DNA of 64,000 nucleotides, taken from the IMG/VR virus record IMGVR_UViG_3300042502_002027, positions 1 to 64,000 of that record. One strand, written 5' to 3'. The position numbers and the translations under genes are program-made. This stretch comes from a virus. This document shows, one piece after another, positions 1 to 64,000 of the stretch (within the stretch, counting starts at the first letter, position 1; each line of letters opens with the position of its first letter). The notes below the pieces were generated by a model, which saw only the letters and a list, made by a program, of their open reading frames with translations, was not told where the DNA came from and ran no database searches.

Positions 1-1087
1 TAATGACTTCATCAAATTCATTTACAATTCCTGATTTGAACTTATCATTATCATACTTTTGTTTCAAGATATACTCTTTAATATAATCTTCATATTCTAA
101 TTGAACAGATATTTCCATTCCATTCTCGTCTAGTTCAACTTCTAATGATTCATTTACATCTTCACCATCAACTAACTCTTTGGTAATATCGTCAATATAT
201 TCTACAGAAGCAAAATTACCTTTCTCCAACATAACTTCTAACTTTCTACGAAGCTTTCTGTTATTAATTAACAGGTTATTTGAGATAGCTAAATCAATAT
301 AATCTTTAGTTCCTCTTAATTCATCTAATTTGTCAATATCTTCTTCATTAGCAACTCTAAATTTTCTAAATATTGGAGAGTATGTGTTAGGTACAAAATC
401 AATTTTATCACTACTTAGGTCGAGAATGGTGATACCTTTTTGGTCTCCCATATCATTTCTGTCCATTTGGTATGGAGAGCCTATAAACGAGAAATTTTCA
501 TTTGTTTGTCGAATGTGAATATGTCCACTAAAAACATGTTTGTATTTCTTAAACTCATCAACATCAATTTTATCAGCATTTCTATGTGCTACTGAATTTA
601 AATGCATGCGGCAACCATTTAAGTCAGAGTGACAAAATAAATAATCACCTTGGTTATTAGTGATTTCTTTAATCATATCTAATCTTTTTTCAGCCCAAGG
701 CATTAGGACTAATTTCTGACCATCTACTTCAATAGTAGTTGTATTAGTATAAACATTTACATTATTAACGTGGTTAAATAATCTAACCGAATTAATATCA
801 TTTGAACCTTTATTCCATAAGTCATGATTGCCTACAATAATATGTAGTGGAAGTATCTCAGACAACTCTAGGAGTATCTTCTCTGCTTTATATGAAGCAA
901 TGATAGGAATAGATGTTCTGTTGTCATATAAGTCACCACAGTGTATTAAAATATCACCTGGTTTAGCATTTTCTCTGATGTAAGGAATAAAAGAGTTATA
1001 GAAATAATCTTCCATCATATCTAACCACTTATCTAAGTTATTAAGATATACTCCAAAATGCCAATCTGTTGTAATAAAAACTTTCAT
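1..1087 (-). CDS. gp47: Mre11/SbcD-like recombination nuclease (T4 gp47-like), 3' end missing
   Basis: Predicted metallophosphoesterase subunit of the phage gp46/gp47 DNA-end-processing complex, which acts in recombination-dependent replication and repair. The protein starts MKVFITTDWHFG. All phosphoesterase signatures are visible in order: DWH near residue 8, GDLYD near 49, GNHD near 80, CHSD near 135 and GHIH near 160. About 362 codons are present and the frame is open to the window edge, so the C-terminus lies outside; T4 gp47 is about 340 residues, so little is probably missing. A gp46-like ATPase partner would be expected just beyond the left edge. Confidence is high because the motif set is complete. 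Confidence 0.9.
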   Translation of the reverse strand, partial: MKVFITTDWHFGVYLNNLDKWLDMMEDYFYNSFIPYIRENAKPGDILIHCGDLYDNRTSIPIIASYKAEKILLELSEILPLHIIVGNHDLWNKGSNDINSVRLFNHVNNVNVYTNTTTIEVDGQKLVLMPWAEKRLDMIKEITNNQGDYLFCHSDLNGCRMHLNSVAHRNADKIDVDEFKKYKHVFSGHIHIRQTNENFSFIGSPYQMDRNDMGDQKGITILDLSSDKIDFVPNTYSPIFRKFRVANEEDIDKLDELRGTKDYIDLAISNNLLINNRKLRRKLEVMLEKGNFASVEYIDDITKELVDGEDVNESLEVELDENGMEISVQLEYEDYIKEYILKQKYDNDKFKSGIVNEFDEVI

Positions 1088-1115
1088 TAAAAATTTCTTT
1101 TCTTTTTATATGAAA

Positions 1116-1463
1116 TTATTGTGATATTGTTTCTTTTCTTCTAGCTTCTCTGGCACATTTCTCACATCCACTACCAGCATATAAATGAGCATTTGGTGTT
1201 TGTTCAAATTCTCCGTGAACTGGACATATTATTTTAACTTTACTTCTACAGTTTTCATAAAGTACTAAGTCATAATTATATTTATTGTCATGTTTAATAT
1301 TTGACTTTTCAACAAAATCTTTACTTTTTTTACTTCTTCTATTAAGAGCCTTTAATTCTTTTGATATAGCCTTTTCTTTAGATTTACAGTTTTTATTACA
1401 AAACTTTCTATCTGGTCTACCCCAAATAATCTCTTTATTACAATATCTATAATTACAGTTCAT
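1116..1463 (-). CDS. Zinc-binding DUF723-like protein, possible homing-endonuclease remnant
   Basis: A 115-residue cysteine-rich protein. An N-terminal CNYRYC...FCNKNC cluster resembles a short zinc finger. The C-terminal half has the pattern F-x-K-x-N-x-x-H-x-x-K-Y-x-Y followed by ICPVHGEFEQTP and GCEKCA, the signature I associate with DUF723-type domains found next to restriction or homing endonuclease folds. No nuclease catalytic domain is visible, so it could be a reduced homing endonuclease or a DNA-binding accessory protein. It lies just upstream of the gp47-like gene on the same strand. Confidence 0.6.
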   Translation of the reverse strand: MNCNYRYCNKEIIWGRPDRKFCNKNCKSKEKAISKELKALNRRSKKSKDFVEKSNIKHDNKYNYDLVLYENCRSKVKIICPVHGEFEQTPNAHLYAGSGCEKCAREARRKETISQ

Positions 1464-1544
1464 ATATTGTATTTATTAAAAAGTGGAAATGGCATTTTTT
1501 ACAACATAATATTTTAAAATAGAGCTAAAGAGAGAACAAATAAA

Positions 1545-1552
1545 AATATATA
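1545..1552 (+). promoter_or_regulatory. Putative late promoter TATA box of the tail tube gene
   Basis: An ATATATAA box followed by an A/T-only leader of about 26 bases before the ATG at 1579. It matches the TATATA element before many structural genes here. Assignment to the gp55-like sigma factor is inference. Confidence 0.4.
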
Positions 1553-1578
1553 ATTTATAAAAAATAATTAAAAAAAAT

Positions 1579-2199
1579 ATGCCATTACCACATTTTACTC
1601 AACTTTTGAACACAGGTTCACCAGGGGGTCCTGGTACGCTACCTGATGAAGTAGTATATCTTAATTTATTTGAGATTACCTTTGTATTACCTGTTATTTT
1701 ACAGGCTCAAGGTAGAAACCCAATTTTACTTCTTCAAAATGCGTTGAATATTGATATGAACTTAACACAATTTGACGTTGGTGTTAAAGAACAAAGATTC
1801 AAGTATTCAACTCGTCAGTTCTTGACAACTCCAACTAAAACCGCTGGTGAATTTAACATCAAGTTCAATGTTAACGTTAACCAACAAGGTTCTATGGAGA
1901 CTTGGAATGCTTTGAAGGCTTGGTACGATTTAGTATTTAACTCACAAAATGGTTCACTTCACTATAAAAGTGATATTATTGGAACTGTTATTGTTAACCA
2001 ACACGATAAAAAAGGTGTTGTTTTAAGACGTGTTACTTTCCAAAACGTACAAATTAAACAATTAGCTGGTTACGCTTTAGACTGGTCATCAAACAACATT
2101 ATTGAGTCATCTCAAGCTGACTTTATCTATGATTACTTTATTGATGAGTACATTGATAATAACTTTACTATCAATCCTCCAATTTTATCTGGATACTAA
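1579..2199 (+). CDS. gp19: Tail tube protein (T4 gp19-like)
   Basis: A 206-residue protein predicted to form the inner tube of the contractile tail. It starts MPLPHFTQLL and contains an acidic/beta pattern (VYLNLFEITFVLP) and a C-terminal region with LAGYALDWSSNNIIESSQADFIYD, split here into short motifs LAGYALDW and QADFIYDY, typical of tube proteins. Length is close to T4 gp19 (163 residues) with an N-terminal extension. It has its own promoter and terminator and sits near the sheath gene, though on the opposite strand. The call rests on overall pattern and location rather than a catalytic motif, so it is moderate. Confidence 0.65.
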   Translation: MPLPHFTQLLNTGSPGGPGTLPDEVVYLNLFEITFVLPVILQAQGRNPILLLQNALNIDMNLTQFDVGVKEQRFKYSTRQFLTTPTKTAGEFNIKFNVNVNQQGSMETWNALKAWYDLVFNSQNGSLHYKSDIIGTVIVNQHDKKGVVLRRVTFQNVQIKQLAGYALDWSSNNIIESSQADFIYDYFIDEYIDNNFTINPPILSGY

Positions 2200-2220
2200 T
2201 AGAAATAATAAAATTAAAAA

Positions 2221-2246
2221 CCCATCTTTTAAGATGGGTTTTTTTT
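2221..2246 (+). terminator. Rho-independent terminator after the tail tube gene
   Basis: Inverted repeat CCCATCT/AGATGGG followed by eight T residues, starting about 20 bases after the tube stop codon. Confidence 0.85.
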
Positions 2247-2257
2247 ATGTCTAATAA

Positions 2258-2281
2258 ACAAAAAACCCACCAATTGGTGGG
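2258..2281 (-). terminator. Terminator for the minus-strand tail operon
   Basis: Perfect inverted repeat CCCACC-AATT-GGTGGG at 2266-2281. Read on the minus strand it is followed by a T-rich run. It separates the convergent tube gene from the gp26/chaperone-like pair. Confidence 0.8.
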
Positions 2282-2288
2282 TTTAATT

Positions 2289-2543
2289 TTAATATTTCGG
2301 TATGCTATTTGACATATTAGAAGCATTTCTCATCATTGAATTAGCATCAAAGTTTGGCATTCCTTTTTGCTGATCTTGTTCTTGTTTCTTTCTAGAGCTA
2401 TCTTCCTCTTCAACAATCTCATTAACCAACTTAATGTTTTCTTCAAACATCCAAAAGGGCCATTCATCCATAGCATATTCTTGTGTATGAAAGTGCTTTT
2501 GTAGTAATAACTTATTCTTTAATATATGCTTCAAAGGCATCAT
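2289..2543 (-). CDS. Small tail assembly protein overlapping the gp26-like gene
   Basis: An 84-residue protein if it starts at the ATG-ATG pair at 2543. It contains MDEWPFWMFEENIKLVNE followed by a charged Q/E/K-rich tail. A Trp/Pro motif followed by an acidic helix is reminiscent of the second product of tail assembly chaperone pairs, and the position matches T4 gp51 after gp26. The frame stays open upstream to 2606, giving a 95-base out-of-frame overlap with the gp26-like gene, so programmed frameshifting is possible as an alternative to re-initiation. The overlap is seen; the function is inferred. Confidence 0.5.
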   Translation of the reverse strand: MMPLKHILKNKLLLQKHFHTQEYAMDEWPFWMFEENIKLVNEIVEEEDSSRKKQEQDQQKGMPNFDANSMMRNASNMSNSIPKY

Positions 2544-3450
2544 GAATAACGAAAATACCTGACGCTCCGTTGGGAAATTGCATGTCTGTGTGGACCTCCT
2601 CACCACACGAACATTTTTTCTTCAATTCTTTGATACCAAAAGTCATTTTACCAACAGCCGCATTTAAGAATTGGAAAGAAATATCATCAATTTCTTCAAA
2701 CTCTTTTAATTTAGATTTGATACCTTCATAAGTAACAGAAGTTCTACCAGCTAACATAAAAGGAATAATTTTTAAGAAAGAAAGATTTGGAGTTCTTTTT
2801 TCATTATTTTCTTTTAAGATATAGTCAGTAAAAGCTTTTTGAAGACCAATATTTGGCGGAGTTAATTCAAACTCTTTACCATTTACTGTTGTAAAGTGAT
2901 AAGATCTTGTAGAGTTACTAAAGTATCTATCAAGTTTTTCATCGATCTCGTGGAATGAAAAATGGTCTCTTTTCAATTCTAATTGTAATTCTTCTCCACA
3001 ACCACATTTTGTAGTTACTGTTAATGAATTACCTTGTTGAAATGTTAATTCTCTAATTAAGAAAATTAAAAATAATCTATCTTGGTCTTTCACATCAAGA
3101 TAAGAACCCATCTTACCATCTGAATATTTAATTCTAACACAAGATTGAAGAATGTCATTCATTTTTTCAACGATATCGTAAAAGTTTTGGTCATCAACCA
3201 TTGAGTAAGATTGAATTTCTTTTACTTGAGCAGGTCTTACCATAAATACGGTACCTGTTGGGTAAAAAGTACCACATGGAAGTTCTTTAATATCAAAGTT
3301 AAAATATTGAAGATCTGTAGTTCTTGTATTGTCAATTTTTGGTTGCTCTACAAATGGAATATCAGAGTTGTTTTGATTTTTAGAAGATTCTAAATTACCA
3401 ATATGTTTCTTTAAGTATTCTTCTTCACTCATATTATTTTGTTCAGACAT
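2512..3450 (-). CDS. gp26-like baseplate hub/tail assembly protein with zinc motif
   Basis: A 312-residue protein starting MSEQNNMSEEEYLKKH. Two CxCG-type pairs (KCGCGEEL near residue 150 and KKCSCGEEV near 285) suggest one split zinc-binding site. Overall size and plan fit the T4 gp26 baseplate family, which lies next to gp51 in T4, as a small overlapping gene does here. It is the first gene of a short minus-strand unit with TATATA-like sequence upstream. It could instead be the first member of a G/GT-like tail chaperone pair. I see no catalytic motif. Confidence 0.5.
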   Translation of the reverse strand: MSEQNNMSEEEYLKKHIGNLESSKNQNNSDIPFVEQPKIDNTRTTDLQYFNFDIKELPCGTFYPTGTVFMVRPAQVKEIQSYSMVDDQNFYDIVEKMNDILQSCVRIKYSDGKMGSYLDVKDQDRLFLIFLIRELTFQQGNSLTVTTKCGCGEELQLELKRDHFSFHEIDEKLDRYFSNSTRSYHFTTVNGKEFELTPPNIGLQKAFTDYILKENNEKRTPNLSFLKIIPFMLAGRTSVTYEGIKSKLKEFEEIDDISFQFLNAAVGKMTFGIKELKKKCSCGEEVHTDMQFPNGASGIFVIHDAFEAYIKE

Positions 3451-3521
3451 ATAATGTTGTTATTTTTTATTTATATATTCATAGAATAGTTACTCCTATG
3501 AATTTACCTTATGGTTATAAC

Positions 3522-3558
3522 AAAAAAAAAGAGAAAAGTTTTCACTTTTCTCTTTTTT
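3522..3558. terminator. Bidirectional terminator between sheath and gp26-like genes
   Basis: Stem GAGAAAAGT-TTTC-ACTTTTCTC at 3531-3552, flanked by a nine-A run on the left and a six-T run on the right. It could stop transcription from either side; its main client is the minus-strand sheath gene. Confidence 0.8.
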
Positions 3559-3578
3559 ATTATAAAATTTATTAATTA

Positions 3579-6500
3579 TTATCCGTTGATGAATCCACCC
3601 GCAGAGATAGCACCAGTTCTCAAGATAGTAATATTGTTTACAATAATACCCATACCCTTGATTGGTTCAACATATGTATCAAGAACACCAATTTGGTTAT
3701 CAATGATTTCATTAGTGTTGTTTTCTTCATCCATTTTATTAAAGTAGTTGTATAAACCATTCTTACTTACATAAGTTTCACAGATAACGTCTGCTCTAAG
3801 TTTAATTTCTGCTCTAATATCAGGTGTATTAAATTTCCATTGGAAGTCTAATAACATTCTTGACAATTCTCTTTCAAGTTCGATAAGAACTTCTCTAACG
3901 TGTAAGTATGAAAGAGCTGAGTCGTAAAGTGTTTGACCTGTATTTTCAGTTTCAATTACGTTTCCTCTGTTTCTCTTGAACACAATTGGGTTCATTTGAG
4001 CTTGGTTAATCCACTCGATATCAGTATTAGTGAAATCCATTTCAGTTGAAACTATATTAGTAATTCTACCATTAGTAACACCTGCTGCGATTGTCCAAGG
4101 AGTCATTCCACTTATATTTGAAGTATGTTTTCTCATATAAGTTGTTCCTACCCATGCTGCTGGTGGAACTTCAATTGGTCTACCATTATCATTTACAGTT
4201 AAGTAAGGCATAAAGTAACCTACTGCTGTAGTACCTGCTCCGTCACCGAATGAATAAAGGAACGCAGGAGAGCTTTCTGGGTCACCACCCTTAGCAACGT
4301 ACTCAAGTTGTAAAACACCTTCAGCATTTACGAAAGTAGGAGATGATGAGTTCTTAAATGATTTCATAGAAGGCATATTCAAGATTCCAAGAGCATCTAA
4401 TCTTTCTCCACAGATATCAACTAATTGTTGTTTAGATCTTTCAGTTAAACCAAGACCAAATGAGTCAATTAAATATCTGAAGTCGATTGCTTCTTTATTA
4501 GTAATTGCTTTGAATAAAGGAGTTCCTTTAGCAACTAAGTTAAGTATAGCATTTTGTCTAGTTTCAGTACCATCAGGTAAAGAAGCTTGTCTAATTCTAA
4601 ATCCTTTAAGAGAGATAGCTTTATAAGTAGTAGCGTAGTTATCAATAGGTGTGTATCTAGTTGTTTGATAATCACCACTATAGTTAGTTTTTTCAATTCT
4701 AGCATCACAAGTAACCTCTACTAATGTAGTATCACCAGCATATTGTTTTTTACTTAAAATTCTTGTAAGTTTTCTAGCAACTTCACCAGTTTGTAATACA
4801 ACTGTTGGGTCAACATAAGCGGCTAAGAAGTCACCAACTTTAACCTCAGTGTATCTAGAACCAGTAATAAGAATCTTATTAGGAACTTGAACATATCCTG
4901 TAGGAATTTCAATTTCAACAGTTTGTTTGAAGTTTGATTTAGCTGATTGTACATAGAATGTATTATTAGATACCGTATCAACTGCTTCAATAGATGTAAA
5001 TCCTTCATCCATGAAATCAACTTCTAATGTTCCGTTATTATTTAAGTACATTTTTAAGTAATGTTTCTTTAAGAAATCATAAATAGTACTTACATTTAAT
5101 ACTTCTTCGTAAGCAACTTCTTCACTTACTTCATATGCCCAGTAGTAAGCTCCTACTGTACTTGTGTAACCAAGATTTGTAGCTAAAGTAGATGGGTTAG
5201 AAGCATTAGTAATTGTAAATGATCCAGTATTAATACTTGAATCAGGAACAATGAATTGATCATATGTAGCATATGATGGATTTGTATTTGAAGTAGTTTC
5301 AAATATTACATAGTTGTAACCAGCATATGATGAAGTAGTACCTGCGGCAATTTCACCATCTATGAAAATAACATTCATAGTTTCTTGTGCGGCTACTAAA
5401 GCTTGTGGTACTTTATTAGCATAGAAGTAATCTCCTGTGTTAATAATACCGTCATAAAAATTAGAATAAAATTTAGAGTATCTAGCAACAACACCATCAG
5501 TCATAGACCAAACATTTGAAGTTGTGGATACTTTATCTGAGCCAAGTAAAAATTCATTATCTACTGTGTAGATTACAAAGTAACCATCAAGAATATCACT
5601 TAATTGAGCATCAGTTAAACCAGTATTTAAGATAAATGATTTATTAGATGTTGATGAGCTAACAATATTTGTAATTGTTATAGTAGATAAACTAACTTTA
5701 TCAAACGCATGATTAGGTCCTAAACATAAAGTCATTTTATTTTTATTAGCAGAGTCAATTAAATCAACTAATCTATTGAATAATTTGAATCTTCTGTATT
5801 GTGCGTAATTTGCTACAGAAGGTACAGTATTTGTATTTTCAAATGTAACTTTAATTACACCAGAATCTGGAGTACTTTGAGTTGCGATGTGATAATCATC
5901 AGAAGCACTAGTACCAAAACTAAAGTCTATGAAACCAACTGTGTCAATATTTACATCAGTAACTGTTACTGTTGGTGCTGCGATATCACCATTAGCCATA
6001 TCAAATTCTACATAACCTAATACGATATCACTTGCTGATACTGTAGGTTTTGTAGGTGTTGAACCATAAGCAACACCAGTTGTGTTAGATACTACAGATA
6101 ATGAACCTGTTGAGTCTAAAACATAAGCTGATACAAATGATAATGTACCGTATGAAGCGCTATAATCACTAGCACTAATTGTTAATGTATTTCCAGTTAC
6201 TGGAACCATTTTATCACCAATTACAGCGAAAGCGTCAGCAGTAGCTGTGTAAGTTAATGCGATAGAAGCAGATGATGATGTTAAAGTATCTTTAGTTACA
6301 TCATAAACAAATCCTTCACCAAACCAAGCAGTTCTGTTATCACCATTATCAATAACACCTGTTTCAGTTGGAACTAAACCAAATGCGTGAGGATCTTGGT
6401 TAATATAACCATTTCCTGTAAATACACCACCTAACAAGGCAGTTACGTTACCAGGTAAGTCTAAAGGCACTGCTGTGATTTCAATTGATTCAGCGATAGT

Positions 6501-7484
6501 TTCTTTATAAGATAAGAATTCTATTTCAGTTTCATTCACACCAGCAACTGTTTGTCCAACTAAGTCTAAAAGACCGTTGTAGTAATCTGTTTCAACTAAA
6601 TCTGAGTTGAAAGCACAGAATACTCCAGTTTTATCTGTATCTCTGTTAATTGTAGTTTCAATAAAAATATTAGTACCATTGGCATCTCTAAAATATGGAA
6701 TTAAGGACAATCCTTCGTAATAAGCTAATAAAGTAACATTTCTATCATTAGCAAAGTTTCTAATTTGACTCTTAACAAGACCAGACGCATTGAAGTAAGC
6801 ACTCCATCTATTATCAATAGCCAAGTTTTGGTAGTCAGACCAGTCACCACCTACAACAATAACATCTACTAAATAGTCAGATGCGTAATCGTTAGCGTTA
6901 ACATATGGCGGAAGTTTTTCTTGAGAACCATACCATTCGATTAAAGTTCTATCAAAACCAGTTCTAGCACTTTTCACAACAAATACAGTAACGAATCTGT
7001 CAGAAAGGTTAGTAATACTAAAAGCTCTTTCAGTATAACCAGCATTTGGTTTAGTTAAATTAATGAAAGACTCAGTATCTCTTTTCCAGAAACCTGTTGT
7101 ATCGAAGAATCTTCTATAAGCTCCATTTCTTTCGATATCATTAATATAACCAGATGATGATGATAATGATTTATACTCAATAGTATCTAATGTATCATCT
7201 GTGCTTAAAAGATTGATAGCGAATACTGGAGCTGATTCCAACATTTTTTGAATAGTTCTGTGGAAAAATGAACCTTTTCTTTCTAATCCTCTATCAAGTT
7301 GACCAAAGATAGACTCTAAGTCATTGACTGTAGTAAGTCTAATAGGTGTATTTACTGGTCCCTTTTTTGAAACACCAATAACCATATTAGTAATACCCTC
7401 AACCACTGGAGTTGTAATGATTGAATTGTCAAACTCTTCTATGAAGATTCCTGGTCTTTTGTATTTTCCAATTTGAATTGCCAT
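3579..7484 (-). CDS. gp18: Contractile tail sheath protein (T4 gp18-like), unusually large
   Basis: A 1301-residue predicted tail sheath subunit. The N-terminus (KYKRPGIFIEEFDNS, then VVEGITNMVIGVSKKGPVNTP) is the classic sheath start. The C-terminal 250 residues, with GLTERSKQQLVDICGER, the PPAAWVGTTY segment and a final NNITILRTGAISAGGF, match the conserved polymerising domain. T4 gp18 is 659 residues, so about 600 extra residues lie in the middle, roughly 330-950, rich in Ser, Thr, Asp and Val and probably beta-sandwich domains displayed outside the tail. A TTTATATATA promoter-like box lies about 30 bases upstream at 7515-7524. Confidence 0.9.
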   Translation of the reverse strand: MAIQIGKYKRPGIFIEEFDNSIITTPVVEGITNMVIGVSKKGPVNTPIRLTTVNDLESIFGQLDRGLERKGSFFHRTIQKMLESAPVFAINLLSTDDTLDTIEYKSLSSSSGYINDIERNGAYRRFFDTTGFWKRDTESFINLTKPNAGYTERAFSITNLSDRFVTVFVVKSARTGFDRTLIEWYGSQEKLPPYVNANDYASDYLVDVIVVGGDWSDYQNLAIDNRWSAYFNASGLVKSQIRNFANDRNVTLLAYYEGLSLIPYFRDANGTNIFIETTINRDTDKTGVFCAFNSDLVETDYYNGLLDLVGQTVAGVNETEIEFLSYKETIAESIEITAVPLDLPGNVTALLGGVFTGNGYINQDPHAFGLVPTETGVIDNGDNRTAWFGEGFVYDVTKDTLTSSSASIALTYTATADAFAVIGDKMVPVTGNTLTISASDYSASYGTLSFVSAYVLDSTGSLSVVSNTTGVAYGSTPTKPTVSASDIVLGYVEFDMANGDIAAPTVTVTDVNIDTVGFIDFSFGTSASDDYHIATQSTPDSGVIKVTFENTNTVPSVANYAQYRRFKLFNRLVDLIDSANKNKMTLCLGPNHAFDKVSLSTITITNIVSSSTSNKSFILNTGLTDAQLSDILDGYFVIYTVDNEFLLGSDKVSTTSNVWSMTDGVVARYSKFYSNFYDGIINTGDYFYANKVPQALVAAQETMNVIFIDGEIAAGTTSSYAGYNYVIFETTSNTNPSYATYDQFIVPDSSINTGSFTITNASNPSTLATNLGYTSTVGAYYWAYEVSEEVAYEEVLNVSTIYDFLKKHYLKMYLNNNGTLEVDFMDEGFTSIEAVDTVSNNTFYVQSAKSNFKQTVEIEIPTGYVQVPNKILITGSRYTEVKVGDFLAAYVDPTVVLQTGEVARKLTRILSKKQYAGDTTLVEVTCDARIEKTNYSGDYQTTRYTPIDNYATTYKAISLKGFRIRQASLPDGTETRQNAILNLVAKGTPLFKAITNKEAIDFRYLIDSFGLGLTERSKQQLVDICGERLDALGILNMPSMKSFKNSSSPTFVNAEGVLQLEYVAKGGDPESSPAFLYSFGDGAGTTAVGYFMPYLTVNDNGRPIEVPPAAWVGTTYMRKHTSNISGMTPWTIAAGVTNGRITNIVSTEMDFTNTDIEWINQAQMNPIVFKRNRGNVIETENTGQTLYDSALSYLHVREVLIELERELSRMLLDFQWKFNTPDIRAEIKLRADVICETYVSKNGLYNYFNKMDEENNTNEIIDNQIGVLDTYVEPIKGMGIIVNNITILRTGAISAGGFING

Positions 7485-7514
7485 ATTTTTAATATTTTTT
7501 TTTATGTTATAGAG

Positions 7515-7524
7515 TATATATAAA
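7515..7524 (-). promoter_or_regulatory. Putative late promoter of the sheath gene
   Basis: Minus-strand TTTATATATA followed by an A-rich leader of about 30 bases to the sheath ATG. Same box and leader style as the capsid and scaffold genes. Confidence 0.45.
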
Positions 7525-7551
7525 ATGTAAAAAATGATATTTTTTCTATTT

Positions 7552-8112
7552 TCACTTCTCTTTTGAGATTTTCTTTATATTATCCATCATATTCTTCTCT
7601 ACATCGAGCATTTTTTTATTTAATGATGATTGGGCATCAGATATTTCTTTGGTTAACGATGCTATAGAAGCAGCATTTGTTGATATTCTATTAGTTATAT
7701 CAGTTATTTTGCCAGTAACGGCTTGCTTTGTAGAGTCATCCTTAGATAATTTTAATTCTTCACTAAAATCATCTTTTTTAACCTTATCATTCGCAATATC
7801 TTTTTGAATATTATTAACTTTTCTTGTTAAACTAGCAATGTGTAGATACTCAACTAAGAAAGGATTTCTATCCTGACCTGGTAAGGCATCTATTTTACCA
7901 ACAATCGATTCTATTTTCTTTTGTAAGTCAGCATCTATTTTGATTGTTAGATATGCGGTGTCTATTAGAGGCTTCTTTGTTTTATATTCAGTAAGTTGAT
8001 TTTTAAGAGTTGTCAACTTTTCTTTAGCCATTTTAATATCTGGTTGGTCTGTTATATTAACATCAAATTCAGCTTCTTCTAAAAAGATTCTATATGATTT
8101 TAGGTTCCTCAT
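7552..8112 (-). CDS. Tagged coiled-coil protein, probably virion-associated
   Basis: A 186-residue, highly charged, almost entirely helical protein with heptad-like spacing from residue 25 on. It begins MRNLKSYRIFLEEAEF, one of the clearest copies of the N-terminal tag shared by many proteins here, with an L-E-E triplet that could be a prohead-protease site. Its ATG overlaps the stop codon of the upstream 945-residue gene (TAATG), so the two are probably translationally coupled. Function unknown; an internal head or core role is inferred from the tag and neighbour. Confidence 0.55.
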   Translation of the reverse strand: MRNLKSYRIFLEEAEFDVNITDQPDIKMAKEKLTTLKNQLTEYKTKKPLIDTAYLTIKIDADLQKKIESIVGKIDALPGQDRNPFLVEYLHIASLTRKVNNIQKDIANDKVKKDDFSEELKLSKDDSTKQAVTGKITDITNRISTNAASIASLTKEISDAQSSLNKKMLDVEKNMMDNIKKISKEK

Positions 8113-10949
8113 TACTTTTTCTCCATTTTGGTTTTGGATATATTATCAGCACCCGAAACGGTCTTAAATCCTCCAATTGTTGAAATTCTATCTCCTATTT
8201 TTTTATTTAATACAAATCTTGTTTTATCTGATGATGTTTCAACATCTTTTGTATTCTCATATAAAGTATAACAGTTTACAACACTAATACTTTCTGGTTT
8301 ATCTGATAAAGTTGATTTAGTATTTGCGTTATTTGATTTTCCATCAAACTTAGTTAAGTATGTTATCTCATAGTCTCCTGTTAACTTAAACTTACCATCT
8401 TTTCCTATTAGATTATCAATTTTCTTTTTAGTAGCTTTTATTTTATAATCTAAATTTGATTCCTTGCCATCTTCATCTATTTGTTCTTTTCCTTGTTTAT
8501 TCAAGAATATTTCTCTTGGAAGATCTCCTTTTGTTAATTTATTAGGTATTCCTGATTCTGTGATATATTTTTGAAAGAAGTAAAAAGATCTTGAATATGT
8601 TATATAAGCAATGTCACCAACAACTTCTTGTATAAAGAAGTAAACCACACTTTTATTAGTTGATACAGCAAAGAATGATTTAGCTAAATCATCATTTGAT
8701 TCAAATTTAATAGGATCTTTTGTGAAAAGTAGATTTTTGGCTCCAGGTATAGAATCAGCATTTTTTGAATTGCCTTCTTGCTCTTCAGATCCTCCAAAGT
8801 TTGTTTTATTTGGATCATCCTCTTTATAACCAAAGTACTGATCTAAAAATTTAGCTTGTAACCCTTTAGCATCTTTACCAGTTTTGTAAAGTTCATCACC
8901 ATCAAGCATATCCGTCATGAATTTACGAAGATTTGCTCCTGCTTTATCTATTAAGTCATTACCTACTTTTAATTTAGTACCAATGTTAAAAATTGGTTGA
9001 TATTTTTTATCTCTTTGTATATCTAATACAGTATCTTCCCATTGATTAAAAATGGCGTTATTTCTATATGGTCCACCAGACTTGCCAGCAGTACTTGGAT
9101 CACCTGATCCAAAAGTAGTATATTCCATAAACACACTATTTGATACTCTACCTCCACTTCTTCCAGATGGAATTACTTGTGTTGTGTGTATTTTATAAGC
9201 TCTATTGAAACACTTGACAATATCTAAAACAGGATCAATTCCATTTATTACAATAGAATCTTTTCTTTCTTTTTCAATTTTATCAAATTTTTCTTTCATT
9301 TTAATAACTTCTGTTTTTTCCATTACAAAAGCCTTAATATCTATCTTTTTACTCCAATAGTCTTTAATTTTTTGAGATGTAGTCATTGTATCAGGAGCAC
9401 CAACTTTTGATTCTTCCTCATTTTCTTCAGTCTCTTCACCTTCTTCAGCTTCTTTTAATAATGATATAAATTTATCATATTTAAATAAAGATGATTCTTT
9501 TTTAACTTCTTCTTTAGGTTTCTCTTCAGTTTTAACTTCAGCTTTTTTCTCAGTAGGTTTTATTGTCATTGTAGATTTAATTCCTTCTACAAATGCTTGT
9601 AAGCCTTTACCTGTTTCTCCTAGACCACCATATAATCCTTCTTTGTCAAATTGTAAAGCAGTTTTAGCAAATCTTGCTATTTTCTCAGCTACAACAATTT
9701 TTTTGTTTTTATCTGAGATTATTTCCATACTTTCTTTATACAAAGGAGTGCTAGAAGCATTTAATGTTTCTTTTTTATCACCAACTAAATATCTGTTGAT
9801 TTCTGTAAAAAGAGATTTAATAACTTCTTTGTTTTTAGAATCTAGTGATTTTGATGTTATATCATTTAAGAATTTAACATCTACACCAACGCCTTTATCT
9901 TTTGGTGATTCCAATACTTCAATAGCTTTCTTTAACTTAGCAAAAGCTTGTGTTAGATGGTCTTCACCTCCTTTAATATTTGCTCTATCTGGACTTGCGC
10001 CATCACCAATAGCTTCTAATAAAGTATAACTTTCCATTACAAGAACTAAACCAGCAGGCATTGTTTGATTATCTTTTGGATATTTTGCCAATTGAGGGTT
10101 TTTAGCTCTAATATCAGCCGATGCTAATTTTTTTGAATTGGCTTTAGTATTCTTTTGAATCTTTTCAACAGTATCTCCGGCTACAGTAGTGTATGTTACT
10201 TTAGTACTTTGTCTAGTTTCTTTATTACTTAATGTCGTTGTTGCTAACTTAACCTCTTTGTAATGTGATAATATAGAAGTTAATGATTTTAATGTTTTGA
10301 TCATAGTAGGATACATGGATTCTGAAGAATTTGAGCCCTCTCCTTCTTTATCACCCTCTCCTTCTTTATCACCTTCTCCTTCACCTTCTCCTTCACCCTC
10401 TCCTTCTTCTTTATCAGCATCTGCTTCGGATTTTCCACCTTCATCATCCTTAAATTGTTCTAAGAATTTTAAAAATTCTTCTAACTGACTTATTAAACTA
10501 TCTTTATTTTCAAAGTCTTCAAAGTTTTTAATATCTGAAATTGCTGCTTTTGTTAAATTTCTAATATCACCTACGCTAGCTTCTTCCTCTACAGCTTTTT
10601 GTAAACTATCAAGAAAAGAAAAAACAGTAAGTCTTTTGAATTCTTTTTTATCCTCTTCTGATAATTCAGCTTCAGCTGAACCACCTAAGAGATCATCAAA
10701 CGCATATCTTAGTCTTTTAGCTACGCCTTTTATTCTAACAAGATTAGCACCAATCTTTGCTTTTCTAATAGTAGAGTTTATTAATCTACCTAGTAAAGAG
10801 TCACCCCAAGGTATATCATTAGCAAATGGTCCGCTATTTTCAACGTCTTCATTTATTTTAACCAAATCTTTATCTTCTAAAGACTTATATTCATCTATTT
10901 TGTTTATGCTTCTTTTAAGGAACTCATCTCTATTACTAAGATACTTCAT
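8112..10949 (-). CDS. Large multidomain structural/internal protein with LysM-like segment
   Basis: A 945-residue protein I do not recognise as a whole. It starts MKYLSNRDEFLKR, a weak version of the shared tag. Residues about 180-215 are a Glu/Gly low-complexity linker. Around 255-310 there is a LysM-like stretch (TTVAGDTVEKI, then a PAGLVLVM ending). A second acidic linker near 505-535 follows an internal tag-like motif, LFKYDKFISLLKEAEE. The C-terminal third is globular with aromatic-rich strands. It forms a TAATG-coupled pair with the 186-residue coiled-coil gene and has a TTAATATATA box upstream. Peptidoglycan binding and head packaging are both possible; neither is proven. Confidence 0.5.
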   Translation of the reverse strand: MKYLSNRDEFLKRSINKIDEYKSLEDKDLVKINEDVENSGPFANDIPWGDSLLGRLINSTIRKAKIGANLVRIKGVAKRLRYAFDDLLGGSAEAELSEEDKKEFKRLTVFSFLDSLQKAVEEEASVGDIRNLTKAAISDIKNFEDFENKDSLISQLEEFLKFLEQFKDDEGGKSEADADKEEGEGEGEGEGEGDKEGEGDKEGEGSNSSESMYPTMIKTLKSLTSILSHYKEVKLATTTLSNKETRQSTKVTYTTVAGDTVEKIQKNTKANSKKLASADIRAKNPQLAKYPKDNQTMPAGLVLVMESYTLLEAIGDGASPDRANIKGGEDHLTQAFAKLKKAIEVLESPKDKGVGVDVKFLNDITSKSLDSKNKEVIKSLFTEINRYLVGDKKETLNASSTPLYKESMEIISDKNKKIVVAEKIARFAKTALQFDKEGLYGGLGETGKGLQAFVEGIKSTMTIKPTEKKAEVKTEEKPKEEVKKESSLFKYDKFISLLKEAEEGEETEENEEESKVGAPDTMTTSQKIKDYWSKKIDIKAFVMEKTEVIKMKEKFDKIEKERKDSIVINGIDPVLDIVKCFNRAYKIHTTQVIPSGRSGGRVSNSVFMEYTTFGSGDPSTAGKSGGPYRNNAIFNQWEDTVLDIQRDKKYQPIFNIGTKLKVGNDLIDKAGANLRKFMTDMLDGDELYKTGKDAKGLQAKFLDQYFGYKEDDPNKTNFGGSEEQEGNSKNADSIPGAKNLLFTKDPIKFESNDDLAKSFFAVSTNKSVVYFFIQEVVGDIAYITYSRSFYFFQKYITESGIPNKLTKGDLPREIFLNKQGKEQIDEDGKESNLDYKIKATKKKIDNLIGKDGKFKLTGDYEITYLTKFDGKSNNANTKSTLSDKPESISVVNCYTLYENTKDVETSSDKTRFVLNKKIGDRISTIGGFKTVSGADNISKTKMEKK

Positions 10950-10972
10950 AAATTAATGTAATTTTTTCAACA

Positions 10973-10982
10973 TATATATTAA
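10973..10982 (-). promoter_or_regulatory. Putative late promoter of the 945-residue protein gene
   Basis: Minus-strand TTAATATATA about 25 bases before the ATG at 10949, followed by an A/T-rich leader. Confidence 0.45.
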
Positions 10983-11083
10983 AAAACTTTTATTGAAAAT
11001 TAGTTAAAATGAATAATTATGATTATCTTTGTTTAAGATAATTGATTAAAATAGATTATAAAACAAAAAAATAATAAATAAAA

Positions 11084-11114
11084 TTTGTAAATTCACTAAT
11101 TATCCTTATATTTG
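11084..11114 (+). promoter_or_regulatory. Bacteroidota-type host promoter
   Basis: TTTG at 11084-11087, then 19 bases, then TATATTTG at 11107-11114. This is the consensus of the Bacteroidota housekeeping sigma factor (TTTG, about 19 bases, TAnnTTTG). It lies about 30 bases before the ATG at 11146. The match is exact and marks the next gene as probably early. Confidence 0.75.
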
Positions 11115-11145
11115 TATAACAAAATAACCACTAAAAGAAAATAAT

Positions 11146-11616
11146 ATGAAATTCGACATCAACAAAGTAATCTGTATCAGCTTAAAGTCTCACAACGATC
11201 AACAATTGAAAGCTATCTCTGAAGTTTATAAATTAGATTTCAATGCTTTGATTATCGTCAAAGATTGTTCATCTAAAATCTGGGTTGAGGCAGGTGGTGA
11301 TTGGGTAATTGCTGGTTGTGATATAGTAACTAATGAATTTAGTGTTTGTGAGAGATTTTGTCCAATCACAAAAAGAGAAAAAGACTCTTTGTTGAAAATT
11401 CAACCAATCAAAACTCCAAAGATGCCAAAAGCCACAAGAGTTGTTGATACTAAAGTTGATAACACTGTAGAAGTTTCTAATGTTTTCATCGAAGATTTAA
11501 TCGCCGAATTCGACGTAGTTTTAGATGTAGACACTATCTTAGAAAAAATCAGTGCTACTGGTATGAAGTCTTTGACTAAAGCAGAATTAGACTTTTTGAA
11601 TAGCCTTAGTAAATAA
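11146..11616 (+). CDS. Early-expressed unknown protein with a Bacteroidota C-terminal motif
   Basis: A 156-residue protein with an N-terminal mixed alpha/beta region containing several Cys residues and the stretch ALIIVKDCSSKIWVEAGG. The last 30 residues (DTILEKISATGMKSLTKAEL, then DFLNSLSK) resemble the small helical motif found at the end of some Bacteroidota membrane proteins (LDxILxKIxxxGxxSLTxxE). It is a single-gene unit with a strong host-type promoter and its own terminator, which suggests expression right after infection. Function unknown; a host-modulating role is only an inference from promoter type. Confidence 0.6.
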   Translation: MKFDINKVICISLKSHNDQQLKAISEVYKLDFNALIIVKDCSSKIWVEAGGDWVIAGCDIVTNEFSVCERFCPITKREKDSLLKIQPIKTPKMPKATRVVDTKVDNTVEVSNVFIEDLIAEFDVVLDVDTILEKISATGMKSLTKAELDFLNSLSK

Positions 11617-11642
11617 AAAAAATCATTTTTTTCCATATTCTT

Positions 11643-11671
11643 AAAAAACCGGGCATATGTCCGGTTTTTTT
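11643..11671 (+). terminator. Terminator after the early 156-residue gene
   Basis: Stem AAACCGG/CCGGTTT with an 8-base loop, followed by a T run; starts about 27 bases after the stop codon. Confidence 0.85.
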
Positions 11672-11783
11672 ATTTTAAAATATATTTTTTTTTACCCACC
11701 TTTGAAATTTTAATAAAATCCACGATTGTCGATTTGATAATAAAAAATTAGAATATATAAGACATACAAATTCATATTTTATT

Positions 11784-12077
11784 ATGAGATATTCAGAACT
11801 AAATTATCGTGGTAAGACTTACACAAGTGCTAATGAAATCAACGATATTCTCGTTAAAGAGAAATTCTACTGGCTTATTGACTCAGAGATTGAGAACGCT
11901 CAGTTAGAAATAAAAAACAACACACTTATATGGAAAAATGGCAGTTTCTACACAGGAGATTGGTACTATGGTATTTTTAAAGATGGTAGCTTCTATGGAA
12001 ACTGGGAAAATGGTATATGGGAAAACGGCAATTTCGGTGGTAAATGGCGCAGTGGTATTAATCTTACACAGATATAA
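11784..12077 (+). CDS. Small protein with W/G-F repeat (MORN-like)
   Basis: A 97-residue protein whose C-terminal half is a chain of short aromatic-glycine units: IWKNGSFYTGDWYYG, IFKDGSFYGNW, ENGIWENGNFGG. Such W-x-x-G-x-F units form small beta-hairpin stacks like MORN repeats. The N-terminus (SELNYRGKTYTSANEINDIL) looks globular. No signal peptide. It is followed at 10 bases by the next gene. Function unknown. Confidence 0.6.
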   Translation: MRYSELNYRGKTYTSANEINDILVKEKFYWLIDSEIENAQLEIKNNTLIWKNGSFYTGDWYYGIFKDGSFYGNWENGIWENGNFGGKWRSGINLTQI

Positions 12078-12086
12078 AAAATTAAC

Positions 12087-12557
12087 ATGATTACTATGAA
12101 GAGAAAAAGAATTACTCTTGAAAAACAACAAGAGAAGGAAATTTTGAATCAAAGAGAGTTAAGGGTTACTAAAGAAGGAAATGATTACTTCTTTGAAATC
12201 GGACCAGAAATGACATCAGACGTAGCTGAAGCAGTTTCAATTCTAATGAGAAAAATTGACTGGAACGACCCTATTTGGAACACGACAATTGATAAAAAAA
12301 TGATATATGAAAACATAACCCCAGAAAAATCACTATACTGGTTATCTGGTGGATATAAAGAATGGAACACATTAGACCATTATAATAGACCTTGGTGTGA
12401 TTGTTACTTAGAGTTTCAAGAAGAGTTTGGTTTTCTTATAGTAAATTTAGTTAAAAAATCAAAAACATTATTAGACGTAAGAAACGCATTTATGAAATAC
12501 CTAAATCTACCAACACTATATAATTTCGCAATAAGTAAAAATATGGTAAGAGTATAA
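12087..12557 (+). CDS. Unknown soluble protein
   Basis: A 156-residue protein starting MITMKRKR; an internal ATG at 12096 is an alternative start. It has a basic helical N-terminus and aromatic-rich centre (SLYWLSGGYKEWNTLDHYNR, PWCDCYLEF). I recognise no family. It follows the W/G-F repeat gene at 10 bases and ends before a strong terminator, so the two probably form one transcript. Confidence 0.5.
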   Translation: MITMKRKRITLEKQQEKEILNQRELRVTKEGNDYFFEIGPEMTSDVAEAVSILMRKIDWNDPIWNTTIDKKMIYENITPEKSLYWLSGGYKEWNTLDHYNRPWCDCYLEFQEEFGFLIVNLVKKSKTLLDVRNAFMKYLNLPTLYNFAISKNMVRV

Positions 12558-12581
12558 AAAATAGAAAAATATATATTTAAG

Positions 12582-12612
12582 AAATCCTGTCAGAAATGAT
12601 GGGATTTTTTAT
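12582..12612 (+). terminator. Terminator
   Basis: Eleven-pair stem AAATCCTGTCA-GAAA-TGATGGGATTT (two G-T pairs) followed by T6. Confidence 0.8.
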
Positions 12613-12622
12613 TTAATATATA
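12612..12622 (+). promoter_or_regulatory. Putative late promoter placed next to the start codon
   Basis: TTTAATATATA ends only 4 bases before the ATG at 12627. If this is a -10 box the transcript would be leaderless or nearly so. The same arrangement occurs at 19337, 21787, 37221 and 46203. Confidence 0.5.
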
Positions 12623-12626
12623 CTTT

Positions 12627-12908
12627 ATGGAACAAATGAAAACAGTTTGTAGAAATCCTTGGTGTAAAGGACATTTCTATTATACAGAGTCAGATATGGT
12701 AGAAGTAAAAAGTGATATCAGAACATCTAAAATAAATGATGTTTTAAGTGAAGTTCAAAAAACTCCACCAAGTCAATGTCCAAAGTGTAGAAGCTTTGAT
12801 AGTGAACTAAGTGGTGGTGTTGAGTGGAAAGATAAAGAATATGAAGGTAGTAGATTTGATGGCATGCCTCATCAACTTAAATATAAAGTAACAAATTATA
12901 AATTATAA
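12627..12908 (+). CDS. Small zinc-ribbon-like protein
   Basis: A 93-residue protein with a possible zinc ribbon: C-x4-C near residues 8-13 (VCRNPWCKG) and CPKC near 51-54. Between them lies a charged linker. It overlaps the next gene by one base (TAATG), indicating coupled translation with the HAD-like protein. Function unknown; small zinc-ribbon proteins in phages often bind nucleic acid or RNA polymerase, which is only a family-level expectation. Confidence 0.55.
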   Translation: MEQMKTVCRNPWCKGHFYYTESDMVEVKSDIRTSKINDVLSEVQKTPPSQCPKCRSFDSELSGGVEWKDKEYEGSRFDGMPHQLKYKVTNYKL

Positions 12909-13753
12909 TGAAAGCACACTTTTTTGACTTAGATACAATATTGACAACTGATAATAAAGTTTGGTTAGTGGATAAGACTATTCCAAATATACCTATTATG
13001 AAAATATCACAAAGTGATTTTAATTTAATTAAAAAAGGTATTTATAAAAGCCAAGGAAACTCTATAAATTTTAGTGGACACACTTATTGGTTACCAACAG
13101 ATTTATTTGAGAAGATAAAAATTAAAGCTAAAAATCACAGAGCCGATATTTCTAATTTAGCTTTTTCTTTACAAGAGTTTATGAATAAAGAATTAATTGA
13201 AAATTTAGATTATGATATTAATTTAGAAAATATTTTACATTTGAAAAATACAGATGATGATATTTATGTAATATGCTCAAAGAATACTAAGAGAAACTAT
13301 GAGTTAATGATATCTAAAATAGAAGATAAATTAAAAGAAAATGGTCTAATTATTAAAAAGTTCTATTTTATATCAGAAACATTCTATAATAAAGTATCTG
13401 ATGATATTTCTCATAAGAAAGTTAGATTATTATTACAACATATAGTTGGTCTTAAAACTGAAGGTGATAAGTTTACTGAAGAAAAGTTAGGTCAATATGA
13501 TGAATTATTCTTCTATGATGATGAAGAAAATGTTATTAAACTAGCAAAAGAATCTAATAAACTTTTAACTGTTTTGTTATCAAACACTGATAATAAATTA
13601 AAAGAAATTATTAAAGAAGATTTGAAATCTAAAAAATACACATTATATGTTAATTTAATAACTGGTAATAAAGTAAATAGATTTGTAACTACAAAAGTAG
13701 ATATTCAATTTAGTAATTTAATAACAGTGTTTGAAAGTTTTAAATGGAGATAA
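12908..13753 (+). CDS. HAD-like protein, diverged
   Basis: A 281-residue protein starting MKAHFFDLDTIL, which resembles HAD motif I (DxD followed by a hydrophobic-T/L pair). A second HAD feature is ELFFYDDEENVIKLAK near residue 200, like motif IV. In between are charged helices that could form a cap. The motif I nucleophile pair D-L-D is present, so hydrolase activity is possible. Coupled by a one-base overlap to the zinc-ribbon gene and convergent, with zero spacing, to the next minus-strand gene. Confidence 0.5.
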   Translation: MKAHFFDLDTILTTDNKVWLVDKTIPNIPIMKISQSDFNLIKKGIYKSQGNSINFSGHTYWLPTDLFEKIKIKAKNHRADISNLAFSLQEFMNKELIENLDYDINLENILHLKNTDDDIYVICSKNTKRNYELMISKIEDKLKENGLIIKKFYFISETFYNKVSDDISHKKVRLLLQHIVGLKTEGDKFTEEKLGQYDELFFYDDEENVIKLAKESNKLLTVLLSNTDNKLKEIIKEDLKSKKYTLYVNLITGNKVNRFVTTKVDIQFSNLITVFESFKWR

Positions 13754-14392
13754 TTATTTATCTTTCTCTTTACTAATCATAGCATTCTTAATTAAATCAT
13801 TAAGCTTTCTATTATCCATTATTTCTCCACCACCTATTGACTCACCAGCCGATTCTTCAGCCGCTATATTTTGAGCTTTAATAACTTCTGGATTCTCAAT
13901 TTCATTAAGACCTAAATCTTTTCTTAGTCCTTTATAAAATTTCTCAAGTTCAGTTCTTTGTGTGGATGAGAATTTAGAGTTTTCTCTAATTTGACCAATT
14001 GTTTGATTGACAACTTCATGCATTCTAGCAGAATTATCTCCATTATCAACTTGTCTTAACTGTGATAAGAAGTTCTTTCTAGTCATTTTTGATAAGAAGA
14101 TTGTTTCAGCATAAACTTTAGCATCTTCTCTCATTTTATTTCTTATATAAGGATGTTCTTTTAATTGAGGTACATCACTTAAATATAAATCAATAAGTGA
14201 TTCTAATACTTCCATAGACTGTTGGCTAGCAACTGTCATGTCTGAATCATAATCATATATTTCTATTTCACCTAAATCTGGTAAATCCTCAGGTCTAGCA
14301 AGGTGTTTACTTATATCAAATTCGCCACTTTCCGATTGGATTTCATCGAATTCATCTTTGATTCTATTTCTTTCGTTCTCTGTTTTTGACAT
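13754..14392 (-). CDS. Unknown helical protein divergent from terminase; possible small terminase
   Basis: A 212-residue acidic, helical protein (SQQSMEVLESLIDLYLSDVP, then a basic middle MTRKNFLSQLRQ). It is divergently transcribed from the large terminase gene with about 50 bases between. A small terminase is expected near TerL in many phages, and the mixed helical/coiled plan would fit, but I see no helix-turn-helix signature and T4 gp16 is not similar by eye. I keep it as unknown. Confidence 0.4.
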   Translation of the reverse strand: MSKTENERNRIKDEFDEIQSESGEFDISKHLARPEDLPDLGEIEIYDYDSDMTVASQQSMEVLESLIDLYLSDVPQLKEHPYIRNKMREDAKVYAETIFLSKMTRKNFLSQLRQVDNGDNSARMHEVVNQTIGQIRENSKFSSTQRTELEKFYKGLRKDLGLNEIENPEVIKAQNIAAEESAGESIGGGEIMDNRKLNDLIKNAMISKEKDK

Positions 14393-14410
14393 AGAAGGCG
14401 GTTTTTTACA

Positions 14411-14422
14411 ATATATATTAAA
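14411..14422 (-). promoter_or_regulatory. Putative late promoter in the terminase divergent region
   Basis: Minus-strand TTAATATATAT upstream of the 212-residue gene. The box is partly self-complementary and could also serve the terminase gene on the plus strand. Confidence 0.4.
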
Positions 14423-14441
14423 AAATATCTTTTCCTAAAAT

Positions 14442-16589
14442 ATGGCATTTGCTCCACAACAAGAAAGACAAATGGTTTTTACAACCAAACTAGTAGAAGA
14501 GGCAACTGATAAGATTAATGATGGTATAGTCGTTAAACGATATCAAAATCCTTGGTTAAAGAGTGAAGTAGGCTTGAGAAGAGCCGGTGTTTCATTTAGG
14601 ATGACTGCTGATGAACAACAAGAGTATGTTAGATGTGCCTTAGATGTTCATTATTTTGTGGAAAAATATTGTAAAGTAAAACGAGAAGATGGCTCTATTG
14701 GCTCTATTAAGTTAAGAGATTACCAAAAAGAGATGCTTGATAGTTTTGTTAATAATAGATTTAGTATCTTAATGGCATCTCGTCAGGTTGGTAAAACAAT
14801 CTCATCTTCTATTTTCATGTTACACAAGATATTATTTGATAATGATAAGAATATAATGATTGTTGCTAACAAAGGCGATACGGCTGTTGAGATTGTTGAT
14901 AAAATCAAATCTATTTACTCTTTACTACCATTTTTCTTAAAACCAGGTATTAAAACTTGGAATCAGAAGTCGTTAACATTTGAGAATGGTTGTAGAATTA
15001 AAACATCAGCTAGAACAAAGACTCCAGCGATCGGTTTTACTATTGACGTACTTTACTTAGATGAGTTTGCTCACATTCCTTCAAATATTATTGAACCATA
15101 CTATACTGCTGCTTTTCCGACAACCGCTGCTGTTCAAAATTCAAAGATTATCATCACTTCTACTCCAAATGGTATGAACCTATTCCATAGGTTATTAACT
15201 GATGCTGAAAGACCTGAGGGTGATCCAATGAAGAATAACTATAAGCCAATGAGAGTTTACTGGTATCAAGTACCTGGTCGTTTTGTTACTTATATTAGAT
15301 TAAATCCACATAAAATGTATGAATATGGTGTAACTAAAGAAGAGATATTTGATTTAGTTAATCAGAAGTGGGGTAGTCAGACAAAAGTCTTTATGGAATA
15401 TAATATGGACTTACTCAAAGATGTGATTAATATCTTTAATGATGATAAATGTACAGATGAAGATGTTAAGAAATTAACATTTATTGATAAGAATGGTTTT
15501 GAAGTTCCTATTATGGCTATTGCTGAGGTTACAACTTGGAAAGAAGAAGCTATAAAAGATATTGGTGGTGAGGATGCCTTCAACCAAGAGTATGGTTTAA
15601 GATTTATTAATGCTTCTAAATCATTATTGAATGAGGCAATTATTGATGAGTTATTGAAAAATAAAAAACATTATGTACATGAGCCTATATTCGAGTTTGA
15701 TAAAAAACTAAAATTTAGTTATACTGATTTAAAATGGGTTGAGGATGATAATGTTTTTATACCATTAATGAGGAAAGATTATAAGATTGTAATATCTGTC
15801 GATATATCAGAGGGACTTGGACAAGATTATTCTATTATAAACATATTTAGAGTTTCTGAGAAACCAAAAGATTTAACAGAATTACAAAAACCATCATATA
15901 AATCAATAGTTGATTTCTTTAGATTAGAGCAAATAGGTATTTATAGAAACAATTATATTTCTGTTAAGCAGTTAGCCGAATTACTTTATATGATTGTATT
16001 TGAATACTTAAATCCTGATAACTGTAAAGTAGTTGTCGAGTTGAATAACTATGGTAATACTTTATTTGCTGAGCTACCTCACGTTTTTGATGGTAATAAT
16101 AATTATGGCTCTTCTGTATTTGTTAGATATAAACATAGAGCCGATGCTACTGAAGAAAAGGTGGGGTTAAAGGTAGGAGAAAATAAGAATCTCATGGTTA
16201 AAGATTATCAGGATCTCATGCAAACTAAAGGATTCGTTATTACTAATGAAGATAATATTAGAGAAATCACAACATTTGTTAAACATACTACATCAGCCGG
16301 TAACACAAGATATGCGGCAGACGTTGGTCATGATGATACTGTTATGACTATCGTAAATGCTACAACTGTTTTTAGTAGACACGATTTTTCTGAAATGATT
16401 GAAGAGTGGTCTAGTAAGTTTGTTGATAAAGAGTATATGAACTATGTTAGAGAGACACTAAAAGGAATAGATTATGTTGAGGGTGTTGATTATGGTCAAG
16501 TTTTGAAAATAAGAAGACAACAAATGAATAGGTATAAAGCTAATAATAATGGCTTTGGTGGGAATGGAACTAACTGGTTTGGTAAATAA
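14442..16589 (+). CDS. terL: Large terminase subunit (T4 gp17-like)
   Basis: A 715-residue DNA packaging motor. Walker A is MASRQVGKTISS near residues 111-122, Walker B with the catalytic Glu is VLYLDEFAH near 202-210, and the coupling motif IITSTPNG follows near 240. The RNase H-like nuclease domain shows VISVDISEG near 450, VVVELNNYGN near 530 and the last acidic site GHDDTVM near 630. Compared with T4 gp17 (610 residues) it has extra sequence between the ATPase and nuclease parts. All catalytic residues are present. Followed by a hairpin terminator. Confidence 0.95.
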   Translation: MAFAPQQERQMVFTTKLVEEATDKINDGIVVKRYQNPWLKSEVGLRRAGVSFRMTADEQQEYVRCALDVHYFVEKYCKVKREDGSIGSIKLRDYQKEMLDSFVNNRFSILMASRQVGKTISSSIFMLHKILFDNDKNIMIVANKGDTAVEIVDKIKSIYSLLPFFLKPGIKTWNQKSLTFENGCRIKTSARTKTPAIGFTIDVLYLDEFAHIPSNIIEPYYTAAFPTTAAVQNSKIIITSTPNGMNLFHRLLTDAERPEGDPMKNNYKPMRVYWYQVPGRFVTYIRLNPHKMYEYGVTKEEIFDLVNQKWGSQTKVFMEYNMDLLKDVINIFNDDKCTDEDVKKLTFIDKNGFEVPIMAIAEVTTWKEEAIKDIGGEDAFNQEYGLRFINASKSLLNEAIIDELLKNKKHYVHEPIFEFDKKLKFSYTDLKWVEDDNVFIPLMRKDYKIVISVDISEGLGQDYSIINIFRVSEKPKDLTELQKPSYKSIVDFFRLEQIGIYRNNYISVKQLAELLYMIVFEYLNPDNCKVVVELNNYGNTLFAELPHVFDGNNNYGSSVFVRYKHRADATEEKVGLKVGENKNLMVKDYQDLMQTKGFVITNEDNIREITTFVKHTTSAGNTRYAADVGHDDTVMTIVNATTVFSRHDFSEMIEEWSSKFVDKEYMNYVRETLKGIDYVEGVDYGQVLKIRRQQMNRYKANNNGFGGNGTNWFGK

Positions 16590-16590
16590 A

Positions 16591-16620
16591 AAAAGACATA
16601 CTAAAAGTATGTCTTAGAAT
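16591..16620. terminator. Hairpin between terminase and the clpS unit
   Basis: Stem AAGACATAC/GTATGTCTT at 16593-16615 with a 5-base loop. The T tract on the plus side is interrupted; the minus side is followed by a T-rich run, so it may serve both convergent units. Confidence 0.6.
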
Positions 16621-16706
16621 TTTCCAAAGATTTGTCTATTCTGAACTTCATCAACATATTTTTGTATTTCTGCTAGATAGTTCCAAATATTTTTAAGGTA
16701 TTTCAT
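16614..16706 (-). CDS. 30-residue ORF coupled to clpS
   Basis: A short frame, MKYLKNIWNYLAEIQKY at its start, whose ATG overlaps the clpS stop codon (TAATG) and whose stop codon lies in the terminator stem. The amphipathic helix-like sequence and the coupling make translation plausible. Too short for any family call. Confidence 0.35.
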   Translation of the reverse strand: MKYLKNIWNYLAEIQKYVDEVQNRQIFGKF

Positions 16707-16990
16707 TAGTTGTTTGCCTCCATCGTAGCACTTAGTCCAGCACTTCTGAGTTTATCTTTCATAGTTGCTATTGTTTCAATATCTCCGTATTTAACATCAC
16801 ACTTTCCATTGTAGTGAACAATATGAGCGCATTGAGTAGCTTGTTCGGTTTCATGCTTACATATCTTCATAAGACAAGTAATAACCCACTCAAATGTATT
16901 GTGATCATCATTGTGTAAAACCAGTTTGTATGGTTTAGATAAAATTTCTTCTACTTTAGAAGATGTTTTCTTTTTTGTAATTGTTGCCAT
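16706..16990 (-). CDS. clpS: ClpS, adaptor of the ClpAP/ClpCP protease
   Basis: A 94-residue protein matching ClpS over its whole length. The signature LHNDDHNTFEWVI at residues 25-37 carries the Asn and Asp residues that bind the alpha-amino group of N-degrons, and His59 in AHIVHYNGKCDV is the matching pocket residue. The IVHYNGKCDVKYGD stretch is typical of Bacteroidota ClpS. The basic N-terminus (about 18 residues) would be the tail that enters the Clp hexamer. No Clp ATPase is in the window, so it presumably acts on the host protease. Preceded by a TATATAAT-like box; coupled to a 30-residue ORF. Confidence 0.88.
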   Translation of the reverse strand: MATITKKKTSSKVEEILSKPYKLVLHNDDHNTFEWVITCLMKICKHETEQATQCAHIVHYNGKCDVKYGDIETIATMKDKLRSAGLSATMEANN

Positions 16991-17012
16991 AAATTGAATA
17001 TTATATATTATT

Positions 17013-17531
17013 TTAGAAAATAGTTTCTTTTTTGTTTACAACATCAACTACTGTAACTTGAACGTGATGTTCTTCCGCCCATTCTTCAAATTTAACTAAG
17101 TGTTCTTGTCTATCATCATACATAACAAATTCATGAACGCCAAGTTCTTCAATTTTTTCTTCAAATAATTTAGTTTTGAAGTGGTATGTATCACCGCCCC
17201 AGTTTAAATGAATTTCATCAAATGATAGGTTATGTTGATTTAAAATAGTTTGGATATGACTAGACATACCTTCTTTCTTTTTAAGACGACCAGTTGCTAA
17301 TATAACATAGTTTTCTGGATCAGATACGGCTTCTAAATATTTTTTATAAACCCATTGATTCAATGGAATGTTAAATATTTCAGGGTCAATACTTTCTGGA
17401 CGACCCCACCAACCACTATATGGCCAATCTGTTCCTGTTTTTTCCTTCCAGATTTTTTCGCCTTCTTCAGGTTTTGGTGTATGGAATAAAGTGTCATCAA
17501 AATCGAAAGATATTAGTCTTTTATACGTCAT
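17013..17531 (-). CDS. HAD-superfamily phosphatase, SAK-type
   Basis: A 172-residue protein with motif I SFDFDDTLFHTP at residues 8-19, motif II ILATGR near 78, and motif IV VMYDDRQEHLVKF near 140. The GWWGRPE segment after motif I is typical of the HAD domain found in Swiss-Army-Knife RNA repair proteins. All catalytic Asp residues are present. In multi-domain relatives it is fused to other RNA-processing domains; here it stands alone. The substrate is unknown; a 5' or 3' phosphate on nucleic acid is a reasonable guess from the family. Confidence 0.7.
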   Translation of the reverse strand: MTYKRLISFDFDDTLFHTPKPEEGEKIWKEKTGTDWPYSGWWGRPESIDPEIFNIPLNQWVYKKYLEAVSDPENYVILATGRLKKKEGMSSHIQTILNQHNLSFDEIHLNWGGDTYHFKTKLFEEKIEELGVHEFVMYDDRQEHLVKFEEWAEEHHVQVTVVDVVNKKETIF

Positions 17532-17626
17532 AGTTTTTTAAATATTTACAAATATATATAAAATTTCTCAAAAATAAAAGGTCGGTTTGGTAAAATAATA
17601 TATAATTCCAAAAATAATAAGTTTTT

Positions 17627-18043
17627 ATGAAATTGGATATTAAATCAATTTTGATATTAATCTTACTTGGACTGACACTTTTATTTGGTTTTAAGTGGTT
17701 CTTCTCAGGTGATAAAGCATCAAAAGAAAGAGTTAAACAACTAGAGCAACAATTCAAAGAATTAGAAGCTCAAAAGAAAGCTGTTGATTTAGAAATCACC
17801 ACTTGGAGAGCAAAATCTGATAGTCTTAGACAATTAGACATTAAATTACAAGCTGAAATAACTAAACAAGAGGCTTTAACTAGAAAGGCAGAAGCTGAGG
17901 CTAACAAGTCTAAAGCTAACTTGAATAAGTTGAGAAGTGATTTAGCTGAAACTCAACATAAGATTGAAGAGATTAAGAATCATCCTCCTAATAGAACAGG
18001 AGATGCTCTTTTAGAATCATTAAAAAATAAAACAAAACATTAA
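17627..18043 (+). CDS. Membrane-anchored coiled-coil protein, spanin-like
   Basis: A 138-residue protein with a short cytoplasmic N-terminus, one membrane segment at about residues 8-26 (SILILILLGLTLLFGFKWFF) and a long charged coiled coil to the end. This plan equals that of the inner-membrane spanin (Rz type). The next gene starts two bases later and encodes an exported coiled-coil protein, so the two probably work together in the envelope. No lysis enzyme is seen nearby, so the spanin role is an inference. Confidence 0.5.
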   Translation: MKLDIKSILILILLGLTLLFGFKWFFSGDKASKERVKQLEQQFKELEAQKKAVDLEITTWRAKSDSLRQLDIKLQAEITKQEALTRKAEAEANKSKANLNKLRSDLAETQHKIEEIKNHPPNRTGDALLESLKNKTKH

Positions 18044-18044
18044 T

Positions 18045-18560
18045 ATGAAAAAGTTTTTATCACTTATAGTTGGTTTAGTGTTGAGTTTAAGTGCTTACTC
18101 ACAATACTCACAGGCTAAAATAGATTACCCTAAATTTGAAACAGATTCAAATGGTCAACAAGTTATTGTAATGACTATTGAACAAGCTCAGTCACTTGAT
18201 AATGGTACTGACTTATTGGCTCTTTTAGAAAAACAAAGTACTCAAATTGGTCAATATGATTCAGTTTGTGTTAGAGTTATCAATGATAAAGAACAAGTAA
18301 TTGCTTCTCAAAAATTGGAAATTGCTAAATTAAAAGAGTCTTTGAACAATAAAGACCAACAAATTAAATCATTACAAGGTGAAGTTGCTGCTTATCTTAA
18401 AAAGATTCTTATTTTAGAAGAACAAGTTGATAATAGACAACAAGTTATTGATGAAAAGAATCTACAAATAAGAAAAATGAAAACTAAAATGGTCTTTGGT
18501 GGTATCGGTGGAGGTGTCGCTATTATTGGTTTAGTACTCGGTTTATTACTAGTACACTAA
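18045..18560 (+). CDS. Exported coiled-coil protein with C-terminal membrane anchor
   Basis: A 171-residue protein with a clear signal peptide (MKKFLSLIVGLVLSLSAYSQ), a coiled coil at about residues 75-145, and a C-terminal glycine-rich hydrophobic segment (VFGGIGGGVAIIGLVLGLLL). The mature part would face the periplasm with the tail in a membrane. It lies directly after the membrane-anchored coiled-coil gene. No lipobox Cys is visible, so it is not a standard o-spanin; a unimolecular or two-component lysis function is possible but unproven. Confidence 0.5.
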   Translation: MKKFLSLIVGLVLSLSAYSQYSQAKIDYPKFETDSNGQQVIVMTIEQAQSLDNGTDLLALLEKQSTQIGQYDSVCVRVINDKEQVIASQKLEIAKLKESLNNKDQQIKSLQGEVAAYLKKILILEEQVDNRQQVIDEKNLQIRKMKTKMVFGGIGGGVAIIGLVLGLLLVH

Positions 18561-18583
18561 TTGATAAAAAATGAGTTTTTTAG

Positions 18584-18594
18584 TTTAATATATA
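18584..18594 (+). promoter_or_regulatory. Putative late promoter
   Basis: TTTAATATATA with an A-rich leader of about 25 bases before the ATG at 18620. Confidence 0.5.
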
Positions 18595-18619
18595 ATCTAT
18601 AAAAAATATTCAAATACAA

Positions 18620-19282
18620 ATGAAGCATATCAGAACATATGAAAACTATCGTATTAAAAAGAACAGAGAAGAAATCATTAAAGAATCGGTTCTTCAAGTA
18701 AACGATATTTACAAAGTAAAGACAATGATTGATATTCCTCAATCTTTAATCAATGCTTATGTGAAAAAAGTAAAAGACACTACAGGTAAAAACCTACGCA
18801 CGTTCTTTGGTGATGTTGATATTGCTGAAGAAATTGTAAAGTTTATTAATATGGATAACTTAGATGTTGAGAAAATTCCTGGTGGTGCTTTAATGGGTGG
18901 TGGTCAATCACAAACTCAAACACAACCTCAGGCTCAACCTCAAGTTCAAGTAGAGGCTCAACCTCAAGCTCAAACTCAAGAAGCTCCTCAGGCACAAGCT
19001 CAACCAGCTCAAACTCAAGAAGCTCCTCAAGCACAAGCTCAAGAAGCTCCAGCACAAGGTGAATTTGAAGAACCTCAAGCACAAGCTCAACCTGCTCAAG
19101 GTCAGGCTCAAGAAGCTCCAGCACAAGGAGAAGAAGCTCAACCAGCACAAGGACAAGCTCAACCAGCACAAGGACAAGCTCAACCAGCACAAGGACAAGC
19201 TCAACCAGCACAAGGTGAAGAAGAAGAAAAAGAAGAAGGTGAAGAAGAAAAAGAAGAAGGTGAAGAAGAATTACCTCTTTAA
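18620..19282 (+). CDS. Tagged protein with long Q/A/P-rich tail
   Basis: A 220-residue protein starting MKHIRTYENYRIKKNREE, a good copy of the shared N-terminal tag. Residues about 1-90 look globular and helical. From about 95 to 200 the chain is built of Gln, Ala, Pro and Glu repeats, with the unit A-Q-P-A-Q-G-Q repeated near the end, followed by an acidic E/K/G tail. Promoter and terminator frame it as a single-gene unit. Function unknown; the tag suggests packaging in the head and the tail is probably disordered. Confidence 0.55.
   Translation: MKHIRTYENYRIKKNREEIIKESVLQVNDIYKVKTMIDIPQSLINAYVKKVKDTTGKNLRTFFGDVDIAEEIVKFINMDNLDVEKIPGGALMGGGQSQTQTQPQAQPQVQVEAQPQAQTQEAPQAQAQPAQTQEAPQAQAQEAPAQGEFEEPQAQAQPAQGQAQEAPAQGEEAQPAQGQAQPAQGQAQPAQGQAQPAQGEEEEKEEGEEEKEEGEEELPL
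18905..19265 (+). repeat. Low-complexity tandem repeat DNA inside the tagged Q/A/P protein
   Basis: CAAGCTCAACCAGCA-type units of 21 bases repeat several times near 19135-19210, preceded by more degenerate copies and followed by GAAGAA-rich DNA. The repetition is a likely site of length variation by slippage. Antisense open frames here are artefacts of the repeats. Confidence 0.75.
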
Positions 19283-19308
19283 TCTATAAAATATTCAAAG
19301 AATTAAAA

Positions 19309-19335
19309 CCCATCAAATATTTTGATGGGTTTTTT
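19309..19335 (+). terminator. Terminator after the Q/A/P protein gene
   Basis: Nine-pair stem CCCATCAAA-TAT-TTTGATGGG followed by T6. Confidence 0.85.
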
Positions 19336-19336
19336 A

Positions 19337-19347
19337 TTTAATATATA
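19337..19347 (+). promoter_or_regulatory. Putative late promoter next to the start codon
   Basis: TTTAATATATA ends 4 bases before the ATG at 19352, directly after the preceding terminator. It rules out the earlier in-frame ATGs at 19322-19325, which fall inside the terminator. Confidence 0.5.
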
Positions 19348-19351
19348 CTTT

Positions 19352-19963
19352 ATGAAATTCCTTAAAACATTTGAGAGTCATAGTAGTGGAACATTAATTA
19401 TAGTTGATGTTCAAAAATCATTTAGAAAGTTCTTTTCAGAAATGTATCTTAATGAATTAAAGAAGTATTGTAATAACTTTCAAAATGTTTATCAAATTTG
19501 GGATAATCATACAGATGGTAAGAATGTAGATAAAGATTATTTATATGATGAAACACCTGTAATTCCTATTCATAAAGATCTTTATCATTTTACTAATCAA
19601 AAAGACCTTATTGAGAAAAGGTATAACTACAAAGTAGATGCTGATTTCTATAAAAAGATATTAGACAAAGATGTTTATCAAGAAATTTCTGATAAAGAAG
19701 ATAAGAGTTTATTAAAGAAAGGTGATATATTCAATACTAAAGAAGGAACTATTATTACTTACATAAACAATAATCACGTTTGGTTTCACTGTCCTATAAA
19801 ACTATATGAATTATTAAAGTCACTTAATGGTAAAGAAGTTACAATTGTCGGTGGTGCTGATTCTGAGTGTTTAGAAGATGTTGTTACTACTGCTGAGAGT
19901 TTAGGAGTTAAAATTAAAAGAGATTATAAGTATATTTATACTGCTAATAGTTGCCCTATTTAA
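19352..19963 (+). CDS. Tagged isochorismatase/nicotinamidase-like hydrolase
   Basis: A 203-residue protein with the N-terminal tag MKFLKTFESH directly followed by the first core strand TLIIVDVQKSF, whose Asp19 matches the catalytic Asp of cysteine hydrolases. The late motif IVGGADSECLEDVVTTAESLG carries Cys173 in the position of the family nucleophile (broken here as VGGADSECL and VVTTAESLG). The catalytic Lys is not obvious, so activity is uncertain. If active, nicotinamide or a related amide is a candidate substrate. The tag is fused with no linker. Start chosen by the promoter position. Confidence 0.6.
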   Translation: MKFLKTFESHSSGTLIIVDVQKSFRKFFSEMYLNELKKYCNNFQNVYQIWDNHTDGKNVDKDYLYDETPVIPIHKDLYHFTNQKDLIEKRYNYKVDADFYKKILDKDVYQEISDKEDKSLLKKGDIFNTKEGTIITYINNNHVWFHCPIKLYELLKSLNGKEVTIVGGADSECLEDVVTTAESLGVKIKRDYKYIYTANSCPI

Positions 19964-20354
19964 TAAAGTGTAGTAAATAAGGATCTTTTGAATCAGCAAC
20001 TGTAGCACCACACCTTTGCCAGAACTTTTTACTATCCTTTGTACATCTTACAAAGACCTCATCTTCTAAATAAATGTCTAAAACTTTCTTAGCAAGATAC
20101 TCACCTAATCCTTTACCTCTCATATCTGAGAATGCTGACATTATTTCAGGTTTACCGTAATTCGAATTTGGATTAACTTCTATTTCAACTATAGGTTTGC
20201 CTTCGAGTCTTAATTGATAAAAATCGGTTTCACCTTTTTTAGCACCAAATGATGGTTTAAATAAAGTTTTTTCACCTGAAGGAACTTTATAAAACTCCAT
20301 GTTAGATATTAGTTCATTATCAATATAAGACTCAAATGTTTTAATGTATCTCAT
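19956..20354 (-). CDS. Tagged GNAT-like acetyltransferase
   Basis: A 132-residue protein starting MRYIKTFESYIDNE, a near-perfect copy of the tag. The rest has the short GNAT plan: KPIVEIEVN strand, then MRGKGLGEYLAKKVLDIYL, which matches the acetyl-CoA binding R-G-x-G-x-G/A loop plus helix, and a final FWQRCGATVADS, typical of GNAT motif B. The N-terminal tag precedes the fold. It overlaps the end of the isochorismatase-like gene convergently by 8 bases. The substrate cannot be read from the sequence. Confidence 0.6.
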   Translation of the reverse strand: MRYIKTFESYIDNELISNMEFYKVPSGEKTLFKPSFGAKKGETDFYQLRLEGKPIVEIEVNPNSNYGKPEIMSAFSDMRGKGLGEYLAKKVLDIYLEDEVFVRCTKDSKKFWQRCGATVADSKDPYLLHFIK

Positions 20355-20365
20355 AGTCTATATAT

Positions 20366-20740
20366 TTAAGTTACGACAGCATAAACCTCATAGTCTGCTA
20401 TTTGAAAATTTATTTCCATGTACTCTTGATATCTTTCAGGATCCTCATAAAAATTAACTTCTAGTGTATAATTTATAGATTCTAGTTCGGTAATATATTC
20501 TCTTACTTGAGCTCTTAATTCACTTTCTATTGTTTCGGCTGATAGCCTTGTTTCGTGTAAATATTTTGGCAAATCACCTCCAAATTCAGGATCACAAAAT
20601 AATTCACCTTTGTTTGTGAATATCATTAGTTCCCATTTTTGTATAATAACTCTAATAACATCATCTTCAATGATTTGGATATCATTAAATCTTGGATGTC
20701 CTGGGTAAATAATATAAAAGTCTGAAAAGTCAAAAGCCAT
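20366..20740 (-). CDS. gp25: Baseplate wedge protein (T4 gp25-like)
   Basis: A 124-residue protein with the gp25/GPW fold pattern: an N-terminal ligand strand, KWELMIFTNKGELFCDPEFG near residues 36-55 (short motif FTNKGELFCDPEFGGDL equals the family N-x-G-E-x-x-x-x-P-x-F-G), then a helix ESELRAQVREYI and a C-terminal strand. It forms part of the baseplate wedge that nucleates the sheath. Next to the clamp loader gene on the same strand. High confidence from the family motif. Confidence 0.85.
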   Translation of the reverse strand: MAFDFSDFYIIYPGHPRFNDIQIIEDDVIRVIIQKWELMIFTNKGELFCDPEFGGDLPKYLHETRLSAETIESELRAQVREYITELESINYTLEVNFYEDPERYQEYMEINFQIADYEVYAVVT

Positions 20741-20772
20741 AACATATATATTAATATATTATGGCTCTTTTG

Positions 20773-21735
20773 TTACAATAGTTTATCTCTGAATTTACCA
20801 ATAATGGTAAGACCTAAAACAATTGGGTCTGTATTGGTTTCTAATTTAGATGAATAATCTGATATAATGAAATTACATTCAAATAGTTTATCTATATTTT
20901 TACTTTCTGATATAGACCAATCAATAAATGGTTTTCCTAAAAGTCTAATCATTACATCAATCTTTTCAGCACCAAAGTTAGTCATCAAGAAGTGATAGAT
21001 TTTCTCATAGTCTAATGACTTATCATAGATACAAGAGTATAAATCTAATTTTACTTTATTAGATACATTGGATGAATTTTCACCTAAACTACCAGTTTCT
21101 AAATAGTTTTGAACTTCAACCATTATAGACCTAAAGTCTGGAAACTTTTTAGTAATAATAGAAGCTAAATCTTCTTTAGGAATCTCTTTACCTTCTTTTG
21201 GTAAAATTACATTATTAATTCTTTTATAAACTTCCTGTTTAAGATACTTCTCTTCTTCAAGACTTTGACAATCAAAGTTAATTTGAGGAATTCTAGACTT
21301 AATACCATCAGAAATTTTATTTAAGTGATTGGTTGTGATAATGAATCTAACATTCTTATTATACTTTTCAATAAATGCTTTGAAGGCATCTTGAAATTGA
21401 GCCGACACTCTTTCAAACTCATCTAAGAAGATGTATTTAATATCAGAGTCAGTCTCCATCATTGGTGTAAATTTACAGAAATCTTCGATCTCACTTCTTA
21501 ACACATCAATAGATGTATATAAAGATGAGTTTAATTCAAGATACGGCTTATCCTTTGTGTATTTACCAATAAGTATTCTAGCCAAACTGGTTTTTCCGGT
21601 ACCAAAGTGACCGTAAAATATAAAGTTTTGGTTAACACCATTTTCAAAATGTTTTTTAATTCTAGGTAAAAGAATAACATCATCCATAGTTTTTGGACGC
21701 CACTTTTCCCATAAGAGTAATGATTTAACAGACAT
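20773..21735 (-). CDS. gp44: Sliding clamp loader ATPase (T4 gp44-like)
   Basis: A 320-residue AAA+ protein. LWEKWRPKTMDDV at the start is the clamp loader N-motif; Walker A is YGHFGTGKTS at residues 41-50; Walker B is YIFLDEFER at 101-109; sensor 1 is IITTNHLNKI near 132. The arginine finger of clamp loaders (SRC) appears as SRIPQ near 148. Together with a small gp62-like subunit (not in the window) it loads the gp45 clamp. Size equals T4 gp44 (319 residues). Confidence 0.92.
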   Translation of the reverse strand: MSVKSLLLWEKWRPKTMDDVILLPRIKKHFENGVNQNFIFYGHFGTGKTSLARILIGKYTKDKPYLELNSSLYTSIDVLRSEIEDFCKFTPMMETDSDIKYIFLDEFERVSAQFQDAFKAFIEKYNKNVRFIITTNHLNKISDGIKSRIPQINFDCQSLEEEKYLKQEVYKRINNVILPKEGKEIPKEDLASIITKKFPDFRSIMVEVQNYLETGSLGENSSNVSNKVKLDLYSCIYDKSLDYEKIYHFLMTNFGAEKIDVMIRLLGKPFIDWSISESKNIDKLFECNFIISDYSSKLETNTDPIVLGLTIIGKFRDKLL

Positions 21736-21786
21736 ATTTATTCAATTAGTTAATAGGTATATAATCTCATGAAGAGAAAGTTTATA

Positions 21787-21797
21787 TTTAATATATA
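21787..21797 (+). promoter_or_regulatory. Putative late promoter of the gp15-like gene
   Basis: TTTAATATATA ends 5 bases before the ATG at 21803, in the divergent region with the clamp loader gene. Confidence 0.5.
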
Positions 21798-21802
21798 CCG
21801 AT

Positions 21803-22861
21803 ATGATAGGAGAAAGATTTAATTTTGAAGACGTATTTTTTAGAGATTTAACAGTTTGTGTTTTAGATACGTTAGAAGGACAAATAAAATGGATTAATAG
21901 ATTTACATCTGGTGATGTTTATGTTCAAGTTCCTTTTTATTACTCTTTAACAGGAGATGAAAGATTTCTTTTAGATTCATTTTCTGATGATATAGTTTCT
22001 GAAAATAGATTTGTTGAATTAAATACAGATATGATACCAAGAGGTCATTTAACTATGACCGGTTTCAATATTAAATCTGATGAATTTGCTAATCCTAATG
22101 TTTGGTTGAGAATGGTTGTTGAGAATGAAGTTGAGATTAGAAAAGTAATCGCTAAAGTTAGAGCAGTTCCTATTACAGTGAATTATGATTTAGAAATATT
22201 ATTAAGTTCTGAGATAGACACATTCAAATGTTCTCAGGCTATTATGGATACTCTTTGGTTATATAAGTTTATGTACTTTGAGTATAACTTTATGAATATT
22301 GATGCTGTTATTTTAATGCCTGATTCAAATCAAATTGAAATGTCTAGAGAAAAGAATTTAACATCTGATAATAATATCAAGATGAAAGTTTCTTTTACAG
22401 TTGAAACTTACTATCCCGCATTTAGAAGTGATAGAATTAATAGTACTGGTTATCCACAATCATATGGTTCAGGTATGAGTGATTTGAATGGATTTGCTCT
22501 TAATGGTGGTGTTTCTGATTATTTTCAACAACCTGGTATGCCAGGTGGACCTGGTGGTGCCAATCAAACACCTGGTGGTCCTGGTACTCCTGGTGGATCT
22601 AGAACTGACACTAGCTCTGGTGGTGGATTAGGCGTTAGAGATGTTCCTCCTTATGGCGCAACTACTAGTTTCTATAATACACAATCATCAGCATCTTCTC
22701 CTAGTGATGGATATGGATCGTTTACTAACTCTGATTACTTGATTGTTTCTCCTAAGAGAACAAGATGGTTTAATAATATATTAAAAGCAAGAGAAAAAGC
22801 ATCAGGAAATATAATAAATCCGAATGGTTCTCAAGGACCCGCAGACGCATCAAACCCTTAA
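21803..22861 (+). CDS. gp15: Tail sheath stabiliser/terminator (T4 gp15-like)
   Basis: A 352-residue protein. The first 210 residues follow the gp15 plan: FFRDLTVCVLDTLEGQIKW, a VQVPFYYSL strand, PRGHLTMTGFNI, a KVRAVPITVNYDLEILLSS strand pair, helix around IMDTLWLYKFMYFEY, and VSFTVETYYPAF at the end of the fold. T4 gp15 is 272 residues. The remaining 140 residues are Gly/Pro/Ser-rich and probably disordered. gp15 caps the completed tail and joins the head. The call is by fold pattern, without a catalytic check. Confidence 0.65.
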   Translation: MIGERFNFEDVFFRDLTVCVLDTLEGQIKWINRFTSGDVYVQVPFYYSLTGDERFLLDSFSDDIVSENRFVELNTDMIPRGHLTMTGFNIKSDEFANPNVWLRMVVENEVEIRKVIAKVRAVPITVNYDLEILLSSEIDTFKCSQAIMDTLWLYKFMYFEYNFMNIDAVILMPDSNQIEMSREKNLTSDNNIKMKVSFTVETYYPAFRSDRINSTGYPQSYGSGMSDLNGFALNGGVSDYFQQPGMPGGPGGANQTPGGPGTPGGSRTDTSSGGGLGVRDVPPYGATTSFYNTQSSASSPSDGYGSFTNSDYLIVSPKRTRWFNNILKAREKASGNIINPNGSQGPADASNP

Positions 22862-22902
22862 TAATAAATAAATTTAAAAATGGTAAAAAATGACTTTTTA
22901 TC

Positions 22903-22913
22903 TATAATATATA
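22903..22913 (+). promoter_or_regulatory. Putative late promoter
   Basis: TATAATATATA followed by an A-rich 28-base leader before the ATG at 22942. Confidence 0.5.
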
Positions 22914-22941
22914 GAGTATATAAAAAAAAATATTTTAAAAT

Positions 22942-24225
22942 ATGAAGAATCTTAAACTTGAGTTATTTAACTTCAAAAAGGACCTTACTCTTGACCAGGA
23001 GGAAGTTTCTGTGATAGTTGAGGGACATATGAATGCTTGTAATCAGTTATCTGAAAAGCAAATCATAGTTTCTCTTAACGATAGACTTAAACCATACACT
23101 TATGATAAGAGCGTTAAATCTCTTTTAGAGAATCTTAATGATGATATGAAAAATTATGAATTATTATATGAATTAAAAAATTTATATAATGTTCTTAACT
23201 CTAAGAATCAAGGAGAACTTTACAGACAACCTTTGAATGTTGTTCTTCAAACTATTAATTTAGAAACTGACCAAGATAGAATGTCAAAAATTCTTAATGA
23301 ATTGGCTGTTTATGACTGGGTTCCAGAAGTTAAGTTATTTGTTCATAATTTAACAAAATCACCTGAAAAAAGATCAAATCTTTTAAGTGGTGGTAAAGGT
23401 GAGTCTACATTCACTATTGTTGAGCAAGTAGAAGATGGTCACGTTGCTTTAGTTAAAGATTCATGGTTCTTATTATCTGAAAATACAATTGAAAAAACAT
23501 TATTAGAAAATCACGTTAAAGATGAAGAATCTTTAAAATCTTTAAGAATGTTAGAAACAGCAATGAAGTATGCTCAAGTTTCTGAAGATAGAGTTAACTT
23601 TAGAATTTCTGAATACTTAACAATTGGTTTAGCTGTTGGTAAAAAATCTGGTCTTTATATCAACGATGATGAATTAAATGAAGAAACTACATTAGAATCT
23701 TTATTCTCTTCTCCAATTATTCCAATCGTAAACAAAAATTTCTATCCTATTTTAGTTGAAGTTTCTAAAAACTTAGATAAATTTGTAGAGTTAGATGTTG
23801 TTAAAAAAGTTAACAACTTAATCAACCCTTATTTAGAATTATTTGCTTTCAATTACAAAAACAATACTTTTGTTTACAGATGTGATGAAAGATATGGTAA
23901 CTCATTCTTCAAATACGAATCTGCTTTAGAATTAGTAAACGAAGTAAGAAACGAATTAAACTATGATTTAACTTATTTCTTTGAAAATAAATTAGATAAA
24001 GAATTAATCGTTAAAAGAAAACTTGAAGATAAAGAAAGAGAAATCACTTTGAAATTAGAAGATGTTAATTTCAATATCTCTAAAGTTAAAGGTTCTATCC
24101 AAATGATTGGTGAATCAGAAGTTTTAACTACAGCTCTTAAAAACTTAGAGAAAAGAAAAGACAACTTAGATACTGAATTACAAGCTACTAAAGAACTTCA
24201 ATATAACGAAAGAATTAAACTTTAA
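22942..24225 (+). CDS. Unknown virion-type protein with C-terminal coiled coil
   Basis: A 427-residue acidic protein starting MKNLKLELFNFKKD. The N-terminal half is helical, the middle (about 150-310) mixed, and residues about 350-420 form a coiled coil (KLEDKEREITLKLEDVNF, KNLEKRKDNLDTEL). It is a stand-alone unit with promoter, A-rich leader and strong terminator, the layout of highly expressed structural genes here. Codon use includes more C-ending codons in the second half, like the capsid gene. I recognise no family; a head-core or neck role is a guess. Confidence 0.5.
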   Translation: MKNLKLELFNFKKDLTLDQEEVSVIVEGHMNACNQLSEKQIIVSLNDRLKPYTYDKSVKSLLENLNDDMKNYELLYELKNLYNVLNSKNQGELYRQPLNVVLQTINLETDQDRMSKILNELAVYDWVPEVKLFVHNLTKSPEKRSNLLSGGKGESTFTIVEQVEDGHVALVKDSWFLLSENTIEKTLLENHVKDEESLKSLRMLETAMKYAQVSEDRVNFRISEYLTIGLAVGKKSGLYINDDELNEETTLESLFSSPIIPIVNKNFYPILVEVSKNLDKFVELDVVKKVNNLINPYLELFAFNYKNNTFVYRCDERYGNSFFKYESALELVNEVRNELNYDLTYFFENKLDKELIVKRKLEDKEREITLKLEDVNFNISKVKGSIQMIGESEVLTTALKNLEKRKDNLDTELQATKELQYNERIKL

Positions 24226-24240
24226 TATTAAATATTAATA

Positions 24241-24271
24241 AAAATCCTCAAAGAAATTTGAGGATTTTTTA
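24241..24271 (+). terminator. Terminator
   Basis: Twelve-pair stem AAAATCCTCAAA-GAAA-TTTGAGGATTTT followed by T residues. Confidence 0.9.
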
Positions 24272-24354
24272 TTTTAAAATAAACTTACATGTTACATAAA
24301 CGTATAACATGAAAGGTCTCTAAAGTTAGAGCCTTAAAAAATAAGTATCAATGA

Positions 24355-24720
24355 ATGTACCTAAACAACAAAGACTTATACATTGAAGTAATAGTATCAA
24401 AAGCACAAGGCAAACTAACTAGAAACGCAGAGAAAATGTTAGAACTACTTGCCAAAAAAACAATCAAAAAAATGAGATATTGGTCTAATGATGATAAATT
24501 AGACTGTTACCAATCAGGACTATTAGATATGTTCCAAAACTGGTATAATTTTAATGAAGATAAATCTGTTAATGCCTTCGCATACTTTACAGAGGTCTTC
24601 AAAAGAGGAATTGCCAAAGGTTATAATGAACTTTACAAGAAAAAAGGCGATAACGAACACTTAATCAAATTAATTTCAATTGAAGGTTCAAACGATGGAC
24701 AAGGACTCCACTCACTTTAA
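24355..24720 (+). CDS. gp55: Late-transcription sigma factor (T4 gp55-like)
   Basis: A 121-residue protein that follows T4 gp55 closely in layout. It starts YLNNKDLYIEVI, compared with the gp55 N-terminal YVNNKELLQAI. Then a helix with MRYWSNDDKLDCYQSGLLDM is followed by NWYNFNEDKSVNAFAYFTEV, the sigma-2-like part, and FKRGIAKGYNELYKKKGDNE. T4 gp55 is 185 residues, so this one is short. gp55 recruits host RNA polymerase to late promoters (TATAAATA in T4); here the repeated TTTAATATATA box is the natural candidate. Confidence 0.8.
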   Translation: MYLNNKDLYIEVIVSKAQGKLTRNAEKMLELLAKKTIKKMRYWSNDDKLDCYQSGLLDMFQNWYNFNEDKSVNAFAYFTEVFKRGIAKGYNELYKKKGDNEHLIKLISIEGSNDGQGLHSL

Positions 24721-24742
24721 TCTAAAAACATTTGATATAGTT

Positions 24743-24856
24743 ATGACACCAGCATTTAGTACTAGTAGCATACCTATAACTATATTTCCTTCAAGACAGA
24801 AAAGACGAAAGGAAAAAATTCAAAACATCTTTAAAATAAAAAATCCACTCAATTGA
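24743..24856 (+). CDS. 37-residue basic ORF
   Basis: A short frame starting MTPAFSTSSIPITIFPS with a basic end (RQKRRKEKIQ). Its stop codon lies within the stem of the following terminator. It follows the gp55-like gene at 22 bases. Translation is plausible but unproven; no family recognised. Confidence 0.3.
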   Translation: MTPAFSTSSIPITIFPSRQKRRKEKIQNIFKIKNPLN

Positions 24857-24866
24857 GTGGATTTTT
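24841..24866. terminator. Bidirectional terminator between gp55 region and glutamine synthetase
   Basis: Ten-pair stem AAATCCACTC-AATT-GAGTGGATTT with A runs on the left and T runs on the right. Confidence 0.85.
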
Positions 24867-24884
24867 ACTTTATAATCATTTATG

Positions 24885-25979
24885 TTATGCTTCTGTTGAA
24901 ACCTCAAATTCAGAATAAACTGTTTGTAACATTCTAAGTGATACTTGGTAAGGATCACAGTTAGAAGCTGGTCTTCTATCTTCAAAGTAGCCTTTTCCTT
25001 CAACAATTGCTTGTGCTGGAATTCTGATAGATGTGTCTCTTGTAGAGAAGCCGTAACTGAAATCATTGATACTTGATGTTTCGTGAGCACCAGTTAATCT
25101 TTGGTCGTTATGTAATCCGTAAACCGCAATGTGTTCTCTTTGATACTTTTCTAATTTAGACATAGTTTCTTTAATGATGTCTAATCCGCCTTCTTCTCTC
25201 ATTTCTTTAGTAGAGAAGTTAACATGACAACCTGTTCCGTTCCAGTCGCCTTTTAGTGGTTTAGGATGTAAAGAAACTTTAACATTATATTTTTCAGCAA
25301 CTCTTTGTAACAAATAACGAGAAACCCATAATTGGTCAGAACCTTCTAAAGCAGTAACTGGTCCAATTTGATATTCCCATTGTCCTAAAAGAACTTCAGC
25401 ATTAATACCGGAAATATCTAAACCAATTTCCATACACATATTCATATGTTCTTCAACAATGTCTCTACCAACTACATTATCAGATCCGATACCACAGTAG
25501 TAGTCACCTTGAGGTCTTGGTGTTGAATTTGGATCCAAAGTAAATCCTAATGGAATACCTTCACCAATGCCAAATGGAATCATTGGTTTGTGTGTAAGAG
25601 TGTATTCTTGTTCCCAGCCAAACCAAGGAAGTTCTAATTTATCACCTGAATTGATGCCCAATTCATTAACTTTTTCAGCTAATGTTCTTCTGTTGTTTGT
25701 TTCGTGTTGTGTTCCGTCTGGGTTAAGAACTTCACAGAAAACTAATTTGTTTAATCCTTTTCTAAATGGATCGTATGTTACAAATACGGGTTTTAATAAA
25801 CAGTCTGTGTTTTTACCTTTACCTGATTGTGCTTGTAACGTTGAACTTCCGTCAAATGACCATATTGAATAGTCAGAAGGATTCATAGAATTAATTTCTG
25901 AGGCGATTTTAGTTTTACTTCTAAGTTGTTGAGGGTTTGAACCATCAAGCCAAATGTACTCTAGTTTGATATTACTCAT
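24885..25979 (-). CDS. glnA: Glutamine synthetase type II, complete
   Basis: A 364-residue enzyme that condenses glutamate and ammonia to glutamine using ATP. The beta-grasp N-terminus (LEYIWLDGS) and catalytic domain are both present. Key elements: substrate-loop D-G-S-S at residues 43-46; WFGWEQEYTL at 119-128 and GINAEVLLGQWEYQIG at 191-206, with metal-binding Glu; GTGCHVNFST at 248-257; AHETSSINDFSYG at 298-310; the R-x-x-S-I-R-I-P run near 314-321; and YFEDRRPASNCDPY at 331-344. Length is normal for GSII. It has its own terminator; no TATATA box was seen upstream. Nothing looks degraded, so it should be active. Confidence 0.95.
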   Translation of the reverse strand: MSNIKLEYIWLDGSNPQQLRSKTKIASEINSMNPSDYSIWSFDGSSTLQAQSGKGKNTDCLLKPVFVTYDPFRKGLNKLVFCEVLNPDGTQHETNNRRTLAEKVNELGINSGDKLELPWFGWEQEYTLTHKPMIPFGIGEGIPLGFTLDPNSTPRPQGDYYCGIGSDNVVGRDIVEEHMNMCMEIGLDISGINAEVLLGQWEYQIGPVTALEGSDQLWVSRYLLQRVAEKYNVKVSLHPKPLKGDWNGTGCHVNFSTKEMREEGGLDIIKETMSKLEKYQREHIAVYGLHNDQRLTGAHETSSINDFSYGFSTRDTSIRIPAQAIVEGKGYFEDRRPASNCDPYQVSLRMLQTVYSEFEVSTEA

Positions 25980-26061
25980 AAATGATTTGTTTTTTTTTAT
26001 TTTATGTTTTTTACTAAACTTTGTTTAATTAGATCACTAAAATAAATACAAAAATTTAAAA

Positions 26062-26367
26062 ATGAATAAAGTAATATTACAACTTTGGGAAGAATCTAAT
26101 ACCAAAGAGGGATTTCTTAGTGATGGGTGTTCATTACATTTAAATGTTAAAGAAAGAGATATCTATGTATCTTCTATCTATGGAAGTCGAGATAATTCAA
26201 TTATTCCTAATGAATATGATAGAATTGTTGGAGAATGGATAGAAGTTTTTGTAGAAGATAAAATATTTAATATGATTATTGAAGAGAAGTCTGTTAAAAT
26301 TAATGAATCAGCTTTTCAAAATTTATTAAAATTTGAAGAAATAATATTTAACACCGATACTATATGA
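26062..26367 (+). CDS. Unknown small protein
   Basis: A 101-residue acidic protein starting MNKVILQLWEESNTKEG. It looks like a small mixed alpha/beta domain. It overlaps the next membrane-protein gene by four bases (ATGA), so they are probably cotranslated. No family recognised. Confidence 0.5.
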   Translation: MNKVILQLWEESNTKEGFLSDGCSLHLNVKERDIYVSSIYGSRDNSIIPNEYDRIVGEWIEVFVEDKIFNMIIEEKSVKINESAFQNLLKFEEIIFNTDTI

Positions 26368-26711
26368 TGATTACCCTATTTTACCTAATATCTATTTTAT
26401 TTGCTTTTAACGAAGTTTATTATGTTTTTAATAAAACTAGATTAGATATTAGTATCAAGTCTTTAGATGTTAAGTCTTTTAGTAGATTTGATATCTTACA
26501 TTATGTCTTCAGACTAATGTTTTGGATTTGGTTGATTATTGGTATTTGGTCATCTCAATCAAGTTTGTTTATATTTTTAACATTTTTACACTTACTTAGA
26601 TTTCCATTCTATCATATAAGTAGAAAACTTTACATTATATGGGATAATATTTTACCAAGTATCTCTATAATATTTATTTTAATTATACTTATTTATAAAA
26701 TTAAAGGTTAA
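26364..26711 (+). CDS. Small integral membrane protein
   Basis: A 115-residue protein with about four membrane segments: LFYLISILFAFNEVYYVF, LMFWIWLIIGIW, LFIFLTFLHLL and SISIIFILIILIY. Few charged residues outside loops. Possible roles include superinfection exclusion or membrane remodelling, but nothing in the sequence decides. Coupled to the 101-residue gene and convergent with the gp4-like gene, overlapping its end by 11 bases. Confidence 0.55.
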   Translation: MMITLFYLISILFAFNEVYYVFNKTRLDISIKSLDVKSFSRFDILHYVFRLMFWIWLIIGIWSSQSSLFIFLTFLHLLRFPFYHISRKLYIIWDNILPSISIIFILIILIYKIKG

Positions 26712-27228
26712 ATTTCTTTAGATGTTGTTCTGTTATGATAATAAATTCATAACCTTTCATATTACACCAATTAATCATAGTTTCCCATTTGTTCTTATTC
26801 TTGTAAGCCATTTTAAGGTCATACTCGAAGTTTTTTAACTTCTTCATTCCATTCTCAGGAACGACCAGGTTGCCTTCATTTAAGTCTTGAACCATCTTAT
26901 ACTCTTTGAATGGTTTAACCTCTACAACGACTTGTTTAAGTACTCCTTCAGAGTTTCTCATCTCATAATAGAAGTCTGGATAATAACAATGTTCTTTTAC
27001 TTTAGTGTCACCATTATCAAAGTGTGTCATTTGGTATGGTACTCTCATACACTCAGCACCCCATTTAGTAATAGTTTTATTATTATCTAACCAAGTCATT
27101 ATCTTCTTTTCCCAAGAACTTCTATAATATACACCACCTTGTGTATTCAATTTAATTACTTTGTCTTTATACTTTGGTATATAGTTGCCTTGATTGTAGT
27201 TAGCATTATTTGGTTTTGAATTTAACAT
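26701..27228 (-). CDS. gp4: Head completion nuclease (T4 gp4-like)
   Basis: A 175-residue protein with the gp4/gp50 pattern: VYYRSSWEKKIMTWLDNN (R-S-x-W-E), KWGAECMRVPY, YYPDFYYEM and VVVEVKPFKEY, that is the E-x(n)-D-x(n)-E-x-K set of the endonuclease-like fold. T4 gp4 is 150 residues. It is required for adding tails to full heads. The catalytic-like E, D and E-V-K residues are all present. It overlaps the membrane protein gene at its 3' end. Confidence 0.75.
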   Translation of the reverse strand: MLNSKPNNANYNQGNYIPKYKDKVIKLNTQGGVYYRSSWEKKIMTWLDNNKTITKWGAECMRVPYQMTHFDNGDTKVKEHCYYPDFYYEMRNSEGVLKQVVVEVKPFKEYKMVQDLNEGNLVVPENGMKKLKNFEYDLKMAYKNKNKWETMINWCNMKGYEFIIITEQHLKKFNL

Positions 27229-27272
27229 ACCTTGGATTAGTTTATTTTATATATAAAAGAAAACAGATTTCC

Positions 27273-27968
27273 ATGGGAGAATTAGTAGATAGAATAGGAT
27301 TAAGAATGTTAGTTGATGGTGATGGATTGGCTGATAACTTCAAAAACAATTCACTTTATTTTTATGAAAAATATCAAAAATCTGATAAAAGTGTAAAGTC
27401 TATTAGTGTTAGTGATATATTACCTGGTAATTTTTATCATTTTCATTATTTAGATGATTCCAATTGGATGAAGTGGTCTCCGATTTTTGTTACTAACTAT
27501 AAAAAGATAAGCAATCAAATAATTATATTTGGTGTGAATTTTAACTTTATACCATTAGAAGTCAGAGCTTTTTTATTTGATAATTTTATGAAGGAAGAAG
27601 ATTTTGAAAAAGATCAGCCATTAGCGGTTAGTTATGAGGGTATGTATGCTGAGTTAATTAAATATGGATTTGAATATGCTTTAGTCGAATATAATGCTTT
27701 ACAAATTAAAATGGTACATAGAATAGAAATGAATTCTGTTCCAAGATTTTTAATTGCTGGTCATCCTAAAAATAAATACGATCCAGGTAAATTATTTAGT
27801 ATATGGCAAGCTAAGTTAAAGGATAAAGATAAAAGAAATCAAGAGATTATGAATTCAACAATAGATGACTTCTATGACACTAGAGGTGAGATTAATGAAA
27901 AGTATGTTTTGTTAAAAGACCATATTAAAAGAATTCAGACCAATTTGCGAAAATATGGTAATAGATAA
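27273..27968 (+). CDS. T4-type head or tail completion protein, family unsure
   Basis: A 231-residue protein from the ATG at 27273 (MGELVDRIGLRML). The segment DILPGNFYHFHYLDD, then PIFVTNYKKI and FGVNFNFIPLEVRAFLF, matches a pattern I know from tailed phages, P-G-x-x-Y-x-F-x-Y ... P-L-V ... G-x-N-x-x-Y-L-P-x-x-x-R, often annotated as DNA end protector or neck-region protein. Its position beside gp4, as T4 gene 2 lies near gene 4, is consistent. An upstream in-frame start at 27210 would overlap the divergent gp4 gene and is rejected. Confidence 0.5.
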   Translation: MGELVDRIGLRMLVDGDGLADNFKNNSLYFYEKYQKSDKSVKSISVSDILPGNFYHFHYLDDSNWMKWSPIFVTNYKKISNQIIIFGVNFNFIPLEVRAFLFDNFMKEEDFEKDQPLAVSYEGMYAELIKYGFEYALVEYNALQIKMVHRIEMNSVPRFLIAGHPKNKYDPGKLFSIWQAKLKDKDKRNQEIMNSTIDDFYDTRGEINEKYVLLKDHIKRIQTNLRKYGNR

Positions 27969-27977
27969 TAATATATA
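27969..27977 (+). promoter_or_regulatory. Putative late promoter
   Basis: TAATATATA then CTCTATAAAAA, with the ATG at 28001. The same CTCTATAAAAA-like leader follows the box before the scaffold and sheath genes. Confidence 0.45.
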
Positions 27978-28000
27978 CTCTATAAAAATTACAATTTTAA

Positions 28001-28477
28001 ATGAGACATTTAAGAAAATTTGAAGAACTTGATTATTCTACATATATGAGTGCTGCTGATAAAATGGCTGGATATGGTCAAGTTAAGAAAGCAGAAGAAG
28101 TTAAATCACATGCTAAAAGCATGGCTATGATGCTTATCAAAAATATGGAGTTTGATATTTTAGTTGGTAATGTTAAAGAATTTCCAATGGCAAAATTTCA
28201 TAGTGCTAGAATATTTAAATCAGGAACAGCTTGGACTCTTCAAGTTATGTTCGAATCTAATGGTGGTTATACACATAGTGTGATGTCCAAGGCTACACCT
28301 GAAGGTGAAATTAGTTGGCAAGAAGGTAATAAATTTATGAATAGAAAATCTACAATTAAGTTTAATCAACTTATTGAACAACTTTGTCTTTTTCAACCAG
28401 ATTTTGTTGGATACTTAAAAGAGTATAGCTTAAATTCTGGTGATCTTAAATTAATACAAAGAACTTATTATTTATAA
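28001..28477 (+). CDS. Tagged unknown protein
   Basis: A 158-residue protein starting MRHLRKFEELDYSTY, a recognisable copy of the shared tag. The rest is a compact mixed domain (KFHSARIFKSGTAWTLQVMF, then a C-terminal QLIEQLCLFQPDFVGYL helix). Single-gene unit just upstream of the portal gene with its own promoter and terminator. Head packaging is inferred from tag and location; no family recognised. Confidence 0.5.
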   Translation: MRHLRKFEELDYSTYMSAADKMAGYGQVKKAEEVKSHAKSMAMMLIKNMEFDILVGNVKEFPMAKFHSARIFKSGTAWTLQVMFESNGGYTHSVMSKATPEGEISWQEGNKFMNRKSTIKFNQLIEQLCLFQPDFVGYLKEYSLNSGDLKLIQRTYYL

Positions 28478-28484
28478 TCTATAA

Positions 28485-28512
28485 AAAACCTACTGACACC
28501 AGTGGGTTTTAC
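28485..28512 (+). terminator. Terminator before portal
   Basis: Eleven-pair stem AAAACCTACTG-ACAC-CAGTGGGTTTT with one G-T pair. Confidence 0.75.
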
Positions 28513-28535
28513 TCTTTTTGGAGGGACTTTGGATT

Positions 28536-28546
28536 TTTAATATATA
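28536..28546 (+). promoter_or_regulatory. Putative late promoter of portal
   Basis: TTTAATATATA followed by a 20-base leader to the ATG at 28567. Confidence 0.5.
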
Positions 28547-28566
28547 AACGAAATACTTATTAATAA

Positions 28567-30279
28567 ATGGCATCATATAATCAATTTAACGCAGGTTCAG
28601 GTCAAACAAATTTCGCCTACACCAACAGTGCTGTTGAGAATAAAGGACTTTTTAATAGAATTTTAAGAGGTTTATCATCTTATGGTATGAACTATGATGA
28701 TATGATTGTTAGAAACCAAGTTGGTATTGGTATTAACGAAGATCCATATGCGGCTAGAGGTAACTCAATGTATGACTTCTTCTCTCAAAGAGCCGTAGCT
28801 TCTGTCTTAAATAGAAAATCAATTCCTTACTTAGATAAAGCTTATGGTGATAAAAGAAGAATTTTAAGAGAATATTCAATTAAAGATGAAATTAGAGACT
28901 TTATTAGTTCATTAGCTGATGAAAGTATTGTTTATAATGATGAAAGAGATTTCTGTTCTCCTAAGCCTTTATCAAATGATTATTCACAAGAGATTAAAGA
29001 TAAGTATCAAGAATATTTTGAAAAGATTTATAATAAGTTTGGATTCTCTGATAGTATTACTGCCTGGAATATGATGAAAGACTTTTTAATTGATGGTTAT
29101 TTAGCATTAGAAATTATCTATGATGATAAGAAAAAGAATATTATTGGTTTTAACAGATTAAGACCAGATACTTTAGTTCCAGCATTTGAGCCATCTATTG
29201 GTCACTTATGGATTCAGTTTCCTGAAGATCCTCAATTGAGAAGAATCTTCTTAGATTCTCAGTTAGTTTATATTTCTTATTCATCTCAAAATGATTATTC
29301 AGAAACATCTTATGTAGAAGGTTTAATTAAACCATATAACCAATTAAAGATTCTTGAGCAAACAAGAGTAATGTTTAACATTATTAATGCTACAGTTTAT
29401 CAAAAGTTTACTATTCCTATTAAAGGTTTATCAAGACAAAGAGCTGAAGAACAAATTGGTCAATTAATCAATGATTATTCAGAAGAAGTTGAATGGGATG
29501 ATTCATTAGGTACATTAACTATCAATGGGGCTAAACACTTACCTTATAATAAACAAATTTGGTTCCCTGAAGGAGATGCTGGTACACCAGCTATGGAATT
29601 AGTTTCACCTGAAGGACATAACTTAAATGAGTCGGATATGTTGACTTGGTTCTACAATGCCCTAAAAAGAGCTTCTAAGATTCCTTTCCAACGTTTTGAT
29701 AAAGAAAATGGTGGTGGTAACTTAATCAATGACTCGGCTGATATGACGAGAGATGAGATTAAATTTTACAACTTTATTAATAGATTAAGAGCTAACTTCA
29801 AAGAACTTATTGTTAAGCCTTTGAAACTACAAATGTTAATTGAGTTTCCTGAGTTGAAAGAAGATGAGATTCTTATGAATCAAATTGATATTAACTTTAA
29901 CTCAAATCAAGTATTTGAAGAATGGAAGAAATTAAATAACTTGGCTAAGAAAGCAGAAATATTTGGTACTTTAGTTGGAATTATGAATGGTGAAAAACCT
30001 TACTTCCACGTTGAGTATTTAATTGATAATGTATTTAAATTGACACCAGAAGAAAAAGCTGAAAATCAAAAATACTGGGCTAAAGATGCTCTCGGTGTTG
30101 CTGGTGGTGGTGCGGCCGCTGGTGCTGAAGGTGGTGCTCCTGCTGAAGGTGCTCCTGCTGAAGGTGGTGAGGCTCCAGCTGAGGGTGGTGAAGCCGCTCC
30201 TGAGGCACAAGCCGCTCCTGAGGCACAAGCCGCTCCTGAAACTCCTCCTGCTGAAGGTGGTGGTGAATTTGAATTCTAA
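28567..30279 (+). CDS. gp20: Portal protein (T4 gp20-like)
   Basis: A 570-residue protein forming the dodecameric DNA gate of the head. Family segments include NSMYDFFSQRAVASVLNRKS near residue 66, the RRILREYS strand, NMMKDFLIDGYLALEIIYDD near 160, LRPDTLVPAFEP and a long helix region with NLINDSADMTRDEIKFYNF. T4 gp20 is 524 residues; the last 60 residues here are a disordered Ala/Gly/Pro/Glu repeat tail (units such as PAEGG and APEAQ). The gene lies upstream of scaffold and capsid, in T4 order. Confidence 0.92.
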   Translation: MASYNQFNAGSGQTNFAYTNSAVENKGLFNRILRGLSSYGMNYDDMIVRNQVGIGINEDPYAARGNSMYDFFSQRAVASVLNRKSIPYLDKAYGDKRRILREYSIKDEIRDFISSLADESIVYNDERDFCSPKPLSNDYSQEIKDKYQEYFEKIYNKFGFSDSITAWNMMKDFLIDGYLALEIIYDDKKKNIIGFNRLRPDTLVPAFEPSIGHLWIQFPEDPQLRRIFLDSQLVYISYSSQNDYSETSYVEGLIKPYNQLKILEQTRVMFNIINATVYQKFTIPIKGLSRQRAEEQIGQLINDYSEEVEWDDSLGTLTINGAKHLPYNKQIWFPEGDAGTPAMELVSPEGHNLNESDMLTWFYNALKRASKIPFQRFDKENGGGNLINDSADMTRDEIKFYNFINRLRANFKELIVKPLKLQMLIEFPELKEDEILMNQIDINFNSNQVFEEWKKLNNLAKKAEIFGTLVGIMNGEKPYFHVEYLIDNVFKLTPEEKAENQKYWAKDALGVAGGGAAAGAEGGAPAEGAPAEGGEAPAEGGEAAPEAQAAPEAQAAPETPPAEGGGEFEF

Positions 30280-30296
30280 AACTTATATAAAAAAAG

Positions 30297-30325
30297 AAAA
30301 CCTCTCAAATTTGAGAGGTTTTTTT
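30297..30325. terminator. Bidirectional terminator after portal
   Basis: Perfect 18-base palindrome CCTCTCAAATTTGAGAGG flanked by A and T runs. It also overlaps the end of the convergent 149-residue gene. Confidence 0.9.
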
Positions 30326-30773
30326 ATGCTGTCATTTTCGGATAAATAAAGTAGAAGGATTTAACTTGATTATCTACTATGTTTTGTTTGAGTTCTAGTT
30401 CAACTTCTGATTCAATTAAGTCTCTAATAATTTTTCCCCATTCAGTGGTCATTGTTTTAATTGTTACTTCTAATTCTAAAACATTGTTACCTTTAAGTAT
30501 GAATTTCATAAACTTTATTGCTGATGATGCTTTTTTAAGAACATCGTAGTCATAAGCATCATCAACTATAACATTTACATACATAACACCGTGAGCGTGA
30601 CCAGATATATCTAAAGTAAACTCAATTTTTTTATCTTCTAAAACAGAGTTTAATTTAATCTCTCTTTTATATTCAGACCAATTATTAAAATTAGATAATA
30701 ATTTCTCGTATTGTTCCAAGGTATTATTATCTAATTCAATATTAAAAGACTTTGTTACACTCCACCCTTCCAT
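30324..30773 (-). CDS. Unknown protein downstream of RNase R
   Basis: A 149-residue protein starting MEGWSVTKSFNIELDN, with beta-strand-rich middle (YVNVIVDDAYDYDVLKK) and a helical end. It begins directly at the end of the RNase R-like gene with no gap, so it is probably cotranslated. No family recognised. A stray in-frame LDISGHAHGVMYVN could suggest a small enzyme fold, but no motif is complete. Confidence 0.5.
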   Translation of the reverse strand: MEGWSVTKSFNIELDNNTLEQYEKLLSNFNNWSEYKREIKLNSVLEDKKIEFTLDISGHAHGVMYVNVIVDDAYDYDVLKKASSAIKFMKFILKGNNVLELEVTIKTMTTEWGKIIRDLIESEVELELKQNIVDNQVKSFYFIYPKMTA

Positions 30774-32654
30774 TTACAATATTGTAAAATCTATCTGTTT
30801 TCTTTCTAAGTCTACTGATTTAACTACAACTTTAAGAGAATCTCCTAATCTGATTTTTTCACCATTTTCGCTTGTTATTGTATAGTTAGCTGTATCAGCT
30901 GACCATTTTCCTTCAAGTGATTGGTATCTAACCATTCCTTCACATTTACTTTCAATCAATTCAACATACATGCCCCAATCAGTTACACCTGAAACGATAC
31001 CATCAAATACTTTACCAATCTTATCTAAGAGATATTCAGCTTGTTTGTATTTAATTGAATCTCTTTGAGCTTTAGCAGCTACTAATTCTCTAGCAGAACA
31101 CCATTTAGCTTGTTCTTCAATCTTACCAGGATTACCTTGAGTTTTCTTATCTAAGAAATCAAGTAATATTCTGTGTGTGATTAAATCTGGATATCTACGA
31201 ATCGGTGAAGTAAAGTGAGAGTAGTGAGTAAATCCTAAACCATAGTGACCAATGTTCTTAATTGTGTAAGTTGCTTTAGACATACATCTAGTTACTAAAG
31301 TTTCAATCATATTTTCTTCAGGAGTATCTTTAATTTCTTTTAATAAAGAATTAAGTGATTTTTTAATTTCAGTTGAATCATCATATATCTCTATATCATA
31401 TCCAAAAGTTTTACAAACACCAACTAAAGCATTCAACTTCTCCATATTTGGAGTATCGTGAACTCTATAAACGTTTGCCCAACTAGCTTCTGATAAAGTT
31501 TTAGCAACTGACTTGTTAGCCAATAACATAAATTCTTCAATTAACTTGTTAGATTCTTTTTGTTCTTTGAAATAAACACCAATTGGTTTCTTATTATCTT
31601 CGGCTAATTTGAATTTAACTTCAATGCCTCCCATTTCAATAGAACCTTCTTTGATTCTTTTCTTTCTAATCTTTCTAGCTAAAGTATCAAGTAATCTAAT
31701 TTCGGTTGAATAATCACCTTCACTACCTTCAATTATTTCTTGGGCATCTTCATAAGCAAATCTTCTATCAGAGTGAATAACGGTTTTACCTTGCCAAGTA
31801 TTTAAGATGTTACCATCACCATCTAAAGTAAAGATAACAGAAAAAGCTAATCTATCTTCATGTGGTTTAAGTGAACATATACCATTACTTAAACGTTCTG
31901 GTAGCATTGGAACACATCTATCAACTAAATATACTGATGTGGCTCTTTTGAAAGCCTCATCGTCTAATTTAGTTCCTGGTTTAACATAGTGACCTACGTC
32001 AGCAATGTGAACTCCTATTTCAATTTTATTATCATTAATTATATTAACTGATAAAGCATCATCAAAATCTTTAGCATCAACTGGGTCAATAGTTAAAGTA
32101 GTAACACCTCTCATATCTTTACGAGAAGAAATTTCCTTTTCAGTAATAACTTCAGGTACTAACATTGATTCGTTAATAACTTCTTGAGGAAATTCAACAG
32201 GTAGTCCATATTCGAACATAATTGAATTCATCTCAGCATTGTTATCACCGGAATCTCCTAAAACTTTAATTATTTTTCCTTGTGGTGATTTTGTATCTTC
32301 CCACTTTATTAACTCGATTACAACTTTTTGGTCGTGTTCGGCTTTTAATCCACCTTTAATATAAAAGTCTACTGGAATTTTATTACTATCAGGAACTACG
32401 AATATAGTTTTCTTCCCAATTTGTACTTTTCCAACAAACTCTGTTTTAAATCTTGAAATAACTTCAATAACTTTTCCTTCTAACTTTTTTTCAGCTTTGA
32501 ATATCTGAACTTTTACTTTATCTAAATGTAATGAGTTAGTCGTGTTTTTCTTGTAAATGAAGATTTCTTTATCTTCTACTAATAAGGACGCGTTACCACT
32601 TGTTGAGAATTCAATCTGTCCTTCGTAAACATCCCCTTCTTTTAATTCTATCAT
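30774..32654 (-). CDS. rnr: RNase R-like 3'-5' exoribonuclease (RNB family)
   Basis: A 626-residue hydrolytic exoribonuclease. N-terminal OB/cold-shock-like strands (to about residue 160) are followed by the RNB domain: TLTIDPVDAKDFDDALSV near 195, with the four metal-binding Asp; HIADVGHYVKPG near 220; and LVDRCVPMLPERLSNG with SLKPHEDRLAFS after it. TSPIRRYPDLI-type ring motif (HFTSPIRRYPD) occurs near 480. An S1 domain closes the protein (FDGIVSGVTDWGMYVEL). All catalytic residues are intact. RNase R degrades structured RNA and, in bacteria, non-stop mRNA together with tmRNA and SmpB. E. coli RNase R is 813 residues; this one lacks the long N- and C-terminal tails. Confidence 0.9.
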   Translation of the reverse strand: MIELKEGDVYEGQIEFSTSGNASLLVEDKEIFIYKKNTTNSLHLDKVKVQIFKAEKKLEGKVIEVISRFKTEFVGKVQIGKKTIFVVPDSNKIPVDFYIKGGLKAEHDQKVVIELIKWEDTKSPQGKIIKVLGDSGDNNAEMNSIMFEYGLPVEFPQEVINESMLVPEVITEKEISSRKDMRGVTTLTIDPVDAKDFDDALSVNIINDNKIEIGVHIADVGHYVKPGTKLDDEAFKRATSVYLVDRCVPMLPERLSNGICSLKPHEDRLAFSVIFTLDGDGNILNTWQGKTVIHSDRRFAYEDAQEIIEGSEGDYSTEIRLLDTLARKIRKKRIKEGSIEMGGIEVKFKLAEDNKKPIGVYFKEQKESNKLIEEFMLLANKSVAKTLSEASWANVYRVHDTPNMEKLNALVGVCKTFGYDIEIYDDSTEIKKSLNSLLKEIKDTPEENMIETLVTRCMSKATYTIKNIGHYGLGFTHYSHFTSPIRRYPDLITHRILLDFLDKKTQGNPGKIEEQAKWCSARELVAAKAQRDSIKYKQAEYLLDKIGKVFDGIVSGVTDWGMYVELIESKCEGMVRYQSLEGKWSADTANYTITSENGEKIRLGDSLKVVVKSVDLERKQIDFTIL

Positions 32655-32667
32655 ATAGGTATTCTAT

Positions 32668-33063
32668 TTAAGAAACCTCATTTTGTTTATCTCTTTTTGA
32701 TATATTATCTACACCATACTTCTCTATAAGCGTATTTTTCATTTTACTAAGAACTTTTTTATTCTGTATTGGATAGTCAACTCCAAAGTTTTTTCTTAAT
32801 GTTTCTTTTCTTTTTGATTCAGAACATTTTCTACAATAATATTCTCCAAAGTTGTTATCATATTTAACATAGTTTTTGAATATTACTTCTTTTTCGATTC
32901 CACAACCGTCACACTTACATTTTATTTTATAATGTGATCCTTTTGACATTAATTCAATTGGTATTTTAATAATCTCTCCAATTGCTACATCATATCCTAA
33001 ATCATCATAGTACTGATAATTCGACTCATTAATTTTTATCTCTATCTCTCTTGTAAGGATCAT
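32668..33063 (-). CDS. Zinc-finger protein resembling the front part of a homing endonuclease
   Basis: A 131-residue protein with a four-Cys zinc site (CKCDGCG near residue 50 and YCRKC near 76) followed by RKNFGVDYPIQNK and EKYGVDNISK, a repeated K-x-x-x-Y/F-G-V-D-N/Y motif seen in homing endonuclease-type phage proteins. Longer relatives carry a nuclease domain after this; none is present before the stop, so this may be a truncated element. It lies 13 bases before the RNase R-like gene on the same strand. Confidence 0.5.
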   Translation of the reverse strand: MILTREIEIKINESNYQYYDDLGYDVAIGEIIKIPIELMSKGSHYKIKCKCDGCGIEKEVIFKNYVKYDNNFGEYYCRKCSESKRKETLRKNFGVDYPIQNKKVLSKMKNTLIEKYGVDNISKRDKQNEVS

Positions 33064-33234
33064 AAAAAACCGCTCAATTTCTTTTATTTATTAAAAATCA
33101 CTTCTCTCCTCCATGGTTTTATACATGTTAAACCCAGCCTGAAACCTATCACTACTATAAAAAATCCACGTTGAAAAAAAGACGGTTTCTTACTGATTAT
33201 ATATACTCTATATTTTAAAAAATAATAAACTTAA
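33064..33234. other. Intergenic divergent region upstream of scaffold
   Basis: No gene seen. It holds the scaffold promoter box near 33196-33205 and AT-rich sequence with no clear hairpin terminator. Confidence 0.4.
33196..33205 (+). promoter_or_regulatory. Putative late promoter of the protease-scaffold gene
   Basis: ATTATATATA followed by CTCTATATTTTAAAAAA leader; ATG at 33235. Confidence 0.5.
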
Positions 33235-35358
33235 ATGAAACCAGTATTAATTATAGAAAATTCACAAAACTCTCTTATTAGAGAGAACAATGGTTCAACT
33301 AAGAAGGATTACATTCTAGGTGGTACGTTCACAGAGTTCGGTGTTAAAAACCGTAATGAAAGAATTTATACTGCTGATAAATTTCTTCCAGCTTTAAATG
33401 AATTAAATGAAAGAATGAGCAGTTTAGGCGTTGTTTACGGTGAGTTTGATCACCCAGATGTTTTTGACACATCTCTTTCAAGAGCATCACACATTATCAC
33501 AAAAGCTAATTATGTAAAAGAATCAAATTTAGTTAATGGTGAAATTAGATTACTAAACACTTATTGGGGTAAAGAAGCAAAGGCATTAGTTGATGACGGA
33601 TGTCCTGTTTTCGTTTCTTCAAGAGCCGCTGGTATCACTGAATCAGATGGTACTGTTTCATTGAAAAAATTATTTACATATGATATCGTTGCTGATCCAG
33701 GTTTTGCTTCTGCTAAAATGTCGGTTAAGAATATCAACGAATCATTAGGATATAATGAAAACTCTAACTTTAGGATATATGAAATGTCCGATGAGTCCAA
33801 AATAAATCAACTATTTGATATGAACAAAAATGAATTTGTTACAAAGCAACAATTAACTGAATATTCTCAGTATTTAGTTAAAGAACTAGCTTCTACAAAG
33901 AAAGAAGTTAAAGGTGCTCTTACTAAAGGTAATTTATCTCCAAAGAAAATGGAGCAACTTTTAGAGTACTATGAAGAGTTAAATTCTACTAATTCTCAAG
34001 TTGTTAAATATTTAGATTATTTGGCTGAAAAAGTTCAAATTATGGTTAATGAAAACAAGTCGTTAAAGGAAACTACTGACAAACTTATTAAACATAATGA
34101 CTATTTAGCTGAAAATTTAGAAAAAGCTGTTAACTACTCTGAATACTTAGCTGAAAACTTAGACAAAAATATTGAGTATTCTGAATACTTAGCTGAAAAT
34201 CTTGATAAGAACATTTCTTATTCAGAATATATCGCTGAAAATCTTGATAAGAACATTTCTTATTCTGAATACTTAGCTGAAAACTTAGACAAAAATATTG
34301 AGTACTCTGAGTACTTAGCTGAAAATCTTGATAAGAATATTGCTTATTCAGAATATATCGCTGAAAACTTAGACAAAAATATTTCTTACGCAGAATATAT
34401 TGCTGAGCACGTTGATAATTCAATTGCTTATTCTGAATACTTAGCTGAACACGTTGAAGGTAACATCGCTTACTCTGAATACATTGCTGAACATTTAGAT
34501 GATAATATTGCTTACTCTGAATACATTGCTGAAAATCTTGATAAATCAATTAACTACCAAGGTTTAATCGTTGAAAAATTAAATTCAAGAAAATTAAATG
34601 AATCAATGAGTGAAGAAGAAGAAGCTTTCCCATCATTACAAGCGGCAGGTTTTGAAAATACTCAAGAAGATGAGAATGAAGAAGAAGAAAATGAAGAAGA
34701 AGCATACAATGGTATTGCTTCAGCTCATGAAGAAGAAGCATATAATAAAGAAGAAGAAGATGAAGACTGTGGTCCATCTGCTACTGAAGAAGAAAATAAT
34801 GATGAAGAAGCTCATGATTACAAAGTAACTGGTAACAGTGATTCTGAATTATCTGAGTCAATCAACAAATTAATAGAAGAAGCTAAAAAACGTAAAGTTT
34901 CTGAATCAACTGACTTGAATTTCTTAAAATTCTTAAACAAGTCACAAGTAGATAGTTACTACGCTTTGTCTGATGAAGACCAAGAGGCTGTTAAATTTCA
35001 CATAAACGAAAGAAATTACTTCACATCTAAAGATGTGTTAAGCCTAATCGCAGAAGCGCTATCATCAAAGAATGAATCTCTTGAAGAAAGAGTAATCAGA
35101 TTAATGCCTGAAAACACTAAGGCTATCTGGAGTCAAATGAATGAATCTGCTAAAAAATCTATCTTATCACAAGCTAGACTTTACCCAGCTGAAGTTTTAA
35201 TGACTGAATCACAAGTTGAGCATTTCTGGTTAACTAGAAAGCTTAAAACAAACGAGTCTGTAACTAAAAAGTTAGTAGCTCATGAAAGTTTAATACAAGA
35301 AGATAAACTTTCTGATAATGACGTTACTGCGATTATGGAAAGATTCAAAAACATTTAA
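33235..35358 (+). CDS. gp21-gp22: Prohead protease fused to scaffold core protein (T4 gp21 + gp22-like)
   Basis: A 707-residue fusion. Residues 1-165 are the gp21-type serine protease: GEFDHPD at 69-75 gives catalytic His73, and FVSSRAAG at 126-133 gives the Ser, with TYDIVADPG near 148 closing the fold. Residues about 200-475 form the scaffold: a coiled coil with ten full tandem repeats of YSEYLAENLDKNIx (14 residues, two heptads) plus one partial. Then follow acidic Glu-rich tails with EEENEEE runs and a C-terminal helical domain. In T4 the protease and core are separate genes. Each repeat holds an I/L-A-E triplet, the T4 cleavage consensus, so the scaffold could be cut into small peptides. 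Located just before the capsid gene, as in T4. Confidence 0.88.
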   Translation: MKPVLIIENSQNSLIRENNGSTKKDYILGGTFTEFGVKNRNERIYTADKFLPALNELNERMSSLGVVYGEFDHPDVFDTSLSRASHIITKANYVKESNLVNGEIRLLNTYWGKEAKALVDDGCPVFVSSRAAGITESDGTVSLKKLFTYDIVADPGFASAKMSVKNINESLGYNENSNFRIYEMSDESKINQLFDMNKNEFVTKQQLTEYSQYLVKELASTKKEVKGALTKGNLSPKKMEQLLEYYEELNSTNSQVVKYLDYLAEKVQIMVNENKSLKETTDKLIKHNDYLAENLEKAVNYSEYLAENLDKNIEYSEYLAENLDKNISYSEYIAENLDKNISYSEYLAENLDKNIEYSEYLAENLDKNIAYSEYIAENLDKNISYAEYIAEHVDNSIAYSEYLAEHVEGNIAYSEYIAEHLDDNIAYSEYIAENLDKSINYQGLIVEKLNSRKLNESMSEEEEAFPSLQAAGFENTQEDENEEEENEEEAYNGIASAHEEEAYNKEEEDEDCGPSATEEENNDEEAHDYKVTGNSDSELSESINKLIEEAKKRKVSESTDLNFLKFLNKSQVDSYYALSDEDQEAVKFHINERNYFTSKDVLSLIAEALSSKNESLEERVIRLMPENTKAIWSQMNESAKKSILSQARLYPAEVLMTESQVEHFWLTRKLKTNESVTKKLVAHESLIQEDKLSDNDVTAIMERFKNI
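34093..34554 (+). repeat. 42-bp tandem repeats coding 14-residue scaffold units
   Basis: About eleven consecutive 42-base units, unit 2 starting at 34135. Copies differ mostly at silent positions (cttgat/ttagac, aac/aat), so they have diverged at DNA level while keeping the protein unit YSEYxAExxDxxIx. Copy number could change by recombination. Confidence 0.9.
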
Positions 35359-35401
35359 TCTATAAAAAATCCACACTTGAAATTATTGAAATTTTGAAGG
35401 A

Positions 35402-35410
35402 TAATATATA
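35402..35410 (+). promoter_or_regulatory. Putative late promoter of the capsid gene
   Basis: TAATATATA followed by a 29-base A-rich leader (AAAAAAAAATTAAAAAAATT) to the ATG at 35440. Confidence 0.5.
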
Positions 35411-35439
35411 GATAAACACAAAAAAAAATTAAAAAAATT

Positions 35440-37155
35440 ATGTCACACATTAGAATAGACAAATCAAAAGCAGTTAAGAAATGGGCTCCAGTTTTGGAAA
35501 ACATGGGTGTAACTGAAGATAGAGTAGAATGGATGTCAGAAATGGCTGAGTATCACTCAATCAATGAGAATGCGTATGTAAACGCATCAAACGTAGCAGG
35601 TATGGGAGCTGTATTGAATCCAGTTGTTGGTTCATTAGCTGGTAATCCTGGTAACTACTCAAATGCTTACGGTAACGTAGCAGGTTCTGGAGACGTAGGT
35701 CAAAACTTACTTCCAGTAGCTATGAAAATTGCTGCTCAAACAATCGGTTTAGACTTAGTAGCTGTTAAACCAACTCCAGGTCCAAAAATCGATTTATTAT
35801 ACATCGATTTCCAATACGATGATGTTAATAACTTAACAGATGGTTATGAAAAGCCACAAGTTTTCAAATTATATGCTAGTAACATTACTGACATCAATGC
35901 TGTTATTGCTGCTGACGTTGCTGGTACAGATAGAAATGGTTATACTTTAGCTCCGTTACAACAAACAACTGGTGGATTACAAGGTGGTAGATTATTCTAC
36001 GGTATCACTGCTTCATCAGCATTTGTAAGTAACACTTTACCAGCATCTAAAACAAATGTAGTTGAATTCTTAGGTTTCTCTCGTATCGATGGTTACCCAA
36101 TGTTCAGAGTATTCAGACAAGCAAATACATCAGGTAACATTTCTGTTCCTCATACATTTGTTGCTGCTGACAACACATTTGCTGCTACAGGTAGTATGCT
36201 TTCTCAAATTTTAGGTTTAGCTGGTTTAGTTCCTAACGCAGGAACAAAAGAAGTTCAATTGATCTCTGCTTTAGAAGATCATATCCCAGGATTCACATCT
36301 AACTGGACTGCTGCTTCAGGTGGTGCTTTAGGTAACTATCCAATGGATCGTGCTTCTGATGATAACAGTTATGCTGGTGTTATCGGACCAAAAATCTCTT
36401 CTAAAACTGTAGCAGTTGGTACTATTGAAGTATCTTCAGCTCTTAGAAGAACTGAAATCGAAGATATCAAAGCTAACACAGGTATGGATATCGTTCAAAA
36501 AATGGAGTCTATCCTTGTTAACGAATTGTCTCAAACAATTTCTAAACAAATCGTTGCTAAAATCTTCGAAATGGGTGCTCTTAATGCTGTTAATGCTCCT
36601 GCTGCTCCAGCTGGTTCTGCTAACAGTGGAGGTACTATCTTCGATTTGAACACTGCTTATGCTGCTACTACTTATGTTGGTGGTGAAACTACTCACGCTG
36701 TTCAACGTAAGTTAATCACTAAGATTGCTCACGCTTCTAACTACATTGCTACTGAAGGTCGTGTAGGTCCTGCTCAATACCTTATCACAAACGGAGGTCT
36801 TGCTGCTGCTTTACAAGATATCGCTGGTTACACAATTAACCCAGTTAAATCTAAATTAAACGGACAAGGTCAATTATACCCTGTAGGTTCAATCGGAGAC
36901 ATCTCTATCTATGTAGATCCATATATGAGATATAACGATAACAGAATCGTATTAGGTCGTAAGAACAACCCTGACCAACCAGGTATCATTTTCGTACCTT
37001 ACTTAATGGCTCAGTCTATCTCAGTTATCTCTGAAGCTACATTCGCTCCAAGAATGTTGTTACGTTCAAGATATGCTGTAACTGAAGTTGGTTGGTTCCC
37101 ACAAAAACAATACATGACTATTACAGTTACTGACGCTGCTCAGTTATTAAACTAA
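35440..37155 (+). CDS. gp23: Major capsid protein (T4 gp23-like)
   Basis: A 571-residue HK97-fold capsid subunit. It starts with a short propeptide containing KWAPVLENMGVTEDRVEWMS and candidate prohead-protease sites, INE after residue 43 and MAE after 37. Typical gp23 segments follow: QNLLPVAMKIAAQTIGLDLV, VAVKPTPGPKIDLLYIDFQY, the helix RRTEIEDIKANTGMDIVQKM, GRVGPAQYLIT and a final YMTITVTDAAQLL. T4 gp23 is 521 residues. Codon use has more C-ending codons and fewer rare ones than neighbours, as expected for high expression. Framed by promoter and terminator. Confidence 0.95.
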   Translation: MSHIRIDKSKAVKKWAPVLENMGVTEDRVEWMSEMAEYHSINENAYVNASNVAGMGAVLNPVVGSLAGNPGNYSNAYGNVAGSGDVGQNLLPVAMKIAAQTIGLDLVAVKPTPGPKIDLLYIDFQYDDVNNLTDGYEKPQVFKLYASNITDINAVIAADVAGTDRNGYTLAPLQQTTGGLQGGRLFYGITASSAFVSNTLPASKTNVVEFLGFSRIDGYPMFRVFRQANTSGNISVPHTFVAADNTFAATGSMLSQILGLAGLVPNAGTKEVQLISALEDHIPGFTSNWTAASGGALGNYPMDRASDDNSYAGVIGPKISSKTVAVGTIEVSSALRRTEIEDIKANTGMDIVQKMESILVNELSQTISKQIVAKIFEMGALNAVNAPAAPAGSANSGGTIFDLNTAYAATTYVGGETTHAVQRKLITKIAHASNYIATEGRVGPAQYLITNGGLAAALQDIAGYTINPVKSKLNGQGQLYPVGSIGDISIYVDPYMRYNDNRIVLGRKNNPDQPGIIFVPYLMAQSISVISEATFAPRMLLRSRYAVTEVGWFPQKQYMTITVTDAAQLLN

Positions 37156-37174
37156 TAGTAATATTGGAAATATT

Positions 37175-37202
37175 GAAAAAAGACCCTTTATGGGTCTTTT
37201 TT
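37175..37202 (+). terminator. Terminator after capsid
   Basis: Stem AAAAAAGACCC-TTTAT-GGGTCTTTTTT. Confidence 0.9.
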
Positions 37203-37220
37203 CTTTTTAAACAATTTCTA

Positions 37221-37231
37221 ATTAATATATA
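37221..37231 (+). promoter_or_regulatory. Putative late promoter next to the start codon
   Basis: ATTAATATATA ends 4 bases before the ATG at 37236. Confidence 0.5.
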
Positions 37232-37235
37232 CAGT

Positions 37236-37940
37236 ATGAAATATTTACTAATTGAAAATAGAGGTGATGATTCTGAAGATCGTGAAGATAAAGATATCAT
37301 TATTAAGTATTTTGATGACTTAAATGATGTTTATTCATATATCTGTCATGAATTAATATATGAGGATTTAGATATAGAAGATTTTAACAATGATCCTTAT
37401 AGTGGGGTAGAAGAAAGAATTGAAGAACATGGTTCTAGTTATTATATTTTTGAAGGTGAAAACGAGATAATGTCATTAAAAATAGGTAGTATAAAGGATG
37501 GTGATTGGAATAAATTCACTAATTTTTGTTTAGGTGGTATAAAAGAAAGTAGAATAATGAATTATAAATCATTTAATGAGTCTAAAAAAGATAAATTCCC
37601 TAATATTCAAAAATTAGAAATAGAAGGATTTGTTGTTTATGTTGGTAAAGATGCTAAATCTAATGACCATTTGACATTTAATGTTGCTGATAAAGAAGAT
37701 ATTTGGTTCCATGTTAAAGGTGTTCCTGGTAGTCACGTTGTTATTCGTGTAAGAGAAAATTTACCTACAGAAACTGTTATTAAATCTGCTGCTCAATTAG
37801 CTAAAAAGAATAGTAAAGGATCTAAAGAATCTAGTGTAACTGTTGTTTATTGTCAAAGAAGATTTGTAAAGAAAGAGTCTGGTATGAATGATGGTCAAGT
37901 TAAAGTGGATTATACAAATTCATATCAAATTGTAGTTTAA
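37236..37940 (+). CDS. NFACT-R (RqcH C-terminal type) protein with tagged internal start
   Basis: A 234-residue protein. The first 100 residues are acidic and unknown. The last 100 match the NFACT-R RNA-binding domain: FVVYVGKDAKSND, IWFHVKGVPGSHVVIRV and SAAQLAKKNSKGSKESSVTV, the family D/W-F-H-V-K-x-x-P-G-S-H-V-V-I signature. In RqcH/NEMF proteins this domain binds stalled ribosomal large subunits. An internal ATG at 37558 starts MNYKSFNESKKDK, a copy of the shared tag, so a separate 127-residue NFACT-R product is possible. Start chosen from the promoter spacing. Confidence 0.75.
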   Translation: MKYLLIENRGDDSEDREDKDIIIKYFDDLNDVYSYICHELIYEDLDIEDFNNDPYSGVEERIEEHGSSYYIFEGENEIMSLKIGSIKDGDWNKFTNFCLGGIKESRIMNYKSFNESKKDKFPNIQKLEIEGFVVYVGKDAKSNDHLTFNVADKEDIWFHVKGVPGSHVVIRVRENLPTETVIKSAAQLAKKNSKGSKESSVTVVYCQRRFVKKESGMNDGQVKVDYTNSYQIVV

Positions 37941-37942
37941 TA

Positions 37943-37953
37943 TTTAATATATA
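37943..37953 (+). promoter_or_regulatory. Putative late promoter of the metallopeptidase gene
   Basis: TTTAATATATA followed by a 24-base leader to the ATG at 37978. Confidence 0.45.
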
Positions 37954-37977
37954 TAACATAATAAAATAAATTAAAAA

Positions 37978-39333
37978 ATGGCAGATACTAATGAACCTGT
38001 AAGAGTTAAATTTTCCGAAGAACTTCATGATTTATTAAAAGTTTTAGAAGATGAGAATAGTTATATCGCATTTGAAATGCTTTGGCTAAATGAACCTAAT
38101 TCTAAATATCATAATGGTTTAGGAATTACTGATGTTAATATATCTAAGACAAAATCTTGTTTAGATGTTACATCTAGAGGTAAAGTACACCCTATGAAAA
38201 TAGAAAATTTTATTAAATTTTACTTTAAAAATTATTTTCAAACTGCTGATATTCAAGATTTTATTGAACAATATGATATATTAGCAGGTGGTGGATCTGT
38301 TGAAAGTATTGCTGTTAATAGAATTACACCAGAGCCTTTTAGTTATAACCCTAAAGACGTTAGAAGTACATTTATTTCATTAGTTACTAAGACATATCCT
38401 CACGGACACGAAGAAGAAGTAATGGCTTTTATGCCTAAATTGGATAAAGATATTGTAGGTAACTATTATAAGATTATTGGCGAGAATTCAACAACAATGT
38501 TTACGTCTCACTTAGATACTGCTGATAGAAAACAAGGCATTACTAAACTTCTTTCTAAGAAAGATGATAAAGGTGATGAAATTATCTATACAGATGGTTC
38601 TACTATATTAGGTGCTGATGATAAATCAGGTGTTGCTGTTATGCTTTATATGATGGCTCATAATGTACCAGGTCTTTATTACTTCTTTATGGGTGAAGAA
38701 AGAGGTGGTATTGGTTCAGGTTTATTATCTTCAGTGTATGAACAAGTTGAATATCTTAAAAATATTAAGAGATGTGTTTCTTTTGATAGAAGAGATGTTT
38801 GTTCAGTTATCACTTCTCAATTAGGCAGAACTTGTTGTTCTGATCAATTTGGAACTGCTTTGGCTAAACAATATAATTCACACGGTCTTAATTTATCATT
38901 AGATCCAGGTGGTATATACACAGATTCTGCTTCATTTATTGACCAAATTCCTGAATGTACTAACATTTCAGTTGGTTATTATAGTGAACATACTGGTAAA
39001 GAAAGACAAAATATCAACTATTTAGAAAGACTTGCTAAAGCTAGTGTAAAAGTAAATTGGGATTCATTACCAACTACTAGAAAGATAGGAATTGATGAAG
39101 AAACTATTAGAAAATATGGTAAGTTAATTAGTGATATAAAAGCAACACCATTTGGTATTGATGTTAAAATAGCATCTGATAGAGCTACTACATTTATTCA
39201 ATGTGATTTAGAAGAAGGTTATATTGATGAAACATATGAGGCTTTAACAACATTACAATTCTTATTAAACAAACACAAAGTAAGTCAAAAGGTTTATTTT
39301 GACGCAGAATACATAAAAATAGATTTACTATAA
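37978..39333 (+). CDS. M20/M28-like zinc metallopeptidase, copy 1
   Basis: A 451-residue protein. An N-terminal extension of about 130 residues precedes a di-zinc peptidase core: TSHLDTA (His178, Asp180), STILGADDKSG (Asp214), YYFFMGEERGGIGS (Glu240-Glu241), SFDRR near 275 and GYYSEHTG (last His) near 333. All five metal ligands and the general base Glu are present. The closest plan is peptidase T/aminopeptidase-like. The core is a paralogue of the gene at 55352. Next gene overlaps by one base. Substrate unknown; small peptides are the family norm. Confidence 0.82.
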   Translation: MADTNEPVRVKFSEELHDLLKVLEDENSYIAFEMLWLNEPNSKYHNGLGITDVNISKTKSCLDVTSRGKVHPMKIENFIKFYFKNYFQTADIQDFIEQYDILAGGGSVESIAVNRITPEPFSYNPKDVRSTFISLVTKTYPHGHEEEVMAFMPKLDKDIVGNYYKIIGENSTTMFTSHLDTADRKQGITKLLSKKDDKGDEIIYTDGSTILGADDKSGVAVMLYMMAHNVPGLYYFFMGEERGGIGSGLLSSVYEQVEYLKNIKRCVSFDRRDVCSVITSQLGRTCCSDQFGTALAKQYNSHGLNLSLDPGGIYTDSASFIDQIPECTNISVGYYSEHTGKERQNINYLERLAKASVKVNWDSLPTTRKIGIDEETIRKYGKLISDIKATPFGIDVKIASDRATTFIQCDLEEGYIDETYEALTTLQFLLNKHKVSQKVYFDAEYIKIDLL

Positions 39334-39782
39334 TGAAACTTAAAAAATTTAATCAATTATTTGAACGTGAGGGTTTTGATGATATCGATGGATATGATTA
39401 TGAAGATGATTACGATTATTCAAGAGAAGATGAATATAAAGGTGATGATGATGATGATTCAGATGATGATATGTCACATCTTTGTTATCTTTTAAGATCC
39501 ATGTTTAATAATAGTAATGTAGATGTTAATGTTGAAAATAGTGGATTGGATTTATCTATTACAGCTCAATTTGCTAGAAGAGAATCACTTAGTGATATTG
39601 TTAAAGTATTTGAAATTGTTAGAAAAATTAAAAAAGACGTTTTAGCTCAATATTCTTCTTCTTATGAAATATGGGAAACTAAAACAGGTACGCCTATGAT
39701 TACATTTGAATTTATGTTAGAAGACGATGATGATAAAGATGGTGTAGTTGCTGATGATAAGAACGATGATTATCCTTGGTAA
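39333..39782 (+). CDS. Tagged acidic protein coupled to metallopeptidase
   Basis: A 149-residue protein starting MKLKKFNQLFEREGF, a tag-like N-terminus, followed by an Asp-rich stretch (GDDDDDSDDD near residue 40) and a small alpha/beta domain (LDLSITAQFARRESL) with an acidic C-terminus. Coupled to the metallopeptidase by a one-base overlap (TAATG). The acidic run could bind metal or mimic nucleic acid. No family recognised. Confidence 0.5.
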   Translation: MKLKKFNQLFEREGFDDIDGYDYEDDYDYSREDEYKGDDDDDSDDDMSHLCYLLRSMFNNSNVDVNVENSGLDLSITAQFARRESLSDIVKVFEIVRKIKKDVLAQYSSSYEIWETKTGTPMITFEFMLEDDDDKDGVVADDKNDDYPW

Positions 39783-39802
39783 TTTTTAAAATTTCTAAAC
39801 TT

Positions 39803-39834
39803 TTTGCTATTTTAGAATATTATATATATATTTG
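39803..39834 (+). promoter_or_regulatory. Bacteroidota-type promoter of the tmRNA gene
   Basis: TTTG at 39803-39806, 20 bases, TATATTTG at 39827-39834. The predicted start, about seven bases later, lies some 16 bases before the mature tmRNA 5' end. Confidence 0.75.
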
Positions 39835-39857
39835 TAGAATATAACACACACACACTT

Positions 39858-40240
39858 GGGGATGTTTTAGAATTGATTTGCGGAATGGTGGTGATTATGT
39901 CAGGTATCGGTTGGTTAAGTATCCGATTAATAAATTAAGTAACAAATTTGTAAACGGCAACGTTAATGAAGTAGCAAGCAATGAAGATTTAGTATTTGCG
40001 CTACAAAACAACATGATCTTGGTAGAAGATCTAGCAACTGTCTAACAACAGTTACTATCAAAAAATTCTCCAACTTGTATCACACAAGAATAAAATGGTG
40101 AAACGGTTTTTTGTTACTTGTTAGAGTTTCTCAAAAAAAGTAAATAGTTTGTAAGTTTAGAAAAATTTACTAAGCCTGTGAATGAATAATTATTAACAAC
40201 TGAAAAAGACACGTTGGGCAGTACAACGTCATCTCCACAA
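39858..40240 (+). ncRNA. ssrA: Phage-encoded tmRNA (ssrA)
   Basis: A 383-base tmRNA gene. The 5' GGGGATG (39858-39864) pairs with CATCTCC (40230-40236) to give a seven-pair acceptor stem with one G-T pair, followed by ACAA. The conserved 3' segment ACTAAGCCTGTGAATG (near 40169-40184) matches the bacterial ACTAAGCATGTAG block. The T arm is ACGTTG/CAACGT (40211-40229) with loop GGCAGTA instead of the usual TTCRA type. A pseudoknot-like ATCGG/CCGAT pair lies at about 39907-39927. The tag frame starts at GGC (39956) and runs 29 codons to TAA at 40043, which sits in a hairpin loop (AACTGT/ACAGTT). Tag starts G-N-V-N-E-V and ends D-L-A-T-V, without the usual L-A-A. SmpB is not in the window, so host SmpB would be used. 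Confidence 0.88.
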
Positions 40241-40244
40241 GAAC

Positions 40245-40270
40245 AAAGACCAGTAATGGTCTTTTGTTAT
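40245..40270 (+). terminator. Terminator of the tmRNA gene
   Basis: Eight-pair stem AAAGACCA-GTAA-TGGTCTTT directly after the tmRNA, followed by TTGTTATTTT. Confidence 0.85.
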
Positions 40271-40312
40271 TTTAAATAGGTAAACTTTATTCCTTTCGTT
40301 AATATAATAAGT

Positions 40313-40816
40313 ATGATTGATAAATTTGAAGGTCGTTATAGATTCTTATCCAACTTCTACCCTTGTACAATAGAACATCAGGGTATTACTTACCCATCTG
40401 TTGAGAACTTTTATGTTGCTATGAAAGTTAATGACCAACAATTAATTAATGGTAAATATTACACACCAGGTGACTTTCGTGAAATGATTGCTAGAATTTC
40501 TAATCCTGCTGAAGTTAAGAAGATTGGTTCTAAAATAAAATTAAGAACTGGTTGGGATGAAAAGAAATTAGAAGTAATGAACTGGGCTGTTCGCCAAAAG
40601 TTCAAAGATGAAACTTTATCTGAAATGTTATTATCTACTGGTGACCAAGAGTTAATTGAAGGTAACTGGTGGAAAGATTATTTCTGGGGAGTTTGTAATG
40701 GTAAAGGTGATAATAATCTTGGTAAAATTTTAATGACTGTTCGTGAAGAAATTTCTTTACAAAATCAAAAACCTTCAATCGAAGATATAATAAAAGACAA
40801 AAATAAATTAAATTAA
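40313..40816 (+). CDS. NADAR (YbiA-like) N-glycosidase
   Basis: A 167-residue protein of the NADAR family. It starts FEGRYRFLSNFYPCTIEHQG, the family F-x-G-x-x-x-F-L-S-N-F motif, with YPSVENFYVAMK next and WGVCNGKGDNNLGKILM at the end, equal to the W-G-x-G-x-G-x-N-x-L-G motif. NADAR proteins remove ADP-ribose from guanine or act on riboflavin intermediates; some counter DarT-type defence toxins. An anti-defence role is inferred from the family and the neighbouring methylase, not shown. The gene follows the tmRNA and precedes dam at a 2-base gap. Confidence 0.85.
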   Translation: MIDKFEGRYRFLSNFYPCTIEHQGITYPSVENFYVAMKVNDQQLINGKYYTPGDFREMIARISNPAEVKKIGSKIKLRTGWDEKKLEVMNWAVRQKFKDETLSEMLLSTGDQELIEGNWWKDYFWGVCNGKGDNNLGKILMTVREEISLQNQKPSIEDIIKDKNKLN

Positions 40817-40818
40817 TA

Positions 40819-41802
40819 ATGAGTGTAATTTCATATTTCGGAGGTAAGTCCTCAAATGTTTTCATTGAGTTTATTAACTCAAAAATTCCTAAAGATGGTA
40901 GCATAAAAACCTACATAGAACCATTCTCTGGCTCTATGGGAACGTATATGGACGACCCAAACCTAAAGTTTGATGTAGTTGTTTATAATGATAAAAATCG
41001 TCACCAGACGAATCTATACAAGTGTTGTGCTCAACCAGAAGAATTCGTTAAGTATTTAGAAGCTTTGAAAAGAACTTTACTTCATACCGATGAAACTGAT
41101 CCATTGAAGAAGTGGGATTTCTATAAAGAGATTTACAAAAGATATATTAAGAACGATTTCTTAGATAATATGAATTTTGAGATTGGTGATTTCAAAAAAG
41201 CGTCTATCTATGCTTTCTTAATTACATCAGCTCATAACTCGGTTTATCCTCGTGGTGCTGGTTTCAATGGTTATAAGAAAGATAAAGACCGTTTGAAGTT
41301 AGAAGTTCTTATTGATAAATTGAAAAAGAACAAGTACACATCTAAATTGGCTACTATTACAGACTTCTATAACATTGATTTTGAAGAGTTAATCAATCAA
41401 TATGATGCTGAAGATACTTATTTGTATTTGGATCCTCCTTATCACAGACCTGATGAGAATGGCGATGATGATGCTAAGAGATTATCTTGGTATGGTGCTG
41501 ACAAAGAAGGTATGTTTGGTCCGGCTTCACATAGAAGATTGTTAGATTTAATTAAGAAATCAAAATCTCGTTGGTCATTATCTTATTACTATTTTCCTTT
41601 ATTAGAAGAATTGTTACCAAGAGACCAATATATCTGGACTGAGAAAGAAGTATTTAGAAGTTCAGCTCAAGGTGGTAATAACTCTGAGGGTAAAGGTGAA
41701 CAAGCTAAAGGTGTAGAGTTATTAATTTTAAATTACGATCCAGTTACTGGTAAAAAATTAAACATTCAAGATGAACTATCCGCTACCGAGACAGAGATAT
41801 AA
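40819..41802 (+). CDS. dam: DNA adenine N6-methyltransferase (D12/Dam class)
   Basis: A 327-residue enzyme. Motif I is ISYFGGKSSN at residues 4-13 with EPFSGSMG near 34, and the catalytic DPPY motif is LYLDPPYHRP near 205. Helical target-recognition segments lie between them. This is the class of T4 Dam and the D12 family, which methylates adenine, often in GATC or related sites. Phages use it to protect their DNA from host nucleases. Overlaps the DUF1653 gene by 32 bases in another frame. Confidence 0.9.
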   Translation: MSVISYFGGKSSNVFIEFINSKIPKDGSIKTYIEPFSGSMGTYMDDPNLKFDVVVYNDKNRHQTNLYKCCAQPEEFVKYLEALKRTLLHTDETDPLKKWDFYKEIYKRYIKNDFLDNMNFEIGDFKKASIYAFLITSAHNSVYPRGAGFNGYKKDKDRLKLEVLIDKLKKNKYTSKLATITDFYNIDFEELINQYDAEDTYLYLDPPYHRPDENGDDDAKRLSWYGADKEGMFGPASHRRLLDLIKKSKSRWSLSYYYFPLLEELLPRDQYIWTEKEVFRSSAQGGNNSEGKGEQAKGVELLILNYDPVTGKKLNIQDELSATETEI

Positions 41803-41971
41803 GCATTATAAAGGTGGTACTTATGAAGTAATTACTTTAGCCACTCATACGGAAACAGGAGAAAAGTTAGTAGTTTACAAGTCTATCAACTTTGGTTCTA
41901 TTTATGTTAGACCATTAGATATTTGGAACTCAACTTCTGAACATGGTCAAAAAAGATTTGAATTAATATAA
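41771..41971 (+). CDS. DUF1653 protein
   Basis: A 66-residue protein with the DUF1653 signature: RYKHYKGGTYEVITLATHTET, then KLVVYKSINFGSIYVRPLDIW. Function unknown; such small proteins occur often in bacteria and phages. Its start lies inside the end of the dam gene, and its stop overlaps the next ATG by one base, so the cluster is translated together. Confidence 0.8.
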   Translation: MNYPLPRQRYKHYKGGTYEVITLATHTETGEKLVVYKSINFGSIYVRPLDIWNSTSEHGQKRFELI

Positions 41972-42195
41972 TGGCAATAGCTTGTAATCCTAGTGTATTT
42001 AATATAAATAACGCTTCAAATTCAACAGCAATTAATGTTGATTCAGATGGTTGTACAGTTATTAGTAAGTTGGTTCTATTAGATGAGAAGACTGGTAATA
42101 AATGGCAAATTAAAATATCAGATGGTGAGCTGATAGCTGAGCCACTTGAATTAGAAGATAAAAGAGAATATAAACTAAATAAAATACTAAAATGA
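41971..42195 (+). CDS. Unknown 74-residue protein
   Basis: A small protein starting MAIACNPSVFNINNASN, with VISKLVLLDEKTGNKWQIKI in the middle and an acidic end. It looks like a small beta-rich domain. It overlaps both neighbours (TAATG before, ATGA after) and so belongs to the NADAR-dam unit. No family recognised. Confidence 0.5.
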   Translation: MAIACNPSVFNINNASNSTAINVDSDGCTVISKLVLLDEKTGNKWQIKISDGELIAEPLELEDKREYKLNKILK

Positions 42196-42740
42196 AAAAG
42201 TACAAAGTTTCCATCTATGGATATGGAGCAGAAGTAACAATTGGTTCTGTTGATGAAGAACAAAAAGAAATTCTTAATAACCCTGATAAAGAGTTATGGG
42301 AAATTGCGGCTAATGATTTAGAAGAAACCGGTGGTTGGTATGAAGTAGATGATCAATATCACAGATGGGGTGCCTCTGAAACATTTACAGTTCATATTCA
42401 AGATGAGAATGGTGATACATTATATGAGATTAGCTCTGATGATATTCATCAATTTGACACTGAAGAATTTGAATTAGTTGATTATGAGTGTATTGAAGTT
42501 GATGAATCTAAAGATTTGTTGATGTGTGCTTCATTTGAAAAAGGTAGTTTCTTTGAAGGTGATATTGAAACTGAAGAGTTTGATATTACTAAACTTAAAA
42601 TCAAGATTGAGGGTGAAGTTGGTATTGAAGAATATTACTTTGGAGATATTGTAGCCGGTGTTTACTATGATGATGAGGAAGTAGATAACTACGGTGGTAG
42701 TACTAACGGTAAGTCATTTGATGTTACTAAGAACTTTTAA
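42192..42740 (+). CDS. Unknown acidic protein
   Basis: A 182-residue, strongly acidic protein starting MKKYKVSIYGYGAEVTIG, with repeated beta-type segments (FTVHIQDENGDTLYEISSDD, VGIEEYYFGDIVAGVYYD). It ends the NADAR-dam operon just before a terminator. High acidity suggests possible DNA mimicry, a common trait of phage inhibitors, but nothing specific is visible. Confidence 0.5.
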   Translation: MKKYKVSIYGYGAEVTIGSVDEEQKEILNNPDKELWEIAANDLEETGGWYEVDDQYHRWGASETFTVHIQDENGDTLYEISSDDIHQFDTEEFELVDYECIEVDESKDLLMCASFEKGSFFEGDIETEEFDITKLKIKIEGEVGIEEYYFGDIVAGVYYDDEEVDNYGGSTNGKSFDVTKNF

Positions 42741-42745
42741 AAAGA

Positions 42746-42775
42746 AAAAATCTCAGAGAAATCTGAGGTTTTTTT
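42746..42775. terminator. Bidirectional terminator
   Basis: Ten-pair stem AAATCTCAGA-GAAA-TCTGAGGTTT with flanking A and T runs, between convergent genes. Confidence 0.85.
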
Positions 42776-42777
42776 AA

Positions 42778-43074
42778 TTATTTACTAAAATTTTCAAATG
42801 TTTTAATTCGCTCATTTGATTCTTCAAACTCTTCAATAGCATCAATCTTATCTTCTATTTCAGCTGGACTTAAATCATCCATCTTACGAGTTGTGTGGTT
42901 GAATTTATATCTTGAGTTAGCCATATTCTTTTGTTGATCATCAGTGTTAGGCTTGTTTTGTCTATCCATTTTCTCCAACTCTTCTTTTTCAGCATTAGGA
43001 TTAGCTGAGAAGTCTTTGAAGTTAACTACTTTTCTATTTACATTGAATGTAGGTGTGTTATCTTTATAAGTCAT
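42778..43074 (-). CDS. Small charged protein with tag-like motif at its C-terminus
   Basis: A 98-residue hydrophilic protein. It has KVVNFKDFSAN near residue 15 and ends ERIKTFENFSK, which looks like the shared N-terminal tag placed at the C-terminus. The middle is rich in Glu, Asn and Lys and probably disordered. Single-gene unit. Function unknown; a head-core or chaperone-like role for tagged proteins is conceivable. Confidence 0.5.
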   Translation of the reverse strand: MTYKDNTPTFNVNRKVVNFKDFSANPNAEKEELEKMDRQNKPNTDDQQKNMANSRYKFNHTTRKMDDLSPAEIEDKIDAIEEFEESNERIKTFENFSK

Positions 43075-43144
43075 TTTATAGAATTACTTTTTTGTATATA
43101 TTAATTGTCAAATCTCATTTCTTTCATTTTAGAGAGCCGGTTTT

Positions 43145-43153
43145 TTATATATA
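43145..43153 (+). promoter_or_regulatory. Putative late promoter
   Basis: TTATATATA followed by a 44-base leader to the ATG at 43198. It makes the earlier in-frame ATG at 43105 unlikely. Confidence 0.4.
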
Positions 43154-43197
43154 CTTATGATAAAAAACAAAAATCAAAAAGAGTGTATAATAAAGAT

Positions 43198-44538
43198 ATG
43201 AGTAAATTAGTAACGTTAAACGGAAATAATGATCAAGAACTTCTAAGTTCTATCTTTGACAATGAAATTGTTGTATTTGAAGATATTCAAGGATCAAAAA
43301 TATGGGTTAATTGGGATGGTAAAGAATTTACTATTAAACCAAAGTCAATGAGTAGTGAGAAACTTAATCTCGTTGATTTGGCTATTCAAAACTATTATAA
43401 TCCAGGTATTAAATATTTAGAATCATTAGATGTTAGAGTTAAATCGTTGTTAAATAAAAAATGGTGGTTTTGTTTTGAATATTTCCCAGATGAACAGCCC
43501 GCTAATATTGGATATGATAGAGTTCCTAAGAATCATTTAGTTTTGACTGCTATTAATAAAGGTGGTAAGTATGACTTTAGTATTGAAGAGTTAGATGAGT
43601 ATGCTAGATTATTTGATGTTGATATGTTACCAATTGTTTTTCAAGGTAAATTAACTGAAAGAATGATTGAGGCTATTAAATACTTTATTAACACAAGTGA
43701 AGATGACTTAGAATATGTATTTGGTGAAAAGTCGTTTTCTTTTTTCTTCTACAGAATATTAAATCCAAGTTCTACTAACTCGTTCTTAATGAAAGATGAA
43801 GATTATCAATCAAATCTTGAGAAACTTATTGTAAGAACTAAAAGTGGTGATATTTCATTTGAAATATTAAATCCTTTATACAGAAGAATAAGTGATAGTA
43901 ACTCAACAGAATTTGTTGAAATTTATACACTTATATTAGTTAACTTCTTAAACTTCTGTCAATCATTTAACTTAGATGAAATTAAATTAAAAGGTGAAAG
44001 AAGAGATGAAGTTTATATTTATCTAATGTCTAAACTATTCAATGTTTATGTTTCTGAAGTTAAACAAGATTTATTAGACTTTGACTTTGTTGTTCCTGAA
44101 TTCTTTGATAAAGAAAAGTTCAAAATTAATACAGAATTAATTCCTAATAAATTAACTAAAGACTATATTAAAGAGTCTGACAAGTTAGAATATATCTTTA
44201 AGGTTATTCTTGGTTCATTTAACAAGAAAAGAAAGAAAGCAATTGGTGTATTTACCGATAATACAGTTATCTTATTTAACACATTTGTCAATGATATTAA
44301 TGTTTATATTGAAAAGTATCTAAATAAAGTACACGAGGTTGAATTAACAAGAGCTGGATTACTTGATTTTGGTGACTTCTTTGAGATTCAATATGACCAA
44401 GATGGTGAAGGTGAAGTTTATCCTGATGTTTATTCAGAGTTTGAAAAAGGAACACCTGAAGAAAAGAAGAAAAAAGGTAAAGGTGGTAAAGGTTTACCCG
44501 TACCAGAAGAAGGACCGTCTAAAACTCCTACTAAGTAA
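43198..44538 (+). CDS. Possible nucleotidyltransferase/ligase-fold protein
   Basis: A 446-residue protein if started at the second ATG (MSKLVTLNGNND). The segment VFEDIQGSKIWVNWDG is like the start of an RNA/DNA ligase nucleotidyltransferase domain (E/K-x-x-G-S), but the usual motif I Lys is displaced to the residue after G-S. WFCFEYFPDEQPANIGYD resembles motif IIIa, and KNHLVLTAI follows as in ligases. The rest is helical with a Lys/Gly/Pro-rich tail. If the fold is right, the missing Lys means it may not be an active ligase. Coupled to the next gene by a one-base overlap. Confidence 0.4.
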   Translation: MSKLVTLNGNNDQELLSSIFDNEIVVFEDIQGSKIWVNWDGKEFTIKPKSMSSEKLNLVDLAIQNYYNPGIKYLESLDVRVKSLLNKKWWFCFEYFPDEQPANIGYDRVPKNHLVLTAINKGGKYDFSIEELDEYARLFDVDMLPIVFQGKLTERMIEAIKYFINTSEDDLEYVFGEKSFSFFFYRILNPSSTNSFLMKDEDYQSNLEKLIVRTKSGDISFEILNPLYRRISDSNSTEFVEIYTLILVNFLNFCQSFNLDEIKLKGERRDEVYIYLMSKLFNVYVSEVKQDLLDFDFVVPEFFDKEKFKINTELIPNKLTKDYIKESDKLEYIFKVILGSFNKKRKKAIGVFTDNTVILFNTFVNDINVYIEKYLNKVHEVELTRAGLLDFGDFFEIQYDQDGEGEVYPDVYSEFEKGTPEEKKKKGKGGKGLPVPEEGPSKTPTK

Positions 44539-44750
44539 TGAACTCAATTGATATTAATATGAGAAGTGTTCAAGTTGAAACTAAAACAAGAGCGCTTAGA
44601 TCTACTTGGACTCGTGAATTGGCAACTGATTTAGATTCATATCATAATATTGATATTGAAAAGGAACTTTCTCATCTTTTGAAAGAAGAGCTTCGTAAAC
44701 AACGAGCTTCTAGTAGAAAAAAATCAATCAATAAAATCTTCCAAAATTAA
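44538..44750 (+). CDS. 70-residue protein similar to a capsid gp23 segment
   Basis: A short protein containing VQVETKTRALRSTWTRELAT, then DLDSYHNIDIEKELSHLL. This matches the conserved stretch of T4-type capsid proteins (V-x-A-K-S-R-A-L-K-A-x-Y-x-x-E-x-A-Q-D-L). The phage's own capsid has the corresponding segment VAVGTIEVSSALRRTEIEDI in diverged form. A basic C-terminus (KQRASSRKKSINK) is not capsid-like. It could be a capsid-derived regulator or a remnant. Coupled to the preceding gene. Confidence 0.5.
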   Translation: MNSIDINMRSVQVETKTRALRSTWTRELATDLDSYHNIDIEKELSHLLKEELRKQRASSRKKSINKIFQN

Positions 44751-44781
44751 GAACATAAACTTGGAATTTCATATAATTTAT

Positions 44782-46017
44782 ATGACAGTTTCAAGTGTAA
44801 TTAAGCTCAGTGATATAGAGTCCTATTCTTCAATTAAGAAGAATTTAGAGGGTAAGAAATGTAGCTTACAGTTTCTACCGGTTTCGTTAGAAACAATTTC
44901 AAAACAAAAGAATTTTATTTATAAAGGTCAAAAGTTGAAGTCAGCTTATTTGATTGATATTATTCATAATTTAATTCTAAAGTATTATTTCAAAAAAGAA
45001 AATAAATTTCATTTAATGTCTCCTATTTTAAAGGAGAAGTATGGTTATTTATATAACTACTATATGGATTTTCTTACAGAGAATAAAATTATTATTCTTT
45101 TAGCAAAACATCAAAAGGGTAAAAGTGCTAGAGTTTATGCCATTAATGAATATATTCTTAGAGGTAGTATTATTAGATTTAATAATAGTGATAGGACTTT
45201 ACTTAAAAAGTATAAAGCAAAGGTAGCTCAGATAGTAGAAGATAAATTAGAAAACTCACTCATTGATAATGATATAAAGATTAAGTTAGTCGATGATTTA
45301 TTTAAGATTCAAATTGAATTTGATAGGTCAATATTTTATTTAGACTCCTTAAAAAGTGATGATATTGATATTTATAATAGAAATAAATATTCAGTTGAGT
45401 GTATTAATGATAAACACATATTTTATCATTTTGATAGTTATGGTCGCATGCATACTAACTTTACTATATTAAAGTCTTTTATTAGAAAGAATTGTCTATT
45501 AATTAATGATGAAGAAACTCATGAAATAGATATTAAAAACTCACAACCTCTTTTCCTAACTAAATTGATTCAAGATTCCGGTACTAAATGGGTTAATCAA
45601 GAAGAATTTGAACTATTCAAAAATCTTACTATTAATGGTACTTACTATAACTATATAATGGATCACCTTAAAACAAAAGATAGAGGTATGGTTAAAGAAT
45701 TAACATATAAAGTACTATTTGGTAGAAATGGTGTTAATAGTAAAGCCGATAAGATATTTAGTAGTCTTTTCCCAACTATACATTATTTTATTAAATTGTA
45801 TAAAAAAGAACACGGAGATTATAAAGTATTGGCTTATGAATTACAAAAGTCTGAGAGTAATCTTATTTTTAATAAAATTATTAGACAAATAATGACACTT
45901 TATCCAGAAATAAATTTAGTTACTGTACACGACAGTATAATTATACCAAAGTCTTATAAAGATTCGGTTTGGGCAATTTTTCAAACCAAACTTTATGAAG
46001 AATTCGGACTTATTTAA
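44782..46017 (+). CDS. Family-A polymerase-like protein, minimal
   Basis: A 411-residue protein from the ATG at 44782. The C-terminal half shows family-A polymerase palm and fingers motifs in order: motif A EIDIKNSQPLFLTKL near residue 250, motif B RGMVKELTYKVLFGRNG near 305, and motif C LVTVHDSIIIP near 390. GRMHTNFTILKSF just before motif A is also conserved-looking. The N-terminal half is basic and unknown; no 3'-5' exonuclease is seen. T4-type phages replicate with a family-B polymerase, so this is extra. It could be a repair, priming or terminal-transferase-like enzyme. Motif C keeps one clear Asp (HD). Confidence 0.6.
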   Translation: MTVSSVIKLSDIESYSSIKKNLEGKKCSLQFLPVSLETISKQKNFIYKGQKLKSAYLIDIIHNLILKYYFKKENKFHLMSPILKEKYGYLYNYYMDFLTENKIIILLAKHQKGKSARVYAINEYILRGSIIRFNNSDRTLLKKYKAKVAQIVEDKLENSLIDNDIKIKLVDDLFKIQIEFDRSIFYLDSLKSDDIDIYNRNKYSVECINDKHIFYHFDSYGRMHTNFTILKSFIRKNCLLINDEETHEIDIKNSQPLFLTKLIQDSGTKWVNQEEFELFKNLTINGTYYNYIMDHLKTKDRGMVKELTYKVLFGRNGVNSKADKIFSSLFPTIHYFIKLYKKEHGDYKVLAYELQKSESNLIFNKIIRQIMTLYPEINLVTVHDSIIIPKSYKDSVWAIFQTKLYEEFGLI

Positions 46018-46042
46018 GAAATAAAAACTTATATATAAATTT

Positions 46043-46192
46043 ATGAAACAATATCATTTAAAATCTAAAATTTCTGAAGAATCTTTTGCCAAATTTGTAG
46101 CATCATCTTTAGAAGAAGCCATTGAGTACTTTTCAAGATTAAAAAAATTATCTAAAAAAGACTTACTTAATATCTACGCCGTTACAGATTAA
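46043..46192 (+). CDS. 49-residue ORF
   Basis: A short frame starting MKQYHLKSKISEESFAKF, with helix-forming SLEEAIEYFSRLKKLSKKD. It lies 25 bases after the polymerase-like gene and 25 before the next. Codon use matches the neighbours. Likely a real small gene; function unknown. Confidence 0.45.
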   Translation: MKQYHLKSKISEESFAKFVASSLEEAIEYFSRLKKLSKKDLLNIYAVTD

Positions 46193-46202
46193 GTATATTA
46201 TT

Positions 46203-46213
46203 TTTAATATATA
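46203..46213 (+). promoter_or_regulatory. Putative late promoter next to the start codon
   Basis: TTTAATATATA ends 4 bases before the ATG at 46218. Confidence 0.5.
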
Positions 46214-46217
46214 CTTT

Positions 46218-46757
46218 ATGACAGGATTGGAACACAAGGATGCCTCATTTATTCTACTATCATCTACACGTTTAGATGACATGATATCTATTTTATATGC
46301 CAAAGAATATCAAGTATTACCCATTAAAGGTTACTACAAGGGTCAATATGAAGACTCTGTAATGGCTTATGGTAAAGTAGATAATGATACTTTAAGAAAA
46401 GATGTTCTTTTTCTTTTAAATCATTTCCATGAAGAATGTGCTATTATTAAATACACTGAAGAAACTAATGCTAAAAAGATATTTAAAGATGGATCTGAGA
46501 TACCTATGGGTATTGTAATGTATAATACAGATTCTGATAATATGTCTTATTTACATAATGGTACATCATTCTCATTTGTTGAATCTAAAAGATATTGGAG
46601 ACCAACTAAAAAAGAAGATTTCAGAGTTGGTATGCTAGTTGAATATTTCAATAATAATAAGTGGTTTGAAAAGCTTGTTGAGAATCCTAATGATGAATAT
46701 GAAAAACTTTATAAACTACTTATAAAGTATGATAAAGTTAGAGTTCCTTCTAAATAA
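46218..46757 (+). CDS. Unknown soluble protein
   Basis: A 179-residue protein starting MTGLEHKDASFILLSSTRLD. Pattern suggests a mixed domain with an early helix-strand unit and a final FRVGMLVEYFNNNKWFEKLV segment like a small barrel. No family recognised. It ends 8 bases inside the convergent capsid-like gene. Confidence 0.45.
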   Translation: MTGLEHKDASFILLSSTRLDDMISILYAKEYQVLPIKGYYKGQYEDSVMAYGKVDNDTLRKDVLFLLNHFHEECAIIKYTEETNAKKIFKDGSEIPMGIVMYNTDSDNMSYLHNGTSFSFVESKRYWRPTKKEDFRVGMLVEYFNNNKWFEKLVENPNDEYEKLYKLLIKYDKVRVPSK

Positions 46758-47529
46758 TTTCAAACCAATTTATAATCTTAGAATAATTAGGAGTTTCTTT
46801 TAAGAAATATCTCATGTCATTTGGACAGTTAATTACATTTAATCCATTCTCAGTTTTCTGAGCATTTCTCATCATAATAATCTTATTTGATTTGATATAA
46901 GGAGAAGGTATAACATTCATACCATTTATATTTCCATCCACAACACCATCTTTTATATCAGACATCATCATTCCATTAGACATCAGAAGATATTTATAAG
47001 CATCTAAACCAACTATAATAGTATTGGCTGGTCCTGTTCTTCCGGTTGATGATATTAGATTACTGGTCATCATTAATCTTGTTATAACTTTTCTTGATGT
47101 TGATGACTCATTTTCATAATCTGTTAGATTAGGATCTTTTTGAATAGAAACATTCAAATTTTGAGGAATATTCATTGACTTTGATGTTAATGATTCTAAT
47201 GTCATCATAACATCATTGTAAATATCAAATAAGTCTAAATAGGTTTTACCTTGAACATTAATAGAGTTAAGTTTAGGAGTTATAGTCATCATATAACTTT
47301 CGTTATCTAATGGATTTGAAAACGGTTCTCTATTTTTGAACTCTTCTACTTTACCTTCTACAATAGCATCAATCGCAAGTTCACGATTCTTTCTTTTTAA
47401 TTCTCTTTGATATTCTTCACTGGGTACTTCATCCCAATCTATAAAAGTCATTACACCTTGTGGCAAAGAAGGCTTTGTAGATTCTATATAGTTACAGATT
47501 TTCTCTAAATCTTTAGATGAAATTATCAT
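46750..47529 (-). CDS. Capsid-like paralogue (gp23/gp24 C-terminal part)
   Basis: A 259-residue protein. The C-terminal half follows the phage's own capsid: RKVITRLMMTSNLISSTGRT against RKLITKIAHASNYIATEGRV, then GPANTIIVG against GPAQYLITN, and NGMNVIPSPYIKSNKIIMMR against GDISIYVDPYMRYNDNRIVL. The N-terminal half is unlike the capsid. This could be a vertex or minor head protein, although T4 gp24 is larger (427 residues). It overlaps the next gene by 17 bases. Confidence 0.6.
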   Translation of the reverse strand: MIISSKDLEKICNYIESTKPSLPQGVMTFIDWDEVPSEEYQRELKRKNRELAIDAIVEGKVEEFKNREPFSNPLDNESYMMTITPKLNSINVQGKTYLDLFDIYNDVMMTLESLTSKSMNIPQNLNVSIQKDPNLTDYENESSTSRKVITRLMMTSNLISSTGRTGPANTIIVGLDAYKYLLMSNGMMMSDIKDGVVDGNINGMNVIPSPYIKSNKIIMMRNAQKTENGLNVINCPNDMRYFLKETPNYSKIINWFEII

Positions 47530-48277
47530 ATTTATTCTTCATTCCAATTTTTGGCAATTGGTTAAGAATAACCTTTTGTAACTGAGATTTATCCATTTGA
47601 GAGGTTTTAGTTAGTAAATCTAAATTTCTTTGATACCACTTCATATCTGGCATTCCTCTTTCATGATATAAATGAAAACATTTAGATTGTAGCTCAGTCC
47701 AAGTTAAGAATTGTTTAACCTTTATTGATTGAAAGTCATCTTCACCACCCCATCCTATAAAATCTTCATTCCAACCAGCTATTCTTTGAATTGCGTCTCT
47801 TCTAAAAATACAAATACCGCCACATAAAGGTACTTTTTGTATATCAGTCTCACCTCTACCTGGTCTGTTAATTTGAAGAAGTTGTTCTAGTGATAAATTA
47901 CTTTCCTGTTGTGTTAAATCAATTACTGTATGATATGGATTACACATTTCAAATTCATTCATCGATTCTAAACCTCTTATAAAAGAGTTTGGTTCCATTA
48001 TTAAATCTGAATCACCAAATACAATTATGTTTGATGTTGAATGTTTTAAACCTACATTAAATGCTAGTGATTTATTAAAAGGTAAATTTGATCTTGTAAA
48101 GATATGTTTTGCTTTGAGATCTAGATGAGATATTTTAGAGTGTGTGTCCTGTTCTACAACAATTACTTCGACTCTAGCAAAGCCATTAATCCAGTCAAGT
48201 ACTCTTCTTAAATTTTGTAACCTTTCTAAACTATGTCTATAGGCTATGATAAATGTAAATGTATAATTTGAATTCAT
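47513..48277 (-). CDS. GT-A glycosyltransferase, galactosyltransferase-like
   Basis: A 254-residue cytoplasmic glycosyltransferase with an N-terminal strand FTFIIAYRHSLERLQN, the DxD motif in IVFGDSDLIMEP near residue 92, a CGGICIFRRDAIQRIAGW segment and GWGGEDDFQ near 180, typical of GT2/GT7-type acceptor sites. It probably uses a UDP-sugar with Mn. It belongs to the glycosyltransferase cluster and overlaps the capsid-like gene by 17 bases. Confidence 0.8.
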   Translation of the reverse strand: MNSNYTFTFIIAYRHSLERLQNLRRVLDWINGFARVEVIVVEQDTHSKISHLDLKAKHIFTRSNLPFNKSLAFNVGLKHSTSNIIVFGDSDLIMEPNSFIRGLESMNEFEMCNPYHTVIDLTQQESNLSLEQLLQINRPGRGETDIQKVPLCGGICIFRRDAIQRIAGWNEDFIGWGGEDDFQSIKVKQFLTWTELQSKCFHLYHERGMPDMKWYQRNLDLLTKTSQMDKSQLQKVILNQLPKIGMKNKYDNFI

Positions 48278-48368
48278 TAAAGAATATTATTTTTTATTTA
48301 TATCAAATAGAATCTATTTGTTTAGTGTATAAGTATTGATACTTTATATATAAGTAATATAAAATGTT

Positions 48369-49043
48369 ATGAAAACAAACCGTAAAAATAATTTAATTTT
48401 AAACTACTATAAAGATGAAGTAGAAGATAGAAATTTAGAACTATTAACTTGCTTTGTGAAAAATTTAAATAATGATTATATTCATAATATAGTTGTTATT
48501 TCAAACGAAAATGATTATTACTCATTAAATACAAATTTAGTAGATAATAAAAATAAAATTATTCCTATATTAACTGAAGTGAGACCGACCTATAATGATT
48601 ACTTTTCAATAATAAGAAATCTATTTAATGATGATAATAACATAAATATCATATCAAACTTGGACATTATAATTCCACAAGAAACATTATATAGCGAAGT
48701 ATCAAAAACAATAAATGATTATATAGATAGTAAAACTTGTCTAGCTTTATCTCGTTGGGATATACAAGAAGACAGCACTTATGTTCATTTTGATAGATCT
48801 GATTCTCAAGATACCTGGATTTTTCTTGGTGGTATTCCTAACATTGATGGTGCTGATTTTACTCTTGGTAGATCTGGTTGTGATAATAAAATATCATATC
48901 TTCTTGATGAAAGTGGATACTTTGTTATAAACCCCTCAAAGACATTAAAAACATATCATTTACATTTAACAAATATTAGAAATTATTTAAAGGTTGTTGA
49001 TATAATACCACCACCATATAAGCTATTACAAACAACTTTTTAA
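48369..49043 (+). CDS. Putative glycosyltransferase-like protein
   Basis: A 224-residue protein. IISNLDIIIPQETL near residue 97 looks like a GT-A D-x-D/N-x-D site; CLALSRWDI, QDTWIFLGGIPN and ADFTLGRSGCDNKISYLL follow, ending NPSKTLKTYHLHL. This combination occurs in sugar-processing proteins of phages and bacteria that I recognise only by pattern. It is divergent from the galactosyltransferase-like gene and convergent with the next. Confidence 0.5.
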   Translation: MKTNRKNNLILNYYKDEVEDRNLELLTCFVKNLNNDYIHNIVVISNENDYYSLNTNLVDNKNKIIPILTEVRPTYNDYFSIIRNLFNDDNNINIISNLDIIIPQETLYSEVSKTINDYIDSKTCLALSRWDIQEDSTYVHFDRSDSQDTWIFLGGIPNIDGADFTLGRSGCDNKISYLLDESGYFVINPSKTLKTYHLHLTNIRNYLKVVDIIPPPYKLLQTTF

Positions 49044-49044
49044 G

Positions 49045-50052
49045 TTAAGATATACTGGTAAAAAAGTCGGCTAGTTTTTTAATATACTCTTTGCCAAATT
49101 TATCTCTCACATATTCTTTCCCTTTTTTGGCAATCATGTAACCTTCATCACTTTCTATCCATTTTCTGTAAAACGAATCATCTTTTATAAGACCATTTTC
49201 GTCAAAACAAGGTATATAATGGACATATTCTATTAAACCTAATTGTTCTTTTAGTAGCGGATTTGGTTCAAAAAATCCAAGACAGCCACACATTAGCACT
49301 TCAATATGTTTTGCTAATAAAAAATCTATAGGAAAAGCATGATGACCTACAAAAGCACCTTTATATTTAGATATTTCGTTATAATAGTTTAACTCCGTCA
49401 TGTGTTCGTTATTTTCATACCCAGGATGTTCTATTTTGTATATTAAATCTTTAAACAAATCAGTTTTTCTTAATTTATCAAACTCCATTCTTGATTCATA
49501 TCCATGATATATTGCTCCTGATAAAACAATCCCATTCGTTCTTTTATGATAATCATAATCAATTAAAGTGTATTTTTTCTCGTCTAAAAAATAAAAGAAA
49601 TCTATTATTTTTTCATCATAATCATTTATTCCTAGATTCTTAAAGTATATAGAGGATGGTGTTATAACATAATCTACATCTTTAATATAAAATGGATCAT
49701 ATTTTTCTGAAAATTTTTGTACACTTAATTCGTTTCTATTTATGAAGTTAGCAAAATAATGAAGATCATCTTGCCACATAACTTTTTTAATATCTTTTCC
49801 AAACTGTATCGCGGGTAACCATCCATTTGGATGTATTCCAAATATTATAAAGTCTTTTTTATCTTCAATCTGTTCTAAAAATTCAATTTCTGTCTTATTT
49901 AAAACTTCTTTAATATATTTTGATGTTATTATTTCAATTCCTCTTTCTTCAAATATTTTTATTACAGATTCATCATAAAACATCTTTATTAAATATCTAA
50001 TAAGACCTGAGACATTATAGTTGTCACTTTCACTTAGTACAATTAGTTTCAT
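49045..50052 (-). CDS. GT-B-like glycosyltransferase
   Basis: A 335-residue protein starting MKLIVLSESDNYNVSGLIRY at 50052; an earlier in-frame ATG at 50085 overlaps a small coding frame and is rejected. The N-terminal half is Rossmann-like; the second half shows GAFVGHHAFPIDFLLAKHIE, then GYMIAKKGKEYVRDKFG, the end of GT4-type proteins (A-x-x-G-x-x-Y-V). The central E-x7-E motif is diverged. Part of the glycosyltransferase cluster. Confidence 0.6.
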   Translation of the reverse strand: MKLIVLSESDNYNVSGLIRYLIKMFYDESVIKIFEERGIEIITSKYIKEVLNKTEIEFLEQIEDKKDFIIFGIHPNGWLPAIQFGKDIKKVMWQDDLHYFANFINRNELSVQKFSEKYDPFYIKDVDYVITPSSIYFKNLGINDYDEKIIDFFYFLDEKKYTLIDYDYHKRTNGIVLSGAIYHGYESRMEFDKLRKTDLFKDLIYKIEHPGYENNEHMTELNYYNEISKYKGAFVGHHAFPIDFLLAKHIEVLMCGCLGFFEPNPLLKEQLGLIEYVHYIPCFDENGLIKDDSFYRKWIESDEGYMIAKKGKEYVRDKFGKEYIKKLADFFTSIS

Positions 50053-50056
50053 GTGT

Positions 50057-50224
50057 TTAGTATATTTTATATATTTTTCTTCCATTTAATTCGTATAGAT
50101 ATTCAATTTCATTTTTATTTGTCTCAATTTTGACAAAATCTATAAACTCTTCAGGTGTTAAATTTAAAAATGCTGACTCCATTTGTGATTCATCTGTTGA
50201 GTGTACACTTAGACCAATTTTCAT
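50057..50224 (-). CDS. 55-residue ORF between two cluster genes
   Basis: A short frame starting MKIGLSVHSTDESQMESAF, with FLNLTPEEFIDFVKIE after it. It begins 35 bases inside the end of the upstream 174-residue gene and stops 4 bases before the glycosyltransferase start. The tight packing supports a real gene. LTPEEFI helix could be a small binding domain; function unknown. Confidence 0.45.
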   Translation of the reverse strand: MKIGLSVHSTDESQMESAFLNLTPEEFIDFVKIETNKNEIEYLYELNGRKIYKIY

Positions 50225-50714
50225 GTACTCTAAATACTTTAACCGGTATAGTTTTAAAATTTAATATTTTTGATATACATAATCTATGAGTTCCGTTTTT
50301 AGCAAATAAAAAACCACCTTCTCTATCAATTGATACGCAAATATCGTCTTCTTCGTAATATCCTTTTGGTATCTCACCTGTTTCCTTCATATAGTTATAA
50401 AGATCTTTTAAGTATTCTCCTCTTTTTAGTATTAATTCAATTGAATCACAATTCCACACTGGATTTCCACTATTCAGACTCTCTAATAAATTATTATATA
50501 ATTCAGTTTCTATCCAAGGAGTTTCATTTTTTAGAAAATCAAATAAACTTTTATATATCATTAGTTCACTAAAATCTACCACATTAAGATCCCAATCTCC
50601 ATTTTCTGTACATGTTTCTATAATAGAATTTTTATTATCTATATTATAGAATGGGCCACCGCCATCAATATTTGATTTTTTTATCTTTGATGGGTTTATA
50701 AAAAGTGTTTTCAT
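50190..50714 (-). CDS. ParB-like-fold protein in glycosyltransferase cluster
   Basis: A 174-residue protein. The C-terminal half has DICVSIDREGGFLFAKNGTH followed by RLCISKILNFKTIPVKVFRV, close to the ParB/Srx-type pattern G-x-H-R-L-x-x-A-K-x-x-x-x-x-x-I-P-V. Such domains occur in polysaccharide clusters as well as in ParB proteins, so a DNA role is not implied. It overlaps the large glycosyltransferase gene by 4 bases at its start. Confidence 0.5.
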   Translation of the reverse strand: MKTLFINPSKIKKSNIDGGGPFYNIDNKNSIIETCTENGDWDLNVVDFSELMIYKSLFDFLKNETPWIETELYNNLLESLNSGNPVWNCDSIELILKRGEYLKDLYNYMKETGEIPKGYYEEDDICVSIDREGGFLFAKNGTHRLCISKILNFKTIPVKVFRVHENWSKCTLNR

Positions 50715-53700
50715 TTTTTTACATAATTTTTATTCAGTATTTCAGGACTGATTGGTTTATTGTTATTTGTAATAAATTTGAATTCTTTTTTTGAAACCAA
50801 ATTTTCTATTCTTTCGAAATTATTATCTTTAATTAAAAAGTTTTTTTCTCTATTTCTTAAAGGTGATTCATTTGATATGCTAGTCATAGCACCCATGAGC
50901 GCAAATAGATTAATATCACTTGGATCTGATTTAAATATTTCCATTAATTTAGCTGGTAGTTCATCTAACCAATTATATTTGAACACTTTCCATTTTTCCA
51001 TTAAATCAAAATATCTTTCATATATTAATTGTTCTGTCCATTTTGGGCTATGTTGACCAACAACCTCAGGGCACATTAGTGTTTCAAATCCGTCATTTTG
51101 TAACCTTGACATTTGTTCAACTTCACAAGATATTATTTCTAAATTGTATGGGTATTTTTTTAAGATGGTGTGTTTGTAGCCTTTTATACCGTAGATATCA
51201 AAATCTAAATGAACATCATTTAACATATGAGTAACTGTACTTATATTTTCTTCAGTTTTTATTAACCTGTCATATATTTTTTCAATTGTATCTTCATATA
51301 AAATCATATCTTCATCAACTTGTATGTAGTAATCTGTTTTACAATCATCTATCATTTTTTGAAATGCTTTAGACATTGGTGCTATGTCTTTTATTTCGAT
51401 TAAATTAAATTTCACAGTTTGGTTTAATAAAGATTTTAAACAATCTTCATAATTTGGATTTTGACCACATCTTATTATAAATACTGTTAAGTACTCTGAT
51501 AAATCTTTAGAACTATTTGTAAATAAATTTGACTTTTCTTTTGATAAAATATTTAAGAAGAAGTTAGCAAATTTGTTGGCGGTTTTTTTGTAAGTAAAGT
51601 TTTCTAAAACAACCTCTCTTGCTTTTTTACCAACTTCTTTACATTCCGTTCTATTATTTTTAAGATTATTAATTATTCTAATAAAGTCTTCTTTACTCTC
51701 ACCTGTAAAACAAGGTATTAACTTAGATAATTCATTATCATTTCTAATTAACATTGGAACCTCACAAAGACCTGCTTCTAAAAAAGTTTGTGGACCACCT
51801 TCTGATGTACTAAAGTTTATACATATATCAGCCTTATTATAATAATTAACAAGATCGTCGTTATTAACGTTTGTACAGGTTATTAATTTTATATCAGCCT
51901 TGTTACAAATTTCAACTATATCCTCATAGTTTTTTACCTTTCTGTTAGTGTTACCTACAAAGATTGCCGTAAATTCATTTTCTTTTACATTATCTATATG
52001 ATAGAATTTTTCTTCATCAGCAGAATCGTGTATTATAGTTTGTGGATAATCCTGAGGTAAAAATTTACATATAGAATTCTTTAAATAGTTATTAACAAAA
52101 ACACCACCTCTACTTGCCTTGAAAAACTCAGAGATTTTTTCTTCACTAAAATATGAATTTTCTAGCCAAAAAGCTGAGTAACATCCTCTGATCACATTAT
52201 CACCATCTGGTATACATCTTTCAGCTTCCCACATTACAAATATTAAATCCCATTCATCTGATATAACGTTATCTCTTTTTTGATGTATATCTCTAGCGTA
52301 CTTTATAGTGTATTCTATTTTATCTGGATATGGATTATATTTAACTACTGATTTTGCTATATTATCAAATGCCCAATCTTTTACATCTGGTAATAATAGA
52401 ATTTTTTTCTTTTTTATAATATTAAAATTTGAAAGATTCCATCTTACTAAATTTGAATATGTGACTATATTTTTTGATTCTCTTATATCAGAGCTTTCAA
52501 CATCAGATATCACTATATTTGGATAGAATGTATAGCACTTACCGTAATTATTTGATTGTATCTCGGATAATAAGTTATCTACAGATTTTCTTTTTGTTTC
52601 TAATAGATTTATCACATCGTCATATATTGATGATTCAATCGCATAAGCAAAGGTCCCTAGCGTGTTCTTACACAAGTAGAAACAATCTTTTTCTTCAATT
52701 CCGCTCCAGTTGAATTGACTAGCCCCTAAATAAACAATACTCCAATCTATTTTTGATATTTTTTTGATACTTTCTGTAAAGTCTTTACTAAATGTTATAT
52801 CATCTTCAAAAATTAATATTCTTTTATAATTATTTATTTTTGCTGTTTTAATCAATTCTATGTGTGATAGTAGACAAGCTAGTGAGTTTTTATTTTCAAT
52901 TAAGCCATTTAAACTAGCACTTTCACCGGTTAGTCTATTCGGATTATATTTATTTAGTATATTATTAAATTCTTCATCACTAATTGTCAGACCATTTATT
53001 GCTTCAAATCTTTCAACTTCTATTAAGTTTTCATTAAATAATTTTTCAACTCTTTCCCATCTATCTTTTTTATTTTGTAAATTAATACAATAGATTTTAT
53101 CAAAGTATTTATTTATATCAAATGATTGTTCGGTTTCATTCAAAAATAATTCATTTTCTATAAATCTTTTAGTTTTTCTACCTTCCCAGTTTTGACATGT
53201 TTGACCAAGATGTAGAACGGTCGTATTTAATTCGGTCTCGTTTTTATTAAATGTGTCTCTGAATATAATATCACTCCAGGCAGCATCATTTGAGTTTTCT
53301 GGAAAAATATTTGATTTTTTTTGAAATTTTTTAATATTAAACATTTGAAAGTATCCAAATCCTTTGGCTCTTTCTAATCTTCCTACATCTTTATTATTTA
53401 GAAAATCTAAAAATAGTTCATAACTATCAAGTATTAGTCTTTTACAAACTATTAAATTTTGATGAATTAAATTTGTTTTTTCTAATACTTCTAAGAAATC
53501 ATCTTGTAAATAAATATCAGCATCTAATAGTAAAATCCATTCTGGATTTTTTAAAGATTTTATACCTTCATTTATTGCTTTACCTTTATTGAAGATAGCT
53601 CCGTCTTCATACATTCTTTCCGTTATAATACAATTTGCTCCAAATTTTTTACATAATTCTTGACAGATTATATCATTTTTTGATGTTACGACAGTTACGT

Positions 53701-54346
53701 TTGAAACTTTTGTCGTACTTTTAAGAGTTATTGACATAAAATCATTGTAGTTAACTGATACTATAATAATGTCTAATTTAATATTTGTTTCATTTGATAA
53801 CTCTTTTCGTCTTTTGTTTAAGTAAGACTCCTTTCGTCTCACATTTTTTTCTAACAAACTTCTTGATATATTTGGTTGTCTTTTTTCGGGTATTATATTA
53901 TCTTCATTCTTTATTAATAGATTTTTTATTTCTATTAAAATTTTATTATTTGATGTGTTTATTCTTAATATACTATCTATGTTATCGCCCATTTCTAACT
54001 CAGTATTTTTATTAAAAATATAACAACCGTCATCTATTTTAATAGTTTTGTCTACAGGTGTTTCCAAATTTATTAGACTATTATTGAATTTAATAAATGG
54101 ATTTGAGAATATAAATACATCATCATTATAAATTCTTTTACAATATTCAATTATTTCTCTATCTGTATAGCCATTTTTAATAACTAACTTAACTTTATTG
54201 TTTTTTGGTAATACAATATTTGTATTATTATAAAAAACAACTATATTTGATATAAAACTAATATCTGAATTGCTGATTAAACATTCGATTAAATCTTTTT
54301 TATAGGCTTCGTTGGCAAATGGTGTTACTTTATTAATAAGAATCAT
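50711..54346 (-). CDS. 1211-residue multi-domain glycosyltransferase
   Basis: A very large enzyme with at least four glycosyltransferase-type modules. About residues 190-400: a GT2-like GT-A with WILLLDADIYLQDDFL as the DxD site. About 410-660: a GT25-like module starting FDKIYCINLQNKKDRWERVE with RILIFEDDITFS. About 665-960: a GT4-like GT-B with AIFVGNTNRKVKNYEDI and the E-x7-E-like NFSTSEGGPQTFLEAGLCE. About 985-1180: a second GT-A with YIQVDEDMILYED. Such a protein could build an oligosaccharide alone. The acceptor (virion protein, DNA base or host glycan) is unknown. A TTATATATA box lies just upstream. Confidence 0.8.
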   Translation of the reverse strand: MILINKVTPFANEAYKKDLIECLISNSDISFISNIVVFYNNTNIVLPKNNKVKLVIKNGYTDREIIEYCKRIYNDDVFIFSNPFIKFNNSLINLETPVDKTIKIDDGCYIFNKNTELEMGDNIDSILRINTSNNKILIEIKNLLIKNEDNIIPEKRQPNISRSLLEKNVRRKESYLNKRRKELSNETNIKLDIIIVSVNYNDFMSITLKSTTKVSNVTVVTSKNDIICQELCKKFGANCIITERMYEDGAIFNKGKAINEGIKSLKNPEWILLLDADIYLQDDFLEVLEKTNLIHQNLIVCKRLILDSYELFLDFLNNKDVGRLERAKGFGYFQMFNIKKFQKKSNIFPENSNDAAWSDIIFRDTFNKNETELNTTVLHLGQTCQNWEGRKTKRFIENELFLNETEQSFDINKYFDKIYCINLQNKKDRWERVEKLFNENLIEVERFEAINGLTISDEEFNNILNKYNPNRLTGESASLNGLIENKNSLACLLSHIELIKTAKINNYKRILIFEDDITFSKDFTESIKKISKIDWSIVYLGASQFNWSGIEEKDCFYLCKNTLGTFAYAIESSIYDDVINLLETKRKSVDNLLSEIQSNNYGKCYTFYPNIVISDVESSDIRESKNIVTYSNLVRWNLSNFNIIKKKKILLLPDVKDWAFDNIAKSVVKYNPYPDKIEYTIKYARDIHQKRDNVISDEWDLIFVMWEAERCIPDGDNVIRGCYSAFWLENSYFSEEKISEFFKASRGGVFVNNYLKNSICKFLPQDYPQTIIHDSADEEKFYHIDNVKENEFTAIFVGNTNRKVKNYEDIVEICNKADIKLITCTNVNNDDLVNYYNKADICINFSTSEGGPQTFLEAGLCEVPMLIRNDNELSKLIPCFTGESKEDFIRIINNLKNNRTECKEVGKKAREVVLENFTYKKTANKFANFFLNILSKEKSNLFTNSSKDLSEYLTVFIIRCGQNPNYEDCLKSLLNQTVKFNLIEIKDIAPMSKAFQKMIDDCKTDYYIQVDEDMILYEDTIEKIYDRLIKTEENISTVTHMLNDVHLDFDIYGIKGYKHTILKKYPYNLEIISCEVEQMSRLQNDGFETLMCPEVVGQHSPKWTEQLIYERYFDLMEKWKVFKYNWLDELPAKLMEIFKSDPSDINLFALMGAMTSISNESPLRNREKNFLIKDNNFERIENLVSKKEFKFITNNNKPISPEILNKNYVKK

Positions 54347-54351
54347 ATTTG

Positions 54352-54363
54352 TTATATATAAAA
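54352..54363 (-). promoter_or_regulatory. Putative promoter of the large glycosyltransferase
   Basis: Minus-strand TTTTTATATATAAC about 6 bases before the ATG at 54346. It would give a near-leaderless transcript. Confidence 0.35.
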
Positions 54364-54385
54364 AAATATTGTTTTTAACAGAAAA

Positions 54386-54787
54386 ATGGAGAAAAAAGTA
54401 GGAAGAATTGAAAATATTTCTTTTCCGGAACTTAAAATAGAAAAGATAAAGGCAAAAGTAGATACTGGTGCTTATGGAGTTGCTTTACATGTTGATAGTA
54501 TAAAACTTGAAGATGGTAAGTTATATTTTACAGTTGGTGATGAAGAGTTTTCTTATAATAAATTCAAAACTATTATAGTTAAAAATTCATTTGGTAAAGT
54601 TCAGAAAAGATTTTCTATATTTACTAAATTAACAATTGGTGATTCAATATATAAATTTTATGTATCTTTAACAGATAGAAAAAAAATGAGATATCCTGTT
54701 TTAATAGGTAGAAGATTCCTTTACAAATTCAACTATTTAGTTGATGTAACAAAAAAGAATATAAATGATAGAAATAAAAAGGTGTAA
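54386..54787 (+). CDS. RimB-like retropepsin-type aspartic protease
   Basis: A 133-residue protein with the family start VGRIENISFPEL, the active-site motif AKVDTGAYGVALHVDSI at residues 23-39 (Asp26-Thr-Gly), and the ending FYVSLTDRKKMRYPVLIGRR and FNYLVDV. This is the single-domain aspartic protease family once called ATP-dependent zinc protease; the studied member RimB trims glutamate tails added to ribosomal protein S6 by RimK. It would act as a dimer. No RimK is in the window. The next gene starts 23 bases inside its end. Confidence 0.8.
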   Translation: MEKKVGRIENISFPELKIEKIKAKVDTGAYGVALHVDSIKLEDGKLYFTVGDEEFSYNKFKTIIVKNSFGKVQKRFSIFTKLTIGDSIYKFYVSLTDRKKMRYPVLIGRRFLYKFNYLVDVTKKNINDRNKKV

Positions 54788-55295
54788 TTATATTACCGGA
54801 AATCCTTCAGACGTTTCTTATGCTGTTAAGAAAATAGTTGACTTCTTAGATATGGAGGGTAGAAATCCGGTCTTATTTTGTAAACCAAGAAGTTCAAACT
54901 CTACTGCTACTACACTTAAATATTTAATGGAACCTAAAATAAACTTCAATAATATTGAAGATTTTACAGAAGTATTAAATAATAAAGGTAATCTATTTAG
55001 AGTTGATTTATTAGTATTCGATTTTTGGCATTTGAGTGTTTCTTCAATAATAGAATATAAACAAGTTATTGATAAATTAAATATTGATTATATAATATTA
55101 GCCAAAGAGTATCATTATAAATCATCTGAGGATGTTAATGATTATCATGTTAAAATTGAATCTAGAGAATTATATCACAGTGAATACTCAATAACTGATA
55201 AAATATCTGGATGGACTTCAAACTTAGAAAATTTATCAAAATCTTACATTCGTAATAAAAAAATTGACGATATTTTCAATAAAAATGATGAATAA
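54765..55295 (+). CDS. Unknown protein, possibly diverged RecA-fold
   Basis: A 176-residue protein starting MIEIKRCNYITGNPSDVSYA. A strand-loop-helix start and VDLLVFDFWHLSVSS near residue 85 look like positions of Walker A and B, but the P-loop Lys/Ser are missing, so ATP binding is doubtful. It overlaps the RimB-like gene by 23 bases. No family recognised. Its plan resembles the protein at 61760, which keeps a better P-loop. Confidence 0.4.
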   Translation: MIEIKRCNYITGNPSDVSYAVKKIVDFLDMEGRNPVLFCKPRSSNSTATTLKYLMEPKINFNNIEDFTEVLNNKGNLFRVDLLVFDFWHLSVSSIIEYKQVIDKLNIDYIILAKEYHYKSSEDVNDYHVKIESRELYHSEYSITDKISGWTSNLENLSKSYIRNKKIDDIFNKNDE

Positions 55296-55296
55296 T

Positions 55297-55327
55297 TTTG
55301 TAATTGTTAATAAGTTGTTTATATTTG
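55297..55327 (+). promoter_or_regulatory. Bacteroidota-type promoter
   Basis: TTTG at 55297-55300, 19 bases, TATATTTG at 55320-55327; ATG at 55352. It overlaps an upstream in-frame start, so the later ATG is preferred. Confidence 0.75.
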
Positions 55328-55351
55328 TATAATAAATATAATTATACATTC

Positions 55352-56446
55352 ATGAGAATACGCAGAAAGTTTTTACAACTTACGAAATACACTTATCCAC
55401 ACGGCACAGAGGGATTTTTAAAATCATATCTTCCGGAAGGTACTAAAAAAGATGCCTATGGTAATTTTTACTACCTAATTGGTGAGGATCCTACAACAAT
55501 GTTTACTTGTCATTTAGATACTGCTTGTTCTAAACAAGTAAAAGTAAATCATGTTCAAACACAAAATATAATTAAGACTGACGGTTCTTCTATTTTAGGA
55601 GCCGATGATAAAGCAGGAATGGTTGTTATTCTTAATATGATTGAGAATAAAGTTCCAGGTCTTTATTATTTCTTTATTGGCGAGGAAGTTGGTTGTGTTG
55701 GTTCTAGTAAATTAGCTCAAAATTGGGTAAATAGTGAATTCAGTTATACTATTTCTAAAGTTGTTTCTTTTGATAGAAGAAGTACCGGATCTGTTATTAC
55801 ACATCAATGGTATGGTCGTTGTTGTTCTGATGAATTTGCTGATGAATTATCTTTTAGATTAAATGGAACCGGTCAAAGATTAAAACTTGAACCAGATGAT
55901 ACGGGTGTTTTAACAGACTCTGCCCAATTTATGGATATCGTACCAGAGTGTACTAATATTTCAGTTGGTTATATGTATGAACATACAACCGGTGAGTATC
56001 AAGATATTGAGTTTCTACAAAGACTTTGTAAAGCTGTTTGTTTAATTGATTGGGAATCACTTCCTGTTGAAAGAAATCCATATGATATTTCAAATGAAGA
56101 TGATGATGATGATGATTTAGAATTTTCAACAGATGATGAAGTTTATTCAGAAGAATACTATTCTTACTTTTCGGTAAATGGTAAAACAAAGAAAATGTAT
56201 ATTGCTACTGATTTGATAAAAAAAGAAACTGAATTAATCAGAAATTATTTAACAAATAATGGTTATGGTGATATGTATGGTATTACCTGGAATGGTCATA
56301 AGTGTTATGCTCAAAATGAAACAAATTGTTATGACTTTGTTGGCTCTCGTACAGATTTTATGGATGTGATATCTGAATTGTGTTCAGTTCCTTTGAATAA
56401 GATTAAAGAGAAATTGAGAAATGATATTAGTCATTTAGTATTCTAA
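55352..56446 (+). CDS. M20/M28-like zinc metallopeptidase, copy 2
   Basis: A 364-residue paralogue of the protein at 37978. Core motifs: TCHLDTA (His54, Asp56), SSILGADDKAG (Asp84), YYFFIGEEVGCVGS (Glu111-Glu112), SFDRRSTG near 140 and GYMYEHTTG near 205. The start differs, with no long N-terminal extension, and there is a C-terminal domain after a poly-Asp linker (EDDDDDDLEF). It has a host-type promoter, unlike copy 1, so the two may be made at different times. Confidence 0.82.
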   Translation: MRIRRKFLQLTKYTYPHGTEGFLKSYLPEGTKKDAYGNFYYLIGEDPTTMFTCHLDTACSKQVKVNHVQTQNIIKTDGSSILGADDKAGMVVILNMIENKVPGLYYFFIGEEVGCVGSSKLAQNWVNSEFSYTISKVVSFDRRSTGSVITHQWYGRCCSDEFADELSFRLNGTGQRLKLEPDDTGVLTDSAQFMDIVPECTNISVGYMYEHTTGEYQDIEFLQRLCKAVCLIDWESLPVERNPYDISNEDDDDDDLEFSTDDEVYSEEYYSYFSVNGKTKKMYIATDLIKKETELIRNYLTNNGYGDMYGITWNGHKCYAQNETNCYDFVGSRTDFMDVISELCSVPLNKIKEKLRNDISHLVF

Positions 56447-56450
56447 ATAA

Positions 56451-56478
56451 AAAAAGAGAACTTAAAGTTCTCTTTTTT
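56451..56478. terminator. Bidirectional terminator after metallopeptidase 2
   Basis: AAAGAGAAC-TTAAA-GTTCTCTTTTTT stem, between convergent genes. Confidence 0.85.
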
Positions 56479-56479
56479 G

Positions 56480-56665
56480 TTATCCTAATATTAAACCAGG
56501 TGCTTTATATTGTTTTTGAGAAACTATCTCTAACATTTGATTAGTTGATAATTCATTTGGATTCCAACCTTTGTTTTTAGAGTATTCGTGTAAAAACTTT
56601 TCTCTTAACATGTTTATTTCTTCTTGAGATAAACTGGAATTCTTGATTAATTCTGAATCTTTCAT
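56480..56665 (-). CDS. Small helical protein
   Basis: A 61-residue protein (MKDSELIKNSSLSQEEINML) with two predicted helices and the end YKAPGLILG. It follows the membrane protein gene at 15 bases on the same strand. No family recognised. Confidence 0.45.
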   Translation of the reverse strand: MKDSELIKNSSLSQEEINMLREKFLHEYSKNKGWNPNELSTNQMLEIVSQKQYKAPGLILG

Positions 56666-56680
56666 AATTTTATTTAATTT

Positions 56681-57109
56681 TTATAATAAAAATAGGTATA
56701 TAAATATTTGAGCTAAAACTCCAATTACCATACCTAATGTTCTTTTACTGTATGTAGTTAGTGGTGTGAATCTTGGAAATGTTTTAGACTCATCTTTCCA
56801 TCTTTTTGGATAAGATCTTCCATCTAATTTATTTCTTGTATAGTAATAAGTTCCATTGTGAAAGAAATTAAACATTAAGAATATACAAGCCAAACAAAGT
56901 AGTGAAAACCAACCAAGTGTGTGTACCATGAAACCACCAGTTATTAACATAACTAAAACTCTTTGTAGGTTAAAGATAGGATTTATATCAAAATCACATA
57001 CTCTTCTACTGTTATTTTCATAGTGCCAGTAGAAACCTTCTCTTACTCCTTCTGTTAGTGCGTAACCAACCCAAATCAAATTTGTTAATATAAGTGTTAT
57101 TAGTATCAT
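56681..57109 (-). CDS. Integral membrane protein
   Basis: A 142-residue protein with about four membrane segments: ILITLILTNLIWVGYALTEG, VLVMLITGGFMVHTL, WFSLLCLACIFLMFNFF and a final TLGMVIGVLAQIFIYLFLL. A soluble loop holds YYYTRNKLDGRSYPKRWKD. Possibly exclusion or lysis related; the sequence does not decide. Transcribed away from the Acb1-like gene. Confidence 0.55.
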   Translation of the reverse strand: MILITLILTNLIWVGYALTEGVREGFYWHYENNSRRVCDFDINPIFNLQRVLVMLITGGFMVHTLGWFSLLCLACIFLMFNFFHNGTYYYTRNKLDGRSYPKRWKDESKTFPRFTPLTTYSKRTLGMVIGVLAQIFIYLFLL

Positions 57110-57123
57110 ATACCTAATTATTT

Positions 57124-57155
57124 ATTGTATATATAAATTTTTATTTGTATCTTTG
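57124..57155 (+). promoter_or_regulatory. Bacteroidota-type promoter of the Acb1-like gene
   Basis: TAnnTTTG match TATCTTTG at 57148-57155 with ATTG 20 bases upstream. The start codon at 57160 lies so close that the message would be leaderless or start at the next ATG, 57169. Confidence 0.55.
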
Positions 57156-57159
57156 TTCC

Positions 57160-57633
57160 ATGTTAGAAATGAAAGGCATATTAGAATTCGACCCAGTTAA
57201 CGTCACCAAGAAGCACTTAGCACAGTCTTCTTGGAAGAGAACTGCTATGGTTAGATTTGACTGTGAACTTTATGCTTACTACTCTTGGTTCTTAGAAAAA
57301 AGATTCAACTTAAAACTAAACAAACCTTTAAGAGGAACTCACTTAACTATCATAAACGATAGATTTGAGTCTGATGAATTATATGCTCAAGCTCGTCAGT
57401 TATTTCACGGTAAAGAAATCACTGTAAAATATGATCCTGCTTTAATTCGTGCTAATCACAAAGGTCACTGGTGGATTGGAGCTGATAGTGATGACGCTAG
57501 AAACATTAGAAGTGTTATTGGATTAGATCCTAACCCTTACTTTGGTTTTCACATCACTGTTGGTTTGGCAACTCACTTACAATTAGAACACTCTAAATAT
57601 ATCTTAGACCAATGTATAAGATTCAACCTGTAA
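57160..57633 (+). CDS. acb1: 2H phosphoesterase, Acb1-like anti-CBASS nuclease
   Basis: A 157-residue protein with two H-x-T motifs: GTHLTI (His61, Thr63) and FHITVG (His131, Thr133), the catalytic pairs of 2H phosphoesterases. The start MKGILEFDPVNVTKKH, the middle DCELYAYYSWFLEKRFN and KGHWWIGADSDDARNIR, and the length agree with T4 Acb1 (gp57B, 152 residues), which cuts the cyclic nucleotides that activate CBASS and Pycsar defence. The specific assignment rests on my memory of the family pattern. It overlaps the next gene by 22 bases. Confidence 0.75.
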   Translation: MLEMKGILEFDPVNVTKKHLAQSSWKRTAMVRFDCELYAYYSWFLEKRFNLKLNKPLRGTHLTIINDRFESDELYAQARQLFHGKEITVKYDPALIRANHKGHWWIGADSDDARNIRSVIGLDPNPYFGFHITVGLATHLQLEHSKYILDQCIRFNL

Positions 57634-58112
57634 TAGAACACATTCAGAAAGTCTATGGATTTGAAGTTGTTCCTTGTTCAATACCAAGGGACAACTTTCA
57701 ATATTTTAAAAGAGGTATTTATATACTTATTCATAATAAAATAAGTAAGAAATTATTTTACTTTTTAAGAGATAAAGTTTCACCTATAAAGTTTTTAGAT
57801 GAAAGACCTAAAGGTGAAATTTGGTTTCGCAAAAGAAATTCAGAAGGTAAAGTATCAATTGAAGTTGAGATAAAGCCTTTACCAACTTATCAGTTTATTT
57901 TTTCTAATGATTCATCTGGATTATTTCATCCAATAAATAAAGAAGGTGAAAACTATGAAGTTAAAATATATGAACAACTAAGTGATGTTGAGAATATAGA
58001 ATTTCCACTTAATCACATCAATGGTAAAGAACAAGTAGATTATTACTTCTCAAAAGTAGATGAATTAAAACAAATACTAAGAGATTATAAGTTAAAAAAT
58101 ATTCTAAACTAA
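57612..58112 (+). CDS. Unknown protein in the Acb1 operon
   Basis: A 166-residue protein starting MYKIQPVIEHIQKVYGFEVV, with a basic N-terminal half (FRKRNSEGKVSIEVEIKPLP) and charged C-terminus. It begins inside the end of the Acb1-like gene and shares one base with the next gene. Possibly a further early host-interaction protein, inferred from operon context. No family recognised. Confidence 0.45.
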   Translation: MYKIQPVIEHIQKVYGFEVVPCSIPRDNFQYFKRGIYILIHNKISKKLFYFLRDKVSPIKFLDERPKGEIWFRKRNSEGKVSIEVEIKPLPTYQFIFSNDSSGLFHPINKEGENYEVKIYEQLSDVENIEFPLNHINGKEQVDYYFSKVDELKQILRDYKLKNILN

Positions 58113-58462
58113 TGGATGATTTTTTTGATAGTTTTAAGGGTAAGCCTAAATATGACCATAAAGTCAAAGTAGTTCACTTTAAAAAAGAACACTTTGATAT
58201 TTATATTGGTCGTTTACCAAATGGTAAGTATAATAAGTGGGCTTATCCTAAAGAACTGCGTGAAAGTTTTCCAGAAGGAACTCCAAGAAAAACAATCGTG
58301 GATGCCTATGAAGAGTATCTTCTCTCCAATAAAGAATTGATGAATGATTTACATGAACTAAAAGATAAAGTTCTTGGTTGTTGGTGTAAAAATGAAGGCG
58401 GTGGTGGTAAATCTTGTCATGGTGATATTTTAGTTAAATGGGTAAAAAGGAATTGTAATTAA
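58112..58462 (+). CDS. DUF4326 protein
   Basis: A 116-residue protein with KVVHFKKEHFDIYIGRLPNG at the start and LGCWCKNEGGGGKSCHGDIL at the end, the DUF4326 signature with a C-x-C...C-H-G-D cluster that may bind metal. Function unknown; common in phages. Third gene of the Acb1-like unit. Confidence 0.75.
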   Translation: MDDFFDSFKGKPKYDHKVKVVHFKKEHFDIYIGRLPNGKYNKWAYPKELRESFPEGTPRKTIVDAYEEYLLSNKELMNDLHELKDKVLGCWCKNEGGGGKSCHGDILVKWVKRNCN

Positions 58463-58464
58463 AT

Positions 58465-58980
58465 TTATTTAGTCTTACTTGAAATCCAAGCACTGGCTAG
58501 TATAGAAATAGTTAAGGCCATTGCGCCAGTAAAAACTCCCCAGAAATTATTATTTATAACACCACTAACAATCATAAATATTGACAAAATTGGACCTCCA
58601 AGTCCAAAAATATATGAAAAGAATTTCAATAATTTCTCTTTAATATAGTCACCAAGACCTTCTTGAACCGCCTCAAGTTCTTTATCTTTATTTCTCATTA
58701 TTATTTCTCTATCTAACCACTCTTTTACTAATACTGGATTTGTTAAATCTTCTAAAGTACATCCAAACTTTTCAGTTAATTTTTCTAACTCTTCAGAGAC
58801 TTTTAATTTATCCAAACTATTCATTTTATTTATTATGTCAGTAGTCTCATGCTTAATTTTCACATCTTCTTCTTTGTTTAAGTGTAAATCCTCAACATTA
58901 TATTGATATAAATCTTTATCATGAAAATGTAGATGAGTAGTGTTCTCATTAAATTGTTTAAAGGTCTTTATTGATTTCAT
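58465..58980 (-). CDS. Tagged membrane-associated protein
   Basis: A 171-residue protein starting MKSIKTFKQFNENTTH, a clear copy of the shared tag. A hydrophilic middle is followed by QEGLGDYIKEKLLKFF, an amphipathic helix, and two membrane segments (YIFGLGGPILSIFMIVSGVI and a GAMALTISILASAW helix). With the 620-residue gene just upstream (16 bases) it looks like an internal head protein pair that inserts in the host membrane during ejection. This role is inferred. Confidence 0.55.
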   Translation of the reverse strand: MKSIKTFKQFNENTTHLHFHDKDLYQYNVEDLHLNKEEDVKIKHETTDIINKMNSLDKLKVSEELEKLTEKFGCTLEDLTNPVLVKEWLDREIIMRNKDKELEAVQEGLGDYIKEKLLKFFSYIFGLGGPILSIFMIVSGVINNNFWGVFTGAMALTISILASAWISSKTK

Positions 58981-58995
58981 TCTAAATTTAATATT

Positions 58996-60858
58996 TTAAT
59001 GTGCGTGAACAAAACTATAGAATCCTTTACATACATTCGGTAATAAAGGAGCTTTACTTGCTAAATTTTTACCCCAAGAAGTCTCTGTAAAGATATATCC
59101 AAGAGTTGCTAAAATTAAAAGTATCAGTGATATTGTCTCAAATGCTGCGTGTAATCCAGGTATAGCATGTGTGAAAAGAGATACTAAGAAGGCTAAAAGG
59201 AGACTACCGGCTCCAATCGCTAATCCTTTCCAATTAATTCCCTTTCCTTCTCCACCTTCTGATTCGTTAACTTTTTTGAAATCTTCAAATTTACTCACTC
59301 TGGATTCCTTGGCTATGGGAATGCCAACTTCTGCCAAAACTTCTTTAGATTTTTCCACTGCTCCACCTAGCCCAATCATTTCACCAGATTCCTCAATCCA
59401 TTTTCCTGGTAAATGTGTCGTTAAGGCAAATGATTCAGCAGCAACTCCTGCTATAAAGCCAATTAATGTACCAATCATTGTAAATTTAGCAGCGTATGAA
59501 ACAAGATTTTTCGCACCTTCATATAAAACCCCTAATTTACCTGATAACCACGCTGGTAAAGCGGCCATTCCTTTTGCCACAACCTCTCCGAGAATTTCCA
59601 TAAGTTTTCCAAAAGGTGATAAAACCCATAATACTAAATTTTTAACCCAGCCTTTAATTCCTCTCGATTCGGTTTTTTTACCTTCTTTTTCAACTTGTTC
59701 TTCTGTATTGTCAGCCTCAAATATCTTCTCAATTTTAGTTTCGTGAAGTTTAATGAGTTCAATTGTATCAAAATTTCTATTCATTGACATATACCCTTTA
59801 AGAGAGTCCCAAATAAAACTATCATTGACAACTTCTTTTTTATCTTCTTTTTCAGGAGTAGATTCTTTACCTTCTTCAGAATTTCCTTCTTCTCCTGTCG
59901 ATAAAATTTTATTAGCCGAAGAACTTGCTACTTCCTCAAATGACCCACCAACCGATCCACTTATTTCACCTCTGAAATATTTCACCATATCTTTGACATC
60001 CGCACCAACTGTCTTCACTTCTTCGCCTAATTTAGTGGCATCTACTTTTTCCCCTAATTTTGTCATTTTCTGAAGTTTAGGCTTCAACCCTGGTAATACT
60101 TTTACAGCATGTGTTTTTATGAAACCCCAAACTTTCATCAATACTTCTTTAATCTTAGCCCAAATCTCTTTAACTATATTAGCAATTTTTTGTGCAAAAT
60201 CCTTTAATGAGGCATAAACTCCGTCAAATATAGATTTGGATGTTTTCATAAAATCATCAATTGAATTGAGAACCTTTTTTGCGGTTGTTTCAATAGCAGC
60301 TACTACTTCTGGACCAAATAGTTTTGTTGCTACATTTTTAAGAGCCTCAAGTCCAGGTTTGAAAATATCTTCAACAATAGAGTCCCAAACAACTTTAGCA
60401 CTTGAAGAAAGAAAGTTCCAAATCTTAGATAGACCTTTTTTAACAACTTCAGTTCCTGCATTTACCTTATCTTTAATCCAATCTACTAAACCTTCACTCA
60501 TTATAATTGACTCTAAGTTTTCCTCAATTAATTTTATATCAGCTTCTGGAATGTTTTTACTTTCTAAATAAGTTCTTGTTTCTTTTGCAATATCTTTTAT
60601 TCCGTCTTGATAAAACTTAGCACACACCATGTTCTTAGTATCCTGAAGTAATTCCTTATCTTCTAGAATAAGACCATAACTTTCATTGATTCTTATGTTA
60701 TTTTTAAGATGAATTGTTACAACATCATGTTTTTTACCTTCATAGCAGATTGATTCAAATTCTCTTATCTTCATATCATTAATGAAACTAATCTTTTGGG
60801 CTCTTTTAGTAGCCATTTGCTTTAAGTAAAAATCATTGTATCGATTAAGTCTTGCCAT
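58996..60858 (-). CDS. Large putative ejection protein with membrane helices
   Basis: A 620-residue protein. The start MARLNRYNDFYLKQM is a loose tag. Candidate prohead-protease triplets occur (INE at RINESYG, IFE at KIFEADN, MSE at IMSEGLVDW). Residues about 125-260 are long amphipathic Trp/Lys helices (GLVDWIKDKV, WNFLSSSAKVVWDSIVED). A Glu-rich linker follows. Membrane segments occur near 445-470 (MIGTLIGFIAGVAAESFA) and 560-605. An internal tag-like SKFEDFKKVNESEGG lies near 525. These features fit a packaged, cleaved, membrane-inserting protein. No family recognised. Confidence 0.55.
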   Translation of the reverse strand: MARLNRYNDFYLKQMATKRAQKISFINDMKIREFESICYEGKKHDVVTIHLKNNIRINESYGLILEDKELLQDTKNMVCAKFYQDGIKDIAKETRTYLESKNIPEADIKLIEENLESIIMSEGLVDWIKDKVNAGTEVVKKGLSKIWNFLSSSAKVVWDSIVEDIFKPGLEALKNVATKLFGPEVVAAIETTAKKVLNSIDDFMKTSKSIFDGVYASLKDFAQKIANIVKEIWAKIKEVLMKVWGFIKTHAVKVLPGLKPKLQKMTKLGEKVDATKLGEEVKTVGADVKDMVKYFRGEISGSVGGSFEEVASSSANKILSTGEEGNSEEGKESTPEKEDKKEVVNDSFIWDSLKGYMSMNRNFDTIELIKLHETKIEKIFEADNTEEQVEKEGKKTESRGIKGWVKNLVLWVLSPFGKLMEILGEVVAKGMAALPAWLSGKLGVLYEGAKNLVSYAAKFTMIGTLIGFIAGVAAESFALTTHLPGKWIEESGEMIGLGGAVEKSKEVLAEVGIPIAKESRVSKFEDFKKVNESEGGEGKGINWKGLAIGAGSLLLAFLVSLFTHAIPGLHAAFETISLILLILATLGYIFTETSWGKNLASKAPLLPNVCKGFYSFVHAH

Positions 60859-60882
60859 ATTATATTTTAATTTTTTACAGGA

Positions 60883-60892
60883 TATATATTAA
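60883..60892 (-). promoter_or_regulatory. Putative late promoter of the ejection protein genes
   Basis: Minus-strand TTAATATATA about 25 bases before the ATG at 60858. Confidence 0.45.
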
Positions 60893-60942
60893 AATATAAA
60901 CCTTTTTTTTTCAATTTATATAACCTTAATAAAATTATATCT

Positions 60943-61728
60943 ATGCCAGAGTTAGCAGAATTGAAAATAATGTCTGATTATATTAATCAGAATGTCAAAG
61001 ACAAAACATTTACAAAACTATATCACGTTGAAAAAGGAAATATTCCTGTTGATTCAAATCTAATTGAAAAATTCAAACTTGAAGCTGACTCTAATGGTAA
61101 AGAGTTAGTATTAAAGTTATATAATGATAATGTTGATATTAGTATCTCAGTTTTTATGGGTATGTCTGGTAATTGGCTTTTTACACCAACAGAAACTTGG
61201 TCTGATAGAAAGTTCACTAGAATGAGATTAGATACTACTGATGGTAGTTCACTACTTCTTTATGGTCTTTATATGGGTCCTAAATATAGAGTTGGTGGCT
61301 TTACTGGTGTTAAAAGAGGTCTTGACCCAACTAAAGAATTTGATAGTTTCAAGAATGTAGTTATATCTAATTTAGATAAAAAGGTTTTTGACAAACCTAT
61401 TTGTGAGGCTTTATTAGACCAAAAATATTTCAATGGTATTGGTAACTATTTAAGAAGCACAATTCTTTATTACTTAGATGTTAATCCTTTTGAAACGGCT
61501 AGAACTATTATCAAATCACATCCACAAGTTTTAGATATGTGTAAGGATATTCCTATGAAGGCATATGAACTAAATGGTGGTCAGTTACAAGATTGGAAGA
61601 ATCCATTTGATACAGACTTTGAAGAATTCAAAAAATGGGTATTCTATCAAAAAGGAATTTCTTGTAAAGATAATACCGGAAGAACCTTCTGGTTCAATGA
61701 AAAGTGGAAAGATAGTTGTCCATACTAA
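60943..61728 (+). CDS. Fpg/Nei-family DNA glycosylase, zincless
   Basis: A 261-residue base-excision repair enzyme. The N-terminal Pro2-Glu3 in MPELAELKIM are the catalytic residues. The helix-two-turn-helix domain is visible in CEALLDQKYFNGIGNYLRST near residue 145. The end, YQKGISCKDNTGRTFWFN, has the beta-hairpin finger but lacks the four Cys of the zinc finger, like eukaryotic NEIL1. It would remove oxidised bases and cut the strand. Intact and full length. Confidence 0.85.
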   Translation: MPELAELKIMSDYINQNVKDKTFTKLYHVEKGNIPVDSNLIEKFKLEADSNGKELVLKLYNDNVDISISVFMGMSGNWLFTPTETWSDRKFTRMRLDTTDGSSLLLYGLYMGPKYRVGGFTGVKRGLDPTKEFDSFKNVVISNLDKKVFDKPICEALLDQKYFNGIGNYLRSTILYYLDVNPFETARTIIKSHPQVLDMCKDIPMKAYELNGGQLQDWKNPFDTDFEEFKKWVFYQKGISCKDNTGRTFWFNEKWKDSCPY

Positions 61729-61759
61729 AACATATTTCTATTATTTAATATAATAATTG

Positions 61760-62236
61760 ATGTTTGATAAAAATTTCAATATTATACATGGTGATAGAAT
61801 TTCTGGTAGAACAGAGTTTCTATTTAATATTTCTAATAGTTTTAATAAAGTAGGATTAAAACTATTTTTCTTATCATGTACAGGTGATATTGAGACTAAA
61901 GATAGATTTAATGATATCTTTGATGATTATAGAATTATAAACACATTTGATGAAGTCAATAATTATAAAGTAATAGAAGTTGTAAAAGAACTATCTGAAA
62001 AAAGAAAGTATAATTTTCTAATTATAGATGATATTGATTACTTGCCAAAATCTTGTGTTGATTTATTATCAGAAATAGATACTTCTAAAATTGTAACTTG
62101 TTTAAGTGACAATTATAAAAAACTACCAGAAGAATCTAATTTTTATAATATAAGTGATGTTAGTGATTTATCTAATATTGATGAAATTGTTAAAAAAATA
62201 ATTAGAGACCAAAAAATAAATTCAGTATTAAAATGA
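61760..62236 (+). CDS. P-loop-like protein with Arg in place of Lys
   Basis: A 158-residue protein from the ATG at 61760. IIHGDRISGRTEFLFNIS near residue 8 is a P-loop-like G-x4-G-R-T, with Arg where Lys is expected. YNFLIIDDIDYLP near 90 is a good Walker B. The size suggests a minimal RecA/AAA-like ATPase domain. Its stop overlaps the thymidylate synthase start by four bases (ATGA). Function unknown. Confidence 0.45.
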   Translation: MFDKNFNIIHGDRISGRTEFLFNISNSFNKVGLKLFFLSCTGDIETKDRFNDIFDDYRIINTFDEVNNYKVIEVVKELSEKRKYNFLIIDDIDYLPKSCVDLLSEIDTSKIVTCLSDNYKKLPEESNFYNISDVSDLSNIDEIVKKIIRDQKINSVLK

Positions 62237-63072
62237 TTAAAGCAGATAAATATTACATCGATAATCTAAATCGAATTGTCTTAGAAGATGGTGACGGAAC
62301 TTGGGATGAGAATCCAAGACCAAAGTATATTGATGGTCAACCTGGTCATAGTAAATTCATAACTCAAATATTTGAAGAGTATGATTTATCAAAAGGAGAG
62401 TTTCCAATTACTACATTAAGAAACACCGCAATTAAAACAGGTATCAGAGAGATACTTTGGATTTATCAAAAACAATCTAACTCATTAGAAGTTGCTAGAG
62501 AAATGGGTATTAACTGGTGGGATGAATGGAATGTTGGTGATGGTACAATTGGTCAGCGATATGGTGCTACTGTTCAAAGATATGACTTAATGAATAAGTT
62601 ATTGAAGTCTTTGAAAGAAGATCCTTTTTCAAGAAGACATATAATGAATATGTACCAAGAGTCTGATATGGCTGAAACTAAAGGTTTACATCCTTGTGCT
62701 TATGAAACTATTTGGTCAGTTAGAAAAATTAATGATACTTACTATTTAGATATGACTTTGAATCAAAGAAGTAACGACTATATTATGGCTGGATATATAA
62801 ATAAAATTCAGTATGTGGCTTTACAAATGATGGTTGCTTCACATTTAGGTTATAAAGTGGGTAAGTTCTGTCATTTTGTTCAAAATCTTCATGTTTATGA
62901 TAGACATTTTGATGCGGCATCAGAGTTATTAAATAGAACACCACTAGAACAACAACCTAGAATTGAGTTATTATCTAATAAGTCATTTTATGATTTTACA
63001 GTAGATGATTTCAAAGTAATTGATACTGATGGTATTAAAAAAATAGAAAGTAAGCTAGAGATAGCTATATAA
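62233..63072 (+). CDS. thyA: Thymidylate synthase (ThyA type)
   Basis: A 279-residue enzyme that methylates dUMP to dTMP with methylene-tetrahydrofolate. The catalytic Cys155 is in LHPCAYETIW; RRHIMNMY gives the phosphate-binding Arg pair; QRSNDYIMAGYINKIQY carries the Ser/Asp and the Asn that select dUMP over dCMP; HVYDRHFD is the final conserved motif. The retained Asn argues against dCMP hydroxymethylase. Length is close to E. coli ThyA (264). Confidence 0.92.
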   Translation: MIKADKYYIDNLNRIVLEDGDGTWDENPRPKYIDGQPGHSKFITQIFEEYDLSKGEFPITTLRNTAIKTGIREILWIYQKQSNSLEVAREMGINWWDEWNVGDGTIGQRYGATVQRYDLMNKLLKSLKEDPFSRRHIMNMYQESDMAETKGLHPCAYETIWSVRKINDTYYLDMTLNQRSNDYIMAGYINKIQYVALQMMVASHLGYKVGKFCHFVQNLHVYDRHFDAASELLNRTPLEQQPRIELLSNKSFYDFTVDDFKVIDTDGIKKIESKLEIAI

Positions 63073-63085
63073 AATAATTATTAAT

Positions 63086-63556
63086 ATGGGAAGATATGAT
63101 AATTTAGTAGAACAAATAAAGACAATTGACACTGAAGTTGTTAAAGATTGGAATAAGAATACAGATCCAGCTATGAAAATTCTTGAAGAACAGAAGGTTT
63201 ATATTTGGATAAGACTTTATTTAAAAGAGGAATCTGATGTTGAGATTGGTGATGATATTTTTATGACATATACGCCAAGTGGTGAGAAATTAGAAACTAA
63301 ATTTATTTGTTTTGGAAAAGAGGGTATGGAAAAGGATAACGATGGATTAGTTAATTGGAATTCAGAAGAAAATAAGAAAGTTCTTTGTTTAATGGTTAAT
63401 CAAGATAAGATAAACAAAGGAACTGATATACCATTTATTAGAACATTATTTAAGACAGGAATTCACTACGAATATCAATTAGTAAGAAGAGATGAATTAT
63501 TATTCATTAATAGTAGAACTGGTGAGACTTTAGACTATTTTGACTGTGATTATTAA
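63086..63556 (+). CDS. Unknown protein after thymidylate synthase
   Basis: A 156-residue protein starting MGRYDNLVEQIKTIDTEVVK. The middle is beta-rich (IWIRLYLKEESDVEIGDDIF, then KFICFGKEG). No known motif. It lies 13 bases after thyA and is probably in the same transcript. Confidence 0.45.
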   Translation: MGRYDNLVEQIKTIDTEVVKDWNKNTDPAMKILEEQKVYIWIRLYLKEESDVEIGDDIFMTYTPSGEKLETKFICFGKEGMEKDNDGLVNWNSEENKKVLCLMVNQDKINKGTDIPFIRTLFKTGIHYEYQLVRRDELLFINSRTGETLDYFDCDY

Positions 63557-63592
63557 AAAAAATTAAAAATGTAAAAAAAATGAGTTTTTCAA

Positions 63593-63603
63593 TATAATAT
63601 ATA
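63593..63603 (+). promoter_or_regulatory. Putative late promoter
   Basis: TATAATATATA followed by CATTATAAAAATAAAC leader; ATG at 63628. Confidence 0.45.
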
Positions 63604-63627
63604 CATTATAAAAATAAACTAATAGAC

Positions 63628-64000
63628 ATGAGATATTTAAAAACTTATGAATCATTTTCAACAAACGAAGAGTTCTTAGGTGGACTTTGGAACAAAATTA
63701 GTTCAGCATTCGCTAATTGGAAAAATGAAAAATTGAAAAATGCTGGTGAAAAACTAGCTAAGGCAATTGAAGAAAAGAAAGACCAACCAGAAATGGCTAA
63801 GGCTCTTGCTGACTTAAAATCTGCTTATGCTTCTTTACCACAAGAAGATAAAGCTAAAATTGAATCACTTAAAGATGAGAAAAATATTCCTGTTCATACT
63901 GAAGCTTCTACAGAAGAAGAAATAATGGCTGAATCACTTCTTCTTGAAGAAGAAGGATTAGCTATGAAAATTATTGGTTGGTTAGGTTTATCTGCTAGTG
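63628..64000 (+). CDS. Tagged putative internal protein, 3' end missing
   Basis: 124 codons are visible. It starts MRYLKTYESFSTNEEFLGGL, one of the best tag copies, followed by an amphipathic helix GGLWNKISSAFANWKNEKL like that of the ejection-type protein at 58996, then a helical charged region and AESLLLEEEGLAMKIIGWLG, where a hydrophobic segment may begin at the window edge. The LLLEEEGLA run could be a prohead-protease site. Function unknown; a packaged, membrane-active protein is inferred. Confidence 0.5.
   Translation, partial: MRYLKTYESFSTNEEFLGGLWNKISSAFANWKNEKLKNAGEKLAKAIEEKKDQPEMAKALADLKSAYASLPQEDKAKIESLKDEKNIPVHTEASTEEEIMAESLLLEEEGLAMKIIGWLGLSAS

Follow-up and report, generated by a model that had tools for sequence, protein, structure and literature searches.

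An N-terminal tag shared by unrelated proteins of Mahaphage-type phages: a probable T4-type capsid targeting sequence

Many otherwise unrelated proteins of Mahaphage-type huge phages begin with the same short tag, which, judged from its sequence, is very probably a T4-type capsid targeting sequence. The proteins that bear it would be late products that are packed into the head, in most cases cut, and carried into the next host. The tag is real, and it is much commoner than the first-pass annotation of this DNA saw. The window, i.e., the whole stretch of 64,000 nucleotides that was analysed, is part of a 90,364-bp record (IMGVR_UViG_3300042502_002027) related to Mahaphage-type genomes of 634-735 kb. 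Bacteroidetes are the predicted hosts of such phages, according to the accessible part of PMC7162821. The genomes of these phages are metagenome-derived, and most of their proteins have no recognisable function here.

The consensus of the tag is M-K-(H/Y)-(I/L)-K-x-(F/Y)-(E/K)-x-F, usually with a glutamate within the next few residues. Tag length in these phages ranges from roughly 9 to 21 residues, and several forms occur side by side in a single genome. In two predicted models, residues 1-8 are modelled with low confidence and lie outside the fold. The first-pass annotation listed nine starts, and seven of these fit its motif exactly, namely 8112(-), 18620, 19352, 20354(-), 28001, 58980(-) and 63628, while those at 39333 and 37558 do not (Table 1). 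The last of these, proposed as an internal start, proved to be out of frame; the methionine is at 37557, within the open reading frame 37236-37940, and the sequence there reads MNYKSFNESKK. Both are counted as degenerate members because relatives in both families have tag-like N-termini (e.g., MRNLKKFNNFLKEGKKDKFP), a loose tag regex matching 15 of 70 homologs of the 39333 family and 5 of 65 of the 37558 family. The codons upstream of 19352 in its longer reading frame, which opens at 19322, are probably promoter sequence. Beyond the window, the same 90,364-bp record holds one additional strict tag, at 71198-71731(-).

Table 1. Tagged genes, head genes and promoter core in the window (homolog counts include the protein itself; an arrow marks a tag end or predicted cleavage position)
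Feature	Position	Strand	Remarks
Tagged protein, 186 aa, MRNLKSYRIFLEE	7552..8112	-	No confident domain; 3/4 homologs tagged
Tagged protein, 220 aa, MKHIRTYENYR	18620..19282	+	Second half Gln/Ala-rich; 4/4 homologs tagged
Tagged protein, 203 aa, MKFLKTFESHS, possibly nicotinamidase/isochorismatase-like	19352..19963	+	5/5 homologs tagged
Tagged protein, 132 aa, MRYIKTFESYIDNE	19956..20354	-	GNAT match, weak
Promoter core (TA/TT)ATATATA	27969..27977	+	32 nt upstream of tagged gene 28001
Tagged protein, 158 aa, MRHLRKFEEL	28001..28477	+	Adjoins portal gene
Portal protein	28567..30279	+	phrog_213, 2.4e-57
gp21-type head maturation protease fused to scaffold-like region	33235..35358	+	Starts MKPVLIIE↓N
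gp23-type major capsid protein	35440..37155	+	Predicted cleavage after E43, SINE↓NAY, bases 35566-35568
NFACT-R protein, degenerate internal tag MNYKSFNESKK at 37557	37236..37940	+	Relatives begin there, e.g., MIKNFNLFNE↓SKKDKFP
Acidic protein, short tag-like N-terminus MKLKKFNQLFE	39333..39782	+	Forms in relatives, e.g., MKLKKYNNYLNE
Tagged protein, 171 aa, MKSIKTFKQFNE↓N	58465..58980	-	LR745206 homolog begins MRYLKAFENFKINE
Tagged protein, 180 aa, MRYLKTYESFSTNEE	63628..64000	+	Runs on to 64170 in record

A scan of the full record and its relatives, with gene calls made as crude longest-ATG reading frames of at least 60 aa, yielded 136 strictly tagged proteins in five Mahaphage-type genomes or fragments. 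Strict tags open 8 of the 97 genes of the record (0.02 expected from shuffled N-termini), 56 of 917 in LR756502 and 40 of 889 in LR745206 (0.085 expected for each), and 9 of 314 in the first 300 kb of the genome G001 (0.05 expected), where all 385 kb hold 23 among 434 genes; in 180 kb of G002 they open 9 of 165. Wider tag forms raise the count in LR756502 to 117 of 917, against about one expected. Internal methionine codons, used as a control, gave 4 motif matches in 7479. At the DNA level, viral contigs carry the tag pattern in at least 119 stretches, compared with 12 for a codon-permuted control pattern. These controls rule out a chance origin. The motif is also far from equally common in host genes: the same DNA pattern occurs in only 76 stretches of 257 Gb of cellular genomes, which rules out a host origin. 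Moreover, 22 of those 76 open a reading frame of at least 60 aa, and several among these resemble the phage tag; such phage-like matches are probably phage contigs in bins. The tag is thus nearly restricted to phage sequence.

The exact pattern was not found in T4, PTm1, pT24, MA9V-2, PAU, LR756503, Lak-C1 (searched with the exact DNA pattern only), 121Q, GAP32 and Cassandra, which indicates that the exact tag form is clade-specific. Lineages appear to have their own tag dialects; the search for these covered 400 kb of LR756503 (735 kb in all) and 180 kb of MA9V-2 (219 kb in all). When N-termini were searched de novo, neither PTm1 nor T4 gave a hit, which means that this method misses small tag sets.

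What follows the tag is diverse, and the tag behaves as a module. In the family of 28001, 17 of 29 homologs carry it, and the other 12 begin exactly where it stops. Pfam was applied to 30 tagged proteins of relatives, chosen as enzyme-like or large, and to seven of the nine listed proteins of the window. Some tagged proteins of relatives contain enzyme domains (SET, HNH, NT5C, AAA_33/Zeta, BPL_N). Regarding the domains named by the first-pass annotation, NFACT-R was borne out (Pfam, 6e-17), and the GNAT match of 20354(-) was seen again, only weakly and under the Pfam cut-off (E 0.0047). The isochorismatase-like assignment of 19352 did not hold in Pfam, which returned no such hit; a weak fold match to nicotinamidase was obtained (E 0.02). 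A fold search with 28001 matched nothing at E 0.001.

Two proteins of phage T4, ipII and ipIII, begin MKTYQEFIAE in its sequence. This T4 start, MKTYQEFIAE↓A, can be aligned with tag forms of the type MKYIKTFEQFIAE↓S, and the alignment supports the T4-style targeting reading. Both systems have a short N-terminal peptide on unrelated proteins, with aromatic residues three apart and, in many of the tags here, an (I/L)-x-E end, and in both the genome codes for a protease of the gp21 type along with a capsid protein of the gp23 type; the A or S that can follow the presumed cleavage glutamate here is comparable to IAE↓A in T4. Unlike the T4 tag, forms such as MKYIKTFEQFIAE are three residues longer, and several forms coexist per genome; across the five compared genomes or fragments the tagged share of genes runs from 5 to 13 percent. 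The alignment therefore requires a shift of three residues, and because the T4 tag is shorter by that length, the window regex finds 0 of 243 T4 genes. The T4 internal proteins are IPI, IPII, IPIII and Alt, and hydrophobic or aromatic residues at positions 4 and 7 matter for their targeting (accessible part of PMC9026906). By direct numbering the tag has L/I/V4 and Y/F7, which the search patterns themselves demand; aligned from the cleavage end, T4 Y4 and F7 correspond to F7 and F10 of the tag.

Other phages offer further parallels. In PAU, the portion of the annotation that was covered labels two proteins, gp142 and gp154, as 'internal capsid protein', and both bear PAU's own form of the tag, which again favours targeting. 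In the giant Salmonella phage SPN3US, long propeptides of head proteins, ejection proteins among them, are cut by a gp21-related protease and are proposed to target these proteins (PMC5694885, accessible part); in contrast to the short tag described here, those propeptides often exceed 100 residues and are not a shared short tag. An N-terminal signal of DarB of phage P1 suffices to carry a reporter into the capsid (PMC9024508, accessible part), although that case concerns a single large protein.

The first-pass proposal, in which a peptide directs proteins to the capsid as in T4 and is removed by a protease of the gp21 type, is also supported by the head genes of the window, which include both that type of protease (phrog_207, 1.6e-30) and a capsid protein of the gp23 type (PF07068, 4.8e-28). 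The fused protease contains 12 Y(L/I)AE motifs, of which eleven recur every 14 residues. The genes at 28001 and 39333 sit in this head gene cluster. The protease was found in 20 of 20 relatives picked by capsid protein or DNA match, and gp21 and/or gp23 in 14 of 21 contigs above 100 kb that were found by the tag alone; the seven with neither are all classed linear and may be fragments.

The predicted cleavage motif of the capsid protein, INE↓N, recurs at many tag ends. Residues 11-13 of the tag, which are free in the search pattern, read INE, VNE or LNE in 39 of 135 tags, with E13 in 64 of 135, and 25 of the 50 tags with (I/L/V)xE13 continue with A or S. A hydrophobic-x-E motif with the glutamate at residues 10-22 occurs in 91 of 136 tagged N-termini, as against 757 of 2366 untagged ones; it is lacking from the other 45 strict tags, including four of the window's seven. 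INENAY is present in 84 of 84 capsid proteins of relatives, and this site aligns with the cleavage site of the PAU capsid protein near E64, whose mature length comes from N-terminal sequencing (PMC5646251, accessible part).

Tagged and structural genes additionally have a promoter core in common, which is consistent with the targeting reading. The core (TA/TT)ATATATA precedes the genes for sheath, portal, protease and capsid protein, and its upstream frequency is 23 of 31 in structural genes versus 2 of 37 in DNA metabolism. It precedes 80 of 136 tagged and 464 of 1880 untagged genes, with a reversed control motif likewise somewhat commoner before tagged genes (19 of 136 vs 150 of 1880). Many tagged genes look leaderless.

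Taken as an address label similar to that of T4, the tag probably marks proteins carried into the next cell. Tagged proteins would be made late in infection and be bound by the tag to the prohead core; the gp21-type protease would then cut most of them after the glutamate that ends the tag, and the mature proteins would remain in the head with the DNA until they enter the next host cell. Entry into the prohead could also have another outcome, in which tagged proteins serve as core or scaffold parts and are cut up or lost, few being injected. This is unlikely, even though gp21 cuts T4 core proteins into pieces (PMC9026906, accessible part) and the location of 28001 and 39333 among the head genes agrees with it: the number and variety of cargo far exceed known core proteins, and the enzyme domains in some cargo suit delivery better than scaffolding. 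It is quite improbable that the tag directs proteins elsewhere in the infected cell, such as the replication compartment or the membrane. The spaced hydrophobic and basic residues would also fit docking there, and the tags without the protease motif point the same way; however, the tag matches both the T4 peptide and the capsid-protein cleavage motif, its promoter core is common with structural genes, and the PAU internal capsid proteins bear the PAU form.

Two further explanations concern the origin of the motif rather than the destination of its bearers. The shared start would be a trace of gene duplication if tagged genes were paralogs that retained their N-terminus, and one large tagged paralog family does exist (20 of 113 proteins, or 56 of 252 when chained). 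Nevertheless, the 113 tagged proteins first clustered form 74 sequence clusters, and 252 form 151 (single-linkage phmmer, which may miss remote kin), so that common descent of whole tagged proteins is not seen outside that family; the 28001 family, moreover, gained or lost the tag at its exact border. Duplication is accordingly a very improbable account. A translation-start or expression feature of DNA or mRNA would explain the position at the start codon and the leaderless appearance of many tagged genes, but it is scarcely credible, as the tag is missing from most genes of the same genomes, and its residues are kept while synonymous codons vary freely. All 113 of 113 tags differ at the DNA level, which implies that the constraint acts on the protein and disfavours a DNA-level element.

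The literature searched, which took in few subscription journals and no bioRxiv preprints, yielded no description of this tag in huge phages and no virion proteomics of a tagged genome; the accessible part of the MA9V-1 paper reports a gel and no mass spectrometry.

T4-type targeting leads to a broader proposal, which we hold to be evenly balanced between right and wrong: Mahaphage-type virions may be protein-delivery capsules. As many as a hundred or more different proteins, enzymes among them, would be produced late, packed into the head and delivered along with the viral DNA. This number follows from the three largest of the compared genomes or fragments, where a tagged product is encoded by one gene in eight to eleven. 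If the proposal is true, tag dialects would make it possible to read from sequence which proteins uncultured megaphages inject. A head-cargo tag would single out the first proteins to act in the new cell, a group in which factors for counter-defence and takeover are likely, as in T4. It would also provide an address label for phages with predicted Bacteroidetes hosts.

A short N-terminal peptide, or tag, is shared by otherwise unrelated proteins of the window and of related huge phages. It probably works like the capsid targeting sequence of T4 as a member of that class, a reading drawn from sequence and gene context. The first-pass annotation had listed nine window starts with such a motif; seven match it, those at 39333 and 37558 do not, and one additional strict tag lies at 71198 on the minus strand of the full 90,364-bp record. 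The listed start 19352 is probably correct, because the codons that lie ahead of it in a longer ORF resemble promoter sequence. Using the strict pattern M(K/R)x(ILFMV)(KRN)x(FY)(EKRNDQ)x(FYHLW) on crude longest-ATG gene calls, tags were found on 8 of 97 genes in this record, 56 of 917 in LR756502, 40 of 889 in LR745206, 23 of 434 in the IMG/VR contig G001 and 9 of 165 in 180 kb of a further contig, G002. Shuffling residues 2-20 gave an expectation of 0.02 to 0.085 per genome, and only 4 of 7479 internal Met codons carry the strict motif (both in four genomes, G001 at 300 kb). All 113 tags compared in this respect have distinct DNA sequences, with varying synonymous codons.

The tag is not equally common in non-phage genes. 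Viral contigs yielded at least 119 stretches matching a DNA pattern of one strict form (lysine codon AAA fixed), and a set of 84,980 cellular genomes totalling 257 Gb yielded 76, some of them probably in phage contigs. Among the matches listed, the 119 viral stretches hold 159 matches, 139 of which begin an ORF of at least 60 aa; this is so for 22 of the cellular stretches. A permuted-order control of the same codons matched 12 stretches. The 0.64 Mb of LR756502 by themselves contain 9 matches to the unpermuted pattern. Two cellular tags (stretches L310 and L357) share a contig of 254 kb that was binned with Bacteroidetes; it is probably a huge-phage contig and hints at the host phylum.

In many tags the likeness to T4 extends to the predicted cleavage point (marked ↓). 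In T4, residues 4 and 7 are reported to matter in targeting and 8 and 10 in processing, while gp21 cleaves after (L/I)-x-E (PMC9026906). Forms such as MKYIKTFEQFIAE↓S (stretch L286) align with T4 MKTYQEFIAE↓A (AF158101), with three extra residues after MK. Anchored at the cut, T4 positions 4, 7, 8 and 10 correspond to F7, F10, I11 and E13 of the tag; numbered directly, the tag also shows L/I4 and Y/F7. The viral match pattern constrains only residues 1-10 and leaves 11-13 free, where INE (18), VNE (14) and LNE (7) occur among the 135 viral matches listed; E13 is present in 64 of these 135, and A or S directly follows (I/L/V)xE13 in 25 of 50. Within the window's own clade (five genomes or fragments), a hydrophobic-x-E motif at residues 10-22 occurs in 91 of 136 strict tags, compared with 757 of 2366 untagged N-termini. 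It lies at residue 11 in 44 of the 91, most frequently as IFE↓S (16) or LFE↓S (8), and is absent from 45 tags, including four of the window's seven. In three proteins, the part after the tag resembles the N-arm of the mature capsid protein, so that the tag end lines up with the capsid-protein cleavage site.

The window also encodes head machinery: TerL, the portal, a gp23-type capsid protein, and a gp21-type protease that shares one polypeptide with a scaffold-like region (Table). E. coli phage 121Q has the corresponding protease and scaffold as two distinct genes. Every Y(L/I)AE motif of the fusion is an (L/I)-x-E motif, as if the array were made for cutting into small pieces. INENAY ends a short predicted propeptide in all 84 capsid proteins compared. 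For the PAU capsid protein, Table 1 of PMC5646251 gives a mature form of 520 of 585 residues with N-terminal sequencing data; by that length, cleavage falls at most one residue from E64 of ALME↓NY, which aligns with INE↓NAY. All 20 records that were selected through a capsid-protein or DNA match contain the protease. Of 21 contigs >100 kb selected solely for carrying the tag, 14 encode gp21 or gp23, a count covering tagged contigs only. Together, sequence and gene context support the T4-type targeting role proposed in the first-pass annotation; cleavage is indicated for part of the tags, and on this reading the tagged proteins would be packaged and ejected.

Table. Coordinates of features in the window and in related stretches
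Feature	Location	Strand	Remarks
Tail sheath protein	3579-7484	-	1301 aa; top-scoring sheath-family stretches at residues 758-1292
Promoter core instances	27969-27977, 35402-35410		examples of a core seen upstream of many genes, either about 13 nt or some 28-39 nt ahead of the start
gp21-type protease with scaffold-like region	33235-35358	+	12 Y(L/I)AE motifs, eleven exactly 14 residues apart
NFACT-R protein	37236-37940	+	small ORF fused in frame ahead of it in this record; relatives often begin with own tag
Phage peptidases, same family (phrog_4191)	37978-39333, 55352-56446	+, +	one near capsid gene
Capsid N-arm-like part after tag (AS..GMG.V...GSGD)	L090:294-539, L123:13266-13520, L083 near 13836		
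Arrays of tagged paralogs with DILxELxDxGF	LR756502 11-45 kb (L086-L088), G001 310-333 kb (L173-L174)		largest cargo family

The tag exists in several forms. When N-terminal triplets were screened de novo for over-representation, LR756502 yielded a shorter one, MKHLK(K/R)(Y/F)NE↓S. Strict, short and loose forms together cover 117 of 917 genes in LR756502, 78 of 889 in LR745206, 40 of 434 in G001, 9 of 165 in G002 and 8 of 97 in the window's record, with shuffled expectations of about 1.0, 1.0, 0.5, 0.2 and 0.1, respectively. The 252 proteins with any form fall into 151 clusters, the biggest having 56 chained members. Across 14 records, the long pattern matched 31 times in LR756502, 21 in LR745206, 20 in LR756504 and 11 in LR756500, and was absent from the other ten, including T4, PAU and the 735-kb LR756503; the reversed pattern matched in none of the 14. 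In the first 400 kb of LR756503, N-termini include MIKTFDEFINE↓S and MIRKFKIFES, and I2, F5 and F8 occur together in 9 (0.5 expected). In PAU, 14 proteins (0.5 expected) carry xLYEx at residues 7-9; most start MK(T/S)(L/I), and seven continue to (K/R)LNE. Among the 14 are gp142 and gp154, which are the two proteins that about 57 kb of PAU annotation labels 'internal capsid protein'. In Chryseobacterium phage MA9V-2, MKTFTYFINE↓A lies between 'capsid assembly protein' and protease genes.

LR756502 (642,428 bases), LR745206 (634,780), LR756504 (636,363) and LR756503 (735,411) would, by length, correspond to the four largest Mahaphage-clade genomes of PMC7162821, which names Bacteroidetes as predicted hosts for replication of those >634 kb. 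The window's capsid protein is 69 percent identical to that of LR756502 and 67 percent to that of LR745206.

A probable expression signal is shared with structural genes. The core (TA/TT)ATATATA lies within 100 nt upstream of 80 of 136 tagged versus 464 of 1880 untagged genes (p 6e-16); the reversed core gives 19 of 136 and 150 of 1880. It precedes 23 of 31 structural orthologs (seven genes) versus 2 of 37 DNA-metabolism/methylase orthologs (ten genes; p 3e-9). Since orthologs are not independent, the count in the window's record alone is cleaner, 6 of 7 versus 0 of 10 (p 0.0006). This core probably serves as a late promoter, which prohead cargo would need. It lies 10-19 nt before the start in 54 of the 80 tagged genes and mostly 28-39 nt before it in the record's structural genes; the groups thus have the core in common, though not always its layout. 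Genes with the core at about 13 nt look leaderless. Among genes that carry only the short form of the tag, the core is less frequent (25 of 65).

The tag behaves as a module. It is present in 17 of 29 homologs of the protein starting at 28001 (own entry counted, some near-identical), while the other 12 start M(N/K/R)Yx TY, exactly at its end. In two AlphaFold models, residues 1-8 have pLDDT < 50 and the first fold element begins at residue 12 or 14. Among 30 hand-picked tagged proteins of relatives, 16 had no Pfam match at E 0.01; matches above the cut-off comprised SET (two), HNH, AAA_33/Zeta, NT5C, BPL_N and DUF5824, and those below it ART-PolyVal, NUDIX and Toprim. The ART-PolyVal match recalls T4 Alt, a packaged and ejected ADP-ribosyltransferase (PMC9026906). 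Tagged paralogs with a leucine-rich-looking region (SIDVDGNV...LTxLPLKFN) occur in stretches L205, L208, L209 and L258; several of those in L205 and L209 follow one another in tandem.

Internal proteins recognised through such a signal are already described for T-even phages (PMC12373910, PMC3012670), and a literature search found no description of them in huge phages. What is new here is the scale of the system and its spread into several forms.
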